Origin: Symbiodinium natans
Lineage: Eukaryota > Sar > Dinophyceae > Suessiales > Symbiodiniaceae
DNA length: 64,000 nt
Direction of reading: 5' to 3'
Assembly (NCBI GenBank): GCA_905221605.1
Contig: CAJNDS010001680.1
Span: forward strand, 490,001-554,000
Shown: positions 1 to 64,000 of the stretch, one piece after another
How positions within the stretch are numbered: position 1 is the first letter of the stretch
Layout of the letters: the number at the start of each line of letters is the position of its first letter
Notes under the pieces: generated by a model
What the model was told of the DNA's origin: nothing
The model's input: the letters and a program-made list of their open reading frames with translations, nothing else
Database searches by the model: none
Made by a program: the position numbers and the translations under genes

Positions 1-162
1 GGCCTTAAAGCACTTGCTATTTGGGGAAGTTGGGGTCCAAGTATATAATCATAAGGTACATGGACCCTCAGGGTAAGGCCTAAGCTCTACACTCAGAGTC
101 GACAAAAGAGCAACCTAGATCATCGAACAGGTATACATACACCTCTTTAATCCTTTGCTTTG

Positions 163-272
163 TCATAGTTGGTTACCCTTTTACACATTTAAGGGTACTT
201 AAACCCTAAAAGGAATATAAAAAAACACACACACACACAAATCTTTAATTTTTATCCCAACCATGAACTAGT
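163..272. repeat. family F repeat
   Basis: GTCATAGTTGGTTACC ... TTTAAGGGTACTTAAACCC ... TCCCAACCATGAACTAG, shared with 48861-48962. Confidence 0.6.
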
Positions 273-530
273 CGAACCTAGCCGTATGAACCGCCCATGG
301 CACGAAGGCTAGATGCATCTTGCTGGTTTTCATGGTTTAGAGTTGTTGTGGATTGTTCAGTTCGGGAATTTTTCTGGGGTTCCTTGGTATTTATAGGGTT
401 TAGCCGGGTTTATATGGGATGTTTTTTCGGGTCTAGGTTTGCAGGGCTTATAGGGTGTTGGACTGAGGGCTTACTTAGGTGTGTATTGTTTACAGGGTTC
501 AGGCTTGGGGGCCAATCAGGGTTTACGGTT

Positions 531-764
531 CGCTTTAACGCCCCATTGACACCCCCCGACAAAAGAGTGGGCCAGGGCACTCTTCCCCAAATCCTGCTGC
601 ACCCGCAACCCAGAACCCCCCCCCCCCCCCCCCCCCCCAAAAAAAAGCTTTAACGCCCCATTGACACCCCCCGACAAAAGAGTGGGCCAGGGCACTCTTC
701 CCCAAATCCTGCTGCACCCGCAACCCAGAACCCCCCCCCCCCCCCCCCCCCCCACACCCAAAAA
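531..764. repeat. tandem duplication with poly-C runs
   Basis: A unit of about 117 bp starting GCTTTAACGCCCCATTGACACC occurs twice (531 and 648), each ending in a C run of over 20 bases. The ORFs across it are repeat artefacts. Confidence 0.85.
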
Positions 765-927
765 AAACCGCCCCCAAAATGCTCGAGGTTGGGCAACGGT
801 TTTGGTGGGGCCTCTTTTTGGGGGTTTAGGGTTTGGGGTTTAGGGTTTAGGGTTCAGGGTTCAGGGTTCAGGGTTTCGGGTTTAGGGTTGAGGGGAAGTC
901 CTTACCATACTCCCGCGAGGCGTGCAG

Positions 928-980
928 GGCGAGCTGCTGGAAGCTTGGGTTCGGACCGGAGGCGGGGCGTTGGGCGCGAA
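928..980 (+). CDS. putative exon, 17 codons (RAAGSLGSD...)
   Basis: AG acceptor at 926-927 and a GC donor at 981. It enters at phase 1 and leaves at phase 0, which fits the next island at 1654. The upstream flank is G-rich, so the usual CCCTAAA block is missing here. A TIR element starts 6 bp downstream. Another frame (GELLEAWV...) is also open. Confidence 0.35.
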
Positions 981-985
981 GCATG

Positions 986-1194
986 ACTTGGAGGTTCAGG
1001 GCACTAAGTAACCCAAGGGTTTAGGGTGTTAAGGGTTAGGGGTTTGGGGTTTAGGGTTTAGGGTTGAGGGTTTAGGGTAACCCAGTAAACGTGTGGTTGT
1101 AACCCACATAGAAGCTCCTTAAGTACCCTTAGGGTTCTACTTGGGTTAAAAGTACAGTTGTAATTGGGTTGCTAAGTACCCTGAACCGCCAAGT
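986..1194. mobile_element. family A TIR element
   Basis: ACTTGGAGGTTCAGGG at the left and the inverted CCCTGAACCGCCAAGT at the right, with inner AGTAACCC/GGGTT complements. Non-coding, MITE-like. Confidence 0.6.
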
Positions 1195-1204
1195 AACTTC
1201 GTAG

Positions 1205-1288
1205 CCCAGTGGCACCCTTTTTCCCTTAGACAGTAACCGAAAGAAAACGGTGTCCTGATTCTAACATGGTTACTGGGCTAACAAGATC
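1205..1288. mobile_element. family E hairpin element
   Basis: GTAGCCCAGTGGCACCC left and GGTTACTGGGCTA right; a second copy lies at 15525-15640. Confidence 0.55.
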
Positions 1289-1653
1289 AAGGGTTTGGGG
1301 TGTAGGCTTTTGGGAGTTTAGGTTTGGGGTTTGGGGGTTTGGGGTTTCACGGTTTCGGGTTTGTGGCGGTTGTGTTTTTGGGCTTCAGTTGAGAGATTTT
1401 GGGGGCTGAGGTCCCTTGAGTCTTTCTTGACCATGCACCCTAAAGTAAAAACCGCAACTTTTCAATCTCAGCCCTGAACCCCCTAGACCCCCGCCCGCCC
1501 TTTCCCGGGCCTTTTCTGCTGAGTACCCTGGTTAAAAGGCCTAAGTATGGGCAGACTCAGAAAGGGATCCTAAGTTAGGAAACCCCCTATTCCCTAGACC
1601 CTAGACCCTAAACCCTAAAACCCTAAACCCTAAACCCTTACTTAACCTACCAG

Positions 1654-1696
1654 GAGATCACCGACATGAAGCTCCCGGATGAGTCGCGCCTGGCAG
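1654..1696 (+). CDS. putative exon (EITDMKLPDESRLA)
   Basis: CCCTAAA repeats end just upstream, followed by a CTACCAG acceptor. The donor is CAG|GTGCGCG, and TTTAGGG repeats begin 23 bp further on. Enters at phase 0 and leaves at phase 1. Confidence 0.5.
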
Positions 1697-2592
1697 GTGC
1701 GCGAGGGGGAGGAGGGAGTTTCGGGTTTAGGGTTTAGGGTTTAGGGTTTAGAGTTTGGGGTTTGGGGCTTGGGGTTTGGGTTTCAGGGTTCAGGGTTTAC
1801 GGTTTCGGGCCGGGGGGAGGGTGTGTAGGGGCGGGGTAGGGCTTGCAGGGTTGATCCAACACAGAAGTACTTACTCTTCAAAAGTTATCCTCTTCAGACT
1901 CCAGCAATGCACTATGACCCCCCAAATAAGGCCTTCCAATTTCATAGGCCCCTATGCGAGGGGTTAATTTAGGGTTTAGCGATTGGGGTTGGGGGATCTC
2001 AGGGCTTATACAGCCCAAAAGCATGTCTCCCGAAAGGGTTGAGGGACTTCTTGGCGTTGTTTCTCTTCTGGGTTTAGGGTTTCGGGGTTAGGGTTTAGGG
2101 TTTATGGTGTAGGGTTTAGCGTTTAGGGTTTATGGTGTAGGGTTTAGGGTTTAGGGTTAAGGCCGAAAACTTAGATCAGCTCAAGGTCAGCTGGAAACTC
2201 AGAGTTGGAGCCTTCTGATTCACCCAAGTATGCTTCCAGCCAGGGCTGCGGGTTAGGGTGCAGGGTTGAGGATCTAGGAGGGTTTAGGATCTAGGAGGGT
2301 TTAGGATCTAGGGTTTAGGGTTGAGGGTTTAGTGTTTAGGGTTTAGGGGCTGCTGGCTCGGGTTCCTGTCGTATCGGAAGGTAGGGAACCCACGAGAGCC
2401 CTAACCCCCCCAAACCCGAATCCCTCCGTCCCAGATAAACCTAAACCCCCCCAAAACGCTCCGGGGTTTAGGGTTTAGGGTGTAATTTTAGGGTTTAGGG
2501 TTTACGGTTTGGGGTTTAGGGTTTGGGGTTTGGGGTTTAGGGTGGAGGATTCAGGGTTTAGGGTTACGGTTTAGGGCTTAGTATTGTGCCAG

Positions 2593-2667
2593 GGCTGAAG
2601 ATGTCTGACGACCTCGCCTCGCTGTTCTCCGGCGATACTCTTGCTTTCGTAAAGGCAGCGTGGCAGG
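2593..2667 (+). CDS. putative exon (MSDDLASLFSGDTLAF...)
   Basis: The acceptor TGTGCCAG precedes 24 full codons. The donor is the first GT of a TTTAGGG array (CAGG|GTTTAGG). Phase 1 in joins the 1696 exon with a Gly codon; phase 1 out. Codon usage is GC-rich at third positions, unlike the surrounding repeats. Confidence 0.55.
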
Positions 2668-3323
2668 GTTTAGGGTTTAGGGTTTAGGGTTTAGGGTTTA
2701 GGGTTTAGGGTTTGGGGTTTAGGGTTTAGGGTTTAGGGTGTCTATATGAGCAGTCCTTTGAATTCTGGCTTACATGGAGGTACTGAACCTCTACGCCCAT
2801 AAGCCCCATAAGCCCAATGGGCCCTATAAAGCTACACGCCCTGCAGCCCCCCGAACCCCCAAATGAGGCCAAGCGCTGAAAACCCCAAACCCTAAGGCCC
2901 TAAGACTATTCCTAAACCCTAAACCCTAAACCAAATTCCTTTAACCCCAAATCCTAAACCTAAACCCTAAATCTTAAATTCCCGAAACCCTAAACCGTAA
3001 CCCTAAATTCCCACCCGGCCTGTTTTGTCCGTACCCACACTTTTCTAGCACACCCTGAATGTGCCGGGGCTCCACTTCCACGTGGTATTTACGGCCGCTG
3101 CACGGCGAGACGCCCTAAGCCCTAAACCAAACCCGAAACCCCAAACCCCAAACCCTAAACCAAACAAATCCTAAACCCCAAACCCCAAGCCCCAAGCCCT
3201 AAACCCAAAAAATCCTAAACCCTAAACCCTAAACCCCAAACCCCAAACCCTAAACCCTAAACCCTGAACCTGCGCAGGAGCCCGTGCCCTGGGCCTCCCA
3301 GCCTCTGGCCGGCGAGTCCTTAG

Positions 3324-3363
3324 AAGCCCGCGCGCTCTCGGCCGCACTTCGGGAGCTTCAGGG
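3324..3363 (+). CDS. putative exon (ARALSAALRELQ)
   Basis: CCCTAAA-type repeats run to 3267. The acceptor GTCCTTAG gives phase 1 entry, continuing the 2667 exon as ...AAWQ-E-ARAL. The donor lies in GGGGTTTTAGG, phase 2. An earlier acceptor at 3275 (GCGCAG) would extend the exon upstream, but the better frame there (EPVPWASQ...) needs phase 0. Confidence 0.5.
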
Positions 3364-3978
3364 GTTTTAGGGGTTGGGGATTTAGGGTTTGGGGTTTAGG
3401 GTTTGGGGTTTAGGGTTTGGGGTTTAGGGCCTTATTTTAGGCTTTAGGGGGTTTAGGGTTTAAGGTTTGGGGGTTTAGGGGATTGGGGGTTTAGGGGTTT
3501 AGTGGTTTAGGGGATTGGGGGTTTAGGGGTTGGGGGTTTAGGGTTCAGGGTTTGTGGCCGCACTTCGAGAGCTTCAGGGCTTCAGGGTTCTGGGGGTTTG
3601 GGGTTTAGGGTTTTTGGGGTTTGGGTTTGGGGTTTAGGGTTTGGGGTTTAGGGTTTGGGGGTTTGGGGTTTAGGGTTTTAGGGTTTTAGGGTTTAGGGAT
3701 TTGGGGTTGGAGTTTTGGGGTTTGGGGTTCTGGGGTTTGGGGTTGGGGTTCAGGGTTCAGGGTTCAGGGTTCAGGGTTCAGGGTTCAGGGTTCAGGGTTC
3801 AGGGTTTAGGGTTTAGGGTTTAGGGTTATGTCTTTAGAGTTTAGTATTTAGGGTTTGGGGTGGGGTCCTGGGGTTTAAGGGAAGCCCGATTTGGGTGCGC
3901 AGGTTGGGGTTGGATATACTTTCGTGCATGTTTGGGGGCTGCATGGGGGTTAATGGGTGCAGTTGAGGTCCCCACAAC

Positions 3979-4048
3979 AAACCCTAAACCCTAAACCCTA
4001 AACCCTAAACCCTAAACCCTAAACCCTAAACCCTAAACCCTAAACCCT
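3979..4048 (-). repeat. CCCTAAA telomere-like array
   Basis: About 10 perfect units on +, opposite in orientation to the array about 110 bp downstream. Confidence 0.95.
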
Positions 4049-4154
4049 GACAGGGACCCTTAAACGCATACTAAGCCAAATGAGCCCCAGGCCTCACAAG
4101 CCCTAAGCCCCAAACTTAAACAAAGCCCCAACAAGGCGTAAAAAAACGACGAGC

Positions 4155-4245
4155 CTAGGGTTTAGGGTTTAGGGTTTAGGGTTTAGGGTTTAGGGTTTAG
4201 GGTTTAGGGTTTAGGGTTTAGGGTTTAGGGTTTAGGGTTTAGGGT
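4155..4245 (+). repeat. TTTAGGG telomere-like array
   Basis: About 13 perfect units, intron 5'-side orientation. Confidence 0.95.
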
Positions 4246-4341
4246 ACAGTTTATATATTGCTTTCGGGTGTATAGGGTGTTAATTGGGTGTTACTTCACC
4301 CGCGCCCCTGTCGAGAACCTTTAGATTCACGCCCAGGTGAG

Positions 4342-4405
4342 GCGGTGTGCGCCGACCGCCGCACCTCTTTCGGAAGGGGCATGGAGGCAGTCCGGATGCG
4401 GTCAA
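4342..4405 (+). CDS. putative exon, frame uncertain
   Basis: GC-rich island between a TTTAGGG array (4155-4245) and CCCTAAA repeats (from about 4419). Two frames are open: one starting G|CGG, which fits phase 2 entry and phase 0 exit at CAA|GTCTG, and one reading EAVCADRRTSFGRG. The island is coding-like; the boundaries are weak. Confidence 0.35.
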
Positions 4406-5198
4406 GTCTGAGGGGTCTTAAACCCTAAACCCTCAACCCTGAACCCTGAACCCTAAACCGTAAACCCTTAGGGTTTTAGGGTTTAGGGTTTAGGGTTTAG
4501 GGTTTGGGGTTTAGGGCTCCACAAAAAAAGTGGTTTTGGGGGTTCTGAAGGAAGGGTTTAGTTTACAGGGGTTGGTGGTCTCTTTAAGTAGGGCTTCTGT
4601 CTCCTAGGGGCGCATACTCGGGGTTCTTGTTAGGGTATCTTGGGGCCGAAGTCAGGGCAATCAGACAGCATGATACCGCTTTTTGTCTGGGGTGCGAAGG
4701 GGAGTCCTGGTGGAGGTGTATGCTGTTCGCTCACATATTGATGGGCTCATCACGCCCTTCGAAGCAGAAGGTGCTTCTGCGAGGGTTGTTCAGGTTGAGG
4801 GTTGAGGGTTGAGGGTTGAGGGTTTAGGGTTTAGGGTTTAGGGTTCAGGGTTTAGGGTTTCTTTTTTCAGGATTGCGAATTATGGCATGGAGGGGGCTCG
4901 TGAGTTGTGTCTTTTTGCCGGGTTAGCTTGCCTGTTAGATGTGCTTTTGCTTGTAACTGTGTATGTGGTTTGTCCCTAAACCATAGGCCCGAAACCCCAC
5001 ACCCCCGAATGCCAGGAAGCGTAAATCCTAAACTTCAGGCCACAAACCCGCCAAACCCTCCTCACCCTAAACCCTTACCCTGAACCCTCGACCCGAAAAA
5101 GTTAAACCCTGAACCCTAAACCCGACTTCAGCGTTCAAGCTTGTGGTGGCTTTGGGTGTCGGGTTGCGGGGCCAACATGAGCGTGGCATCCGGCCCAG

Positions 5199-5242
5199 GC
5201 AGAGCCCGTGTCCAAAGCAGATGGAAAGGCCTGCAGAGTCGG
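5199..5242 (+). CDS. putative exon (AEPVSKADGKACRV)
   Basis: The acceptor CGGCCCAG and donor CGG|GTTTGGTGG enclose 14 codons. Phase 0 in agrees with the 4405 exit; phase 2 out agrees with the island at 15888. The intron that follows is the one invaded by the copia element. Confidence 0.45.
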
Positions 5243-5416
5243 GTTTGGTGGTTCACCCTAAACCCTGAACCCTAAACCCTAAACCCCAAACCCCAAACCC
5301 CAAACCCCTAGAGGGTTGATAGAACCTGAGCATGCTTGGTGCTGTTTATCCATTTCTTTCAGAACCATGTACCTGTGTAGTATACACATGGCCCCTAAAA
5401 GCTACTATATAGGAAC

Positions 5417-5477
5417 CCCTAAACCCTAAACCCTAAACCCTAAACCCTAAACCCTAAACCCTAAACCCTAAACCCTA
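5417..5477 (-). repeat. CCCTAAA array, copia target
   Basis: Perfect units interrupted by the copia insertion; continues at 15405 in phase. Confidence 0.95.
5473..5477. repeat. target-site duplication CCCTA, left
   Basis: CCCTA abuts the left LTR and recurs at 15405-15409. The 5-bp size suits Ty1/copia, but the repetitive CCCTAAA target makes the match partly automatic. Confidence 0.7.
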
Positions 5478-5706
5478 TACGGGGGGCAACCGAAGGAGGA
5501 CAGGGAACAAGACAGTCAACCCCAGCAGAAGCCCTTATTACCCCTGGAACAACCAACAACCGAACAGCAAGACCCCAAACCAAGGGTACACTTTTTACGA
5601 AACCTTCGACCGCTTTGGTCATGGCTTGAGCCAAAGATTACCGGGTTCATTGACCCTTCAACCTCCAATACCAACTCCTTTCTACAATACCAATTGCAGC
5701 TCCGCA
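5478..5706 (-). repeat. 3' LTR of copia element
   Basis: 229-bp partner of the LTR at 15176-15404, starting TGCGGAG and ending CCCCGTA on the minus strand. It contains TTTGGCTCAAG (5625-5635), matching the 3' end of the dinoflagellate spliced leader. Confidence 0.95.
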
Positions 5707-5716
5707 CTCCCCCTGT
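5707..5716 (-). promoter_or_regulatory. polypurine tract
   Basis: On the minus strand ACAGGGGGAG sits immediately upstream of the 3' LTR start TGCGGAG, the expected position of the plus-strand primer. Confidence 0.75.
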
Positions 5717-5891
5717 CCTAGGGTTTCCTAGGACACATTGGAGGTGCAGATCTTTGGCCAAAAACCGCCATTTAGGCAGCAGCCAGCTGCTTGAAATGCA
5801 CATTGTGGTTTAACGTCTTCCAGGACGAACCTTCAGCTCATTGGCTGAATCCTTTACCATTGAGGATTTCTTCACCTCGCACTTGGAAAAT
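5717..5891 (-). other. 3' untranslated region of copia element
   Basis: 175 bp between the TGA stop (5892-5894) and the polypurine tract. No further coding sequence recognised. Confidence 0.6.
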
Positions 5892-8800
5892 TCACGTTCC
5901 AGCGGCTCGTTCCTCACCAAGGAACTCAGCATTCACCACCCAGCCATCCTTGAGGCAATGCTTACAAAGCGTCTTAGCTCTGAGCTGTGAATATCGCAGA
6001 ACATCACAATCACTGCTTGCGTGCATACAGTTCCCACCCACTGTTGTATACAAAGTGGCACTCGCAGGAATAACCACCGCTTTCTTTATCCACAGCCATT
6101 TATACAGCCGTCGAAAGAGGCACCATGCCAGTTCCCAGAGTATAATTGCTGCCACCAAATACGCAACAAGGTCTGAATTGTTGACAACCATTTCAATACC
6201 TTGAGCCAGAACCATCACCGTAGACGTGTTGGCGACCTTGCACACCCCTTCTTCTGAGCAAAAGAATCCAGCCGTGGACACTTCTTCGCCACCAGTTGCC
6301 ATCCCTTGCAGAGATGCAGCCACCATCATGACCGCCATTGCAAGCGAGGCTTTTTTCAAGTCAGTCCCTTGTACCAACAGTCGGAGACCCCAAAGTGCCT
6401 TTTGCTTTGCGTACACCTGTCCACTCATCAACTTAGTCAACAGGTCAGCGATCATATACTCACCGCGAAGATGCGCTATCACCATATAACCACGGTCCAC
6501 CAGAGACCTGACACCGGCTGCTCGAATTCTCAGGTGTCTTGTCCTCCAGCTTCCAGCAGGATATTGAATGATCGAGCACGTTGAAACCGAATCTGTATAC
6601 AGCACTTTTTGCAGCGATTCTTCACCTGTTCCAACCAAAGCAGCAATTATAGGGGTGCACGACTGAATCATCGTTGCTCCCTCTATGGACGCATGTAATT
6701 CAGCTTCAGCTGTACTTAAAGCCACCGTTGATTGTCTCTGTGTTGCCCACATCACTGGACAGTCACCCCACACCACTACCGCTCCTGAGTGGCTCTTTTC
6801 ATTTTCACCTGCTGCAAAGCTGGCATCCGCGTAGGACTCCACCACCTTAACACCTCGTCCATAACGCAACACCTCATTCCTTTCTTTTTCGCATGTTGCG
6901 ATTGCTCCGAACGTCAAGCCTAACGTTGGAGTTGCAGCAAGGTATCGGAAAACCTCCTCAGCCTTTTTAACCACAAATCGCGGCCTTCGGGATGTCCACA
7001 AAGACAACTGACTCGTGCAGAACGCCAAATCAGGTCGAGTTTTGATTGCCACCCAGAGGAACTCCCCTACGGCACCTTGTGCCGCTCGCAAGGAAGGAAT
7101 ATCCACCTCCTCTTCTTCACCTGGAGTTTCTTTCACCATTGGCAGGTTACTTCCTTTTCCAGTTTCATCGATCTGATACCCTCGTCGGTTCAGCAAATCT
7201 CTCACAAAGTCCTCCTGGTTGAGAAAGAAGCTGCCATTTCGATACCAGATTTGGACACCTAAAAACTTCAGGAATCCATCACCGCAGCCTGGACCACAGA
7301 ACTCGGGTTCAGAAGTTTTCCACTCCTTCCTAATCTGTTCCAAGGCCTCCCGGAGCACTGTCATAGTCCCAGCCATCAAAAAATCATCCACGTAAAGACC
7401 CATTGTCCCTACCAACTTGCTTGCACCTTCCGGCTTTTCTTGTGCCATAATAAGGAACAGACTTGGGTCTGCATTGGACCTCTGAAAGCTCATTGCTTGT
7501 CCATCCTTTGACACCCAAGACATACCTTGAAGACGTTGGTCTCGCCACTCCACCCATGCTGCAGGACTTTCGGCCAAACCGTACAAGGCCTTCCTCACAA
7601 TCCACCGCTCCTCTTTTGTGCAAAGACCCAATTTCACCGCCGCCCTTGGGGGCTGCACCACCACCAAACGCCCTTCTCTTTGCGCCCTATTCATCGGCGC
7701 CGTCAGAAAAGCTTTGGAAATGTCTAAGCCAGCGATGATCCACACCATATATGCTGCGTGCCTCACTTGACACCTGAATGTAGTTGAATCTAAACCTGGA
7801 GCGTACAGCGAGTGACGACTGAGTGACCTCGGCCCTTCATATTCTGTAGCTGCCGTTGACGAAATGAAGTTTCCACATGCACAGATACGGGCACGTCGCC
7901 TCCCTGTCCCTTGCTTCCGGGTAAACACCACCAGACTGGGAACGTACTCAATCACCGGTGCATTAGGCTCTTCCGCCAATTTGTCCAGCTTTTCTTGAGT
8001 TGTTGGTTCTACCACCTCCAACTCTTTCACCAAAGACGTCACCTCGTCCGACAATGATTCCCTCCACTTTTCCAGCTCTTGCATGGCTTCCTGTGTAGGG
8101 ATTGTTTTTGTTTGCAGAAACTCAACCTCCTCTGCTGCCTCAAGCGCAGTATTTTCTTGTACCATTTGCTGAACTTGAGCTGCTTTGACCAAAAACTTCG
8201 ATAGCTGTTCCTCAGCCCTTTTTGCTTTAACCAGCCATTCTCTAGTCTCTGATCCTTTTTCTTCACTCGACTCATTGGCCGATCCATGGAACTCGTCCAA
8301 GATGCAACATTCCTGTTCAGCAATTAGGCGTCGAATACTCAAATGCTCCTCCAGAGCCCATTGATGCGCTTCGAACACAGCGTAGTCGACTTCCTCTGCA
8401 AGGTCGTCCAGCGAGGTCTCTTTCAACGTCATTTTTAACCACTTCCTTTTTTCACCTTCTTCAGCCTGTGGTTCCGGAAGAGGAAACTTGCATTGGAGAA
8501 GATAGCACCTATCCTTGTAGCTCAAACGCTCCATAAAAACAGGTGTGTACCCTGTCAAGGATACCCTGTTTCCTTTCCAAGGCATAGGGCCATGCAGCTT
8601 TCTCGGAAAGAACGACATGAAGTTCCAGTGGATATCCACCAATTTTCCAGGTAGGACTTTCTTCCCATAAGATTGCTCCACTACTTCAGCTCCTTCCTCT
8701 AAAACCTTTTCATCCTCAGCCCACAGCTGACCATCTTTATAGTCACCAAAGCCACACACATAATTGCAGCAATGTTTTTCATTGTGACTATCCCTATGCA

Positions 8801-11800
8801 ATGACACCGGAGCATTGCACGAGATTTGAAGAGCAGAAAATTTGGCTTCAGGATTGTGGTGCCTCACGAATGATGCCAAATAACGACATAGCCATGGTCT
8901 TCGATGGGTCTCTTTTGTGATACCACACACTCCGCCATGAGTATAGTGGCCCAACACCAGAGCTCGCGTACTTGTACACCAATTGTTGATACCACCTCTT
9001 CGATTCACCCTCTTTGGGTATACAATCCCTTCCAAAAGCTCCTCACAGTCCACGTAATCATACATAGACCTTTCATACATTGACTTGGCTTTTTGCTCTT
9101 CTTTTTCCAACTGTGTTCCATCTTCAGCAGTCCCACTTTTGCAGACCAAATAAGCATTTTCATGAGGAGAACAGCAAGTCGGCCAATACTCATCACCAGG
9201 AACATTGTCCTCGACATCTGCATTTTCTTCCAGCTCCCCCAGACCCTGCGTGTCATCCTCGAAAATTTCCAAGGGCGGACTCTCCCCCCGCTTGCGAAGC
9301 AAGCGCAAGGAGCCCACATGACCACGCAGTGAAGAGGCCGGGCTTTTTTCATTTAACCGATGACGAACTGGAGGATCGCGAGGCGGAGGTAAAGGAGGAC
9401 CTTCTTCATCAGCGAACCGAAGCGCCGGTTTTTTCCCCTTGAGACGATGCTCTGGAGGAGAAGGCTCCTGTTCTTCTACCACCCCTTCCAGCTCCAATTC
9501 AGGCGGTTCCTTGATATTGGAAAAAATCGTAGTGCAGGGAAATAACACCAGTTCATCCGGATCTTTTGCAGTCCCTTGAGCTTCCACCCAATAACCACCA
9601 GGTAGGTCATCGCATGGACCCAAAAGAAGTGCAGGCTGCGTACGATCGACCCATTGCCGACCTTTCTTTGTTCCATCCGGACCCAGCAACTCCCACGGAC
9701 GACGTTTGACTTGAATCTGAGCACCAAAGGGAAGCAATGTTTTAGGATTCAACCCCAACTCCCTTTCAGCTTTCTGCCACCGTAACATTGACCAATGGCG
9801 AGCAGCCAGTGCCCAGTACGCCGGCCCGAGTCGCGCCTCCTTTAAGAGCGACCTGACACCACGTTTGAATAAACCCACACATGCTTCAGCGCGCCCATTT
9901 GTTTGCGGGACTCCAGGATCACCAGTGGTCCTATATATCAGACGAGTTTCACAAAAGGACCGGAAGCGTGCATTGACAAACTCCCCCGCTCGATCTGAGT
10001 GGATTCTCAACACTGGATACCCATGTCTCTGCAAGCGCACCATCATCCTTTGAACTGCCGACAAAACAGTTGTTTGCTGTTTGTCCACAATCGGCTCCAC
10101 CATAACGAAGTTGATCATACACACAGGTTGGGTCAAGTGGTCCTTCAGTTCGCTCCAGGATTTTTCAGAAGCTTGGATTTTCAACACCTCTGCCTCCAGA
10201 ACTGGCGCAGGTTCCACCGGCGCAGAGTCTTCCTCCTCGAAGTTAGCGACTGCATCGCCTAACCATTCTCCGACACCAGCACCTTCATCTGCCACCTGAT
10301 CTTCCACCTCATCCGCATCTTCCTCCTTTTCTGGAGGGCGACCCACATTGGGATCCAACATTGGAAATTGATACACACCAATAACAGCGTGTCGTGGCTT
10401 CTGCTGGTGAGCATCCTTTGAACACTTGTATGGACCCGCTAAGTCCAATGATAAAGTGTAAGCATCCCCATGCTTTCGCCTCAAATGGCGACGCTCTTTT
10501 CCAGCAGCAGACACACAGATTTGACAATCACGTCTGAAGGGAATATGCCCCCTTAGGCAATGGTCACGGAAAGCTCGCTCCTCGGTCGTCAACCTCCGTA
10601 ACGTCCCTTCTCGTTCTTCTTTTTTTAACACCGTAGCTTCCCGTTCAGCATCGCTCTCATGCAACCATTGTGCCAACCTGTGACGTATTCTTTTGACCAA
10701 TCCAAACGCCCATCGCGCCCATATAGAGGACTGTCCAATACGCTCTTCCAGGGTAGAAGCGAATGTTGCTGACCACGGAACAACCACGCGAACCTGTTCC
10801 AACGATTCCCATAGTTCCATATGAGACACCAGGAAAGTCGTAGGTTTCACCAGAGCATGTCCCAACGCTCCTTGATCAAAGTGTGCAGCGTACATTCCAT
10901 AACGCTCACAAAAGCTTTTCACCTCTGGCCAACTCCAGAAGGTAGGACTTGAGAGCCCTTCCTGAGAACCATCCACCAGATCCTCAGCACTCAAGACCGT
11001 TTTGCCGTTCTGAGAGAAATCTTTCCCTATGAGTTCAGGGTCCCCAGGGCTTTCCATGCCAAAAAAGACAGAACTCCCATTGATGACTTCAGCAGTTCCA
11101 CACCTTGAATGCACTGCCACGTCATATAGGAAAAGCATCTTCAGAAGTAAAACACCATCCTTTTGAGCTAATTCTTGATGTGGCCAAGGAAGACTTTTTA
11201 ACCCCAACCGTTCAGGCCCACAGCGTCGGCGTAATACAGGTGGACCACCGTCTTCACCTCTCAACCTTGACACTGTCCTGCATGGAGGTCCTCCCACCAC
11301 AGCAACCACCTTTCCTTCAGCCGCCAGATGCAGAAGATACTTCCAGACGCTCGAATTATGTAGGTCACCACCTTTTGTCAAATCCAGCTCCAGTACCTCC
11401 ACATCCCGACTGGGAAAATGCCATTTTTGTTTTCCTGCAAATAGGTGTACCACCACCCTTTTTGCTCGTGCCAGCCGTCTCCTTTTATGACGGTTGAAAG
11501 GCAACGCCGCAATATCTCCACGTGGCAACAGCTCCATCAGCATATTTTCTGGTATATCCCCATAATACCACCGAAGAAATCGCCAGCATGCCTGGACGAA
11601 CTCCTCCTCATTCGCTGACGCTGTCCGCGCTGCGCTTTGCAACGACGTTTTTACAGCCACCTCGTTGTCCGTATTCGGACACCCTTGAACCATACGTGCC
11701 ACCTTCAAAGCTTGCTTTGGTGAGCACCAATCCATTTCATCAATGATCTGAAGCGCCACCTCCTTTTCCAAACAAGGGCACCCATTCAGATCACGAACGC

Positions 11801-14800
11801 GAAGTTCCCCCAGAACAGGATGTGAGGCTGTGCACTTGCCACCACGCCACTGAACTCTGAGACCAACCAAGGCGCTCGCTTTGCCAATTGGCACTAGTGG
11901 ATCTACCATTTCAGGAGTTACCAGGGTCCCACCTGGGGTAATACACATCTCCCGAGATCCAACAGCTAAAGACACCAACACCTTTTGCTGCGGAAGCTGT
12001 TCTCCAGGACGAAGTGATCTGAGAGGATGTGATGCTCCCGAGTCCAACATGCCCATTCCCGAACACTCATTGGTGTCAGAAACCCTGGCCACATGTAGAA
12101 CGCATACTCCTCGGCCTTCTCCCTGCTTCGGCAACAACGTGGCATCCGACGAACCGACTCCACAGTCCGCCCTTCCATTCCTCCATTGAGAATGGGACCA
12201 AGATACACGCTGCCTTTCAGCATGCAACACCATTTTTTCAGCTGTTTTGTAATCCATAACCAAACAGCCATGTTCAAACCACAAGAGCTGGTCCAGCGAA
12301 GATTTTGCACCCACGTGACACATCCCATTGATCACAGTGAGGTTCGCCCCAAACTCCAAAATCAACCAGAGAGGGATAATCAGGGGCCCATTGTCTTCCC
12401 TAATCAACGTCCCTTTCTCTGTAATCCTCATTGTCACACCACCAAGCGCGCTTTGCACCATAACAGTAGTGTCTGGTAAACATTCCCATGGAAAAAGCGT
12501 CCGCGCAAGATGCGTAGCAGCTGTATCCACCAACGCCACTCTCCCTTCCTGCTGAAGCAGCCCAGAGCCACATAACATTCGAATACTGGGATCCCCGCCT
12601 GATGCCGACTGTTCTGATGACAGCTTCATAGATTTCAGCACTTCTAACGCTTCAACAAGGACCTGATTGGCCGTTGATGGTGATGAGGGACTTGCAGAAC
12701 CTTTATCCAATCCCGCATTAGCCGTCTCATCTCCCCCTTCAGCTACCTCTGCCTTTTTGGCATTTCCCCATTTCGCACCTTTGCCGCCCTTTCCCCCTTT
12801 GGGAGAATTCCCTTTAGATCTACTCCTCTCAGGATTTGAGTCCACATTGGAACTTACACCATCCTTATATGGACATTGCGGCTGCAGATGGCCAACGGCC
12901 CCGCACTCAAAACATCTTCCTCGCTCAAGGGAGTCTTTGTCATGGCGGAATTTGCAGCGAGATCCGAACTTGCAACCTGCATCGGTCTTCCCATATATCC
13001 AACAGAAAGGACGTTCACCATCTCCGCTGTACCTTTTTCCTTTCCCTTTGCCTTTGTCACCCTCCTCTGTCTCGTCACCAGTCCCTTTTTGGGCCTTATT
13101 TAACCTGGCCCTTTTCTTGGCGTCCGAGTCCTGCTTCACCTCTTGTTCACCAGCACTATGCAATAGCAGTTCAAACTCTGCCTGTAACATTTCAGCTAGT
13201 TGTGTCGCAGTTTCAGAGGTCGGCGAGTAGTCCACCCCCAATTTCTCCCGAAAGGATGCCACTCTGAAATGCACCGTAGGGTGTTTTGCCAGCAACGCGG
13301 ATGATAAAGCATCCAATCCCTTGATAAGCAAGGTAGCGTCCGGCTCGGATGCTCGCAGCTCCCTTAATCGGGAACGCCATTGCGCCCATTGTCGCACTCC
13401 CTTAATAGCCTCTGAAATTGAGGTTGCTGAAGATGGTTGCACCAAGAAGTTCAACATTGTGCTGCGCTCATCTGCTCCACCTGGTTGGTAAACCGTCAGC
13501 AATTTGTAAAATATCATCACCGACCCCAACATTCGAGTGGAAACGATCTCGGTCTTCAATCTCTCCGGGATCGCCTGTAGCAGCAAAGACACCGCTCTCT
13601 GCTCCAACAAAACATGCACAGTTTGAACCACCTTGAGCCCTTCTAGCTCAGCCTTGATGCCCAACCTTTCCAGTGGAGAAACACTCAACCATTTGGCATA
13701 CGCTTGATATGCCTTTGAGTAGACGCATTGCCACCACACTCTTCCTGTATCTGTCAGCGAAGACAACATTGGTTCGATCATTGCGATCCAATCACCCAGT
13801 GCCGTCGGATTGCTTGGTGTGTAGTCTGCCAAAGTTGGAAGGCTCATCACATGCTTCCCGAGAGCCTCCGGACGTTCGGTTCCAGAACTATCACCAGTGA
13901 TTGGCATACCGCGTGGCACCACTGCTCCAGGAGGTAAACTGACCCTTCCACCAGGCCCTTGAGGTAGTCCATGTCCTATACCGGGCGTAACAGCTGTGAG
14001 CGGAACCTTTTCTAATTCCAACTTCCCAGCGACCATTTTCCACCGATACGGAACATCATCCACCATTGTATATCCACCCGATCCTGCTGAGTTCTCTTGC
14101 GTTGCAGTTTCCCGAGCTGAAACAAAACCGGGCTGGTTCCCCGCAGGTGCGACAGAACCATCAACACCTGATGGCACGGAAGTAATCGGAACATGTGTTA
14201 AACCAGGTGGTCCACTTGCATATCCACCACTTGCAGGACCTCCCGTGGGGTAATTCAATGGAGGCAATCTGGAGGGTTTCTTCCCTTCAGCTACATGCAT
14301 CATTGGCACTTCTTTTTCATCCTCCACTTGAACATCCCCCTTCCTGGACCCAGGCAAGGATTGAAGATCACAACCCTTTGGCAGGTCGTAGCCCTCAATA
14401 GGCAGCCATGTCCCATCAGGCAACACAGTCCAAAAACCACCCATACCATCCGTGTAGAAAACTTGTCCTGGCAGGTACTGCTTCTCTGGAGTCATTCCTA
14501 GAGGATATGCCGTGTTTGCGTCCACCACTCCAGAGCTCCGTGCTCTTGAAGCTGACCCAGATGCAGCAGAGGTATAGCTTTTCTCCTCCACCCGATGCAA
14601 CCTGTTCCCCAGCTCCTTTGTTTGCACAAGCAACTCTTTCAGCGCACGCTTCACCACCGCCATATCTTCAGCTTGCTCTTCACCACTAACATCAGGAATG
14701 AGTTCTTCGTCGGCTTGCACTCCACCAATAGTACCTCGTTCCATTTGTCCCATTAAGCCTGACGATGGTCTCTCAACAGGTGCAGGTTCCTGACCCAAAA

Positions 14801-15113
14801 GGTCTTGCAGCGAAGGCGGTCTCCTCGTACCTTCACCACTCCTATCCCCTCCGCTCGCGGGAAGACTTGCCGGCCTTGATTGCCTAAGTCTCATTTCTTC
14901 TTGAGCCCGCTCGCTCCAGAAAGGATTTGCTGCTTGAACCGGAACCACTTCGTTTTCCACCTGAGGCGTTGGTTGTATCATTGCAACCTCCCTACCATCT
15001 GTCAGTGCTTGTACCATTTGTTGTCGATCTTCACCCCCATCACCACGATTTCCTTCGGCTTCATTGGCCGTTGGCGACAGTCCAGGCTCAGAGCGACGCC
15101 GCATCATGTCCAT
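5892..15113 (-). CDS. copia gag-pol polyprotein with C5-methyltransferase-like and 2OG-Fe(II) oxygenase-like domains
   Basis: One ORF of about 3,073 codons from the first ATG (15113); the frame opens at a non-ATG codon up to 15143 and a stop lies at 15168-15170. Order, approximate residues: gag; CCCH and CCHC zinc fingers (CFECGAVGHLQPQC) at 700-745; protease-like VDTAATH at 860 and canonical LDSGASH at 1022; C5-MTase-like region 1215-1460 with HLFAG (motif I), GGPPC with catalytic-type Cys (IV), MES in the ENV position (VI) and a QGALGH..KPT block; integrase HHCC at 1515-1532, then D (LDLAG), D (HSDRAGE) and E (TNGRAEA); acidic/Pro-rich linker; TET/JBP-like double-stranded beta-helix 2040-2200 with HRDSHN (HxD) at 2107 and a distal LHGPMPWKGNR; RT with LDISKAF and YVDD at 2573; RNase H 2760-2900; a C-terminal membrane-like helix and a Cys/His tail ending CKHC. 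Typical copia polyproteins have 1,300-1,500 residues, so this one is about twice that length because of the extra domains. No internal stop or frameshift. Confidence 0.93.
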   Translation of the reverse strand: MDMMRRRSEPGLSPTANEAEGNRGDGGEDRQQMVQALTDGREVAMIQPTPQVENEVVPVQAANPFWSERAQEEMRLRQSRPASLPASGGDRSGEGTRRPPSLQDLLGQEPAPVERPSSGLMGQMERGTIGGVQADEELIPDVSGEEQAEDMAVVKRALKELLVQTKELGNRLHRVEEKSYTSAASGSASRARSSGVVDANTAYPLGMTPEKQYLPGQVFYTDGMGGFWTVLPDGTWLPIEGYDLPKGCDLQSLPGSRKGDVQVEDEKEVPMMHVAEGKKPSRLPPLNYPTGGPASGGYASGPPGLTHVPITSVPSGVDGSVAPAGNQPGFVSARETATQENSAGSGGYTMVDDVPYRWKMVAGKLELEKVPLTAVTPGIGHGLPQGPGGRVSLPPGAVVPRGMPITGDSSGTERPEALGKHVMSLPTLADYTPSNPTALGDWIAMIEPMLSSLTDTGRVWWQCVYSKAYQAYAKWLSVSPLERLGIKAELEGLKVVQTVHVLLEQRAVSLLLQAIPERLKTEIVSTRMLGSVMIFYKLLTVYQPGGADERSTMLNFLVQPSSATSISEAIKGVRQWAQWRSRLRELRASEPDATLLIKGLDALSSALLAKHPTVHFRVASFREKLGVDYSPTSETATQLAEMLQAEFELLLHSAGEQEVKQDSDAKKRARLNKAQKGTGDETEEGDKGKGKGKRYSGDGERPFCWIYGKTDAGCKFGSRCKFRHDKDSLERGRCFECGAVGHLQPQCPYKDGVSSNVDSNPERSRSKGNSPKGGKGGKGAKWGNAKKAEVAEGGDETANAGLDKGSASPSSPSTANQVLVEALEVLKSMKLSSEQSASGGDPSIRMLCGSGLLQQEGRVALVDTAATHLARTLFPWECLPDTTVMVQSALGGVTMRITEKGTLIREDNGPLIIPLWLILEFGANLTVINGMCHVGAKSSLDQLLWFEHGCLVMDYKTAEKMVLHAERQRVSWSHSQWRNGRADCGVGSSDATLLPKQGEGRGVCVLHVARVSDTNECSGMGMLDSGASHPLRSLRPGEQLPQQKVLVSLAVGSREMCITPGGTLVTPEMVDPLVPIGKASALVGLRVQWRGGKCTASHPVLGELRVRDLNGCPCLEKEVALQIIDEMDWCSPKQALKVARMVQGCPNTDNEVAVKTSLQSAARTASANEEEFVQACWRFLRWYYGDIPENMLMELLPRGDIAALPFNRHKRRRLARAKRVVVHLFAGKQKWHFPSRDVEVLELDLTKGGDLHNSSVWKYLLHLAAEGKVVAVVGGPPCRTVSRLRGEDGGPPVLRRRCGPERLGLKSLPWPHQELAQKDGVLLLKMLFLYDVAVHSRCGTAEVINGSSVFFGMESPGDPELIGKDFSQNGKTVLSAEDLVDGSQEGLSSPTFWSWPEVKSFCERYGMYAAHFDQGALGHALVKPTTFLVSHMELWESLEQVRVVVPWSATFASTLEERIGQSSIWARWAFGLVKRIRHRLAQWLHESDAEREATVLKKEEREGTLRRLTTEERAFRDHCLRGHIPFRRDCQICVSAAGKERRHLRRKHGDAYTLSLDLAGPYKCSKDAHQQKPRHAVIGVYQFPMLDPNVGRPPEKEEDADEVEDQVADEGAGVGEWLGDAVANFEEEDSAPVEPAPVLEAEVLKIQASEKSWSELKDHLTQPVCMINFVMVEPIVDKQQTTVLSAVQRMMVRLQRHGYPVLRIHSDRAGEFVNARFRSFCETRLIYRTTGDPGVPQTNGRAEACVGLFKRGVRSLLKEARLGPAYWALAARHWSMLRWQKAERELGLNPKTLLPFGAQIQVKRRPWELLGPDGTKKGRQWVDRTQPALLLGPCDDLPGGYWVEAQGTAKDPDELVLFPCTTIFSNIKEPPELELEGVVEEQEPSPPEHRLKGKKPALRFADEEGPPLPPPRDPPVRHRLNEKSPASSLRGHVGSLRLLRKRGESPPLEIFEDDTQGLGELEENADVEDNVPGDEYWPTCCSPHENAYLVCKSGTAEDGTQLEKEEQKAKSMYERSMYDYVDCEELLEGIVYPKRVNRRGGINNWCTSTRALVLGHYTHGGVCGITKETHRRPWLCRYLASFVRHHNPEAKFSALQISCNAPVSLHRDSHNEKHCCNYVCGFGDYKDGQLWAEDEKVLEEGAEVVEQSYGKKVLPGKLVDIHWNFMSFFPRKLHGPMPWKGNRVSLTGYTPVFMERLSYKDRCYLLQCKFPLPEPQAEEGEKRKWLKMTLKETSLDDLAEEVDYAVFEAHQWALEEHLSIRRLIAEQECCILDEFHGSANESSEEKGSETREWLVKAKRAEEQLSKFLVKAAQVQQMVQENTALEAAEEVEFLQTKTIPTQEAMQELEKWRESLSDEVTSLVKELEVVEPTTQEKLDKLAEEPNAPVIEYVPSLVVFTRKQGTGRRRARICACGNFISSTAATEYEGPRSLSRHSLYAPGLDSTTFRCQVRHAAYMVWIIAGLDISKAFLTAPMNRAQREGRLVVVQPPRAAVKLGLCTKEERWIVRKALYGLAESPAAWVEWRDQRLQGMSWVSKDGQAMSFQRSNADPSLFLIMAQEKPEGASKLVGTMGLYVDDFLMAGTMTVLREALEQIRKEWKTSEPEFCGPGCGDGFLKFLGVQIWYRNGSFFLNQEDFVRDLLNRRGYQIDETGKGSNLPMVKETPGEEEEVDIPSLRAAQGAVGEFLWVAIKTRPDLAFCTSQLSLWTSRRPRFVVKKAEEVFRYLAATPTLGLTFGAIATCEKERNEVLRYGRGVKVVESYADASFAAGENEKSHSGAVVVWGDCPVMWATQRQSTVALSTAEAELHASIEGATMIQSCTPIIAALVGTGEESLQKVLYTDSVSTCSIIQYPAGSWRTRHLRIRAAGVRSLVDRGYMVIAHLRGEYMIADLLTKLMSGQVYAKQKALWGLRLLVQGTDLKKASLAMAVMMVAASLQGMATGGEEVSTAGFFCSEEGVCKVANTSTVMVLAQGIEMVVNNSDLVAYLVAAIILWELAWCLFRRLYKWLWIKKAVVIPASATLYTTVGGNCMHASSDCDVLRYSQLRAKTLCKHCLKDGWVVNAEFLGEERAAGT

Positions 15114-15163
15114 GGCGTTAAACAAACGAAAAATCTTTACCAATTCCGCAGGAAGCCTAATTT

Positions 15164-15175
15164 GGGCTCATAACC
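15164..15175 (-). promoter_or_regulatory. primer-binding site for a half-tRNA (initiator Met)
   Basis: The 12 bases on + (GGGCTCATAACC), directly next to the 5' LTR, equal the anticodon arm of eukaryotic initiator tRNA-Met (CAT anticodon with its GGG/CC stem). A normal PBS would match the tRNA 3' end and start TGG. Drosophila copia is known to prime from a tRNA-iMet 5' half cut in the anticodon loop; this site has that form. Confidence 0.75.
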
Positions 15176-15404
15176 TACGGGGGGCAACCGAAGGAGGACA
15201 GGGAACAAGACAGTCAACCCCAACAGAAGCCCTTATTACCCCTGGAACAACCAACAACCGAACAGCAAGACCCCAAACCAAGGGTACACTTTTTACGAAA
15301 CCTTCGACCGCTTTGGTCATGGCTTGAGCCAAAGATTACCGCGTTCATTGACCCTTCAACCTCCAATACCAACTCCTTTCTACAATACCAATTGCAGCTC
15401 CGCA
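15176..15404 (-). repeat. 5' LTR of copia element
   Basis: 229 bp, differing from the other LTR at two positions (G/A at 5525 vs 15223; G/C at 5644 vs 15342). As the upstream LTR for the minus-strand ORF it should carry the promoter; no TATA-like box was obvious. Confidence 0.95.
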
Positions 15405-15409
15405 CCCTA
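15405..15409. repeat. target-site duplication CCCTA, right
   Basis: Second copy of CCCTA directly after the right LTR; the CCCTAAA array continues in phase behind it. Confidence 0.7.
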
Positions 15410-15524
15410 AACCCTAAACCCTAAACCCTAAACCCCAAGGCCCTATATAGGTATATGGGGGATCCCAATAAGGAACGAGGCGGGTGTAAGTGGGCGGAGG
15501 GGTTGGTAAGGGCACTCATTACAC

Positions 15525-15640
15525 TTGGTAGCCCAGCGGTACCCTGTCCCTTTTTTTAGTTCAAGGTGCCCTTCTAAAGCAAACAACCCCAAAAAGGGTA
15601 CCCTCAAAAATTATGAGATGGTTACTGGGCTACCAAGTAC
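15525..15640. mobile_element. family E hairpin element
   Basis: ACTTGGTAGCCCAGCGGTACC left, GGTTACTGGGCTACCAAGT right; 116 bp with clear inverted ends. Confidence 0.7.
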
Positions 15641-15887
15641 ATCATTCTTATTATGGGCTTGTTTGAGCTTCTGCATGCAGCAGCCTTAATCTGAAACCCT
15701 GAAACTCCACAACCCAAAACCTCTCCAAGCCCCAATGCCTCAAACCTTCGCTCAATGGGGAGCATCTGGGTTATCTTCTCGAGATGTTGGGGCCTTTTTC
15801 CTGATAGGATCCGACGCCCGAAACCCCAAACCCGAAGCCCTTAAACCGCTGAGCCCTTGACCCTACAATGGAAGTATGCCCGTGCAG

Positions 15888-15939
15888 GTGGCTGGGGCTG
15901 GCTGCATGGGACACTTGGCCAGTTGTGGAGACGGCCCTT
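15888..15939 (+). CDS. putative exon (WLGLAAWDTWPVVETAL)
   Basis: The acceptor CCCGTGCAG is followed by G plus 17 codons up to CTT|GTGTCATAAG. Phase 2 in matches the exon on the other side of the copia insertion (5242). The other two frames are also open over part of the island, so the frame is supported mainly by phase. Confidence 0.4.
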
Positions 15940-16017
15940 GTGTCATAAGTGGGGAGTACCCCTAAACCCTAAACCCTAAACCCTAAACCCTAAACCCGCA
16001 TAAGGGTGGGTGGGTGG

Positions 16018-16128
16018 CTAGGACCCAGAGTAGGCCCTGATTCCCTTGCTCCAGGGTTTAGGTTGCCTTATGAGCCCCCCTTAAACGCAAAAGGGCACCC
16101 TTTCTTATTCCTGGGCTACTCGGGCTAG
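16018..16128. mobile_element. family B hairpin element
   Basis: CTAGGACCCAGAGTAGGCCC left; a degenerate GGGCTACTCGGGCTAG right end, with an inner AAAAGGGCACCCTTT palindrome. Confidence 0.6.
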
Positions 16129-16239
16129 GTGGGGGAGGTGTTCTTAAACCCTAAACCCTAAACCCTAAACCCTAAACCCTAAACCCTAAACCCTAAACCC
16201 TAAACCCTAAACCCTAAACAAGGTGTGTTTCTGTTTCAG

Positions 16240-16264
16240 AAACTTTGTCACAAATGGGCCTGCA
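16240..16264 (+). CDS. putative short exon (KLCHKWAC)
   Basis: The strongest acceptor in the region, GTGTTTCTGTTTCAG, directly follows a CCCTAAA array (16144-16219). Phase 0 in, phase 1 out at A|GTGGATAAAC. A longer frame reading NFVTNGPAVDKQAPY continues to 16320 and is an alternative if the entry phase is 2. Confidence 0.4.
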
Positions 16265-16440
16265 GTGGATAAACAGGCACCGTACACACAGGATGCAAGG
16301 TTTGCACTATTTGGGGGAGGTTGATAGCCAGGGTTTGTCTTCCCTTTGTCTTCCCAAATCGAAGAAGCTGCCTTTGAACAAAAAAGCGAGCCTTTGTCAT
16401 GATACGACCGCCTTTTAGGGGTAACTTGAAAAGGAACTAT

Positions 16441-16532
16441 CCCTAAACCCTAAACCCTAAACCCTAAACCCTAAACCCTAAACCCTAAACCCTAAACCCT
16501 AAACCCTAAACCCTAAACCCTAAACCCTAAAC
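16441..16532 (-). repeat. CCCTAAA telomere-like array
   Basis: About 13 perfect units, followed by a Pro-rich island of uncertain status. Confidence 0.95.
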
Positions 16533-16814
16533 CCCTAACCCTAAACCCAAAACCCTATCCCTTGTTGGAGAGCTGTCACCTAGCGCCTCCAGCCCCCGCC
16601 TACCTTCACGCTACCCCCGGCGACCCCCAACCAGGAAAACCAATAAACGGACCGCACTCAAAAAAAACTAAAAACTCAACGAAACCCTAAGCCCTGAAAC
16701 TAAACCACAAACCGACCCCTAAACCCGAAAAACCCCTAAAACCCCTAAAACCCCTAAAAACCCCTAAAACCCCTAAAACCCTAAACCGACCTTTAGGAAT
16801 CTCTACAAGACCAG

Positions 16815-16888
16815 ACCCCTAAGGAGGCGGAAGAAGCGGCGAACCCGAGTTGGCTGAAGGCCGCAGCTTTCAAGGACATGGCTTTAGA
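16815..16888 (+). CDS. putative exon (EAEEAANPSWLKAAAF...)
   Basis: CCCTAAA-like repeats precede the acceptor AAGACCAG; a TTTAGGG array follows at TTTAGA|GTTTAGGG. The frame TPKEAEEAANPSW is clean. A second open frame (GGRSGEPELAEG) from an acceptor at 16823 would exit at phase 0. Confidence 0.45.
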
Positions 16889-17119
16889 GTTTAGGGTCTA
16901 GGGTTTAGGGTTTAGGGTTTAGGGGCTTAGGGGCTTAGGGTTTAGGGTTTAGGGGCTGAGGGTTGTAGGGTTTAGGGTTTAGGGTTCAGGGTTTAGGGTT
17001 TTGGGTTTAGGGTTTGGGGGCTTAGGGGCTCAGGGGCTTAGGGGTTTAGGGTGTAGGGTTTAGGGGCTTAGGGGCTTAGGGGTTTAGGGTGCAGGGTTTA
17101 GGGTTTAGGGTTTAGGGTT

Positions 17120-17263
17120 TACTTGGAGGTTCAGTGCACTTAAAAACCTATCGTAAGTGTAGCTATTACCCACATATAAGCCCTCTTAAGTACCCCAATC
17201 GGGTTCTAACCAATTTTTAGTACCGTTTTAATTGGGTTACTAAGTACCATGAACCTCCAAGTA
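17120..17263. mobile_element. family A TIR element
   Basis: TACTTGGAGGTTCA and TGAACCTCCAAGTA ends, 144 bp, inserted within TTTAGGG-type repeats. Confidence 0.75.
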
Positions 17264-17752
17264 GGGGCCTAGGGGCTTAGGGGTTTAGGGTGTGTAGGGT
17301 TTAGGGTTTAAGGGCTTAGGGCTTAGGGGCTTAGGGGCTTAGGGGTTTAGGGTGTGTAGGGTTTAGGGTTTAAGGGCTTAGGGCTTAGAGGCTTAGGGGC
17401 TTAGGGGCTTAGGGGTGTAGGGTGTAGGGTTAGGGCTTAGGGGCTTAGGGGCTTAGGAGCTTAGGAGCTTTGGAGTTTAGGGGCTTAGGGGTTTAGGGTT
17501 TAGGGATTAGGGTTTACATCCAAGGCCTCCCCAAACCCCCCTACGAGCATGTTTGGTGTGCTCCCTACTCCCCTGGGAGCCAGAGGAGCCTTAAGAGCCC
17601 TAAAGCCCTAAAGCCCTAAACCCTAAACCCTCAGCCCCCTAAGCCCCCTAAGCCCCCTGAGCCCCCTAAGCCCCCTAAGCCCTCTCAGCCCCATAAGCCC
17701 CCTAATCCCCTAAACCCGAACCTTAGAAAACCTCTTCGCTCTCACCCGGCAG

Positions 17753-17797
17753 CACCATCAGGAGCCTTCCATCGTGGCCCACGCGCGTCTCCTGAAC
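17753..17797 (+). CDS. putative exon (HHQEPSIVAHARLLN)
   Basis: CCCTAAA/CCCTAAG repeats end just upstream; the acceptor is TCACCCGGCAG. The donor CTGAAC|GTGCCTC gives 15 codons, phase 0 to 0. The frame stays open for a further 18 codons, so the exon may be longer. Confidence 0.4.
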
Positions 17798-18270
17798 GTG
17801 CCTCGCCGAAGTCATGCAGGGCTTATTCTTGGCTTTCTTCTGGCTGGCTCTTAGGACTTTAACCTTTGGGTTTTTGAAGCAACTACAATAAGGAGGCTAA
17901 AAGTTACACTTTTAGGAGGGGTTCAGAAGTCAGCCAAGTATTGAGGTCTGAGGAGTATATGAGAAGTATGAGGAGTTTAGGGGGTAGGGTTCAGGGCTTA
18001 GGTTTGGGGGCTTATTTAGGGGATAGGGATCAAAAAAAATAAAAAGTATCAAAAAGAAAATAAAAAAGGATCAAAAAAAATAAGGCCGCGATCGACGACC
18101 TTCTCAGCACACGAAACGCGTCTCGAGGCGCAAAAACTCGAGTTTTGGTACGTTCTCAGAGCACGATGGACGACCCTCTCACACGACACGCATCTCGAGG
18201 CGCTAAAACCCTGAGTTTGGCACGTTTTCCGAGTGGAACTCTTGGCTTCCCGGCTTCTTGGCTTCTTGGC

Positions 18271-18585
18271 TTCTTTTTTAAGTCGCAACCGCTTGCTTCA
18301 ATGCATACGCGTGTGTCGAAAGCCATGATGCGAGGATTGTGTTTGCAAATGGGGGGGGCTGCGCCCCCCCCAACCCCCCCGCTTTTTAAGTCGCGCAAGC
18401 TTGCTTCGAAAAATACGCATTTTTTTCGAAACTAATGACGCGAGCATTGTGTTTGCGTGTTGGGGTCTGGGGGCGGGGCCTGTGCCCCCCCCCCCCAGAC
18501 CCCGCTTTTTCAAGTCGCGCAAGCTTGCTTCAAAGCATACGTCTTTTCGAGACCCATGATGCGAGCATTGTGTTTGCAACTGGGG
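18271..18585 (+). repeat. three tandem copies of a 110-bp repeat
   Basis: Units begin at about 18271, 18381 and 18503 with TTTTTAAGTCGCGCAAGCTTGC and share ATGATGCGAGCATTGTGTTTGC; units 1 and 2 end in G/C-run palindromes. Confidence 0.8.
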
Positions 18586-18587
18586 GT

Positions 18588-18678
<91 letters not shown>

Positions 18679-18746
18679 AACTACTATTACTACTGCTACT
18701 ACTACTTCTCCTGCGACTACGATTACGACTACTGCTGCTGCCGCTC

Positions 18747-18840
<94 letters not shown>

Positions 18841-18883
18841 AGCAACAACTATTATTATTATTACTACTACTACTACTACTACT
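18586..18883 (+). repeat. (CTA)n microsatellite
   Basis: Two long CTA/TAC tracts (18586-18680, 18747-18840) separated by a degenerate stretch. The poly-Leu and poly-Tyr ORFs over it are artefacts. Confidence 0.95.
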
Positions 18884-19460
18884 GATATATTATATATTGT
18901 ATACTATATTTTATATGTTATTTATTATATACTACCATTATTATGTATTATATATTTTAAAATTAGGTCTTAGATATTAATATCATGTATTATATCTATA
19001 TATATATATATCTTATTATATACAGTATATATATATGTTAGATAATATATAGACATTAGACATTAAATATTAAATATTATATATTATATGTTATGTATTA
19101 TAAAAGAAATAGTTTATATTATATGATATTATATCATAAACTATTATCTTAAATTATATTACATTATAGTGTATTCTATGTTATTGTATTATATTATTCA
19201 TAATGTATCTTATATCATATGTTTAAATATTTTTTTAAAAATATTATATTATATATTCCTTGATAATATAATATATTGTATTATATCGTACATGATATGT
19301 TATGTTAATATTAATATGAATACAATGTTCATATGAATTTTAATATTAATATTAATATTAATATTAATAGGAATATTTATAGTAATATTATTATTAATAT
19401 TACTATTAATATTAATATCAAGATTAACATGAATATAAATAAATATAGAGATGCATAATA
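18884..19460. other. AT-rich block, no gene
   Basis: About 580 bp of TATATTA/TAATATTAA-rich sequence, far more AT-rich than its surroundings. No coding frame or RNA gene seen. Confidence 0.7.
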
Positions 19461-19904
19461 TATTGGTCGATCGCGTCGCGAGCAACATACCAAAACTCGA
19501 GTTTAAGCGCCTCGAGATGCGTTTCGTGTGAGGGGGTTGTCGATCGTGCTCCGAAAACGTCCCAAAACGCGAGTTTTGGCGCCTCGAGATGCGTTTCGTG
19601 TGAGAGTGAGGGTCGTCAATCGTGCCCGGAAAACCTTTCCAAAACTCGAGGTTTAGCGCAATTATTTAGCGCCTCGACACGCGTTTCGTGTGAGAGGGTC
19701 CTTGATCGGGTTCCGAAAACGTACCAAAAATCGAGTTTTAGTACTCGAACGTTCGAAGTTTATTTTCTTTTTGATCATTTTTTTTATTTTTTGATCCTGG
19801 GCTGCGTAATTTTTTTTTGATCCTTTTTTATTTTTTTTGATCCGGCAGCCCTTATTTAGGGTTTGGAGGGTTTGGGTTCGGGGTTTGGGGTTTGGGATAC
19901 GTGG

Positions 19905-20452
19905 AGTTTGGGGTTTTGGGGTTTTGGGGTTTTGGGGTTTTGGGGTTTTGGGGTTTTGGGGTTTTGGGGTTTTGGGGTTTTGGGGTTTTGGGGTTTTGGG
20001 GTTTTGGGGTTTTGGGGTTTTGGGGTTTTGGGGTTTTGGGGTTTTGGGGTTTTGGGGTTTTGGGGTTTTGGGGTTTTGGGGTTTTGGGGTTTTTGGGGGG
20101 GTTTTTGGGGTTTTGGGGTTTTGGGGTTTTGGGGGGGTTTTGGGGTTTTGGGGTTTTGGGGTTTTGGGGTTTTGGGGTTTTGGGGTTTTGGGGTTTTGGG
20201 GTTTTGGGGTTTTGGGGTTTTGGGGTTTTGGGGTTTGGGTTTTGGGGTTTTTTTGGGGTTTTGGGGTTTTGGGTTTTGGGGTTTTGGGGTTTTGGGGTTT
20301 TGGAGTTTTGGGGTTTTGGGGTTTTGGGGTTTTGGGGTTTTGGGGTTTTGGGGTTTTTGGGGTTTTGGGGTTTTGGGGTTTTGGGGTTTTGGGGTTTTGG
20401 GGTTTTGGGGTTTTGGGGTTTTGGGGTTTTGGGGTTTTGGGGTTTTGGGGTT
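19905..20452 (+). repeat. (TTTTGGGG)n array
   Basis: About 68 copies of an 8-mer identical to the hypotrich ciliate telomere unit, with a few phase slips (20094-20133, 20233-20275). All three forward frames stay open (LGFWGFGV...), which is an artefact of the 8-bp period. Confidence 0.95.
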
Positions 20453-20929
20453 CGGGGAGTTTAGGACTTAGGGTTTTGGGGTTTAGGGCTTGAGTGTGAG
20501 GAGTTTATTGGGGCTTATGGCTTGGGGCTTGGGGAGCTTTGGGCTTTCTTGGCTTGGGGTTTCGGGGTTTAGGATTCGGGGTTGGGGAGTTTAGTCCTGA
20601 CGTCACCCCTACGTTCCACGACTTAGGGTGCAGGTTTAAAGTTCAAGAGTTCAGCTGCAGGGTTTGAGGCTTGCAGGCTGTCGGCTAGAAGGCTTCGAAC
20701 CCCCATCCCAAACCACAAACCCCAATCCCCATAAACCCCAATCCCCACAAACCCCAAACCCAACACTCTGAACCCTAAGCCCTCAACCCCAAACCCTCAA
20801 CCCCAAACCCTGAACCCCAAACACTAAACCCAAAACCCTAAACCCCAAACCCTCAACCCTAAACCCCCCAAACCCGAATGATCTCCCGCAAAAACCGAGG
20901 CGCCCAGCGAGCCCTGCGCTGCGGCGGTG

Positions 20930-21002
20930 ACGATGGCGGGGGGGAGAGGGGGGGAGGGAGGGGGGGGGGGGGAGGGGGAGGGGGGGGGGGGGGGGGGGGG
21001 CT
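20930..21002. repeat. poly-G/GGGGA run
   Basis: GGGGGGAGGGGG-type tract next to a short coding-like stretch after a GCGCCCAG acceptor (20904-20911). Similar G-runs occur at 29070-29135 and 30785-30892. Confidence 0.85.
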
Positions 21003-21014
21003 CGCTTACCCAGT

Positions 21015-21165
21015 TACTTGGAGGTTCATGGTACTTATTAACCAATTGTAACTGTACTTATCACCCACTTATAAGACCCGCAAGTGCCCTAATATGGTTA
21101 TAAGTACAGTTATGAGTACAGTGAAAATTTATAATTGGTTGATGAGTACCATGAACCTCCAAGTA
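21015..21165. mobile_element. family A TIR element
   Basis: Near-perfect 20-bp inverted ends (TACTTGGAGGTTCATGGTAC...), 151 bp. Confidence 0.8.
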
Positions 21166-21187
21166 TAGATCCTAAACGCCCTGTTCA

Positions 21188-21325
21188 CTAAGGGTAGTTG
21201 CATGCTCCCTTAGTATGGACCCTTAAACGGGTACCCCTATATACCCTACCGAAATACAGGGCCCATACATCGAACCCTTTCATAAGGGAGGCTATGGACC
21301 ACAGGGCCCGTGCAACTACCCTTAG
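21188..21325. mobile_element. TIR element, single copy (family J)
   Basis: CTAAGGGTAGTTGCATG left, GTGCAACTACCCTTAG right; 138 bp between two telomere-like stretches. Confidence 0.7.
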
Positions 21326-21623
21326 ATGTTGGCAGAACCCTTTAGGGGTTGAGGGTTTTGATTTTAGGGTTTAGGGTTTAGGGTTTAGGGTTTAGGGTTT
21401 AGGGTTTAGGGAAACTTCCAAAACCGCTCACCGAAGTGCTCTGCCCGAAGTCCTAGAATCGCCCAATGCTAAACCCCAAGCCCCAAACCTAAACCCCCCT
21501 TAAACGCCCTAAACCCCAAACCCCCACGCCCTAAACCCTAAGCCCTAAACCCTAAACCCTAAACCCTAAACCCTAAACCCCCCTCCTTAAAAAGCCCTAA
21601 ACCTCTCCACTCCTGCCCGGGAG

Positions 21624-21693
21624 GTGCCGGCGCCCCCCGCCCCCGTCGAGGTCGAGGCATTCACCTACGCAGTCTCAGCGCAGGCCAGGGACG
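21624..21693 (+). CDS. putative exon (VEVEAFTYAVSAQARD)
   Basis: C-array to about 21582, acceptor CCCGGGAG, 23 codons, donor GACG|GTTTTTTTTCGGG leading into a TTTAGGG array. Phase 0 in, 1 out. The N-terminal part is Pro-rich. Confidence 0.5.
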
Positions 21694-22316
21694 GTTTTTT
21701 TTCGGGTTTAGGGGGTAAAGGTTGGAGGTTTTAGAGGGTTTAGGGTTTAGGGTTTAGGGTTTAGGGTTTAGGGTTTAGGGTTTAGGGTTTAGGGCTCAGG
21801 GCTCAGGGCTTAGGGCTTAGGGCTTAGGGCTTAGGGTTTAGGGTTTAGGGTTTTGGTTTTATTGGGGTCTTCAAAGGGTTTTAGTTTTGTTTGTTTGTTT
21901 GTTTGTTTGTGTGTGTGTGTGTGTGGGTGGGTGGGGGGTGTGTTTGTTTGCTTGTTTTTTTTTGTTTGTTGGGGTTTTTAGGTTTTTGGCGGATTAGGGT
22001 TTTAGGGGTTAAGGATTTGGGTTTAGGTTTAGGGGTTTGGGCTTTTAGGTGTTTGGGGTTTAGGGTTTTAGGGTTTTAGGGTTAGGGTTTAGGGGATGTA
22101 GGGTTCGGTGATTTAAGGGGGTTGAGTGCTTCGGGGTTTTGGGGGTTTTGTTTAGGGGTTTAGGGCTTTACGGGTCTTAAGGGTTCAAGGTTTTCAGGGT
22201 TTAGGGTTTAGGGGTTGCAGGGCTTCAGGGATTTTAGGGGTTTTTAGGGTTCTTACGGGCACCAGAAGCTATATAACTTGGGAAATGCCGACCTCTGAGC
22301 CATTTCGGGTTTAGTG

Positions 22317-22428
22317 CTAGGACCCGGAGTGGGCCGTTATTTCGTTTTTTTCAGGTTTGTGGTCTCCTTAGACTCCCTTCAACCCAAAAAGGGTGCCTTT
22401 TTTGTTCCTAGGTTACTCCTGGGTCTAG
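22317..22428. mobile_element. family B hairpin element
   Basis: CTAGGACCCGGAGTGGGCC left and CCTAGGTTACTCCTGGGTCTAG right. Confidence 0.65.
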
Positions 22429-22705
22429 AGGGTCCCCTAAACCCTAAACCTTGAACTCTGGGGTTTAGGAAGAATCCACTAGGTATGTTTTCCCTTGTTG
22501 GGGTTGAAGAGGATCAGAATCAGGACTATTTTTCAGAGGGGTTTTAAGGGTCATCCCAGGTAGGAACCCTAAACCCTAAACCCCAAACCCCCTAAACCCT
22601 GTAGGTATGGGCCATCCTAGTCCAGATTCTGCATGATATGGGGGGGGGACTTCTGGCCAATGCATCCGCTCAAGCGCCGCGTAGGAAGACAGCCTGGCCC
22701 TGCAG

Positions 22706-22727
22706 CTGGAAGCTCCACTGCAAAGGG
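22706..22727 (+). CDS. putative micro-exon
   Basis: Acceptor GGCCCTGCAG and donor AAGGG|GTTTTGAGGG frame 22 bp (phase 1 to 2). The CCCTAAA side lies at 22564-22600 and the TTTAGGG side starts at 22735. It is very short and therefore weakly supported. Confidence 0.25.
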
Positions 22728-22739
22728 GTTTTGAGGGTT

Positions 22740-24120
22740 TAGGGTTTAGGGTGTATAAGGTTTAGGGTCTATAGGGTTTGGGGTTTAGGGTGGAGGCTTT
22801 CGGGTTTCGGTTTAGGGTTTAGGGTGTATAAGGTTCAGGGTGTATGTAGGGTTGGGTGGTGCAGTGTGTAAAGGCTGTAGGCCTCTAAAAGGGCCGGGGG
22901 GGGGGGGGATCATAAAGCGGCTTACAGGTACTACCTTAGAAACTCTCTCTTTTTGTCTATAAATAAATAAATTAATGCAATATCTTTTTTGCATATATAT
23001 ATATATATCCTTATACATATATATAATAGACATCCTTCAGTCTTTTCAAATTCCGAAACCGCAAAATCCCCAAATCGCAGGAAGGTCCCTGAAGCTCAGA
23101 AGTCGCTACCTGCCGTAGAGAAGCATAGAGAAGCCCCCAGCACTTAGAAAGCATCCCATCGCTTTACGGTTTAGGGTTTAGGGCTTAGGGTTTAGGGTTT
23201 AGGGTTTAGGGTTTAGGGTTTCGGGTTTAGGGTTTAGGGCTTAGGGCTTAGGGTTTAGGGTTTGGGTTTAGGGTTTAGGGTTCATGAAATTCCCTCACGG
23301 CCACGCGCAGCATGTAGCATTTCATGTCTGACGCTGGGTTGACACCAGAGGGTAGAGGAACTTACGTAATGCTAGGGGCCAAATCTCCAGCGTGCGTGCC
23401 TCAAGAACCACCGGAGTTGTGCAGGAAGATGACTGTTTGTTCTTGATGGTTCTATTGTCCAAAAATCACTCAGCCCTATCCGGTTTGGCTGCACATGCAT
23501 TCGTGGTAGGCATCTCTGTGGGTTAAGAGGGACCCCAAAGCATGAATTATGTCCCAAATTATGACCGAAAAGGTCTTAAGTCAAATCGCCCCACATCCAG
23601 CTGGCCTACGTCCTTTATTGTCGGGATATGAAACTGCTGCGGGTTCTGTAGAGGTAGGGTTTAGCAGCATTACCATCCTATGCCCACCCTCAACCCACAC
23701 ACACTTGAAACAACTTATAATCCAAAATTTCACAATCAAGTGCGTCATACAGCCTAAACCCTACACCCTGAGCCCTAATCCCTAAGCCCTAAAGCCACAG
23801 TTTCACAATCAAGTGCGTCATGCAGCAGAAACCCCTAAACCCGAAACCCTGAACCGTAAGACCCCGAGCTGCAAGCCTAAACCCTAAACTCGAAACCCTA
23901 AAGCCTAAACCCTAAACCCTAAACCCTAAACCCTGAACCCTCCCCAGCGGCCCCCGTAGTTAACCGTGGGCCCTCAACTCAAGCGCAGTGCCCTCCACCC
24001 TGACCCTTGCAAGCCAGAACTTCAGAAACCCTAAACCGTAAACCGTAAACCCTAAACCCTAAACCCTAAAGCCTAATCTTAGGGTTTTGGGGTTTGCGGT
24101 TTAGGGTTTCGGGTTTGGCG
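22740..24120. other. intron-like stretch, degenerate repeats
   Basis: TTTAGGG variants, a poly-G run, a TA microsatellite (22985-23030), 320 bp of unique sequence (23290-23650) with only a weak minus-strand ORF, and a 27-bp direct repeat (TTTCACAATCAAGTGCGTCAT at about 23729 and 23801). No convincing gene. Confidence 0.6.
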
Positions 24121-24259
24121 GGTTGGTGTGACGTCTAGGGCTTCAGGGTTCTCAACCTTCTTCCGGCCAACTGTCCTGATCGAATATGAGATAGAGTTGA
24201 GGGTTCAGGTGTTGAGGACTTCATTCGGGTTTAGGGTTCAGGGGCACTTCGCCCGTGCC

Positions 24260-25708
24260 ATGGCAGTTTCGGTTGATGTACATCTGCTCAGCGGCAGGAG
24301 GGTTTCTCTTGAGATTCAGGAAGATGCGTCGGTGGAAGACTTGAACCACCTGGCCCAGAGTGCTCTGTCTGCTGGCCGAGGGCGGCTGTTGAGTGCTGAT
24401 GGCCAGGTACTGGATGCAGCACAGACAGTGAAGCGGGCAAGGATACACAGCGGCGAGGCGTTGTGCCTGCAAATACAGCTTCCCCAAGTCGCAGCTTCCT
24501 CAGGCTTAAGCGGGGCGTCTGCTTTTGCCGCAATTCTCGGTGATGGCTCTGTGGGAACCTGGGGTGAAGCTGGTTCTGGTGGCGACAGCAACTCTGTGCA
24601 AGCTCAGCTGAAGGGCGTGCAGCGTATCCAAGCTTCCCAACGTGCATTTGCAGCAATGCTCCATGATGGATCCGTCGTGACCTGGGGCGACGCCGATTAT
24701 GGTGGCGACAGCAGCTCAGTGCAATCTCAGCTGAAAGGCGTGCAGCACATCCAAGCTTCTGCTCGTGCCTTTGCTGCAATCCTTGGTGATGGATCTGTTG
24801 TGACCTGGGGTGCTCCTGACCTTGGTGGCGACAGCAGCCGCGTGCAAGCTCAGCTGAAGGGCGTGCAGCACATCCAAGCTTCTCTATATGCATTTGCTGC
24901 AATCCTCGGTGACGGAACAGTCGTGACCTGGGGCGATGCTGAGTTTGGCAGTGACAGCAGTTCCGTACAAGCTCAGCTAAAGGGCGTGCAGCAAATCCAA
25001 GCTTTTGAACGTGCATTCGCAGCAATCCTCTGCGACGGATCCGTCGTCACTTGGGGCGACGCCGACTATGGTGGCGACAGCAGCTCAGTGCAAGGTCAGC
25101 TGAAGGGCGTGCAGCAAATCCAAGCTTCTCGACATTCTTTTGCCGCGATTCTCGGTGACGGATCTGTTGTGACCTGGGGCCGTCCTGACCTTGGTGGCGA
25201 CAGCAGCCGTGTGCAAGCTCAGCTGCAGGGCGTGCAGCACATCCAAGCTACTCTATATGCTTTTGCTGCAATCCGCGGTGACGGATCAGTCGTGACCTGG
25301 GGCGATGCCAGTTATGGTGGCGACAGCAGTTCAGTGCAAGCTCAGCTGAAGGGCGTGCAGCAAATCCAAGCTTCTCAACGTGCATTTGCGGCAATCCTTT
25401 ACGACGGATCTGTCGTAACCTGGGGCATTGCTCGGTCTGGCGGCAACAGCAGTTCGGTGCTACCTCAGCTGAAGGGCGTGCAGCAGATCCAAGCTTCGAA
25501 TGCTGCTTTTGCCGCGATCCTCGGTGATGGATCTGTCGTGAGCTGGGGCTATGTCTATGCTGGTGCTGACAGCAGTTCCGTGCAGGCTCAGCTGAAGGGA
25601 GTTCAGCACGTCCAGGGTTCTGAAGAGGCTTTTGCCGCAATCCTGCATGACGGAACCGCCGTGACCTGGGGCATGGGAATGACAGCAATTCCACGCGAGC
25701 TCAGCTAA
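24260..25708 (+). CDS. ubiquitin-like plus RCC1-like repeat protein, intronless
   Basis: Start ATG at 24260 (MAVSVDVHLLSG), giving 482 residues; an upstream extension would be encoded by TTTAGGG-type repeat and is unlikely. Residues 1-73 resemble a ubiquitin-like fold (SLEIQEDASVEDLNHLAQSA). From 24521 there are nine 41-residue repeats of the form AFAAILGDGSVVTWGDADYG and a truncated tenth; the WG/GDG pattern is RCC1/HERC-like, predicting a beta-propeller for protein binding. Such repeat proteins are abundant in dinoflagellates. The gene has no introns and sits inside an intron-like repeat region, consistent with retroposition. Repeat 10 carries a deletion of about 10 bp that shifts the frame, so the stop at 25706 is premature relative to repeat homology, which continues to about 25735. 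Confidence 0.85.
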   Translation: MAVSVDVHLLSGRRVSLEIQEDASVEDLNHLAQSALSAGRGRLLSADGQVLDAAQTVKRARIHSGEALCLQIQLPQVAASSGLSGASAFAAILGDGSVGTWGEAGSGGDSNSVQAQLKGVQRIQASQRAFAAMLHDGSVVTWGDADYGGDSSSVQSQLKGVQHIQASARAFAAILGDGSVVTWGAPDLGGDSSRVQAQLKGVQHIQASLYAFAAILGDGTVVTWGDAEFGSDSSSVQAQLKGVQQIQAFERAFAAILCDGSVVTWGDADYGGDSSSVQGQLKGVQQIQASRHSFAAILGDGSVVTWGRPDLGGDSSRVQAQLQGVQHIQATLYAFAAIRGDGSVVTWGDASYGGDSSSVQAQLKGVQQIQASQRAFAAILYDGSVVTWGIARSGGNSSSVLPQLKGVQQIQASNAAFAAILGDGSVVSWGYVYAGADSSSVQAQLKGVQHVQGSEEAFAAILHDGTAVTWGMGMTAIPRELS

Positions 25709-25735
25709 GGGTGCGCGGCACATCTAAAAGTCCAA
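25709..25735 (+). pseudogene. out-of-frame remnant of the tenth RCC1-like repeat
   Basis: After the stop the DNA still resembles the repeat consensus (GGGTGCGCGGCACATC against GGGCGTGCAGCACATC) but lies in another frame. It shows that the protein's C-terminus has been shortened. Confidence 0.6.
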
Positions 25736-26166
25736 AGTCGTGGTGCCTGCTTAGACGGCGTTTTGCTCACAGATCGGCAGAGCGTTTCTTAGTAACTCGT
25801 CCAACAAGCACCCTTCAACATAGCATTCGGGGCAGACATCCGATGTAATCCCGAAGGTCACCAAAAACCTACACCCTAAACCCCAAAGCCTGGGTTTAGG
25901 GTTTAGGGTTTAGAGTTTAGGGTTTAGGGTTCAGGGTTTAGGGTTTAGGGTTTAGGGTTTACCCCAGACCTTTAGCTCCGGTGAGAAACTGGACACGTAT
26001 TGGGTTAACGCAAGGCTTGTCCTGGACAACATGCCCTCAAACCCCTGCACCTCTTCTTCCACATTTCATAGGTGTAGGATCCCTAGCACAGCACTTGTTA
26101 ACAACACAGCGAACTTTTCCTGAACCGTAAACCCTAAACCTTAAACCCACCAACCCCTGGCAGTTT

Positions 26167-26279
26167 GGGGGTCGGAATAGTTACCAATCGTATTCCTTTA
26201 TGGTCCCTTTGATACCTATACCATAATTCCCCCAAAAACCTTATTCTAATTATTCAGGTCCCTACATTAGCCAAGGACA
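26167..26279. mobile_element. family D element
   Basis: GGGGTCGGAATAGTTACCAATC...CTTATTCTAATTATTCAGGTCCC; shares TTCCCTTATGGTCCCTTT with copies at 27957, 38556 (inverted) and 63281. Confidence 0.55.
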
Positions 26280-26484
26280 GTGGAGCTTCGCTCGCCTGGT
26301 TGGCGTATCGGAACAAGATCCTTGGCAAGCTGCTAGTTTGGGGTCTGGCGGTCTAGGGTTGAGGTCTCAAGGATTAAAGGGATATAGACCAAACAAGGAT
26401 GGCTTGTGGGTTTTGGGTTGAGTAGTTTGGGCGTCGGATGTAGGCTCGCGCCAAGGTGTTGGGCTTAGGGTTTCGGGTTGAGGC

Positions 26485-26584
26485 TAAACCCTAAACCCTA
26501 AACCCTAAACCCTAAACCCTAAACCCTAAACCCTAAACCCTAAACCCTAAACCCTAAACCCTAAACCCTAAACCCTAAACCCTA
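26485..26584 (-). repeat. CCCTAAA telomere-like array
   Basis: About 14 perfect units in the intron after the RCC1-like gene. Confidence 0.95.
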
Positions 26585-27449
26585 GAGGCTCCAGAGGCGC
26601 AGGGTTAAGGATTTCGGTTTTGAAGGGAGTAGACTGTGCTTCAGGAAGGTCTTGGGCACCTGCAAGAAGTGTAGTCATACCTTGTAGTAGAGTAGGTCCC
26701 AAACCCTAAACCCTCAAGCTTAACCTTTTTGGGGTACTACAAGCCCCTTATATCCCCAAGGGTTAACCTTTAGTTCCCCCAGGTTACTGGACAATTAAGC
26801 ATAGCTCAAGACCCAGTGCTGAGTCTTCGAACCTAACTATCGTGCAAGTTGTCATGATTCGGTTCTCAGTACCCATGAACCTGCAAGTAGCCCATGCAGA
26901 AATATTCAGCTTAAACCCTAATTACACCCTCAAAGCCTTCAAATCCCTAAACCCTAAACCCTAAACCCTAAACCCTAAACCCTAAACTTTACAACCCTAA
27001 GCCCAAAACCCTCAACCATCCTCGATTTCGTGCGCTGCCCGGCTCCTCGTCAATGTGCCGAACCCTGAACCCTAACTTTATTAAGGGTTTAGGGTTTAGG
27101 GTTTGGGGTTTAGGGTATAGGGTTTGGGGTTTAGGGTTTAGGGTTTAGGGTTTAGGGTTTGGGGTTTGGGGTTTGGAGTTGGACCCTACATCCACGCCCC
27201 CAAACCCTGAACCTGACCAGAGTCCAAGCCCTAAACACGGAAGCCCCAAACCCAAACCACCCAACCCAACCCCTAAACCCTAAACCCTAAACCCTAAGCG
27301 CTAAGCCCTAAACCCCAACCCCTAAGCCCTCAACCCTAACCCTAAACCCTAAACCCTATTTATCCCTAACCCCTAAGCCTTCAACCCTAATTTAACCCTA
27401 AACCTTCAACCCTAAACCCTAAACCCTAAACCCTAAACTTTGATCCCAG

Positions 27450-27518
27450 GATTCCAGAGCTTTCGCCGCCCCTCGACGAAGGCCCCCCTCGGGTGGCCAG
27501 GGCTTTTGGGAACCCCGG
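27450..27518 (+). CDS. putative exon (IPELSPPLDEGPPRVARAF...)
   Basis: A CCCTAAA array ends at 27437, the acceptor is TGATCCCAG, and 22 codons run to CCCCGG|GTGTAGG (phase 2 in and out). Only a 34-nt GT...AG stretch separates it from the next island. It is the first of 14 phase-compatible exons. Confidence 0.5.
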
Positions 27519-27552
27519 GTGTAGGTAGGGTTGGCTGTAGTCTACTTCGCAG

Positions 27553-27583
27553 AGGCGTGACAAAGAGAGCCGGGATGACTTGG
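27553..27583 (+). CDS. putative exon (GVTKRAGMTW)
   Basis: The pyrimidine-rich acceptor TCTACTTCGCAG and the donor TGG|GTTTAGGG, which opens a long TTTAGGG array. Phase 2 in, 0 out. It shares one C-array/G-array frame with the preceding island, so the two behave as a split exon. Confidence 0.45.
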
Positions 27584-27665
27584 GTTTAGGGTTTAGGGTT
27601 TAGGGTTTAGGGTTTAGGGTTTAGGGTTTAGGGTTTAGGGTTTAGGGTTTAGGGTTTAGGGTTTA
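27584..27665 (+). repeat. TTTAGGG array forming an intron start
   Basis: Begins exactly at the inferred donor G|GTTTAGGG and runs about 11 units. Confidence 0.9.
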
Positions 27666-27956
27666 TCCTACGTTGCTGTACTTGAATGGTCGCATGCGCA
27701 GTCTTGTTGCGACCTGGTGGCTCATAAGGGACGCGGCAGAGATGCAAACACAGTGAGGCAGCATCGGACGACTCTAAACGGAAGAAGGAGCAGGTGTTCC
27801 TGCTACGTCGTAGACAGGGACCGGAGAGACGTAGAGTTCTTGAAGCCAACATCATTTAAGGTTTAGGGTTAAGGGTCTAGGGTTTAGGGTTTCGGGTTCA
27901 GGGTTTCGGGTGTTTGGGTTTTAGGGTGTCCCAGGCAGTTGAAAAGGTAGTATAGG

Positions 27957-28062
27957 GGTCGGAATAATTGCTAACAATGTTCCCTTGTGGTCCCTTTACA
28001 ATTATGCCATTGTAACGTCCCCAAAACCCTATGCTAACTGTTCCGGCTCCTACATTATACGG
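27957..28062. mobile_element. family D element
   Basis: GGGGTCGGAATAATTGCTAAC start and a GTTCCGGCTCCTACATTA end, same layout as 26167-26279. Confidence 0.55.
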
Positions 28063-28259
28063 TTTTAGGGTGTTAGGGTGTAGGATTTAGGGTGTTAGGG
28101 TGCAGGGTTTAGAGTTTTTTGGGTTTTAGAGTTTGGGGTTTAGGGCTTAGGGGTGTCGGGATTCATTGTTGATAGCTTGAGGGCTGTTTGTGAAGGCGGT
28201 GCGGGTTGCCCCCTAAACCCGAAATCCTTTAGGCTTAGGGTGCTCAAGGTTTCTTTTAG

Positions 28260-28309
28260 CTGATGGTTCGGGAGTTGGGGCTTCCCATGCCGGGAAGTGA
28301 GGAAGAGGG
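28260..28309 (+). CDS. putative exon (LMVRELGLPMPGSEEE)
   Basis: The acceptor TTTCTTTTAG is close to consensus. Only one frame is open: 16 codons followed by GG|GTTTAGGC. Phase 0 in, 2 out. Confidence 0.55.
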
Positions 28310-28356
28310 GTTTAGGCTAGGATCCATCACAGGAGTGAAGCAAGATTCCTGAAACA

Positions 28357-28467
28357 CCCTAAGGGTCCATGTACCTATATGCTACACACGTGGGTCTTAA
28401 AGGGGGTCCCCATGTCGCTGCTTTAGGGCCCAAGTATATACTATACAGGTACATGGACGCTTAGGGC
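28357..28467. mobile_element. family C TIR element
   Basis: CCCTAAGGGTCCATGTACC and the inverted GGTACATGGACGCTTAGGGC; inner TTTAAGA/ACTTGGGCC complements. Partial copies at 1-80 and 44747-44845. Confidence 0.65.
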
Positions 28468-28825
28468 ACTTTTTTGAAATTAGGACCCAGAGTAGGCCCT
28501 TAACCCCTTCTCTTTTAGGGTTTAGGTTCTTATACAGCCCTAAACCCCAAACCCAAAACACATGGTTCCTTCACTAAAACAGGTGGTTTGGGAAGCTCTT
28601 TCTGGTGAAGAAATGGTCGTTGTCAAGTCGGCTGTTGTTTTGCTCAGTGGATGGTAGGAAACCCTGAACCCAAATGAGTTTAGGGTTTAGGGTTTGGGGT
28701 TTGGGGTTTAGGGTCTAGGGTTTGGGGTTAGATAAACCCCCCCAACCCCTAAACCTTGAACCCTAACAGGTTCAGGGTTTGACAGCTAAGCTTTAAGTCC
28801 AAACCCTCAAACTTCAAGCCCTCAG

Positions 28826-28854
28826 CGTGCGATGCACGTGCAATGCCGTAGAGG
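28826..28854 (+). CDS. putative exon (VRCTCNAVE)
   Basis: Acceptor AGCCCTCAG, 9 full codons, donor GAGG|GTTTAGGG. Phase 2 in, 1 out. The following 59 nt consist entirely of TTTAGGG-type repeat and end in TTTAG, forming a candidate mini-intron. Confidence 0.45.
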
Positions 28855-28913
28855 GTTTAGGGTTTAGGGTTTAGGGTTTAGGGTTTAGGGTTTTTTTTGG
28901 GTTTAGGGTTTAG

Positions 28914-29039
28914 GGGTCATTCACGCGACGCACCTCCCTCTGAAGGCCACTTTGGTGGCCCACTGGTCCCACGCCATTCAAGACGGGCAGGTGTTGTACA
29001 GCCTTCGTGACTCTGCCACTGAGGAATGCCCGAAACACG
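28914..29039 (+). CDS. putative exon (VIHATHLPLKATLVAHWSHA...)
   Basis: One of the longest islands: 41 codons with protein-like composition including WSHAIQDGQVLYSLRD. The acceptor is the last AG of the TTTAGGG mini-intron; the donor is CACG|GTTTAGGG. Phase 1 in and out, compatible with both neighbours. Confidence 0.55.
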
Positions 29040-29170
29040 GTTTAGGGAAAAGGGGAAAGAGTTTAACGGGGGTGGGGGGGGGGGGGGGGGCCAGGGGTGG
29101 GGGGGGGGGGGGATACCATGGCCGGGGGGGGAGGGGGTCGGGGCTTATGCTGGCGCATATAAAAACCCTA

Positions 29171-29264
29171 TAGGACCCAGAGTAGGCCCTTTTTCCCATT
29201 TTGGATTCCGTTTACCACCCCCTTTAAACCAAGAAGGGCGCCCTTTGTATTCCTAGAACACTCA
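29171..29264. mobile_element. family B hairpin element
   Basis: TAGGACCCAGAGTAGGCCC left; the right end has decayed to TTCCTAGAACACTC. A left-half-only copy lies at 28481-28545. Confidence 0.6.
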
Positions 29265-29349
29265 ACCCTAAACCCCTAAATCCTAAACCCTAAACCCGAA
29301 ACCCTGAACCCTGAACCCCAAACCCTAAACCCTAAGTCCTAGTTCGCAG

Positions 29350-29434
29350 CAGGTGTCGTGGCAGTTCTCGGCCCGGGAATTCCCAGTCTCGACGACCTTG
29401 CGAGGTTCCCCTCCCGTGCCTTTGAAAACTTCGG
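29350..29434 (+). CDS. putative exon (GVVAVLGPGIPSLDDLARF...)
   Basis: CCCTAAA repeats, acceptor TTCGCAG, 27 codons, donor TTCGG|GTTTAGG. Phase 1 in, 2 out. The peptide is clearly protein-like. Confidence 0.6.
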
Positions 29435-30442
29435 GTTTAGGGTTTAGGGTTTGGGGTTTAGGGTTTCGGGTTTAGGGTTTGGGGTGTAGGGTTTCGGGTT
29501 TAGGGTTTGGGGTTTAGGGTTTAGGGTTTAGGGTTTAGGGTTTAGGGTTTAGGGTTTAGGGTTTAGGATGAAAGGGTTCGGAGTTTTCGGGTTTGGGGTT
29601 TGGGGCCTTCAGGATCAAAGGGCGCTTAGGATTTGAGGTGCAGGGTTTAGGGAGAGCCCTGAACCCTCAACCTTAGAGGGCTTTTAGGGTTTGGGTTGAG
29701 GGTGTAGGGTAAAGGGCGCAGGGCCGAGGGCCGGAGGGTCCGAGGGCGGAAGGGCCGGAGGGTTTTAGGTTCATGCATGGTCTGGGACTCTTAGGACTGT
29801 ATGGCTTGTGGAGTGCTGAGCATGGGTGTACTCGTTTCCTCAAGCTTCCCCCCCCCCAAAGCCGTTCGCGTGTAGGGTTTAGAGTGTTGGGTTTTTGGCT
29901 GGTGCTTAGGGCTTAGGGCTTAGGGTTGGCGCAAGACTTTCCTTTTTAACTCTAGCAAGTCTAGTTTCCTGGGGTATAACAAACCCTGACAAGACAAACA
30001 GCAAAGGGAACCCTCTGCATCTTTCGCTTAGCGAGGAATCTTGCTTAAGACCGTAAACTCCAAACCCCAAACCCCAAACCCCAAACCCCAAACCCCAAAC
30101 CCCAAACCCCAAACCCCAAACCCCAAGCCCCAAGCCCCAAGCCCCAAGCCCCAAGCCCCAAGCCCCAAGCCCCAAGCCCCAAGCCCCAAACCCTAAACCC
30201 TAAACCCTAAACCCTAAACCCTACCTAAACCCGTCTGCTGGGCCCACAAGCTGAGGCCCTAAGCCGAAACGGAGGCTGCCTAGGGCTTATAGGGCTTAGG
30301 GTTCGGGGTTAGGGTTTGGGGTTTTGGGATTTAGGGTTGGGGTGTCCCTACACCCAAAACCCTAAACCCTACACCCAAAACCCTAAACCCTAAACCCCAA
30401 ACTCCCGGTCTTAGGGGTGCCAATCGCCGCGCCCGGATTCAG

Positions 30443-30506
30443 CCAGGCTCCTGTCCGAGCACGCGGCGCGCCACCGCCGGCTGGCCGGGGCCTCATCTTG
30501 CTTAAG
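30443..30506 (+). CDS. putative exon (QAPVRARGAPPPAGRGLILL)
   Basis: Acceptor CCCGGATTCAG, donor AAG|GTTTGTCG. Phase 2 in, 0 out. A second open frame (RLLSEHAARHRRLAG) exists but does not fit the neighbours' phases under strict GT-AG splicing. Confidence 0.5.
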
Positions 30507-31258
30507 GTTTGTCGTGATCCCTAAGCTCTAAACCCTGAACCCTAAACCCTAAACCCTAGACCCTAAACCCTAAGCCCTAAACCTTAAGTTTCAAATCGGC
30601 CTGGGTTTGAAGGGTTTGGGAGCCTCGTTGAAGGGTTTTGGTTCTTTCTGGGGTTCTGAAGGAGAATCCTTAACTCTTTGGGAGCTTTAATTTGGGTTTA
30701 AGGGTTTATCAAAGGGTTCTGAGTTGGACTCCTTGTTGTGGGCCTTTTAAAGCCCGGGCTCCGAATTCGGATCTGTTTTTTGGGTGGGGGGGGGATGGAT
30801 GGGGGGAGGTGGACGGAGGAGGGGGGGCATGGTGGGCGTGGATGGGCGGGTGGATGGGGGGGTGGATGGGGGGGGGGGGGGTGTGTGTGGGGCTGAGAGT
30901 CCTTAATCTTGGAGGCTCAGCGAAGACATGCCATCTACCCCCCTTTGAGGATTTGAGGTTAAGAGTGGGGCACGTTGGACTTGCGAGATGAGTGGCCCCT
31001 TACGGGTACCTTGCTGGAACCGCCCAGAAGAGGTCCAAATTCAGAACAATCCACGAACCCATCCCACCTCGAATGCCGAAACCATGAAATCCTAAGCCCC
31101 GGAAGAAGGGATCCCAATCAGTCCTGAACCCTAAACCCTAAACCCTAAACCCTAAACCCTAAACCCTAAACCCTAAACCCTAAACCCTCACTAGCCATCC
31201 CTTTCGTGTCTCTAGTAAACTTAGCTCTTGGTCGAAGCGAAGTCGCTGCCCCGCTCAG

Positions 31259-31323
31259 GACGAGAAGGAGGGCGAGAAACTGGAAGCAGCCCTCTACCGC
31301 TTGGTCTACGCCCTCCACGCATC
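31259..31323 (+). CDS. putative exon (DEKEGEKLEAALYRLVYALH)
   Basis: CCCTAAA array at 31130-31189, acceptor GCCCCGCTCAG, donor GCATC|GTCCTGAG. Phase 0 in, 2 out. The peptide is strongly helical. Confidence 0.55.
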
Positions 31324-31748
31324 GTCCTGAGTTCCTGGAGTTTTGTGCCGCTCTTGGCCTGTCTGTGTGGTGTAATGTGGGGAACGGCTATTGAAAGCCT
31401 CATGACCCCCCTAAACCCTAAACCCTAAACCCTAAACCCCAAACCCCCAACCCCAAACCCCAAACCCTAAACCCTAAACCCTAAGTCCAGGGATGGTTCC
31501 CGAAATCAGGGTTTGGGTTGAGGGTCCAGGTTTAGGGTTCATTGCGTATAAGGGTCAGAACAGAGTCCGTTCTGAAAGCGAAGGTAGTTCTCAACTCCTC
31601 AAGCAAGAAATATTCCCTCAATCAAAGTGGAATCCATACGTACTTAATCTAAGCAATACTCTGGATCTCAGGGGCTTACACACACACACACACCCGCCCT
31701 AAATCCTCATACGCTCCTCTCCTTACTTCAGAGTATATGCTCCCATGC

Positions 31749-31833
31749 CTGAACCCTAAACCCTAAACCCTAAACCCTAAACCCTAAACCCTAAACCCTA
31801 AACCCTAAACCCTAAACCCTAAACCCTAAACCC
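31749..31833 (-). repeat. CCCTAAA array forming an intron end
   Basis: About 12 perfect units ending 14 bp before the inferred exon at 31847. Confidence 0.95.
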
Positions 31834-31846
31834 TAATGTTTGGAAG

Positions 31847-31942
31847 TGAAGCTGTGACGAAGGTCATCGTGCTGCTGCGGGAGAAGCTCACGGACTGCGG
31901 TCTCCTGGAGACCCTCTTCTGCGCGCTGGCCGGATTTGGGGG
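31847..31942 (+). CDS. putative exon (EAVTKVIVLLREKLTDCGLL...)
   Basis: CCCTAAA array to 31833, acceptor TTTGGAAG, 31 codons, donor GGGGG|GTTTAGGG. Phase 2 in completes a Ser codon with the 31323 exon. Amphipathic helix-like sequence. Confidence 0.6.
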
Positions 31943-32214
31943 GTTTAGGGTTTAGGGCTTGGGGCTTAGGGTTTAGAGCTTACTGTACTTCGAACCTTAA
32001 ACCCTGATCCCTACACAGCTTTTCAAGGCCCCTTGATTCCCCCCGAAATGTGTTCCAAATGCTGCGCCCGAAATGTTAAGCCTTAAAACCCTTCGAGTTC
32101 AGGTCTGGGGGGGTGTAGGGGTTTAGGGCTTAGGGTTTAGGGTTTAGGGCTTTCGAGTTCAGGGCTTAATGGTTTTAGGGCTTTCGAGTTCAGAGCTTAA
32201 TGGGTTTAGGGTTA

Positions 32215-32310
32215 CTAGGACCCAGAGTAGGCCCTTATTCGGTGATAGGGTTGATCCCTGTTAAACCAAAAAGGGTGCCCTTTTTGTTCCTAGGTTTCTC
32301 TTGGGTCTAG
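32215..32310. mobile_element. family B hairpin element
   Basis: CTAGGACCCAGAGTAGGCCC left, TCCTAGGTTTCTCTTGGGTCTAG right; 96 bp. Confidence 0.7.
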
Positions 32311-32754
32311 CTGAGTGGGTAACCTTCAAACCTGTTTGGGGCTTCGATCATCCTACCAAGGGTTTTAGGGTTTAGGGTTTAGGGTTTAGGGTTTAGGGTT
32401 TAGGGGCTTAGGGCTCGCCATTTCTTTTCTCCGCATGGACGATGATCTATTTTTCGCCCCTTGTTCTGAGCGGTTCTGTTAGGTAATGTTGGGTTCATTC
32501 CGGTTGAACCCTAAATCTCCAAAGCCCCACGGGGCCTTAAAGGGAATTGCTTAGAACAAAAGTAGGTTTGGGTTCTTAAGGTAACCCCAAAACTCAGTCT
32601 CCAAAACCGAAAACCCTCAGCTCTAAACCATTCTAAACCCTAAGCCTACACCCGAAACCCTAAACCCTAAACCTCAAACCCTCACCCCTAAACCCTAAAC
32701 CCTAAACCCTAAACCCTAACCCCTAAACCCTAAGCTCTTGCGTCCCTTGCCCAG

Positions 32755-32783
32755 GTGCCATCGCGGCCGTGGCTGCTGGCTCA
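32755..32783 (+). CDS. putative short exon
   Basis: Acceptor CCCTTGCCCAG and donor CTCA|GTTTGGGG. Phase 2 in, 1 out. A longer reading, AIAAVAAGSVWGLASVGS, runs to a TAG at 32812 in another frame and is an alternative. Confidence 0.35.
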
Positions 32784-33000
32784 GTTTGGGGTTTGGCGTC
32801 TGTTGGATCCTAGGGTTTAAGGTTTAGGGTTTCGGGTTTCGGGTTTAGGGTTTAGGGTTTCGGGTTTTAGGGTTTAGGGTTTGAGGGTTCTTGGTGGGCT
32901 TGGTGGGGCTCAAGGAGTTTCTGGGCCCGGGCTTAGCCGTCTTTGAGACCTCCAAACCCTAGACCCTAAACCCAAGCCTGAAACCCCTAACCCTAAACAG

Positions 33001-33154
33001 CCGAGCTCAAGGTGATAGTTGCCACGGCGGTAGCCCGTGCTGGAGATACCCAACTTGGAGTTCACCAAGCGACGGTCATCGACTCTGTGACGCGGAGGCC
33101 TCAATTGGTACGCCGGGCGACCGCTGATCGAGAGTTGACCGGCCGAGCTTTAGG
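33001..33154 (+). CDS. putative exon (ELKVIVATAVARAGDTQLGV...)
   Basis: The longest well-formed island: 50 full codons. Acceptor CTAAACAG, where the C-rich repeat itself supplies the AG; donor in TTAGG|GTTTAG. Phase 1 in, 2 out. Composition and length make chance openness unlikely. Confidence 0.6.
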
Positions 33155-33212
33155 GTTTAGGGTTTAGGGTTTAGGGTTTAGGGTTTAGAGCCGGAATGTG
33201 GTTTGTTAGCAC

Positions 33213-33446
33213 ATGATCTTCTCGGTTTCGTCGATCCTGGAAGTGGACCTATCGGCTTGCACTGACGCTCCGTCGTGGGCTCGCAATTGCGCCATGCTCC
33301 GTGCGCGCGTGATTGGACCCTCCATTGGCGACCACTTGCTTTGGCCATCATGCGGGTGTTGTGCCTTGTGCAAACGGCCATCGCAGACGGTTTTTGACAG
33401 AAAGTTTGCGAGATGCAGCTTGGATCTCCACCACTTGCAATGCTGA
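33213..33446 (+). pseudogene. orphan coding-like fragment, Cys-rich C-terminus
   Basis: 77-codon ORF between a TTTAGGG array and a CCCTAAA array, i.e. in intron position. The C-terminal part has Cys spacing (CGCCALCK...CSLDLHHLQC) suggestive of a zinc-binding region. No family recognised. The opposite strand is also open, so direction is uncertain. Confidence 0.3.
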
Positions 33447-33520
33447 GGGCTCAACTGGTTGGGAACCCTAAACCCTAGACCCTAAACCCCAAACCCTAAA
33501 CCCTAAACCCTAAACCCTAG

Positions 33521-33620
33521 TCCGATGAAGAAGGAGGGCACCGCCAGACTGTTGCTGTCGAGGCGTTGCCAGCGTGCGGCACAGGCCGCCGCTGGACCTG
33601 AAGCTCCTAAACCCTTTAGG
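33521..33620 (+). CDS. putative exon (PMKKEGTARLLLSRRCQRAA...)
   Basis: The acceptor CCCTAG is the last unit of a CCCTAAA array. The frame runs 33 codons to TTTAGG|GTTTATAGG. Phase 2 in, 0 out. Another frame (SDEEGGHRQTVAVEALP) is open for 26 codons. Confidence 0.45.
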
Positions 33621-33899
33621 GTTTATAGGGTTTAGGGTCTAGGGAACCTCAAACCCCCTAAACCTTACACCCTAGACCCCTCAACCGCTATAGCCTAAAA
33701 CCCCCAAAGGGTCTCCCCTTACCCCGAAAATCCTAAGACCCTGCACCCGTAAAACAACTAAAACCCTTAAATCCCTTAGCCCTAAACCCTAAACCCTAAA
33801 CCCTAAACCCTAAACCCTAAACCCTAAACCCTAAACCCTAAACTTACCCTAAACCCTAAACCCTCAACCCCTCAAGCCCCAAAACCTCTCAAGTCCCAG

Positions 33900-33982
33900 G
33901 CGCCGGCTCTGGTGCCCAAGGCGCTATTGCGTCCCAACGTCTTTGTGACCAAATCCCTGCACCTTGGCGGGCCCAAGATGCG
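33900..33982 (+). CDS. putative exon (APALVPKALLRPNVFVTKSL...)
   Basis: Acceptor CAAGTCCCAG, 27 codons, donor GCG|GTTTAGGG opening an 84-bp pure TTTAGGG array. Phase 0 in, 2 out. Confidence 0.6.
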
Positions 33983-34066
33983 GTTTAGGGTTTAGGGTTT
34001 AGGGTTTAGGGTTTAGGGTTTAGGGTTTAGGGTTTAGGGTTTAGGGTTTAGGGTTTAGGGTTTAGG
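33983..34066 (+). repeat. TTTAGGG array forming an intron start
   Basis: About 12 perfect units directly after the 33982 exon end. Confidence 0.95.
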
Positions 34067-34330
34067 GATTGCAAAGTTCACTTATATTCCGACGGTTCGT
34101 TGGCCATCTCACTCGCAACCCTGCCCGGGCGCTACTTGGCTCATGCGCCGCCTAAGAATGCAAGCAACACTGCTGAGGGGTTCGGGTAGGAGGCTTCGGG
34201 TTTTTGACAACCTTGAGACTTGAGGCCCTATACGAGGTGTAGGGTTTAGGGTTTCGGTTCCCACGTCCCAGGCCCTGCGCCACCAGCCCCAAACCCTAAA
34301 CCCTAAACCCTAACCCTTAAAACCCTTGAG

Positions 34331-34407
34331 GAAGATGTGCCACGACTTCCTATATGCATCGAGAGGGAACCAGGCCCTGGTGGGAGAGGGGGGAAAGCAG
34401 GCAGAGA
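34331..34407 (+). CDS. putative exon (KMCHDFLYASRGNQALVGEG...)
   Basis: Acceptor CCCTTGAG; the frame is open for more than 40 codons into the following C-rich repeat. The chosen donor is GAGA|GTACCC. Phase 2 in. The right flank lacks the usual TTTAGGG array, so the 3' limit is uncertain. Confidence 0.5.
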
Positions 34408-34911
34408 GTACCCGAAGAGCCCAACGCCTCTTAATTTGGGAATATACCCCTAAACCCTAACCCTGGTTGGCCCCGGTCTCCTTTTGCCCCACCCTCGGCG
34501 TGCCTACTCCCCTAACCCTTAATCCTAAACCCTAAACCCTAAACCCTAAACCCTAAACCCTAAACCCTGAACCCTGAACCCTGAACCCTGAATGTGGTCG
34601 CTCACCGCCCTCAAAGGGTTCTGCCCTTGGGTTGCATAAGTCGTTAAAAGTGTTATCTAGGGGGTCCCTTTGTAAGGGCCCGTACTCAAAACCCTAAGAG
34701 TTGGGTTTTCCGGTTTAGGGTTTAGGCTTTAGGGGTAAAGTTCGCGGTTTTTCCCATACCTCCCTGGTGGTTGAGCCCTAACCCCCCCCCCCCCCCCACC
34801 CCCCTCAAACCCCTTCAGTCCGAAACCCTAAACCCTAAACCCTAAACCCTAAACCCTAAACCCTAAACCCTAAACCCTAAACCCTAAACCCTAAACCCTA
34901 AGCCCCTCGAG

Positions 34912-35025
34912 TGTGCGGGGGAGGAGGGGGTTCGAGAGGCGACGCCGCCTGCGAAAGTGAACGATCTCTGCGTGTTTGTGGGTTGCCCAGGCCTGGTCGG
35001 GAGTTTGACTCTTGATGGAGGGCTG
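34912..35025 (+). CDS. putative exon (CAGEEGVREATPPAKVNDL...)
   Basis: CCCTAAA array to about 34902, acceptor CCCCTCGAG, 38 codons, donor CTG|GTAGGGTTTGG. Phase 0 to 0. It opens a second phase-compatible run of six exons. Confidence 0.5.
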
Positions 35026-35579
35026 GTAGGGTTTGGGGTTTAGGGATTAGGGATTAGGGATTAGGGTTTAGGGTTTAGGGTTTAGGGGGTTTAGGGTTTA
35101 GGGTTCTGGTTGGCGGGATGGTAGGCCTGAGAGTTTAGAGTTTTAGGGGTTTAGGGTGTGGGGTTTGGTGTTGAGGGTTGTAGGTTTGTATGTTATTGTA
35201 GAGGAAAAGGCTGTTGTAAGGGCATTCCTCCTATGCTTATGAGGCCTCGTGGGGTTACGGGTTCAGGGCTTAGGGCCTTAGGGAACTTTTGTGTTTAGGG
35301 TTTATCAGCAGGGTTATGCTCACCCAGGCGGTTTGATGCGGGCATGGTACGGTAAACCCTGAACCCTGGACCCTGAACTGCAGCAAATCTTCAACCCAAA
35401 CCCTAAACTCCTAACCCCAAACCCTAAACCCTAATTGCTCTAAGTCCCTAAACCCCCAAAACCCTAGCCCTAAACCCTAGACCCCAAACCAACCCTAAAC
35501 CCTAGCCCTAAACCCTAAACCCCAAACCCCAAGCCCCAGAGGCTGCCACGTCCCGGCCGCCGCCCTCTGCGGCTTCGAG

Positions 35580-35613
35580 GCCCCCAAAGTCGACGCGCTC
35601 AAGGCGCAGAGGG
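35580..35613 (+). CDS. putative exon (APKVDALKAQR)
   Basis: Acceptor CGGCTTCGAG within a GC-rich island that may start at 35540; donor GGG|GTTTCGGG. Phase 0 in, 1 out, completing a Glu codon with the next island. Confidence 0.45.
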
Positions 35614-36762
35614 GTTTCGGGTTTAAGGTTTAGGGTTTAGGGTTTAGGGTTTAGGTTTTAGGGTTTAAGGTTTTAGGGTTTTAGGGTTTAGGGTTTAGGG
35701 TTTAGGGTTTGGGGTTTAGGGTTCAGGTTTTAGGGTTTACGATTTAGGGTTTAGGGTTTCAGGGTTTACGCTGTAAGGTTTAAGGTTTGAAGGTCAGGGT
35801 TTTGGGGTTTAGGGTTTAACTAGGGTTTGGGGTTTCAGGGCTTGGCGTTTGGGAGTTTGGCTTTAGGGTTTCATTGGGGTGTAAAAAAATGTAGGGTTTC
35901 GTTGGGATATGGGGCTCGGGGTTTTGGGCTGAGTTTGGTTGTTAAAGGCATGAAGTCTGTATTTGCAAGCTGGTTAGTCAGGGTCTAGGGCTCAGGGTTT
36001 CGGGATGAGTTTTTTGTTCTTCCGGGTGGTCGGGGGGAGGGGGGGGGAAGGCTTGAGGTTGATATTTACAACGGGGGGGGGCAGGCTGGAGGTTGGCATT
36101 TGCAGGGTTTAGTGAGGCTTGGGTTTAAGGTTCAGACGTATTCAGGGTTGAGGGAGGTTTCGGGCCTTGAAAAGGCTTAGGGTTCAATAGGGGGGGTTTC
36201 GGGTTTAGGGCTAGGGGCTTGTTGTAAAGGGCTTAGGGAGGTCTAGGATTGAAGGTTGAAGCTTGTGGTTTCGGGTCTACGAACGACTCCGTTGGGTGTT
36301 GGGCGTTATAGGGTCTCAAGGCTTACCTGGAGGTGCGGGGGTACCCTAAACCCTAAATCCTAAACCCTAAACCCCTACTGTAAACCCTAAATCCTGAAAC
36401 CCTAAACCCTAAACCCTAAACCCCAAAACCCAAAGAGATCCGACTGAGTTCGAACCTCCTCGACCGCGCACCTCGAACAGCACTGAGATTCCGCGAGGTC
36501 ACAGATGGCTTAGAGCCTCAACTCCACCACCCCAAAAACTCCAAGCCTCAGCCCTAAAGCCCTAAACCCCAAACCCCTAAACCCCTAAACGCCTAAACCC
36601 CGAAACCCCTGAACCCCTAAACCCCTAAACCCCTAAACACCTAAACCCCTAAACCCCTAAACCCCTAAATAACCCTAAACCCTAAACCCTAAACCCTAAA
36701 CCCCTAAACCCCTAAATCCCTAAACCCCTAAACCTTAAACTCCACCACCCTACACCTTGCAG
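35614..36762. other. intron-like stretch, TTTAGGG to CCCCTAAA
   Basis: Degenerate TTTAGGG units, a G-rich middle (36020-36090), then CCCTAAA and CCCCTAAA variants. No coding frame beyond repeat artefacts. Confidence 0.6.
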
Positions 36763-36839
36763 AGGCACTGCGCCGCAGAGCCATTGAGCAGCAGCGGCGC
36801 CTCGTCGTCGTCTTCGCCTCCCAGAAGCTCTTGGAGGCC
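36763..36839 (+). CDS. putative exon (ALRRRAIEQQRRLVVVFASQ...)
   Basis: Acceptor CTACACCTTGCAG. 25 codons end at GCC|GTCTAGGG; reading one codon further meets TAG, so the boundary is constrained. Phase 1 in, 0 out. Repeats on both sides are the TTTAGGGG/CCCCTAAA variant. Confidence 0.6.
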
Positions 36840-37290
36840 GTCTAGGGTTTAGGGGTTTAGGGGTCTAGGGGTTTAGGGGTTTAGGGGTTCAGGGGTTTAG
36901 GGGTTTAGGTGTTTTGGGGGTTTAGGGGTTTAGGGGTTTAGGGGTTTAGGGGTTTAGGGGTTTAGGGGTTTAGGGGTTTAGGGGTTTAGGGGTTTAGGGT
37001 TTAGGGTTCAGGGTCTGGGGTTTAGGGCTGGGGTTTCGGGGTCAGGGAGTTTTTGGGGTCAGGACCGAGAGGGCTTGGGAAGCTTCAGACGGATTCCCAG
37101 CAGTTTTTCGGATTTTTGTAGGGGGTTTGGGGTTTGTGTATAGGGTTTAGGCTTTAGGGTGTAGGGGTTTAAGGTTCAGGGGTCTGGGGTTTAGGGTTTT
37201 ATTTGGGTTATCAGGTACGTCCCCATATAGGGGTGGGTGACACATACCTCTTTTCTCGTCTAACCGGTCATCTAGGGTACCTACGTTCCT

Positions 37291-37433
37291 CCTTGGAGGT
37301 TCACAGTGCTTAGTAACCCAATGAGAACGGTCCTTACAACCCAATTATAGCCCTATTAGAGTACTCAAGGAGCTTATATGTGGGTTAGAACTACACTTAT
37401 ACTGGGTTACTAAGTACCCTGAACCTCCAAGTA
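37291..37433. mobile_element. family A TIR element
   Basis: CCTTGGAGGTTCA/TGAACCTCCAAGTA ends, 143 bp, followed by a T-run and a G-run. Confidence 0.7.
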
Positions 37434-37828
37434 AGTTTTTTTTTTTTTTTTTTGGGGGGGGGGGGGGGGGGTGCGCCTCTGGATCTTCTCAGGTAAGAGT
37501 CTGCGATGTTGGAGAGCAGGAATGCCGAAGTCTTTGGTAGCAGCCCCTGCAGTAGCCTCAACCCTCAACCGCATAGCCCTCATCAGCCGAAACCAGATCT
37601 GAGATCCATGGTCTATCCAACTTTTTGTCATTTTTTATCCGCTCTGTCTATCAACTTCCATCAGCAATATCCCCAGAAGGGATTTGACCGCCTGAACAAG
37701 GTTTCGGGTGTAGGGTTTCGAGAGGTTCCGGGAATTGAGGATGCAGGCTTGGGGAGGTTTGGGTGGCCTCGTGGCTTCAAGGTCCATGACTTTGGGAGTT
37801 TGGGCTGTAAGGTTTAGGCTTGGGGGCT

Positions 37829-37957
37829 GTCTACATGATGGTCCCTTATGGGAAGCTGCACCCTACAAGGCGCCGTGCAGTAACACGGACTAGTGAAAAT
37901 GCCGAAGAGGCCATTGCAGCAATCATTGGCGCCGACTGCAGCGGCAAGGCCTTGTAC
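37829..37957 (+). pseudogene. orphan coding-like fragment (VYMMVPYGKLHPTRRR...)
   Basis: A 43-codon clean frame ending in the CCCTAAA array, with no acceptor at its start. It contains ENAEEAIAAIIGADCSGKAL. The flanks are intron-type (G-rich left, C-array right). Confidence 0.35.
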
Positions 37958-38020
37958 CCTAAACCCTAAACCCTAAGCCCTGAACCTTGACCCCTAAACC
38001 CGAAACCCAATGCAGGGGAG

Positions 38021-38064
38021 CAGGGCAGGGATAAAGCTCAGGGCGCCTGTTCGAAGATGGCTTG
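38021..38064 (+). CDS. putative exon (QGRDKAQGACSKMA)
   Basis: Acceptor GCAGGGGAG (or GCAG 5 bp earlier), donor CTTG|GTTTAGGG. Phase 0 in, 2 out. The alternative frame GSRAGIKLRAPVRRWL is also open. Confidence 0.4.
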
Positions 38065-38157
38065 GTTTAGGGTTTCAGGGTTTAGGGTTTAGGGTCGAGG
38101 GTCTATCAGGTGCAAACCGATCAGGACGGCGTATGGGGGCGGATGGCACACAGCCTT

Positions 38158-38425
38158 CAGGCCGTCGAACCCCCCTAGCCTTCGTCGAAACCCTCGGCCT
38201 TCGTCGAACCCCCTTTCCCGGCCCTTGTGGCCTTCGTCGAACCTCCGGCCTTCATTTAGCCTTCGTCGAACCCTCCCGTTTTTTTCGGGCTTTGTCTTGG
38301 CCTTTTGTATCGGCCTTCGTCGAACGCCTTCGTCGAACCTCCCGGCCTTCGTCGAACCTTCGCCCGGCCCCCCGGCCTTCGACGAACTTCGTCTCGGCCC
38401 GTTGGTATCCCGAGTCTTCGTCGAA
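38158..38425 (+). repeat. CCTTCGTCGAAC minisatellite
   Basis: About a dozen irregularly spaced copies of CGGCCTTCGTCGAACC. The near-palindrome TTCGTCGAA lets neighbouring copies pair. The 151-residue ORF over it is probably fortuitous. Confidence 0.75.
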
Positions 38426-38555
38426 GTGGTGTGTGTTTCCCCTTAGTCTAGGGTTTAGGGTTTAGGATTTAGGGTTTAGGGTTTAGGGCTTAGGGGGCTG
38501 GCATACTTTTATCTTCACCTCTAGGATCCAATACTGCCCCTAGACCCGAGACAAC

Positions 38556-38690
38556 ATGGGGACCTTGATAATTGGAATAGGGCTTCGGTGATGATTATAG
38601 TATAGTCATCTAGGGACCATAAGGGCAGACCATTCGTAATCATTCCGACCCCGATCTTACCCTGATCGCTATGTTAGCTCGTGCGAAAGC
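38556..38690. mobile_element. family D element, inverted copy
   Basis: AGGGACCATAAGGG and ATCATTCCGACCCCGA are the reverse complement of family D motifs. Confidence 0.5.
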
Positions 38691-39096
38691 CTCTCTGCTC
38701 GATGAGAATCTGAACTCTTTCAAAGCGCTGAGCCCGAAACCCCAAGCCGCGTAATCCCCTAAGCCCCTAAACCCTAGCCCTAAACCCTAAACCCTAAACC
38801 CCAAACCCTGCAAATCGCACTGGGGGCCTCCCATTGTAAGTAGCCTAAGCCCAAAGAATTCAAGTCCGTAGGTCCACCTGGATCCTGAGAGCGACCACAC
38901 AGCCTGAAAGCAACCCCAAGCCCAAACCCCAAACCCTAAGTTCTAAGCCCCAAGCCTTAAACCCCAAGAAACCCCAAAACCCCAAACCCTAAACCCCAAA
39001 CCCTAAACCCCAAAACCCTAAACCCTAAACCCTAAACCCTAGCCCTAAACCCTAAACCCCAAACCCTGCAAATCGCCCATCCCCCCAGGTCGCCAG

Positions 39097-39170
39097 CAGA
39101 GCCGAAGTCGTCGCGGTGGCCGCGCTCACGCCGCCCCTGAAGTGTGAGCAGCTCCTGCGCAGGCTCCAGG
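39097..39170 (+). CDS. putative exon (RAEVVAVAALTPPLKCEQLL...)
   Basis: Acceptor CCCCCCAGGTCGCCAG (two tandem AGs), donor CCAGG|GTTTAGGGG. Phase 2 in, 1 out. 24 codons with clear protein character. Confidence 0.6.
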
Positions 39171-39451
39171 GTTTAGGGGTTTAGGGTTTAGGGTTTAGGG
39201 TTTGGGGCTAGGGTTTAGGGTTTAGGGTTTAGGGTTTGGGGTTTGGGGTTTAGGGTTTAGGGTTTAGGGTTTAGGGTTTAGTTTATTTTTTTTTTTTTTT
39301 TGGGGGGGGGGGGGTTGGGTTTAGGGTTTAGGGTAACCCATTATACGTGTAGTTCTTCTAACCCGCGGATTAGCCCCTTAAGTACCCTAATGGGGTTAGA
39401 ATGGGATATTGGTGCAGCTATCATTGGGTTACAAGTAGGGTTCAGGGCTTA

Positions 39452-39546
39452 CCTGGGACTCTCTTTATCTACAGTTTCATGGGTTGTGCCCACTCATTAA
39501 GGGGCAGTCGCCTACGAAACTGTTGGGAACAAAAAGAGTCCCAGGC
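39452..39546. mobile_element. family H TIR element
   Basis: CCTGGGACTCTCTTTATCTACAG left, CAAAAAGAGTCCCAGG right. A related copy lies at 43205-43368. Confidence 0.7.
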
Positions 39547-39959
39547 AAGCTTGACTGGAGTGACTCTTTCCCAATGCTGGTTAGGAGACCCTAAACCCTA
39601 AACCCTAAACCCTAAACCCTAAACCCTAAACCCTAAACCCTAAACCCTAAACCCTAAACCCTTATCCTTAAACCCTAACCACCTTGAATCCCAAACTCCC
39701 TGGAGCCCCCGAAGTCCCAAACCTTAAACCCAAACGCCCAAACCCTAAGTTCCAAAACCGAAGAGCCCCAAATCCCACAATTTTAGGGTTGAGGGGTTGA
39801 GGGGTCGAGGGTTTAGGGTTTAGGGTCAGTAAGGGCTTAGGGTTAGTAAGGGTTTAGGGTTTAGGGTGTAGGGTTTAGGGTTTAGGCCTAGGCGCCCCAA
39901 ACCCCAATTAAGCCCCCAATCAAGCCCCCGAGCCCCGCCTCCCCGGAGGAGCGCCACAG

Positions 39960-39997
39960 CGCTGGTGCACGAGACGGCGTTGATCTTCCACGGCAAG
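39960..39997 (+). CDS. putative exon (LVHETALIFHGK)
   Basis: Acceptor AGCGCCACAG. A GC donor at AAG|GCTTGA is required because the frame meets TGA one codon later. Phase 1 in, 0 out, reading ...RRLQ-A-LVHETAL. Confidence 0.5.
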
Positions 39998-40113
39998 GCT
40001 TGAACCCCAGAAGAATATTAGGGTTTAGGGTTTAGGGTTTAGGGTTTAGGGTTTAGGGTTTAGGGTTTAGGGTTTAGGGGTTTAGGGTTTTAGGGTTTTA
40101 GGGTTTGGGGTTC

Positions 40114-40225
40114 TACTTGGAGGTTCATGGGTAGTGATAAGTAGGGTTAGCAGTACCCTAAATAGGGTCAGAAGTATATCTCATACTTGTAAACCTGCTT
40201 AAAACTACCCATGAACCTCCAAGTA
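40114..40225. mobile_element. family A TIR element
   Basis: TACTTGGAGGTTCATGGGTAG with its exact complement at the other end; 112 bp. Confidence 0.8.
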
Positions 40226-40542
40226 ACCCTTGAGCCCCACCTTAAGAACCCCAAAAAGCCTACGTTTTGCAGGTTGCTACTACTAGCAACCCCCCCCCCC
40301 CCAGTCGGACTCTTGGGTAACCTACAAAAAAAAGTAGCTTTTGGGTTCTGAAGGTAAAAGCGTAATGCAACATTATAAGCCCTAAGCCCTGCCCCAAAGA
40401 GGTGTTGAGCCGTTTCACGGGATGCCCCACTATCCTTGTGTCAAGCCGCTCTCAGTGAAACTTGCCTGGTGGGGTTTAGGGTTTAGGGTTTAGGGTTTAG
40501 GGTCTAGGGTTTAGGGTTTAGGGTTTAGGGTTTAGGGTTTAC

Positions 40543-40650
40543 GTGCGCCACGTGAAAGGTGGTTCAGGTTTGGGGCCCTGGGGTGGCAGGAACGGAGATG
40601 TTGTTGACCTGATAATGCAGGTTGGAGGGTATGATGCTCGGAGCGATTGA
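40543..40650 (+). pseudogene. orphan coding-like fragment (VRHVKGGSGLGPWGGRNGDV...)
   Basis: 35 codons after a TTTAGGG array, with a GT donor-like site after ATGCAG (40621). It could be an exon lacking its C-array or an inserted fragment. Confidence 0.25.
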
Positions 40651-40744
40651 CAGGGGGATCCCATCTTCGATTCCTGTACGGTTTCTACGTTCCATTGTCC
40701 ACGCTGTTGCGCTGCTCATGCCCAGAAGAAGCACCTGTGCGCTG

Positions 40745-41036
40745 CCATTTCGGTTGCCCTACCCACAGGGCGCCCACGCACCGCTGGGGCTCTGCACACC
40801 ATTGGCCGGGTGTGGGGCGCGCTGGCGTCGACATTCACACCGGGGGTATGCGGCCTATTGGGGCCGGGAACACCCGAGTCCCTGAGTGGCTGGGAGTTGC
40901 AGGCCAACACGCCAGGGTGCACTGGTGGATGACAGTGAGACGATGCGCTAACGTGCTCATTGGGCTCCTGGTTTGAACTGGCGCATGTTCTTGAGTCCTG
41001 CGGCCGGGATTGAAAGTGTTGAAAGTGGGGAGGCCT
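40745..41036. repeat. family M repeat, copy 1
   Basis: About 0.29 kb with CACCATTGGCCGGGTGTGGGG and GATGCGCTAACGTGCTCATTGGGCTCC, recurring at 41752-42046 and 42535-42822. Several ORFs cover it but none is conserved between copies. Confidence 0.75.
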
Positions 41037-41062
41037 CCTTACCATGTCATGATGTATGTTGA

Positions 41063-52697: not shown

Positions 52698-52762
52698 GAT
52701 CGCATCTCGCAGTCTTTCGCGTCCTTCGATGAGGTGCTCCTGATCTTGGTGCCGGCCTCGGG
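52698..52762 (+). CDS. putative exon (DRISQSFASFDEVLLILVPA)
   Basis: Acceptor CTGCCAAG, 21 codons, donor CGGG|GTTTAGGG. This is the only frame without a stop. Phase 0 in, 2 out. Confidence 0.6.
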
Positions 52763-53400
52763 GTTTAGGGTTTAGGGCTAGGGTTTAGGGCTGGGGGTTT
52801 ACGGGTTAAATGGGGTTTAGGGTTTAGGGTTTAGGGCTCAGGGCTTAGGGCTTAGGGTGAGGGTTTAGGGCTAGGGTTTAGGGTTTAGGCCACAATCCCA
52901 AACATACTGTCAGAAATGCACCTCCCCATGTGGTTGCAATCAGAACGGGCGCTTGTGCCTTTCGATTGCTTTCTTTCTTGGGTTGGGGTGTCTTGGCCTT
53001 TCAGGGCATCGGGCCCGCGTATCGAGCTGCAAAACAGGCAAACAGACCAATCAAAAGCGAAAGGGTTTAGGGTTTAGGGGACATGTTTGCATGATTCCCA
53101 GAGCCCGTGTGAGAATCCTACCAGTCATACCCGTTTTTGTGCTCTTCCCTCGCCCTAGCATGATTCCCAGAGCCCGTGTGAGAATCCTACAGTGCTCCCC
53201 CTACTCTCCCTGAAGCACCGGCACGCGCTGGAACAAGTCCCGAGATACCGAAATCCTTAAACCCCAGTTCCTAAACGCTAAAACTCCCGTGTGACTTGTG
53301 CGAAGCCCCACAGCCCCAATCCCGCAGATGCAGAAACCTTGTTTCCTCACCCTAAACCCTTAACCCTAAACCCTGAACCCTAAAAATTGAATTCGCAGAG

Positions 53401-53440
53401 GTGTCGGAGTTGGATGCACCCCAGGACGGCCCAGCCAGGG
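53401..53440 (+). CDS. putative exon (CRSWMHPRTAQPG)
   Basis: Acceptor ATTCGCAGAG, donor GGG|GTTTAGGG. Phase 2 in, 0 out. A two-base earlier acceptor gives VSELDAPQDGPA, also plausible, but that needs a different phase. Confidence 0.4.
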
Positions 53441-53736
53441 GTTTAGGGTTTAGGGTTGAGGGTTGAGGGTTTAGGGTTTAGGGTTTATGGTTCAGGGTTC
53501 ATAGGGTTTAGGGTTTAGGGTTTAGGGTTTTAGGGTTTAGGGTTTAGGGTTTAGGGTTTAGGGTTCACAGTCTAGAACTCATGGTTGAGGGGTTCAGGGT
53601 GCAGGGCTTTTAGTGCACTGGAAAAATGGGAAACATCCAAAACTACCCTGGGCCCTAAACCCTAAACCCTAAACCCTACACCCTACACCCTAAACCCTAA
53701 ACCCTAAACCCTCAACCCTAAACCCTAAACCCTAAG

Positions 53737-53817
53737 GTGGCCAACCATGGTGGCCCGAGACCGGGAAACCTAGGCAAGTACAACACCCTGGGCTCTTCGG
53801 ACGCCCGGACGTGTGGG
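53737..53817 (+). CDS. putative exon (VANHGGPRPGNLGKYNTLGS...)
   Basis: The acceptor CCCTAAG closes a CCCTAAA array. 27 codons to GGG|GTTAGGGTTTAG. Phase 0 to 0. Confidence 0.5.
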
Positions 53818-53917
53818 GTTAGGGTTTAGGGTTTAGGGTTTAGGGTTTAGGGTTTAGGGTTTAGGGTTTAGGGTTTAGGGTTTAGGGCTCAGGGTTTAGG
53901 GTTAGGATCCCTTGTAG

Positions 53918-54106
53918 CTTCCGTCAAATGTCACTGCCTTCACCATTACCCTCCATGAAAAGGAGATACAAATCGCATCGAATGCCACGAGGGTTTGCTT
54001 GCCCCTCTTCACTTATGACAAAAACGAAGACTTCGTCGGTCGCATCAGCCCACTATCGCGCCGTGTCAGCCCGCGCATTGCGGCCAGAGGGTCAAGAGAC
54101 CGATAA
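53918..54106 (+). pseudogene. orphan coding-like fragment (NVTAFTITLHEKEIQIASNA...)
   Basis: A 62-codon frame bounded by stops, with natural composition (FTYDKNEDFVGRISPLSRR). A longer overlapping ORF (53928-54281) in another frame looks less protein-like. It lies in intron position between a TTTAGGG and a CCCTAAA array. Not recognised. Confidence 0.35.
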
Positions 54107-54412
54107 AGTCAATTCGAAGCAACGGCGTCAGCAGGACAGCGCGACAAGCTATGTTTCCGAGTGCTGTCAAGTGGTTGATGGGGGGTTTCCGAAATTTGGG
54201 CGTGCCCTTGTTGGGGTCCTTCTGATAAGGGAATCCTACCATTTCGGCGTCTATTGTCGGGGTCCCCCTATACAACCCTAAACCCTAAACCCTAAACCCT
54301 CATGTCTCGTGGCGACCAAGCTTCTCTACAAACGTGCCGGGATTTCAGGTGAATGACTTGGCCTTTTAGCTTAAAGGGCTTGCAGCCCCCAAAGCCCGAA
54401 GAATCACAACAT

Positions 54413-54509
54413 GGGATGTTCCCCCTTATACAGTCCGTAATGGGGCTGAGAATAGGGGGGTAGTGTAACCCCTATTTAAGGACTGCTAGTATGAGGGGGG
54501 AACATCCCA
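54413..54509. mobile_element. family G TIR element
   Basis: GGGATGTTCCCCCTTATACAGTCC left, inverted GGACTG...GGGGGGAACATCCC right. Confidence 0.75.
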
Positions 54510-54779
54510 AAGCACAACCTTTAAGCCCCAGGCAAAAACGCAACAAAGCCCTAAACCTCCCCATGTCCAGGCGGCTGCAGCCCAACCACCCACTGGCAAC
54601 GGTCGCGAAGAACACCCCCAACAACCCTTCAAACCTAAGCCCCACACCCTAAACCTAAACCCTAAACCCTAAACCCTAAACCCTAAACCCTAAATCTAAA
54701 CCCTAAACCCTAAACCCTAAACCCTAAACCCTAAACCCTAAACCCTAAACCCTAAACCCTAAACCCTGACTCTTTGAAG

Positions 54780-54857
54780 GACCCCTCCTTGGAGCAGTTC
54801 GCTGCGGCGCTTCCGAGTCCCGGCCGCGGCAAAGACCTGAGAAGATGCACCTTGGAC
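54780..54857 (+). CDS. putative exon (DPSLEQFAAALPSPGRGKDL...)
   Basis: CCCTAAA array ends at 54766; acceptor CTCTTTGAAG; 26 codons to GAC|GTCCAAGG. Phase 0 to 0. The same frame runs 10 codons further to TAG at the start of a TTTAGGG array, so either the donor is earlier or this is a C-terminus. Confidence 0.5.
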
Positions 54858-54950
54858 GTCCAAGGCACCAAGACATAGGGTTTAGGGTTTAGGGTTTAGG
54901 GTTTAGGGTTTAGGGTTTAGGGTTTAGGGTTTAGGGTTTAGGGTTTAGGG

Positions 54951-56156
54951 CGTTTAGGGTTTAGGGCGTTTAGGGTTGAGGCCTAGGGTTTCGGGTCGAG
55001 GGCGTTCAGGGCTTAGGGCTAGGGCTTAGGGTTTAGGGTGTTTAGGGTTTAGGGCTAGGTTTAGGGTTTTTGGGGTTTTAGGAGGTTTTAGGTGTTTAGG
55101 GGTGTAGGGTTTACGGGTTTTAGGGGCTTAGGGTTTTAGGGGTTAAGTGTTTTTTTTTTTTTTTTTTTTTTTTTTTTTGGGGGGGGGGGCGTTTTGTGGT
55201 TTCAGGGTTTTGGGATTTGGGGGTTTAGAGTTTTCAGGTTTTGGCGTTTTGCGTGTTTAAGGATTTGTTTTTTTTGTTTTTTGAGTTTTTAGGGTTTCAG
55301 GGTTTTAGGGTTTTTTGGGTTTGGGGTTCTAGCGGTTCTAGGGGTTTGGGTTTTAGGGGCTTAGGGTTTAAGGGGTTTAGGAATTTTGGATGTTCTGGAA
55401 TTTTTGGGTTTTGGGATTTTAGGGTTTTGGGTTTTTGGTTTTAGGGTTTAAGGTTTTTTTTTGCAGCTTTTGGGATTCGGGTTGTTTGGGGTTAGGGGTT
55501 TAGGGTTTCGGGTTTTCCTGGTTTGAGGTTTTTTAGGCTTTTGGCGTTTTGCGATTTGTTGTTTTAGGTGTTTTGTTGTTTTTTGAGTTTAGGGTTTTAT
55601 TTTTGTTTTGTTTTTTTTGGGGGGGAGGGGGGGCGTTGGTGGATGTTTTGTTGTGTTTTGTTTTCGGGCTTTTGGGGTTTCAGGGTTTTGGGTTTTAGGG
55701 TTTGAGCGTTTAGGGCTTTAAGGTGTTGATGGTTTTAGGGTTTGAGGGTTTGAGGGTTTTAGAGTTGGTTTGTTGGGTTGTTGGGTTTTTCTTGGGGTTG
55801 TTGGGCTTCTAGGGTTTAGGGTTTCAGGGTCTAGGGGTTAGGGTTGTTTTAGGGTTTTAGGGTTTAGGGTTTTGGGTTTTTGGATTTTGGGGTTTTTGGG
55901 TTTTAGGCGTCTAGGGTTTTACGGTAGTGGGGTTTTCGGCCGCAAAGCTCGCCTTACATCTTACATACCATCTTGCATACCTTACATTCCACATACAGCT
56001 TGCAGCTCCCTGGAAAGCCAATTGTGCCCCTAAACCCTGAACCCTAAACCCTAAACCCCGAACCCTAAACCCTAAACCCTAAACCCTAAACCCTAAATCC
56101 TAAACCCTAAACCCTAAACTCTAAACCTTACAAACCCTTAACCCTGAAACCCTAAG
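54951..56156. other. intron-like stretch, T/G-rich
   Basis: Degenerate TTTTAGGG/TTTTGGG sequence with a T-run then G-run at 55150-55189, turning to CCCTAAA at 56020. No gene. Confidence 0.6.
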
Positions 56157-56241
56157 CCGCAAACATGGGACTCTGGCAAACGGATCATGCGGGGCCACTC
56201 TTTCGGTGCGCTGGGCTTGGATCATTGGCATGCTTGGCAGG
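56157..56241 (+). CDS. putative exon (PQTWDSGKRIMRGHSFGALG...)
   Basis: The acceptor CCCTAAG is part of the C-array. 28 codons, donor CAGG|GTTTAGGG opening a 60-bp TTTAGGG array. Phase 0 in, 1 out. Confidence 0.55.
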
Positions 56242-56311
56242 GTTTAGGGTTTAGGGTTTAGGGTTTAGGGTTTAGGGTTTAGGGTTTAGGGTTTAGGGTT
56301 TAGGGCCCTAA

Positions 56312-56443
56312 GCACTCGTCAACCAGGCCATTCACACCATTAAAAACACCATGCCCTTCGTCGAACAACAAGTGGCTGCACAACTCGCGTCAGCCATCCA
56401 AGACATCCACCAGTGGATAGCACAAACACTGGGGAGAAGCTGA
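56312..56443 (+). pseudogene. orphan coding-like fragment (ALVNQAIHTIKNTMPFVEQQ...)
   Basis: 43 codons and a TGA, starting right after a TTTAGGG array and followed by CCCTAAA repeats. The Gln-rich helical C-terminal end (QLASAIQDIHQWIAQTLG) suggests the tail of a retroposed gene or a transposon protein. Confidence 0.35.
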
Positions 56444-56722
56444 AGCCATTGCAGTTGACAGCCAGTCTCAACAACCAGTCCCGGCCCAGCCCCGAACCCT
56501 AAACCCTAAACCCTAAACCCTAAACCCTAAACCCTAAACCCTAACTCCTAGACCCTAAACCCTAAACCCTCGCCCTAAACCCTAAACCCTAAACCCTAAA
56601 CCCTAAACCCTAAACCCTAAACCCTAAACCCTAAACCCTAAACCCTAAACCCTAAACCCTAAACCCTAAACCCTAAACCCTAAACACCAACCCTAAACCC
56701 TAAACCCTTAACAGCTTGGCAG

Positions 56723-56751
56723 CATGCTCCCGGCTCCTAGACCGGCTGAAG
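56723..56751 (+). CDS. putative exon (CSRLLDRLK)
   Basis: Acceptor AGCTTGGCAG, donor AAG|GTTCGAAGG. Phase 1 in completes an Ala codon; phase 0 out. Confidence 0.45.
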
Positions 56752-57378
56752 GTTCGAAGGTTTCAGTGGGTGAAAGGCCTTTTAGGTTTTAGGTTTTAGG
56801 GTTTAGGGTTAAAGGTTTCAGGGTTATAGCGTGTCGGTTTTTAGGTTAAGGGCGTCAGTGGTTTAAAGTGCCTCATCGGTTTTAGGGTTTTAAGATTTCG
56901 GGTTTTGGGTCAAGCGGGTTAGGGGTTTAAAGTTCTACCCTCCCTCCCCCCGCCCCGCCATCTGAGTCTCCAAATACTCCAAGTAGGGTTGTGAATCACA
57001 GATTATGAGGGCCGATTCTTGGTTGGTCGGTTGGTTGGTTGGGTTTTGGATTTTGGGTTTAGGGTTTGGGGTTTTGCGTTTTGAGTTTTGGGTTTAAGTT
57101 TAGGGGGAGGGGGGGGGGCTAATGGTTTCAGCTTGGCCCCCGGGGGCTACCCTTGTTTTTATTTAGTGCATATATATATATATATATCTATATACATATA
57201 TATGTAATATACTATAATATACTGTAGTAATATATGTGTATATATATATGTATATATGTAGAATACTAACCCTAGGTCGTAAACCCTAAACCCTAAGCCC
57301 TTTGAGGTTCAGGGTTCCCCTAGCTGATCTTTGATTGCAGAAGAGTCTCGCCACAGCCCAGGCCTAATTCCCTCCGAG

Positions 57379-57429
57379 GGCCTTGTCCACCTCATTGCGC
57401 AGGCAGCAGGGAAGCATGGGGGATTCAGG
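57379..57429 (+). CDS. putative exon (GLVHLIAQAAGKHGGFR)
   Basis: Acceptor TTCCCTCCGAG, donor AGG|GTTCAGGG, followed by TTTAGGG repeats. Phase 0 to 0. An upstream acceptor at 57352 (GATTGCAG) would extend the same frame by ESRHSPGLIPSE at another entry phase. Confidence 0.5.
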
Positions 57430-57775
57430 GTTCAGGGTTTTGTTGCTTTCCGGGTTTAGGGTTTAGGGTTTAGGGTTTAGGGTTTAGGATTTGGGGTAGG
57501 GTTTAGGGCTCAGGGATCAGGGTCTAGGGTTGACCTTAAGAGGCCCCCGAAAACCCACCGTTGCCTAGGTCGCGCAAGGCTGGGTTGTGCCCACATAGCC
57601 TACAGACGATTGGGCTGAAGTCCGAGCCCTCCAAGCACTAAAAAACCCTAAACCCCAAGATGAAGACCTAGAAAGCCCCAAGCATCCCTAACTGCCTCAG
57701 AACCCTAGCCCTAAAACCCCAAAACCCCAAAACCCCAAAACCCCAAAACCCCAAAACCCCAAACCCCAAACCCCA

Positions 57776-57921
57776 AACCCTAAACCCTAAACCCTAAACC
57801 CTAAACCCTAAACCCTAAACCCTAAACCCTAAACCCTAAACCCTAAACCCTAAACCCTAAACCCTAAACCCTAAACCCTAAACCCTAAACCCTAAACCCT
57901 AAACCCTAAACCCTAAACCCT
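57776..57921 (-). repeat. CCCTAAA telomere-like array, the longest
   Basis: About 20 perfect units just upstream of the 57928 exon; preceded by a CCCCAAAA variant at 57717-57758. Confidence 0.95.
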
Positions 57922-57927
57922 ACCGAG

Positions 57928-57992
57928 GAGGCGGCCAAGGCCGCGCAGGCAGGGAAAGGCCTCGACGGCTCATTGTTGAAGGCCCCCCCTGG
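57928..57992 (+). CDS. putative exon (EAAKAAQAGKGLDGSLLKAP...)
   Basis: CCCTAAA array of about 145 bp, acceptor CTACCGAG, 21 codons, donor CTGG|GTTTAGGG. Phase 0 in, 2 out. The exit does not fit the next good island, so a small exon near 58132 (CTTCGCAG acceptor) may be missing. Confidence 0.55.
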
Positions 57993-58933
57993 GTTTAGGG
58001 TTCAGGGTTTGGGATTTAGGGTCTGGGGTTTGGGGTTTAGGGGTTTAGGGTTTGGGGATTAGGGTTTAGGGTTTAGGGTGTAGTGTTTAGGGTTTAGGGT
58101 TTAGGGTTTGGAGGGTTTAGGTGCCCTCCTTCGCAGGCGCAGGGAGCCCGACACCCCGTGATTAAGGAGGTTTCGGGTTTAGGGTTTCGGGCTTTGGGTT
58201 TAGGTATACCCAGAGTGCCCCAAACCCCCGAAGTTGAGGAATGTAATGTTGAAGTATATTATATAGGGATCCTAAATATGATTTAGTTCATGTTCCTCAA
58301 TTTAGCGGTTTTGGGCTCTTTGCGGGGGTTTGGGGTCAGATGCTTGGTGTGCTTAGGGGAAGTATTAGGGTGTTAAGGTAGTAGGGTGTTAGGGTGTTAG
58401 GGAATTGGGGATGAGGGTACTAGGGTGTTAGGGTATTGGGGTAGAAGGGCATTAGTAAGGGTACTAGGGTTGTGTGTATGCGTGTGTGTTCTGTTGCCTT
58501 AGCTCTCGATCTTTTGTGTCTGAGTGTGCGTGTGCGCGCGCATATGCGCGCTTCTTCTTTTTGCGCTTTCGAGCTTTTCGAGCTGCAGCACCACAACAAA
58601 AGCGGCTTGTGTGCGTGTGGTTGAGGAGTGTAGGGGTTTTGAGGTTTCATGTCATGTTTATGGGGATTTAGGGCTCTGCGCTTTGGGTTCAGTCGGTTTG
58701 CTAGTGCGGACCGTACGTGATGTCTTGCGAGCTTTCTGATCCCAGGCGACCGCGATAAGATTCATGGTTAGCGTGGAGTCCAATTTTGAAGGAGCCCTAA
58801 AGCACAAATCCTACAACCCTAGACCCTAAACCTCAATGAAGCCCTAAACCCTAAACCCTAATTTAAGCCCTAAACCCTAAACCCCCTAACCCCCTAAACC
58901 CCCGGAACCCCCCGGAACCTCCGAAACTGCCAG

Positions 58934-58999
58934 GAGAGCGAAGACGACGATCTCGGCTTCGTCGCCGGCTTGCCTTGCCTCAACGTCGCCCTAGCGGAG
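58934..58999 (+). CDS. putative exon (ESEDDDLGFVAGLPCLNVAL...)
   Basis: Acceptor GAAACTGCCAG, 22 codons, donor GAG|GTCGCTGG. Phase 0 to 0; CCCTAAA left, TTTAGGG right. Confidence 0.55.
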
Positions 59000-59661
59000 G
59001 TCGCTGGAGGGTTTGCTTTATGGGGTTAGGGTTTAGGGTTTGGGGTTTGGGGTTTGGGTTTACGGGTTTACTGGTTTACGGGTTTACGGGTTTACGGGTT
59101 TACGGGCGTACGGGCTTACGGGCTTACGGGTTTTGGGTTTAGGGTTTAGGGCTTGGGGTTCGGGGCTGTTTCATGGGCTGAGTGAGGTTTTAAGTTGGGG
59201 TGCAGAGGTCAGGATGTACATTTTTGGGCTTAGAGTTGATAGGAGTTTCAGATTACCCTAAACCCTAAACCCTAAACCCTAAACCCTAAGCCCTAAACCC
59301 TAAACCCTAAACCCGGTTTGGGGCTCAGTGTCTAGGCTTCGGGGACTCCCTCAGTTAACTGGGCTGTCTTTGGGTCCAGGGTGCAGGGTTTAGGGTTTAG
59401 GGCTTGCATTTAGAACCTCAAAGTAAACCTTAAACCCTAACTAAACCCTGAACCACTAAGCCCCAAGCTCCTAAACCCTACACCCTGCACCCCTAAACCC
59501 GAGACCCCTAAGCTCTAAACCCAAAGCCCTAAACCTTGAGCCCTAAAGCCTAAAGCCTAACGCCTGAACCCTAAGCCCTAAACCCTAAACCCGAAACCCT
59601 AAACCCTAAACCCTGCAAGCCCTGGTGTGCTCTTGCACGGCTTGGCGGCTGGTTTCATCAG

Positions 59662-60048
59662 CAATTCATGCCATTGGCGGCCTCCCTTTGGCAGAGCGTG
59701 GTGTTGGCGGACCCAGCTGCGTTCGGCCCGTGTGGCATGGCTGAGCAGGACATGCTCAATATCCTCTGTGGTTGGCCAAACGCAAACAACTCCCCGTCTG
59801 AGTTGAGTGGCTGGCAGAGTGAGTTGCGGCGATTCCTGAGGGACCCTTGCCAGGGTAAGCTGATCCGTGTGGTCACTGGGCTTGACATCGCTCACAACCT
59901 CGATGGGGCCAGCGTCTTTGACATGTGGCAAACACCCATCGCAAGCACCCGTGAAGTGAGGGTTGACGCCGAGGTGGGAGGGACCACCGAAGACTTGTTG
60001 GGTCGCGAGCTGGACGAGTGCATGGGCACGACAGATGAAGCCGGGTGA
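59662..60048 (+). CDS. hypothetical coding segment, about 129 codons
   Basis: A long open frame with natural composition (GWQSELRRFLRD, VVTGLDIAHNLDG) follows a CCCTAAA array and the acceptor GGTTTCATCAG; the frame is open upstream to about 59616. A GTAAG donor at 59855 would end an exon there at phase 1, which fits the next island. The frame otherwise ends at TGA 60046-60048. It could be a larger exon of the giant gene or an inserted intronless fragment. No domain recognised. Confidence 0.45.
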   Translation, partial: QFMPLAASLWQSVVLADPAAFGPCGMAEQDMLNILCGWPNANNSPSELSGWQSELRRFLRDPCQGKLIRVVTGLDIAHNLDGASVFDMWQTPIASTREVRVDAEVGGTTEDLLGRELDECMGTTDEAG

Positions 60049-60494
60049 TGTTCTTCAGGAGCCACAGGTGTGAAAGCTGTAGCAGATTCTTGAGAGTGAT
60101 AGCCCCACACATGGCAAGATTTCCTGCTCTCAGAAGGGCATCTTCCATACATGGGGTGCTTCCTCGTATGCACCATGTCTGGCTCAGACATGTTTGTTAC
60201 TGTTTGTTTGTTTGTTCCTGCAAAGTCCTCAGATGCAGTTGGGGTCCGGGCCTGAGCTCAATGTAGCTCTTCAGGCATTTGCAGGAGGGTTTCGGTTTTC
60301 TTTTGGTTTGCCTTTCGCCTTTGGTGCCAACGAGTGCCAGAGTGTGGACTTGCTATGTAGTCCTGCAGGCGGAGGGTGCTTGGCACCACCCTAAACCCTA
60401 AACCCTAAACCCTAAACCCTAAACCCCAAACCCCAAACCCCAAACCCTAAACCCTAAACCTAAACCCTAAACCCTAAGCAGCGAACCCCTGTAG

Positions 60495-60553
60495 AGGCCG
60501 CAGGGCCCGTGTGGCGGCGTGGCGCCCAGGCGCTGGTTCAAGCGCTTGGCCCG
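60495..60553 (+). CDS. putative exon (AAGPVWRRGAQALVQALGP)
   Basis: Acceptor CCCCTGTAG, donor CCG|GTTCCAAG, then TTTAGGGG-variant repeats. Phase 1 in, 0 out. All three frames are open in this GC-rich stretch. Confidence 0.4.
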
Positions 60554-61259
60554 GTTCCAAGCAACGGGATTTAGTGGATTTAGGGGGTTTAGGGGTTTAG
60601 GGGTTTAGGGGTTTAGGGGTTTAGGGGTTTAGGGGTTTAGGGGTTTAGGGGTTTAGGGATTTAGGGGTTTAGGGGTTTAGGGGTTTAGGGGTTTAGGGGT
60701 TTAGGGGTTTAGGGGTTTAGGGGTTAGGGTTTAGGGGGTTCAGGGTGTTTGAGGCGTTCAGGGGTTTAGGAACTTAGGGCTTTCCAGGTTTGGGGTGTGT
60801 GCGGCGTTTGGGGCGATTAGCGTTGACGTGGGCCCTCACCCCGAACCGCGCTGAGGGTGGATGTATGTCTAACCCTAAACCCTAAACCCTAGGATCTTAA
60901 AGCCTAAAGGGGCCGAAGGTGCCGAGGCAAGGCAACCCAAGTCTGCTAGCTAAGTCTCACTCCTGGGATTTTAGGGTTGTAGGGTTTAGAGTTTAGGGTT
61001 TAGGGTTTGGGGTTTCGGTGGGTTTTAGGTTTGGGAGCGTTTTAAGGCGTTGGAGGGTTGAGGCTTCCGGCTGCAGCTTGGAAGAACCCTGAACCCCGAA
61101 CCTTCGTCCCGCCCCCAGGCTAGCTTCTTGTTTCTGAACCGCCGAGACGTTAGTAGGTTCTACCAGCATTCACACAACGTCTTGGTTTTAGAGTTGTATA
61201 TATAATATAGGATAACATTACACCAATACATTGCGGGGATGCAGGTAGAACCGACTAAC

Positions 61260-61275
61260 ACACACACACACACAC

Positions 61276-61314
<39 letters not shown>

Positions 61315-61370
61315 TTTTTATGTATGTATATATATATATATATATTTATTTATTTATTTATTTGCTAAAT
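61260..61370. repeat. (CA)n/(TA)n/(TTTA)n microsatellite
   Basis: CACACA, long TATATA and TTTATTTA tracts. No gene. Confidence 0.9.
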
Positions 61371-61518
61371 ACATACATCAACATATTTTTGCACAGCCAC
61401 AGAAGTATATGTAAATACTCTATGTGAATATCACATGTAGGAGATATAAAGGTATAGATATGGAGTATCGCCAGCAAAATTGGGCGGCGCCCACGAGCGT
61501 GTCTTTGCAGGTTTGCAG

Positions 61519-61575
61519 ATTCCCGCTGCCGCCGTGGAACAAATGCAGGCCCTGCGCAAGCTGTACGCTTCAGGG
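61519..61575 (+). CDS. putative exon (IPAAAVEQMQALRKLYASG)
   Basis: Two tandem acceptors (GTCTTTGCAG at 61510 and TTTGCAG at 61518). 19 codons, donor GGG|GTGTAGGC. Phase 0 to 0. The upstream flank is an AT microsatellite region instead of a C-array. Confidence 0.5.
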
Positions 61576-61755
61576 GTGTAGGCTTGGAGGGTTTAGGGTT
61601 TAGGGTGTAGGGTTGGTTTAGGGTCAAGCGGGGGTTTGGGGTTGAGGGTTTTGGGGCATAAACTAGAAGCCCCTAAAGCCTAAACCCTAGGGCGTAGCCT
61701 GCGGCTCTTTGTTCCCCATACAGTGTGTCAACCCAAGGGGGTTCCAGGTGTAGGA

Positions 61756-61893
61756 AGTCTTGGAGGTTCAGAGTGCTTATAATGAGTAACCCATTTTATG
61801 TGTAGTCATAACCCACACATTGGACATAAGCCCCTTAATAACAGGGTTATAATTGGGTAATACAGTTGTATGTTACTAGGTACCATGATAGCC
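61756..61893. mobile_element. family A TIR element, degenerate
   Basis: The left end CTTGGAGGTTCAGAGTGCTTA is kept; the right end survives only as TTACTAGGTACCATGA. Confidence 0.5.
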
Positions 61894-61995
61894 CCCCCAA
61901 AACAGTAGAATTCCCTTACACTGAGCACCCCAAGAAGGTAGGGTTTAGGAGGTGTCCGCTTGTGACTCATTTCCCATATTTGGGTTAAAGAAAAT

Positions 61996-62412
61996 GCCCC
62001 TAAGGGTCCATGTACTTAAATAGGGAATACTTGGGCCCCTAAAGTACCTCCTACTGTGGATGGACAAAATCTTGCATGACCCCCTACGTTGCACGTGTGC
62101 GACGGTTGGTAATCGAGCTCCCCGCACCCCTCGAATTTCAATGTTGCACGCGCATATGGGTGATGCAGGATTTCGGTCGGACAAGACAAATGACTGACTT
62201 GTTGGCATGTTGCACGCGCATATGGGTGATGCAGGATTTCGGTCATTCACACGCATGCACTTTCGAAGCATTGCAAGGACAGCAATGTTAAGATTCAGGG
62301 TTTGGAAGGGATGACCTGCGTGATAAAAGTGCTGCAGGATTTCGTCCATCAACAGTATTTAGGGACTTTTGGACCCAAGTATATAATGATGAGGTACATG
62401 GACCCTTCGGGG
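61996..62412. mobile_element. family C TIR element with internal duplication
   Basis: Outer ends CCCCTAAGGGTCCATGTAC / GTACATGGACCCTTCGGGG. The interior has GATGGACAAAATCTTGCA inverted as TGCAGGATTTCGTCCATC, plus a 65-bp tandem duplication (GTTGCACGCGCATATGGGTG at about 62143 and 62208). Confidence 0.65.
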
Positions 62413-62610
62413 TTATAGGCACCATCATAGTCTGTAGGACCAATCAACCAACTGTGAGCCCATGAGGGGTTCAAACGAGAGGCTGTTCTAAGCCCAAAAA
62501 GCCCTAAACCCTAAACCTAAACCCTAAACCCCACTTACCCAAAACCGTTTCAGGCACAGGTTTGTACGGATGTCTTCAAGCTTGTCGGTTCCTTGAAACC
62601 TATTTTACGA

Positions 62611-62727
62611 ACCCTACTTGGTGGGGTTTGGGGTTTGGGGTTGCCCCTTAAGTAACTTAATAGGGATATAGTTGCGTTATAAGTGCAGCTATGGCTGGGT
62701 TACAAAGTACCATGAACCTCCAAGTAA
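62611..62727. mobile_element. family A TIR element, degenerate left end
   Basis: The right end ACCATGAACCTCCAAGTA is intact; the left end is replaced by TTTGGGG repeats after TACTTGG. Confidence 0.5.
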
Positions 62728-63090
62728 GCAAACCGTAAACCCTTCAACCAGAAGCCTTCAAGCTCGAAGCGCTGAACCCCAGAAAGCGCCTAGGGTTTAG
62801 GGTGTAGGGTTCAGGGTTTAGGGTATGCAACCCTCAACCCTAAACCCTCGTTCGCGCAACGCTCGGCTTTTCTTCCAACCTTCTTGCCACTGGTGCAGAA
62901 TGAGTCGAGTCTTCACACAAAACCCTAAAGCCTCAACCCCAAACCACCCTACTCCCTAAACCCTGAAACCCTGACTCCTCAAGGCCCCTAACCCTAAACC
63001 TAAACCCTAAACACCAAAACGATCGAAGGTTTCAAGCCCCCAGCCTAACGGCCCCTGACCCTAAACCCCAAACCCCAAACCCCAAACCCC

Positions 63091-63187
63091 AAACCCTAAA
63101 CCCTAAACCCTAAACCCTAAACCCTAAACCCTAAACCCTAAACCCTAAACCCTAAACCCTAAACCCTAAACCCTAAACCCTAAACCC
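63091..63187 (-). repeat. CCCTAAA telomere-like array
   Basis: About 14 perfect units before the 63223 exon. Confidence 0.95.
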
Positions 63188-63222
63188 TCTAAACCCTAAA
63201 CCCTAAACCCTGACATCTCGAG

Positions 63223-63273
63223 GCGGCAATCGAAGGGAGGCTCCAGAGAACTGACAGAGGTCGATGGGCTCTG
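63223..63273 (+). CDS. putative exon (AAIEGRLQRTDRGRWAL)
   Basis: CCCTAAA array, acceptor CATCTCGAG, donor CTG|GTATTTTTC. 17 codons, phase 0 to 0. Confidence 0.5.
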
Positions 63274-63280
63274 GTATTTT

Positions 63281-63398
63281 TCGGGACGGAATAATTCCTA
63301 ATAGTCATTCCCTTATGGTCCCTGTGTAATGATACTAACATACCCCCCCCCCCAAATCCCCTATTCTGATTATTAAGGCCCTGAAATTATTTGGGTTG
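63281..63398. mobile_element. family D element
   Basis: GGGACGGAATAATTCC...TTCCCTTATGGTCCCTG...CCTATTCTGATTATTAAGGCCC. Confidence 0.55.
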
Positions 63399-63649
63399 AG
63401 GACTCAGGGTTCAGATTTAGGTTTGGGGTTAGGGTTTAGGGTTTGGGGTTTGGGGTTTGGGGTTTAGGGCTACCAGGCAGCCTCCCTCGCATAAACGCTG
63501 CCGGTCCTCACCCCTGATTCCCCAAAGCCACCACCCCAGCCCCCCTCGATTTTGTTCACGGGCATGCTTTGCCTTTCGGACCCTCAAAGTCTCATACCAT
63601 GTAGAACCACATCCGAAGGGCCATCAGTGTGAGCAGTTCGAGAATTTCC

Positions 63650-63774
63650 GCTTAAGGGTCCATGTACCCATCTGGTACATACTTGCCCGTGAATCAAAGG
63701 GCTTCCCTTATGCCGTAGCTTTAGGACCCAACTATCGTATATACTACTTAAAAGGTACATGGGCCCCTTAAGGT
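63650..63774. mobile_element. family C TIR element
   Basis: CTTAAGGGTCCATGTACCC left, GGTACATGGGCCCCTTAAGG right, just upstream of the last exon. Confidence 0.65.
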
Positions 63775-63835
63775 TTCCTCCCCCCGAAAAGCCCCCGCAT
63801 CCCTGGCCGCAGGTCCCCGCGCCGCGCCCTTGCAG

Positions 63836-63928
63836 GGACCCACGCGCGGGCTCCCCGACTTCATCGCGGCCACCCGGGCGCAGACCCAGAGGCCCCATCC
63901 CTACGAAGCTTACGAGGCAGCTACTTAG
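63836..63928 (+). CDS. putative (terminal?) exon (GLPDFIAATRAQTQRPHPYE...)
   Basis: Acceptor GCGCCCTTGCAG, phase 0 in. The frame runs 30 codons to TAG at 63926-63928. A GC donor at GAG|GCAGCTAC (63917) would instead continue the gene beyond the window. Confidence 0.5.
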   Translation, partial: GPTRGLPDFIAATRAQTQRPHPYEAYEAAT

Positions 63929-64000
63929 TAGCTGAGTGAGCACACTTTACACTTTTTGGGATACTAGAATCCCCTGTAGTCTATAAGAACTGAAAGTATG

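Follow-up and report, generated by a model that had tools for sequence, protein, structure and literature searches.

What are the telomere-type repeats that crowd between the coding islands of a 64,000-nucleotide stretch of Symbiodinium natans DNA (hereafter, the window), and how do they relate to its introns? TTTAGGG is the telomere repeat reported for dinoflagellates in PMC11453091. The TTTAGGG arrays in the window are intragenic, and equating them with the telomere unit of S. natans relies on such reports from other dinoflagellates. Below, runs of TTTAGGG are called G-arrays and runs of CCCTAAA C-arrays, as read on the + strand, and a slash marks a splice boundary.

Homology points to one gene with many tiny exons

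We used P0003, a 1607-aa protein of Symbiodinium CCMP2592, as the homology query. Its spliced alignment places 46 small exons (median 52 nt) collinearly on the + strand between 893 and 63901, with 500 of 747 aligned residues identical (Table 1). This alignment has a score of 1888; the five nulls, namely the reverse complement (423), reversed P0003 and three shuffles, reach 373-456. The original prediction of coding islands on one strand of a giant, exon-dense gene is thereby borne out: the exons cover at least 63 kb, with both termini beyond the window edges, and they are collinear with the protein of one relative. The shared exon order also answers, for these islands, the objection that they might match unrelated genes. 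No stop interrupts the aligned frame when the exons are joined from the first to 4405 (300 nt), or from 15888 to 63901 (1990 nt). Judged by homology, this is a real single gene, predicted to be read from the + strand in tiny exons.

Table 1. Predicted exons and telomere-type arrays in the window, with residues identical to P0003.
Feature	Position	Strand	Identical residues	Remark
Exon	893..961	+	10/23	weak
Exon	1654..1696	+	9/14	
Exon	2593..2657	+	15/21	
Exon	3278..3331	+	8/17	
Exon	4337..4405	+	15/23	right edge tentative; next junction crosses LTR element
Exon	15888..15909	+	5/7	
Exon	16824..16874	+	14/17	
Exon	17762..17797	+	9/12	
Exon	20900..20935	+	7/12	
Exon	21624..21683	+	8/20	weak; served as hand-picked seed
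Exon	22685..22708	+	6/8	sole TAG acceptor
Exon	26276..26316	+	12/13	
Exon	27450..27481	+	7/10	
Exon	29353..29404	+	7/16	
Exon	30447..30483	+	7/12	
Exon	31259..31318	+	13/20	
Exon	31863..31920	+	13/19	
Exon	32755..32771	+	4/5	short
Exon	33900..33958	+	14/19	
Exon	34331..34373	+	8/14	
Exon	34939..34990	+	12/17	
Exon	35542..35603	+	14/20	
Exon	36765..36836	+	23/24	
Exon	37910..37948	+	13/13	
Exon	39089..39162	+	22/24	
Exon	39949..39997	+	16/16	
Exon	43606..43619	+	2/4	short, weak
Exon	44553..44583	+	10/10	
Exon	45926..45955	+	9/10	
Exon	47137..47171	+	8/11	
Exon	47733..47805	+	12/24	
Exon	49329..49383	+	6/18	weak
Exon	49862..49926	+	6/21	weak
Exon	50416..50493	+	19/26	sole exon with following intron beginning GTTTAGGG
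Exon	51395..51470	+	19/25	
Exon	52064..52116	+	14/17	
Exon	52698..52748	+	13/17	
Exon	53401..53424	+	8/8	
Exon	54780..54846	+	9/22	
Exon	57362..57402	+	8/13	
Exon	57928..57981	+	8/17	
Exon	58934..58999	+	18/22	
Exon	60497..60548	+	11/17	
Exon	61511..61548	+	7/12	
Exon	63223..63267	+	7/15	weak
Exon	63836..63901	+	15/22	final one in window
Telomere-type arrays	825..63469	.		92 TTTAGGG and 87 CCCTAAA runs of at least 2 exact units

An LTR element sits within the putative intron 4405-15888; we retained this junction among the 45 introns, scored as C-first. An alignment of P0002 ends the exon that starts at 4337 at 4389 instead, and offers a possible extra exon at 5199-5228. Our exon counts omit two P0003 micro-hits, at 186-194 and, within the LTR element, at 9687-9697. 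Among the matches listed, the later part of the alignment to P0004, a protein of Effrenium voratum, has many of the same junctions as P0003; its alignment of the gene's first part looks spurious and was left out.

Chaining of exons by coding score (totals 200.9 on the + strand and 107.2 on the - strand) was dropped for protein homology, since its training exons had been chosen by eye and the procedure was circular. Neither Pfam nor solved structures gave a match for the portion of the gene inside the window, Rfam gave nothing above gathering thresholds, and three forms of the spliced leader matched no relic on either strand.

Splice sites

The predicted introns are of the dinoflagellate spliceosomal type, with a GT, GC or GA donor and an AG acceptor followed by G. 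Donors are GC in 31 introns, GT in 9 and GA in 5, under an aligner that imposed G[TCA] donors and AG acceptors; the G after AG, which was not imposed, is present in 43 of 45. An AG precedes the real donor in only 20 of 45. Just one acceptor is TAG, yet TAGG (UAG/G) makes up 952 of the 1794 intronic NAGG sites, a scarcity that may be an older lineage trait. We rejected the rule that the acceptor is the first AG past the last C-array: 18 of 33 acceptors skip at least one AG.

Array orientation depends on the splice site

Nearly all of the exact runs (178 of 179) lie within the 45 introns. A fuzzy definition yields 116 TTTAGGG-type and 113 CCCTAAA-type runs, and fuzzy 7-mers of the two types cover 14.2% and 12.8% of the window. 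Which way an array faces differs between the two splice sites. In the 60 nt next to the donor, 31 introns have TTTAGGG, 5 have CCCTAAA and 9 have neither; within 60 nt of the acceptor, 33 have CCCTAAA, 1 has TTTAGGG and 11 have neither. Exact arrays combined with a stricter set of 32 of the 46 exons give 20 G, 3 C and 8 none on the donor side, and 21 C, 1 G and 10 none on the acceptor side. The median array starts 25 nt inside the donor and ends 21 nt before the acceptor.

Seen from the exons, 45 of 46 occupy one island each between arrays (the last lies downstream of the final array, hence in no classified island), and these islands are C..G in 33 cases, C..C in 6, G..G in 4 and G..C in 2. 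The C..G type thus holds for 33 of 45 exon islands versus 21 of 138 exon-free islands of at least 40 bp; conversely, 21 of the 54 C..G islands of this size lack a homology-found exon. The arrangement foreseen in the original prediction, a C-array to the left of each island and a G-array to the right, is therefore common but not constant, with 12 of 45 exons departing from it. It is also its own reverse complement, so constancy would say nothing about strand, which we take from the protein match. A search for two C-units, 85-115 nt and two G-units returned 18 overlapping matches at 12 places, 6 of which contain an exon; each of 100 dinucleotide shuffles returned 0, a weak null because shuffling destroys the arrays. 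The array-gap-array pattern was found 0 times in viral_contigs and 0 times in genome_contigs, sets of viral and prokaryote records that possibly omit relatives.

At the junctions themselves the picture is different from the one first proposed. G/GTTTAGGG had been put forward as the usual splice boundary and CCCTAAA as the intron end; a single intron of 45 begins with GTTTAGGG, and in a single one does CCCTAAA fall inside the last 14 nt. Telomere-type DNA does bound introns in the sense that it lies just inside both ends of most of them, but it does not supply the splice sites.

The first and last arrays of an intron are G..C in 31 cases, G..G in 6, C..C in 8 and C..G in 0 (n=45). Array types at the two ends are not associated (Fisher p=0.57), nor are the lengths of the end arrays correlated (rho 0.05, 31 introns), so each intron end acts alone. 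Among interior arrays G tends to come before C: 86 of the 129 unlike pairs have this order, a count reached in 26 of 2000 shuffles.

Possible spread of arrays under a splicing filter

The explanation we favour, at slightly less than even confidence for its parts taken together, is that the window would be the middle part of a single spliceosomal gene, in whose introns telomeric repeats spread and splicing then filtered or used their orientation. Introns that were at least partly present already would have taken up arrays of either orientation as these spread, and beside exons one orientation would survive as splicing tested each side separately. On the acceptor side, CCCUAAA arrays are free of AG and provide branch-point-like CUAAA and C-rich sequence; in the wrong sense, UUUAG/GG would present a series of false acceptors. 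On the donor side, UUUAGGG arrays lack the commonest donor context, AG/G[CUA], but contain GG/GU, and their GGG runs may aid the mostly GC, and weak, donors. In favour of this explanation are the dependence of orientation on the splice site, the prevalence of C..G at exon islands, the independence of the two intron ends and the scarcity of TAG acceptors. A few Symbiodinium gene-model disagreements coincide with the same junctions, a weak hint that these introns may predate the arrays.

The filter accounts well for the acceptor side but covers the donor-side bias (31:5) only through this assumed effect of G-runs. The donor side is poorly explained, because a C-array there seems harmless and the G-arrays hold GG/GU, a possible false donor. 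The presence of GG/GU in G-arrays weakens the filtering explanation, as does the occurrence of short junctions between opposed arrays, and the interior lean towards G before C is not predicted by a purely local filter. The 18 of 33 acceptors that skip an AG also count against it. The explanation is drawn from one gene in one window.

It is also conceivable, though we doubt it, that the telomere repeat became an orientation-coded splicing signal, with UUUAGGG announcing that an exon has ended and CCCUAAA that one is coming; exons down to 24 nt would be defined in this way, and UAG/G surrendered. The locus links the chromosome-end repeat with gene structure, and offers a test case for how a spliceosome locates 50-nt exons with GC donors amid hundreds of false UAG/G sites. 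If genome-wide, the pattern would show either invasion of introns by telomere repeats under a splicing filter or their recruitment as exon marks.

Alternative origins of the arrays

The strongest rival to a splicing filter, which we nevertheless hold to be unlikely, is that telomerase capped both sides of intronic breaks before their ends were joined again, which would give exon-(TTTAGGG)n ... (CCCTAAA)n-exon. Such break-healing predicts the exact array sense at both ends, independence of each end and absence of a target-site duplication, all of which are seen, and of the 63 G-to-C gaps between fuzzily defined arrays, 14 measure 7-35 nt, almost head-to-head. However, it would be expected to leave C..G at exon-free islands too, where only 21 of 138 are of this type. 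Short gaps are similarly frequent in the opposite order (10 of 64 C-to-G), and when arrays are defined by two exact units, one of the 48 G-to-C spacers measures 27 nt and all the others at least 84.

An origin as introners, that is, as mobile elements that had telomere repeats for their terminal inverted repeats, entered exons and turned into introns, appears improbable. PMC7789003 and PMC10666404 describe dinoflagellate introners that carry inverted repeats and have direct repeats at their boundaries, and the 31 introns with a G-type first and C-type last array have the matching layout, as do the 27 of 45 with an inverted repeat of at least 8 nt within 60 nt of both ends. By the published criterion, an inverted repeat of 8-20 nt should lie no more than 30 nt from each end of the intron; only 4 of 45 introns carry one. 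The counts of 4, 27 and, at 100 nt, 34 compare with 5.3, 24.2 and 31.4 from mismatched intron ends, so the inverted repeat is not pair-specific. Direct repeats average 2.80 nt at true junctions versus 2.74 in mismatched donor-acceptor pairs, array-flanking repeats 3.42 versus 3.32, and by three measures the window introns gave no target-site duplication or direct repeat beyond AG/G that set true pairs apart from mismatched ones. The arrays also stand back from the donor by a median 25 nt and from the acceptor by 21 nt, and in a self-search of this window with telomere-like units masked, the biggest of the 12 groups listed comprises 5 places. In inverted repeats and in target-site duplication alike, these introns fall outside the definition of introners. 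The earlier idea that telomere repeats themselves form introns is not demonstrated, the target-site duplication signal being absent.

Pairing between arrays in RNA, as a zipper across the intron or a stem displaying each tiny exon, strikes us as very unlikely to be the explanation. In minimum-energy folds of six segments that we chose, two of them overlapping, array-array pairs around exactly one exon numbered 264/420, 331/345, 121/209, 187/283, 126/212 and 168/399. Where a G-array paired with a C-array downstream of it and no exon lay between, the pairs numbered 19, 0, 33, 66, 12 and 154, fewer than the exon-enclosing pairs in 6/6 segments, which disfavours the intron zipper; the folds and the unassociated intron ends led us to reject it. 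Complementary arrays are unassociated on the two sides of exons as well (p=0.29), and pairing by itself would tolerate either array sense. An assembly artefact or chimaera is barely credible: such arrays are difficult to assemble, but the 46 exons preserve the order of the relative's protein with open reading frames, and the arrays vary widely in length and variant.

Relation to known systems

The introners of Amoebophrya, Prorocentrum cordatum and Polarella resemble this locus in near-end inverted repeats, non-GT donors and intron richness. Unlike theirs, the inverted repeat here is telomere-type DNA that varies in length and lies roughly 20 nt in from the splice sites; neither a signal of target-site duplication nor an element body common to most introns was seen. 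Tallies of introners from near-end inverted repeats alone could include non-mobile repeats. Splice-site-oriented telomere arrays in introns are not described in the open-licence PMC literature that we searched.

Interstitial telomeric sequences likewise consist of telomere-type repeats away from chromosome ends, but here 64 kb contain 179 exact arrays, of which 178 belong to the introns of a single gene and take their orientation from its splice sites. Plant telo-boxes in gene regions are single short telomere motifs; they too lie near genes, whereas here long arrays stand on both sides of most exons. Break-associated telomere-repeat insertions, reportedly described by Nergadze in 2004, would also place telomeric repeats internally; in this gene, unlike in those insertions, the arrays come as opposed pairs, mostly separated by filler, and are linked to exons.

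Protein homology joins the exons into one gene

The window holds 92 G-type (TTTAGGG) and 87 C-type (CCCTAAA) runs of at least two exact units, and fuzzy units cover 14.2% and 12.8% of its bases, respectively. Joined translations of short inter-array islands picked by eye gave a 588-aa query, which matched the database proteins P0001 from Symbiodinium CCMP2456 (E 1.2e-55) and P0002, known by a EukProt label only (E 2.4e-15). A second query, P0002 fused to the later part of P0001, identified P0003 (Symbiodinium CCMP2592, 1607 aa) and P0004 (Effrenium voratum, 1937 aa). P0003 covers both halves of the query, and the halves therefore form one gene, at least according to the Symbiodinium CCMP2592 annotation.

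We aligned P0003 to the window with a custom spliced protein-to-DNA aligner that allows GT, GC or GA donors and AG acceptors. Excluding two micro-hits, the alignment comprises 46 exons on the + strand, from 893 to 63901, collinear with P0003 residues 609-1389. Its score of 1888, against 423 on the reverse complement and nulls of 373-456 (reversed protein, 383; three shuffles, 456, 373 and 422), supports the original prediction of a single giant gene. Exons are short (median 52 nt; 2290 nt in total), and the 45 introns range from 372 to 11482 nt, with a median of 933 nt. The aligned residues are identical to P0003 at 500 of 747 positions, and the aligned frame stays open through the exons that end at or before 4405 (300 nt) and through those from 15888 onward (1990 nt); the junction from 4405 to 15888, which crosses an LTR element, is provisional. 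Over 612 columns common to the three proteins, the window shares 70% identity with P0003 and 50% with P0004, and P0003 and P0004 share 48%; these values place the source among dinoflagellates close to Symbiodiniaceae. Both ends of the gene fall beyond the window, and no Pfam family matched the portion inside it. In the N-terminal part beyond the window, P0002 matches TPR_20, and P0003 matches TPR_20 and thioredoxin at scores that fall short of the curated cut-offs.

Orientation of telomere-type arrays follows the splice sites

For each of the 45 introns, we scored the first array past the donor and the last array ahead of the acceptor. Of the donor sides, 31 had a G-type array within 60 nt, 5 a C-type array and 9 neither (p 1.3e-5); of the acceptor sides, 33 had a C-type array within that distance, 1 a G-type array and 11 neither (p 4e-9). 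A stricter rerun, limited to exact arrays and to the 32 exons (of 46) that passed a tighter identity threshold, gave G 20, C 3 and none 8 for donor sides, and C 21, G 1 and none 10 for acceptor sides. All but one of the 46 exons fall in one classified island apiece, and 33 of these 45 islands have a C-type array on the left and a G-type array on the right (C..G), versus 21 of 138 exon-less islands of at least 40 bp (odds ratio 15, p 1e-12). Array polarity is thus a property of exons. The unreversed C-left/G-right order of the original observation gives no strand information, because that order is its own reverse complement. Nor is the repeat the literal boundary of the introns, as had been proposed: where the first array is G-type it begins a median of 25 nt past the donor (1-405; 37 introns), where the last array is C-type it ends a median of 21 nt ahead of the acceptor (7-440; 39 introns), and one of 45 introns begins with GTTTAGGG.

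TTTAG followed by GG would be an ordinary-looking acceptor, abundant throughout the introns: 952 of 1794 intronic NAGG sites are TAGG, 788 of them in the telomere-type context TAGGG. The acceptors themselves are CAG (20), GAG (15), AAG (9) and TAG (1 of 45), and the rarity of TAG relative to the non-telomeric TAGG share, compared within this window, has a chance of 0.003. The CCCTAAA unit contains no AG. A rule that the acceptor is the first AG past the last C-array fails, with at least one AG skipped in 18 of 33 cases. CTAAA resembles a branch point, and GGG runs and UAGGG-binding proteins may have a role.

Pairing across an intron predicts that complementary end arrays occur together. Intron ends were G..C in 31 cases, G..G in 6, C..C in 8 and C..G in 0; the two ends showed no association (p 0.57), and end-array lengths were uncorrelated (rho 0.05, 31 introns). 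When six segments, two of them overlapping, were folded by energy minimisation, 42-96% of the predicted array-array pairs enclosed exactly one exon, and fewer pairs crossed an intron without enclosing an exon. Were these stems to form in vivo, each exon would sit in a loop, an arrangement that might aid or impair its inclusion and might promote circular RNA.

Origin and age of the array-bearing introns

Dinoflagellate introns with GC or GA donors, inverted-repeat introners and TTTAGGG telomeres are established, according to PMC11453091, PMC7789003 and PMC10666404. We found no description of splice-site-oriented telomere-type arrays in the open-licence PMC literature. What we observe is best called an unusual splice-oriented interstitial telomeric repeat in otherwise ordinary dinoflagellate introns.

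We tentatively favour, at slightly less than an even chance, a reading in which telomere-type repeats spread through introns and splicing filtered their orientation. It is rather unlikely that telomerase instead capped broken ends inside introns, leaving opposed arrays: capping predicts the observed sense and the missing target-site duplication, but not the exon-specificity of the polarity. Near head-to-head junctions, which capping also predicts, are present (14 of 63 G-to-C gaps measure 7-35 nt under the fuzzy definition), although short gaps occur in the opposite order too (10 of 64 C-to-G gaps, same definition). These junctions slightly raise the standing of capping and slightly lower that of spread followed by filtering.

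Had a mobile element inserted, true donor-acceptor pairs would be expected to show a stronger target-site duplication than mismatched pairs do. We detected no such signal in direct repeats across junctions (2.80 nt in true versus 2.74 nt in mismatched pairs), in the longest shared word near splice sites (4.91 versus 5.16 nt) or in repeats adjoining arrays (3.42 versus 3.32 nt). Introners, as defined in PMC10666404, carry an 8-20-nt inverted repeat and a 3-5-nt direct repeat, each no more than 30 nt from both intron ends. Scored on the inverted repeat, 4 of the 45 introns in the window have it and 41 lack it. Within 60 nt of both ends, 27 of 45 introns have an inverted repeat versus 24.2 for mismatched ends, a similarity expected because one repeat is common to all arrays. 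Given the absent duplication and the 41 introns failing at that published distance, we do not class these introns as introners, an origin that we consider unlikely; the proposal that telomere DNA itself forms introns likewise gains no support from the duplication test.

Comparison of P0002 with P0003 shows a 7-residue insert precisely at the window's junction 645/646; beside junction 937/938, P0002 departs from P0003, and P0001 joins P0003 at the same spot. Gene models frequently err at intron edges, so the protein alignments hint that introns at two or three of the 45 junctions are probably present in Symbiodinium too. Gap blocks lie within one residue of a junction in 6 of 16 cases for P0001 (nearly all in its non-homologous part, hence uninformative), 1 of 3 for P0002 and 4 of 21 for P0004; set against the 17% of positions that lie this close to a junction, these counts make the coincidence a hint only.

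Other elements in the window

Further features located in the window
Feature	Position	Strand	Context
Copia-type LTR retrotransposon	5480-15404	-	inside C-array of an intron
Long TTTTGGGG array	19900-20450		adjoins AT-rich stretch
Intronless open frame, RCC1 repeats and weak ubiquitin-like start	24257-25707	+	nested in intron 22709-26275
C..G island with open frame	33515-33614		outside P0003-aligned exons; high coding score (17.5), circular because the island was a hand-picked training seed
GC-rich unit, three copies	40736-42806		~0.8-1 kb apart; 62-82% alike where compared
Palindromic MITE-like copies	17119-17273, 21014-21165, 37280-37434, 40113-40225, 42868-43013, 62658-62727		ends near ACTTGGAGGTTCATGGTACT
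Open stretch, 130 codons, stop at end	59656-60048	+	

The Copia-type element looks young and abundant. Its LTRs are identical at 225 of 227 positions, its single open frame of 3037 residues matches RVT_2, and its protein cluster (P0006) has 550 members, 98% identical across the searched region. The RCC1 frame is flanked by exact two-unit arrays, a C-array ending at 24070 and a G-array starting at 25895; under the fuzzy definition, a G-type array is closest on the left and a C-type array on the right. The C..G island is perhaps a lineage-specific exon. The 130-codon stretch has no Pfam match and is unused by the P0003 alignment. A self-search of the window divides the MITE-like copies into two groups; some copies, by eye, lie inside telomere-type arrays, at what looks like a TA target. 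The TTTTGGGG repeat, the ciliate-type unit, occurs in a region that also contains (CTA)n runs at 18588-18887.
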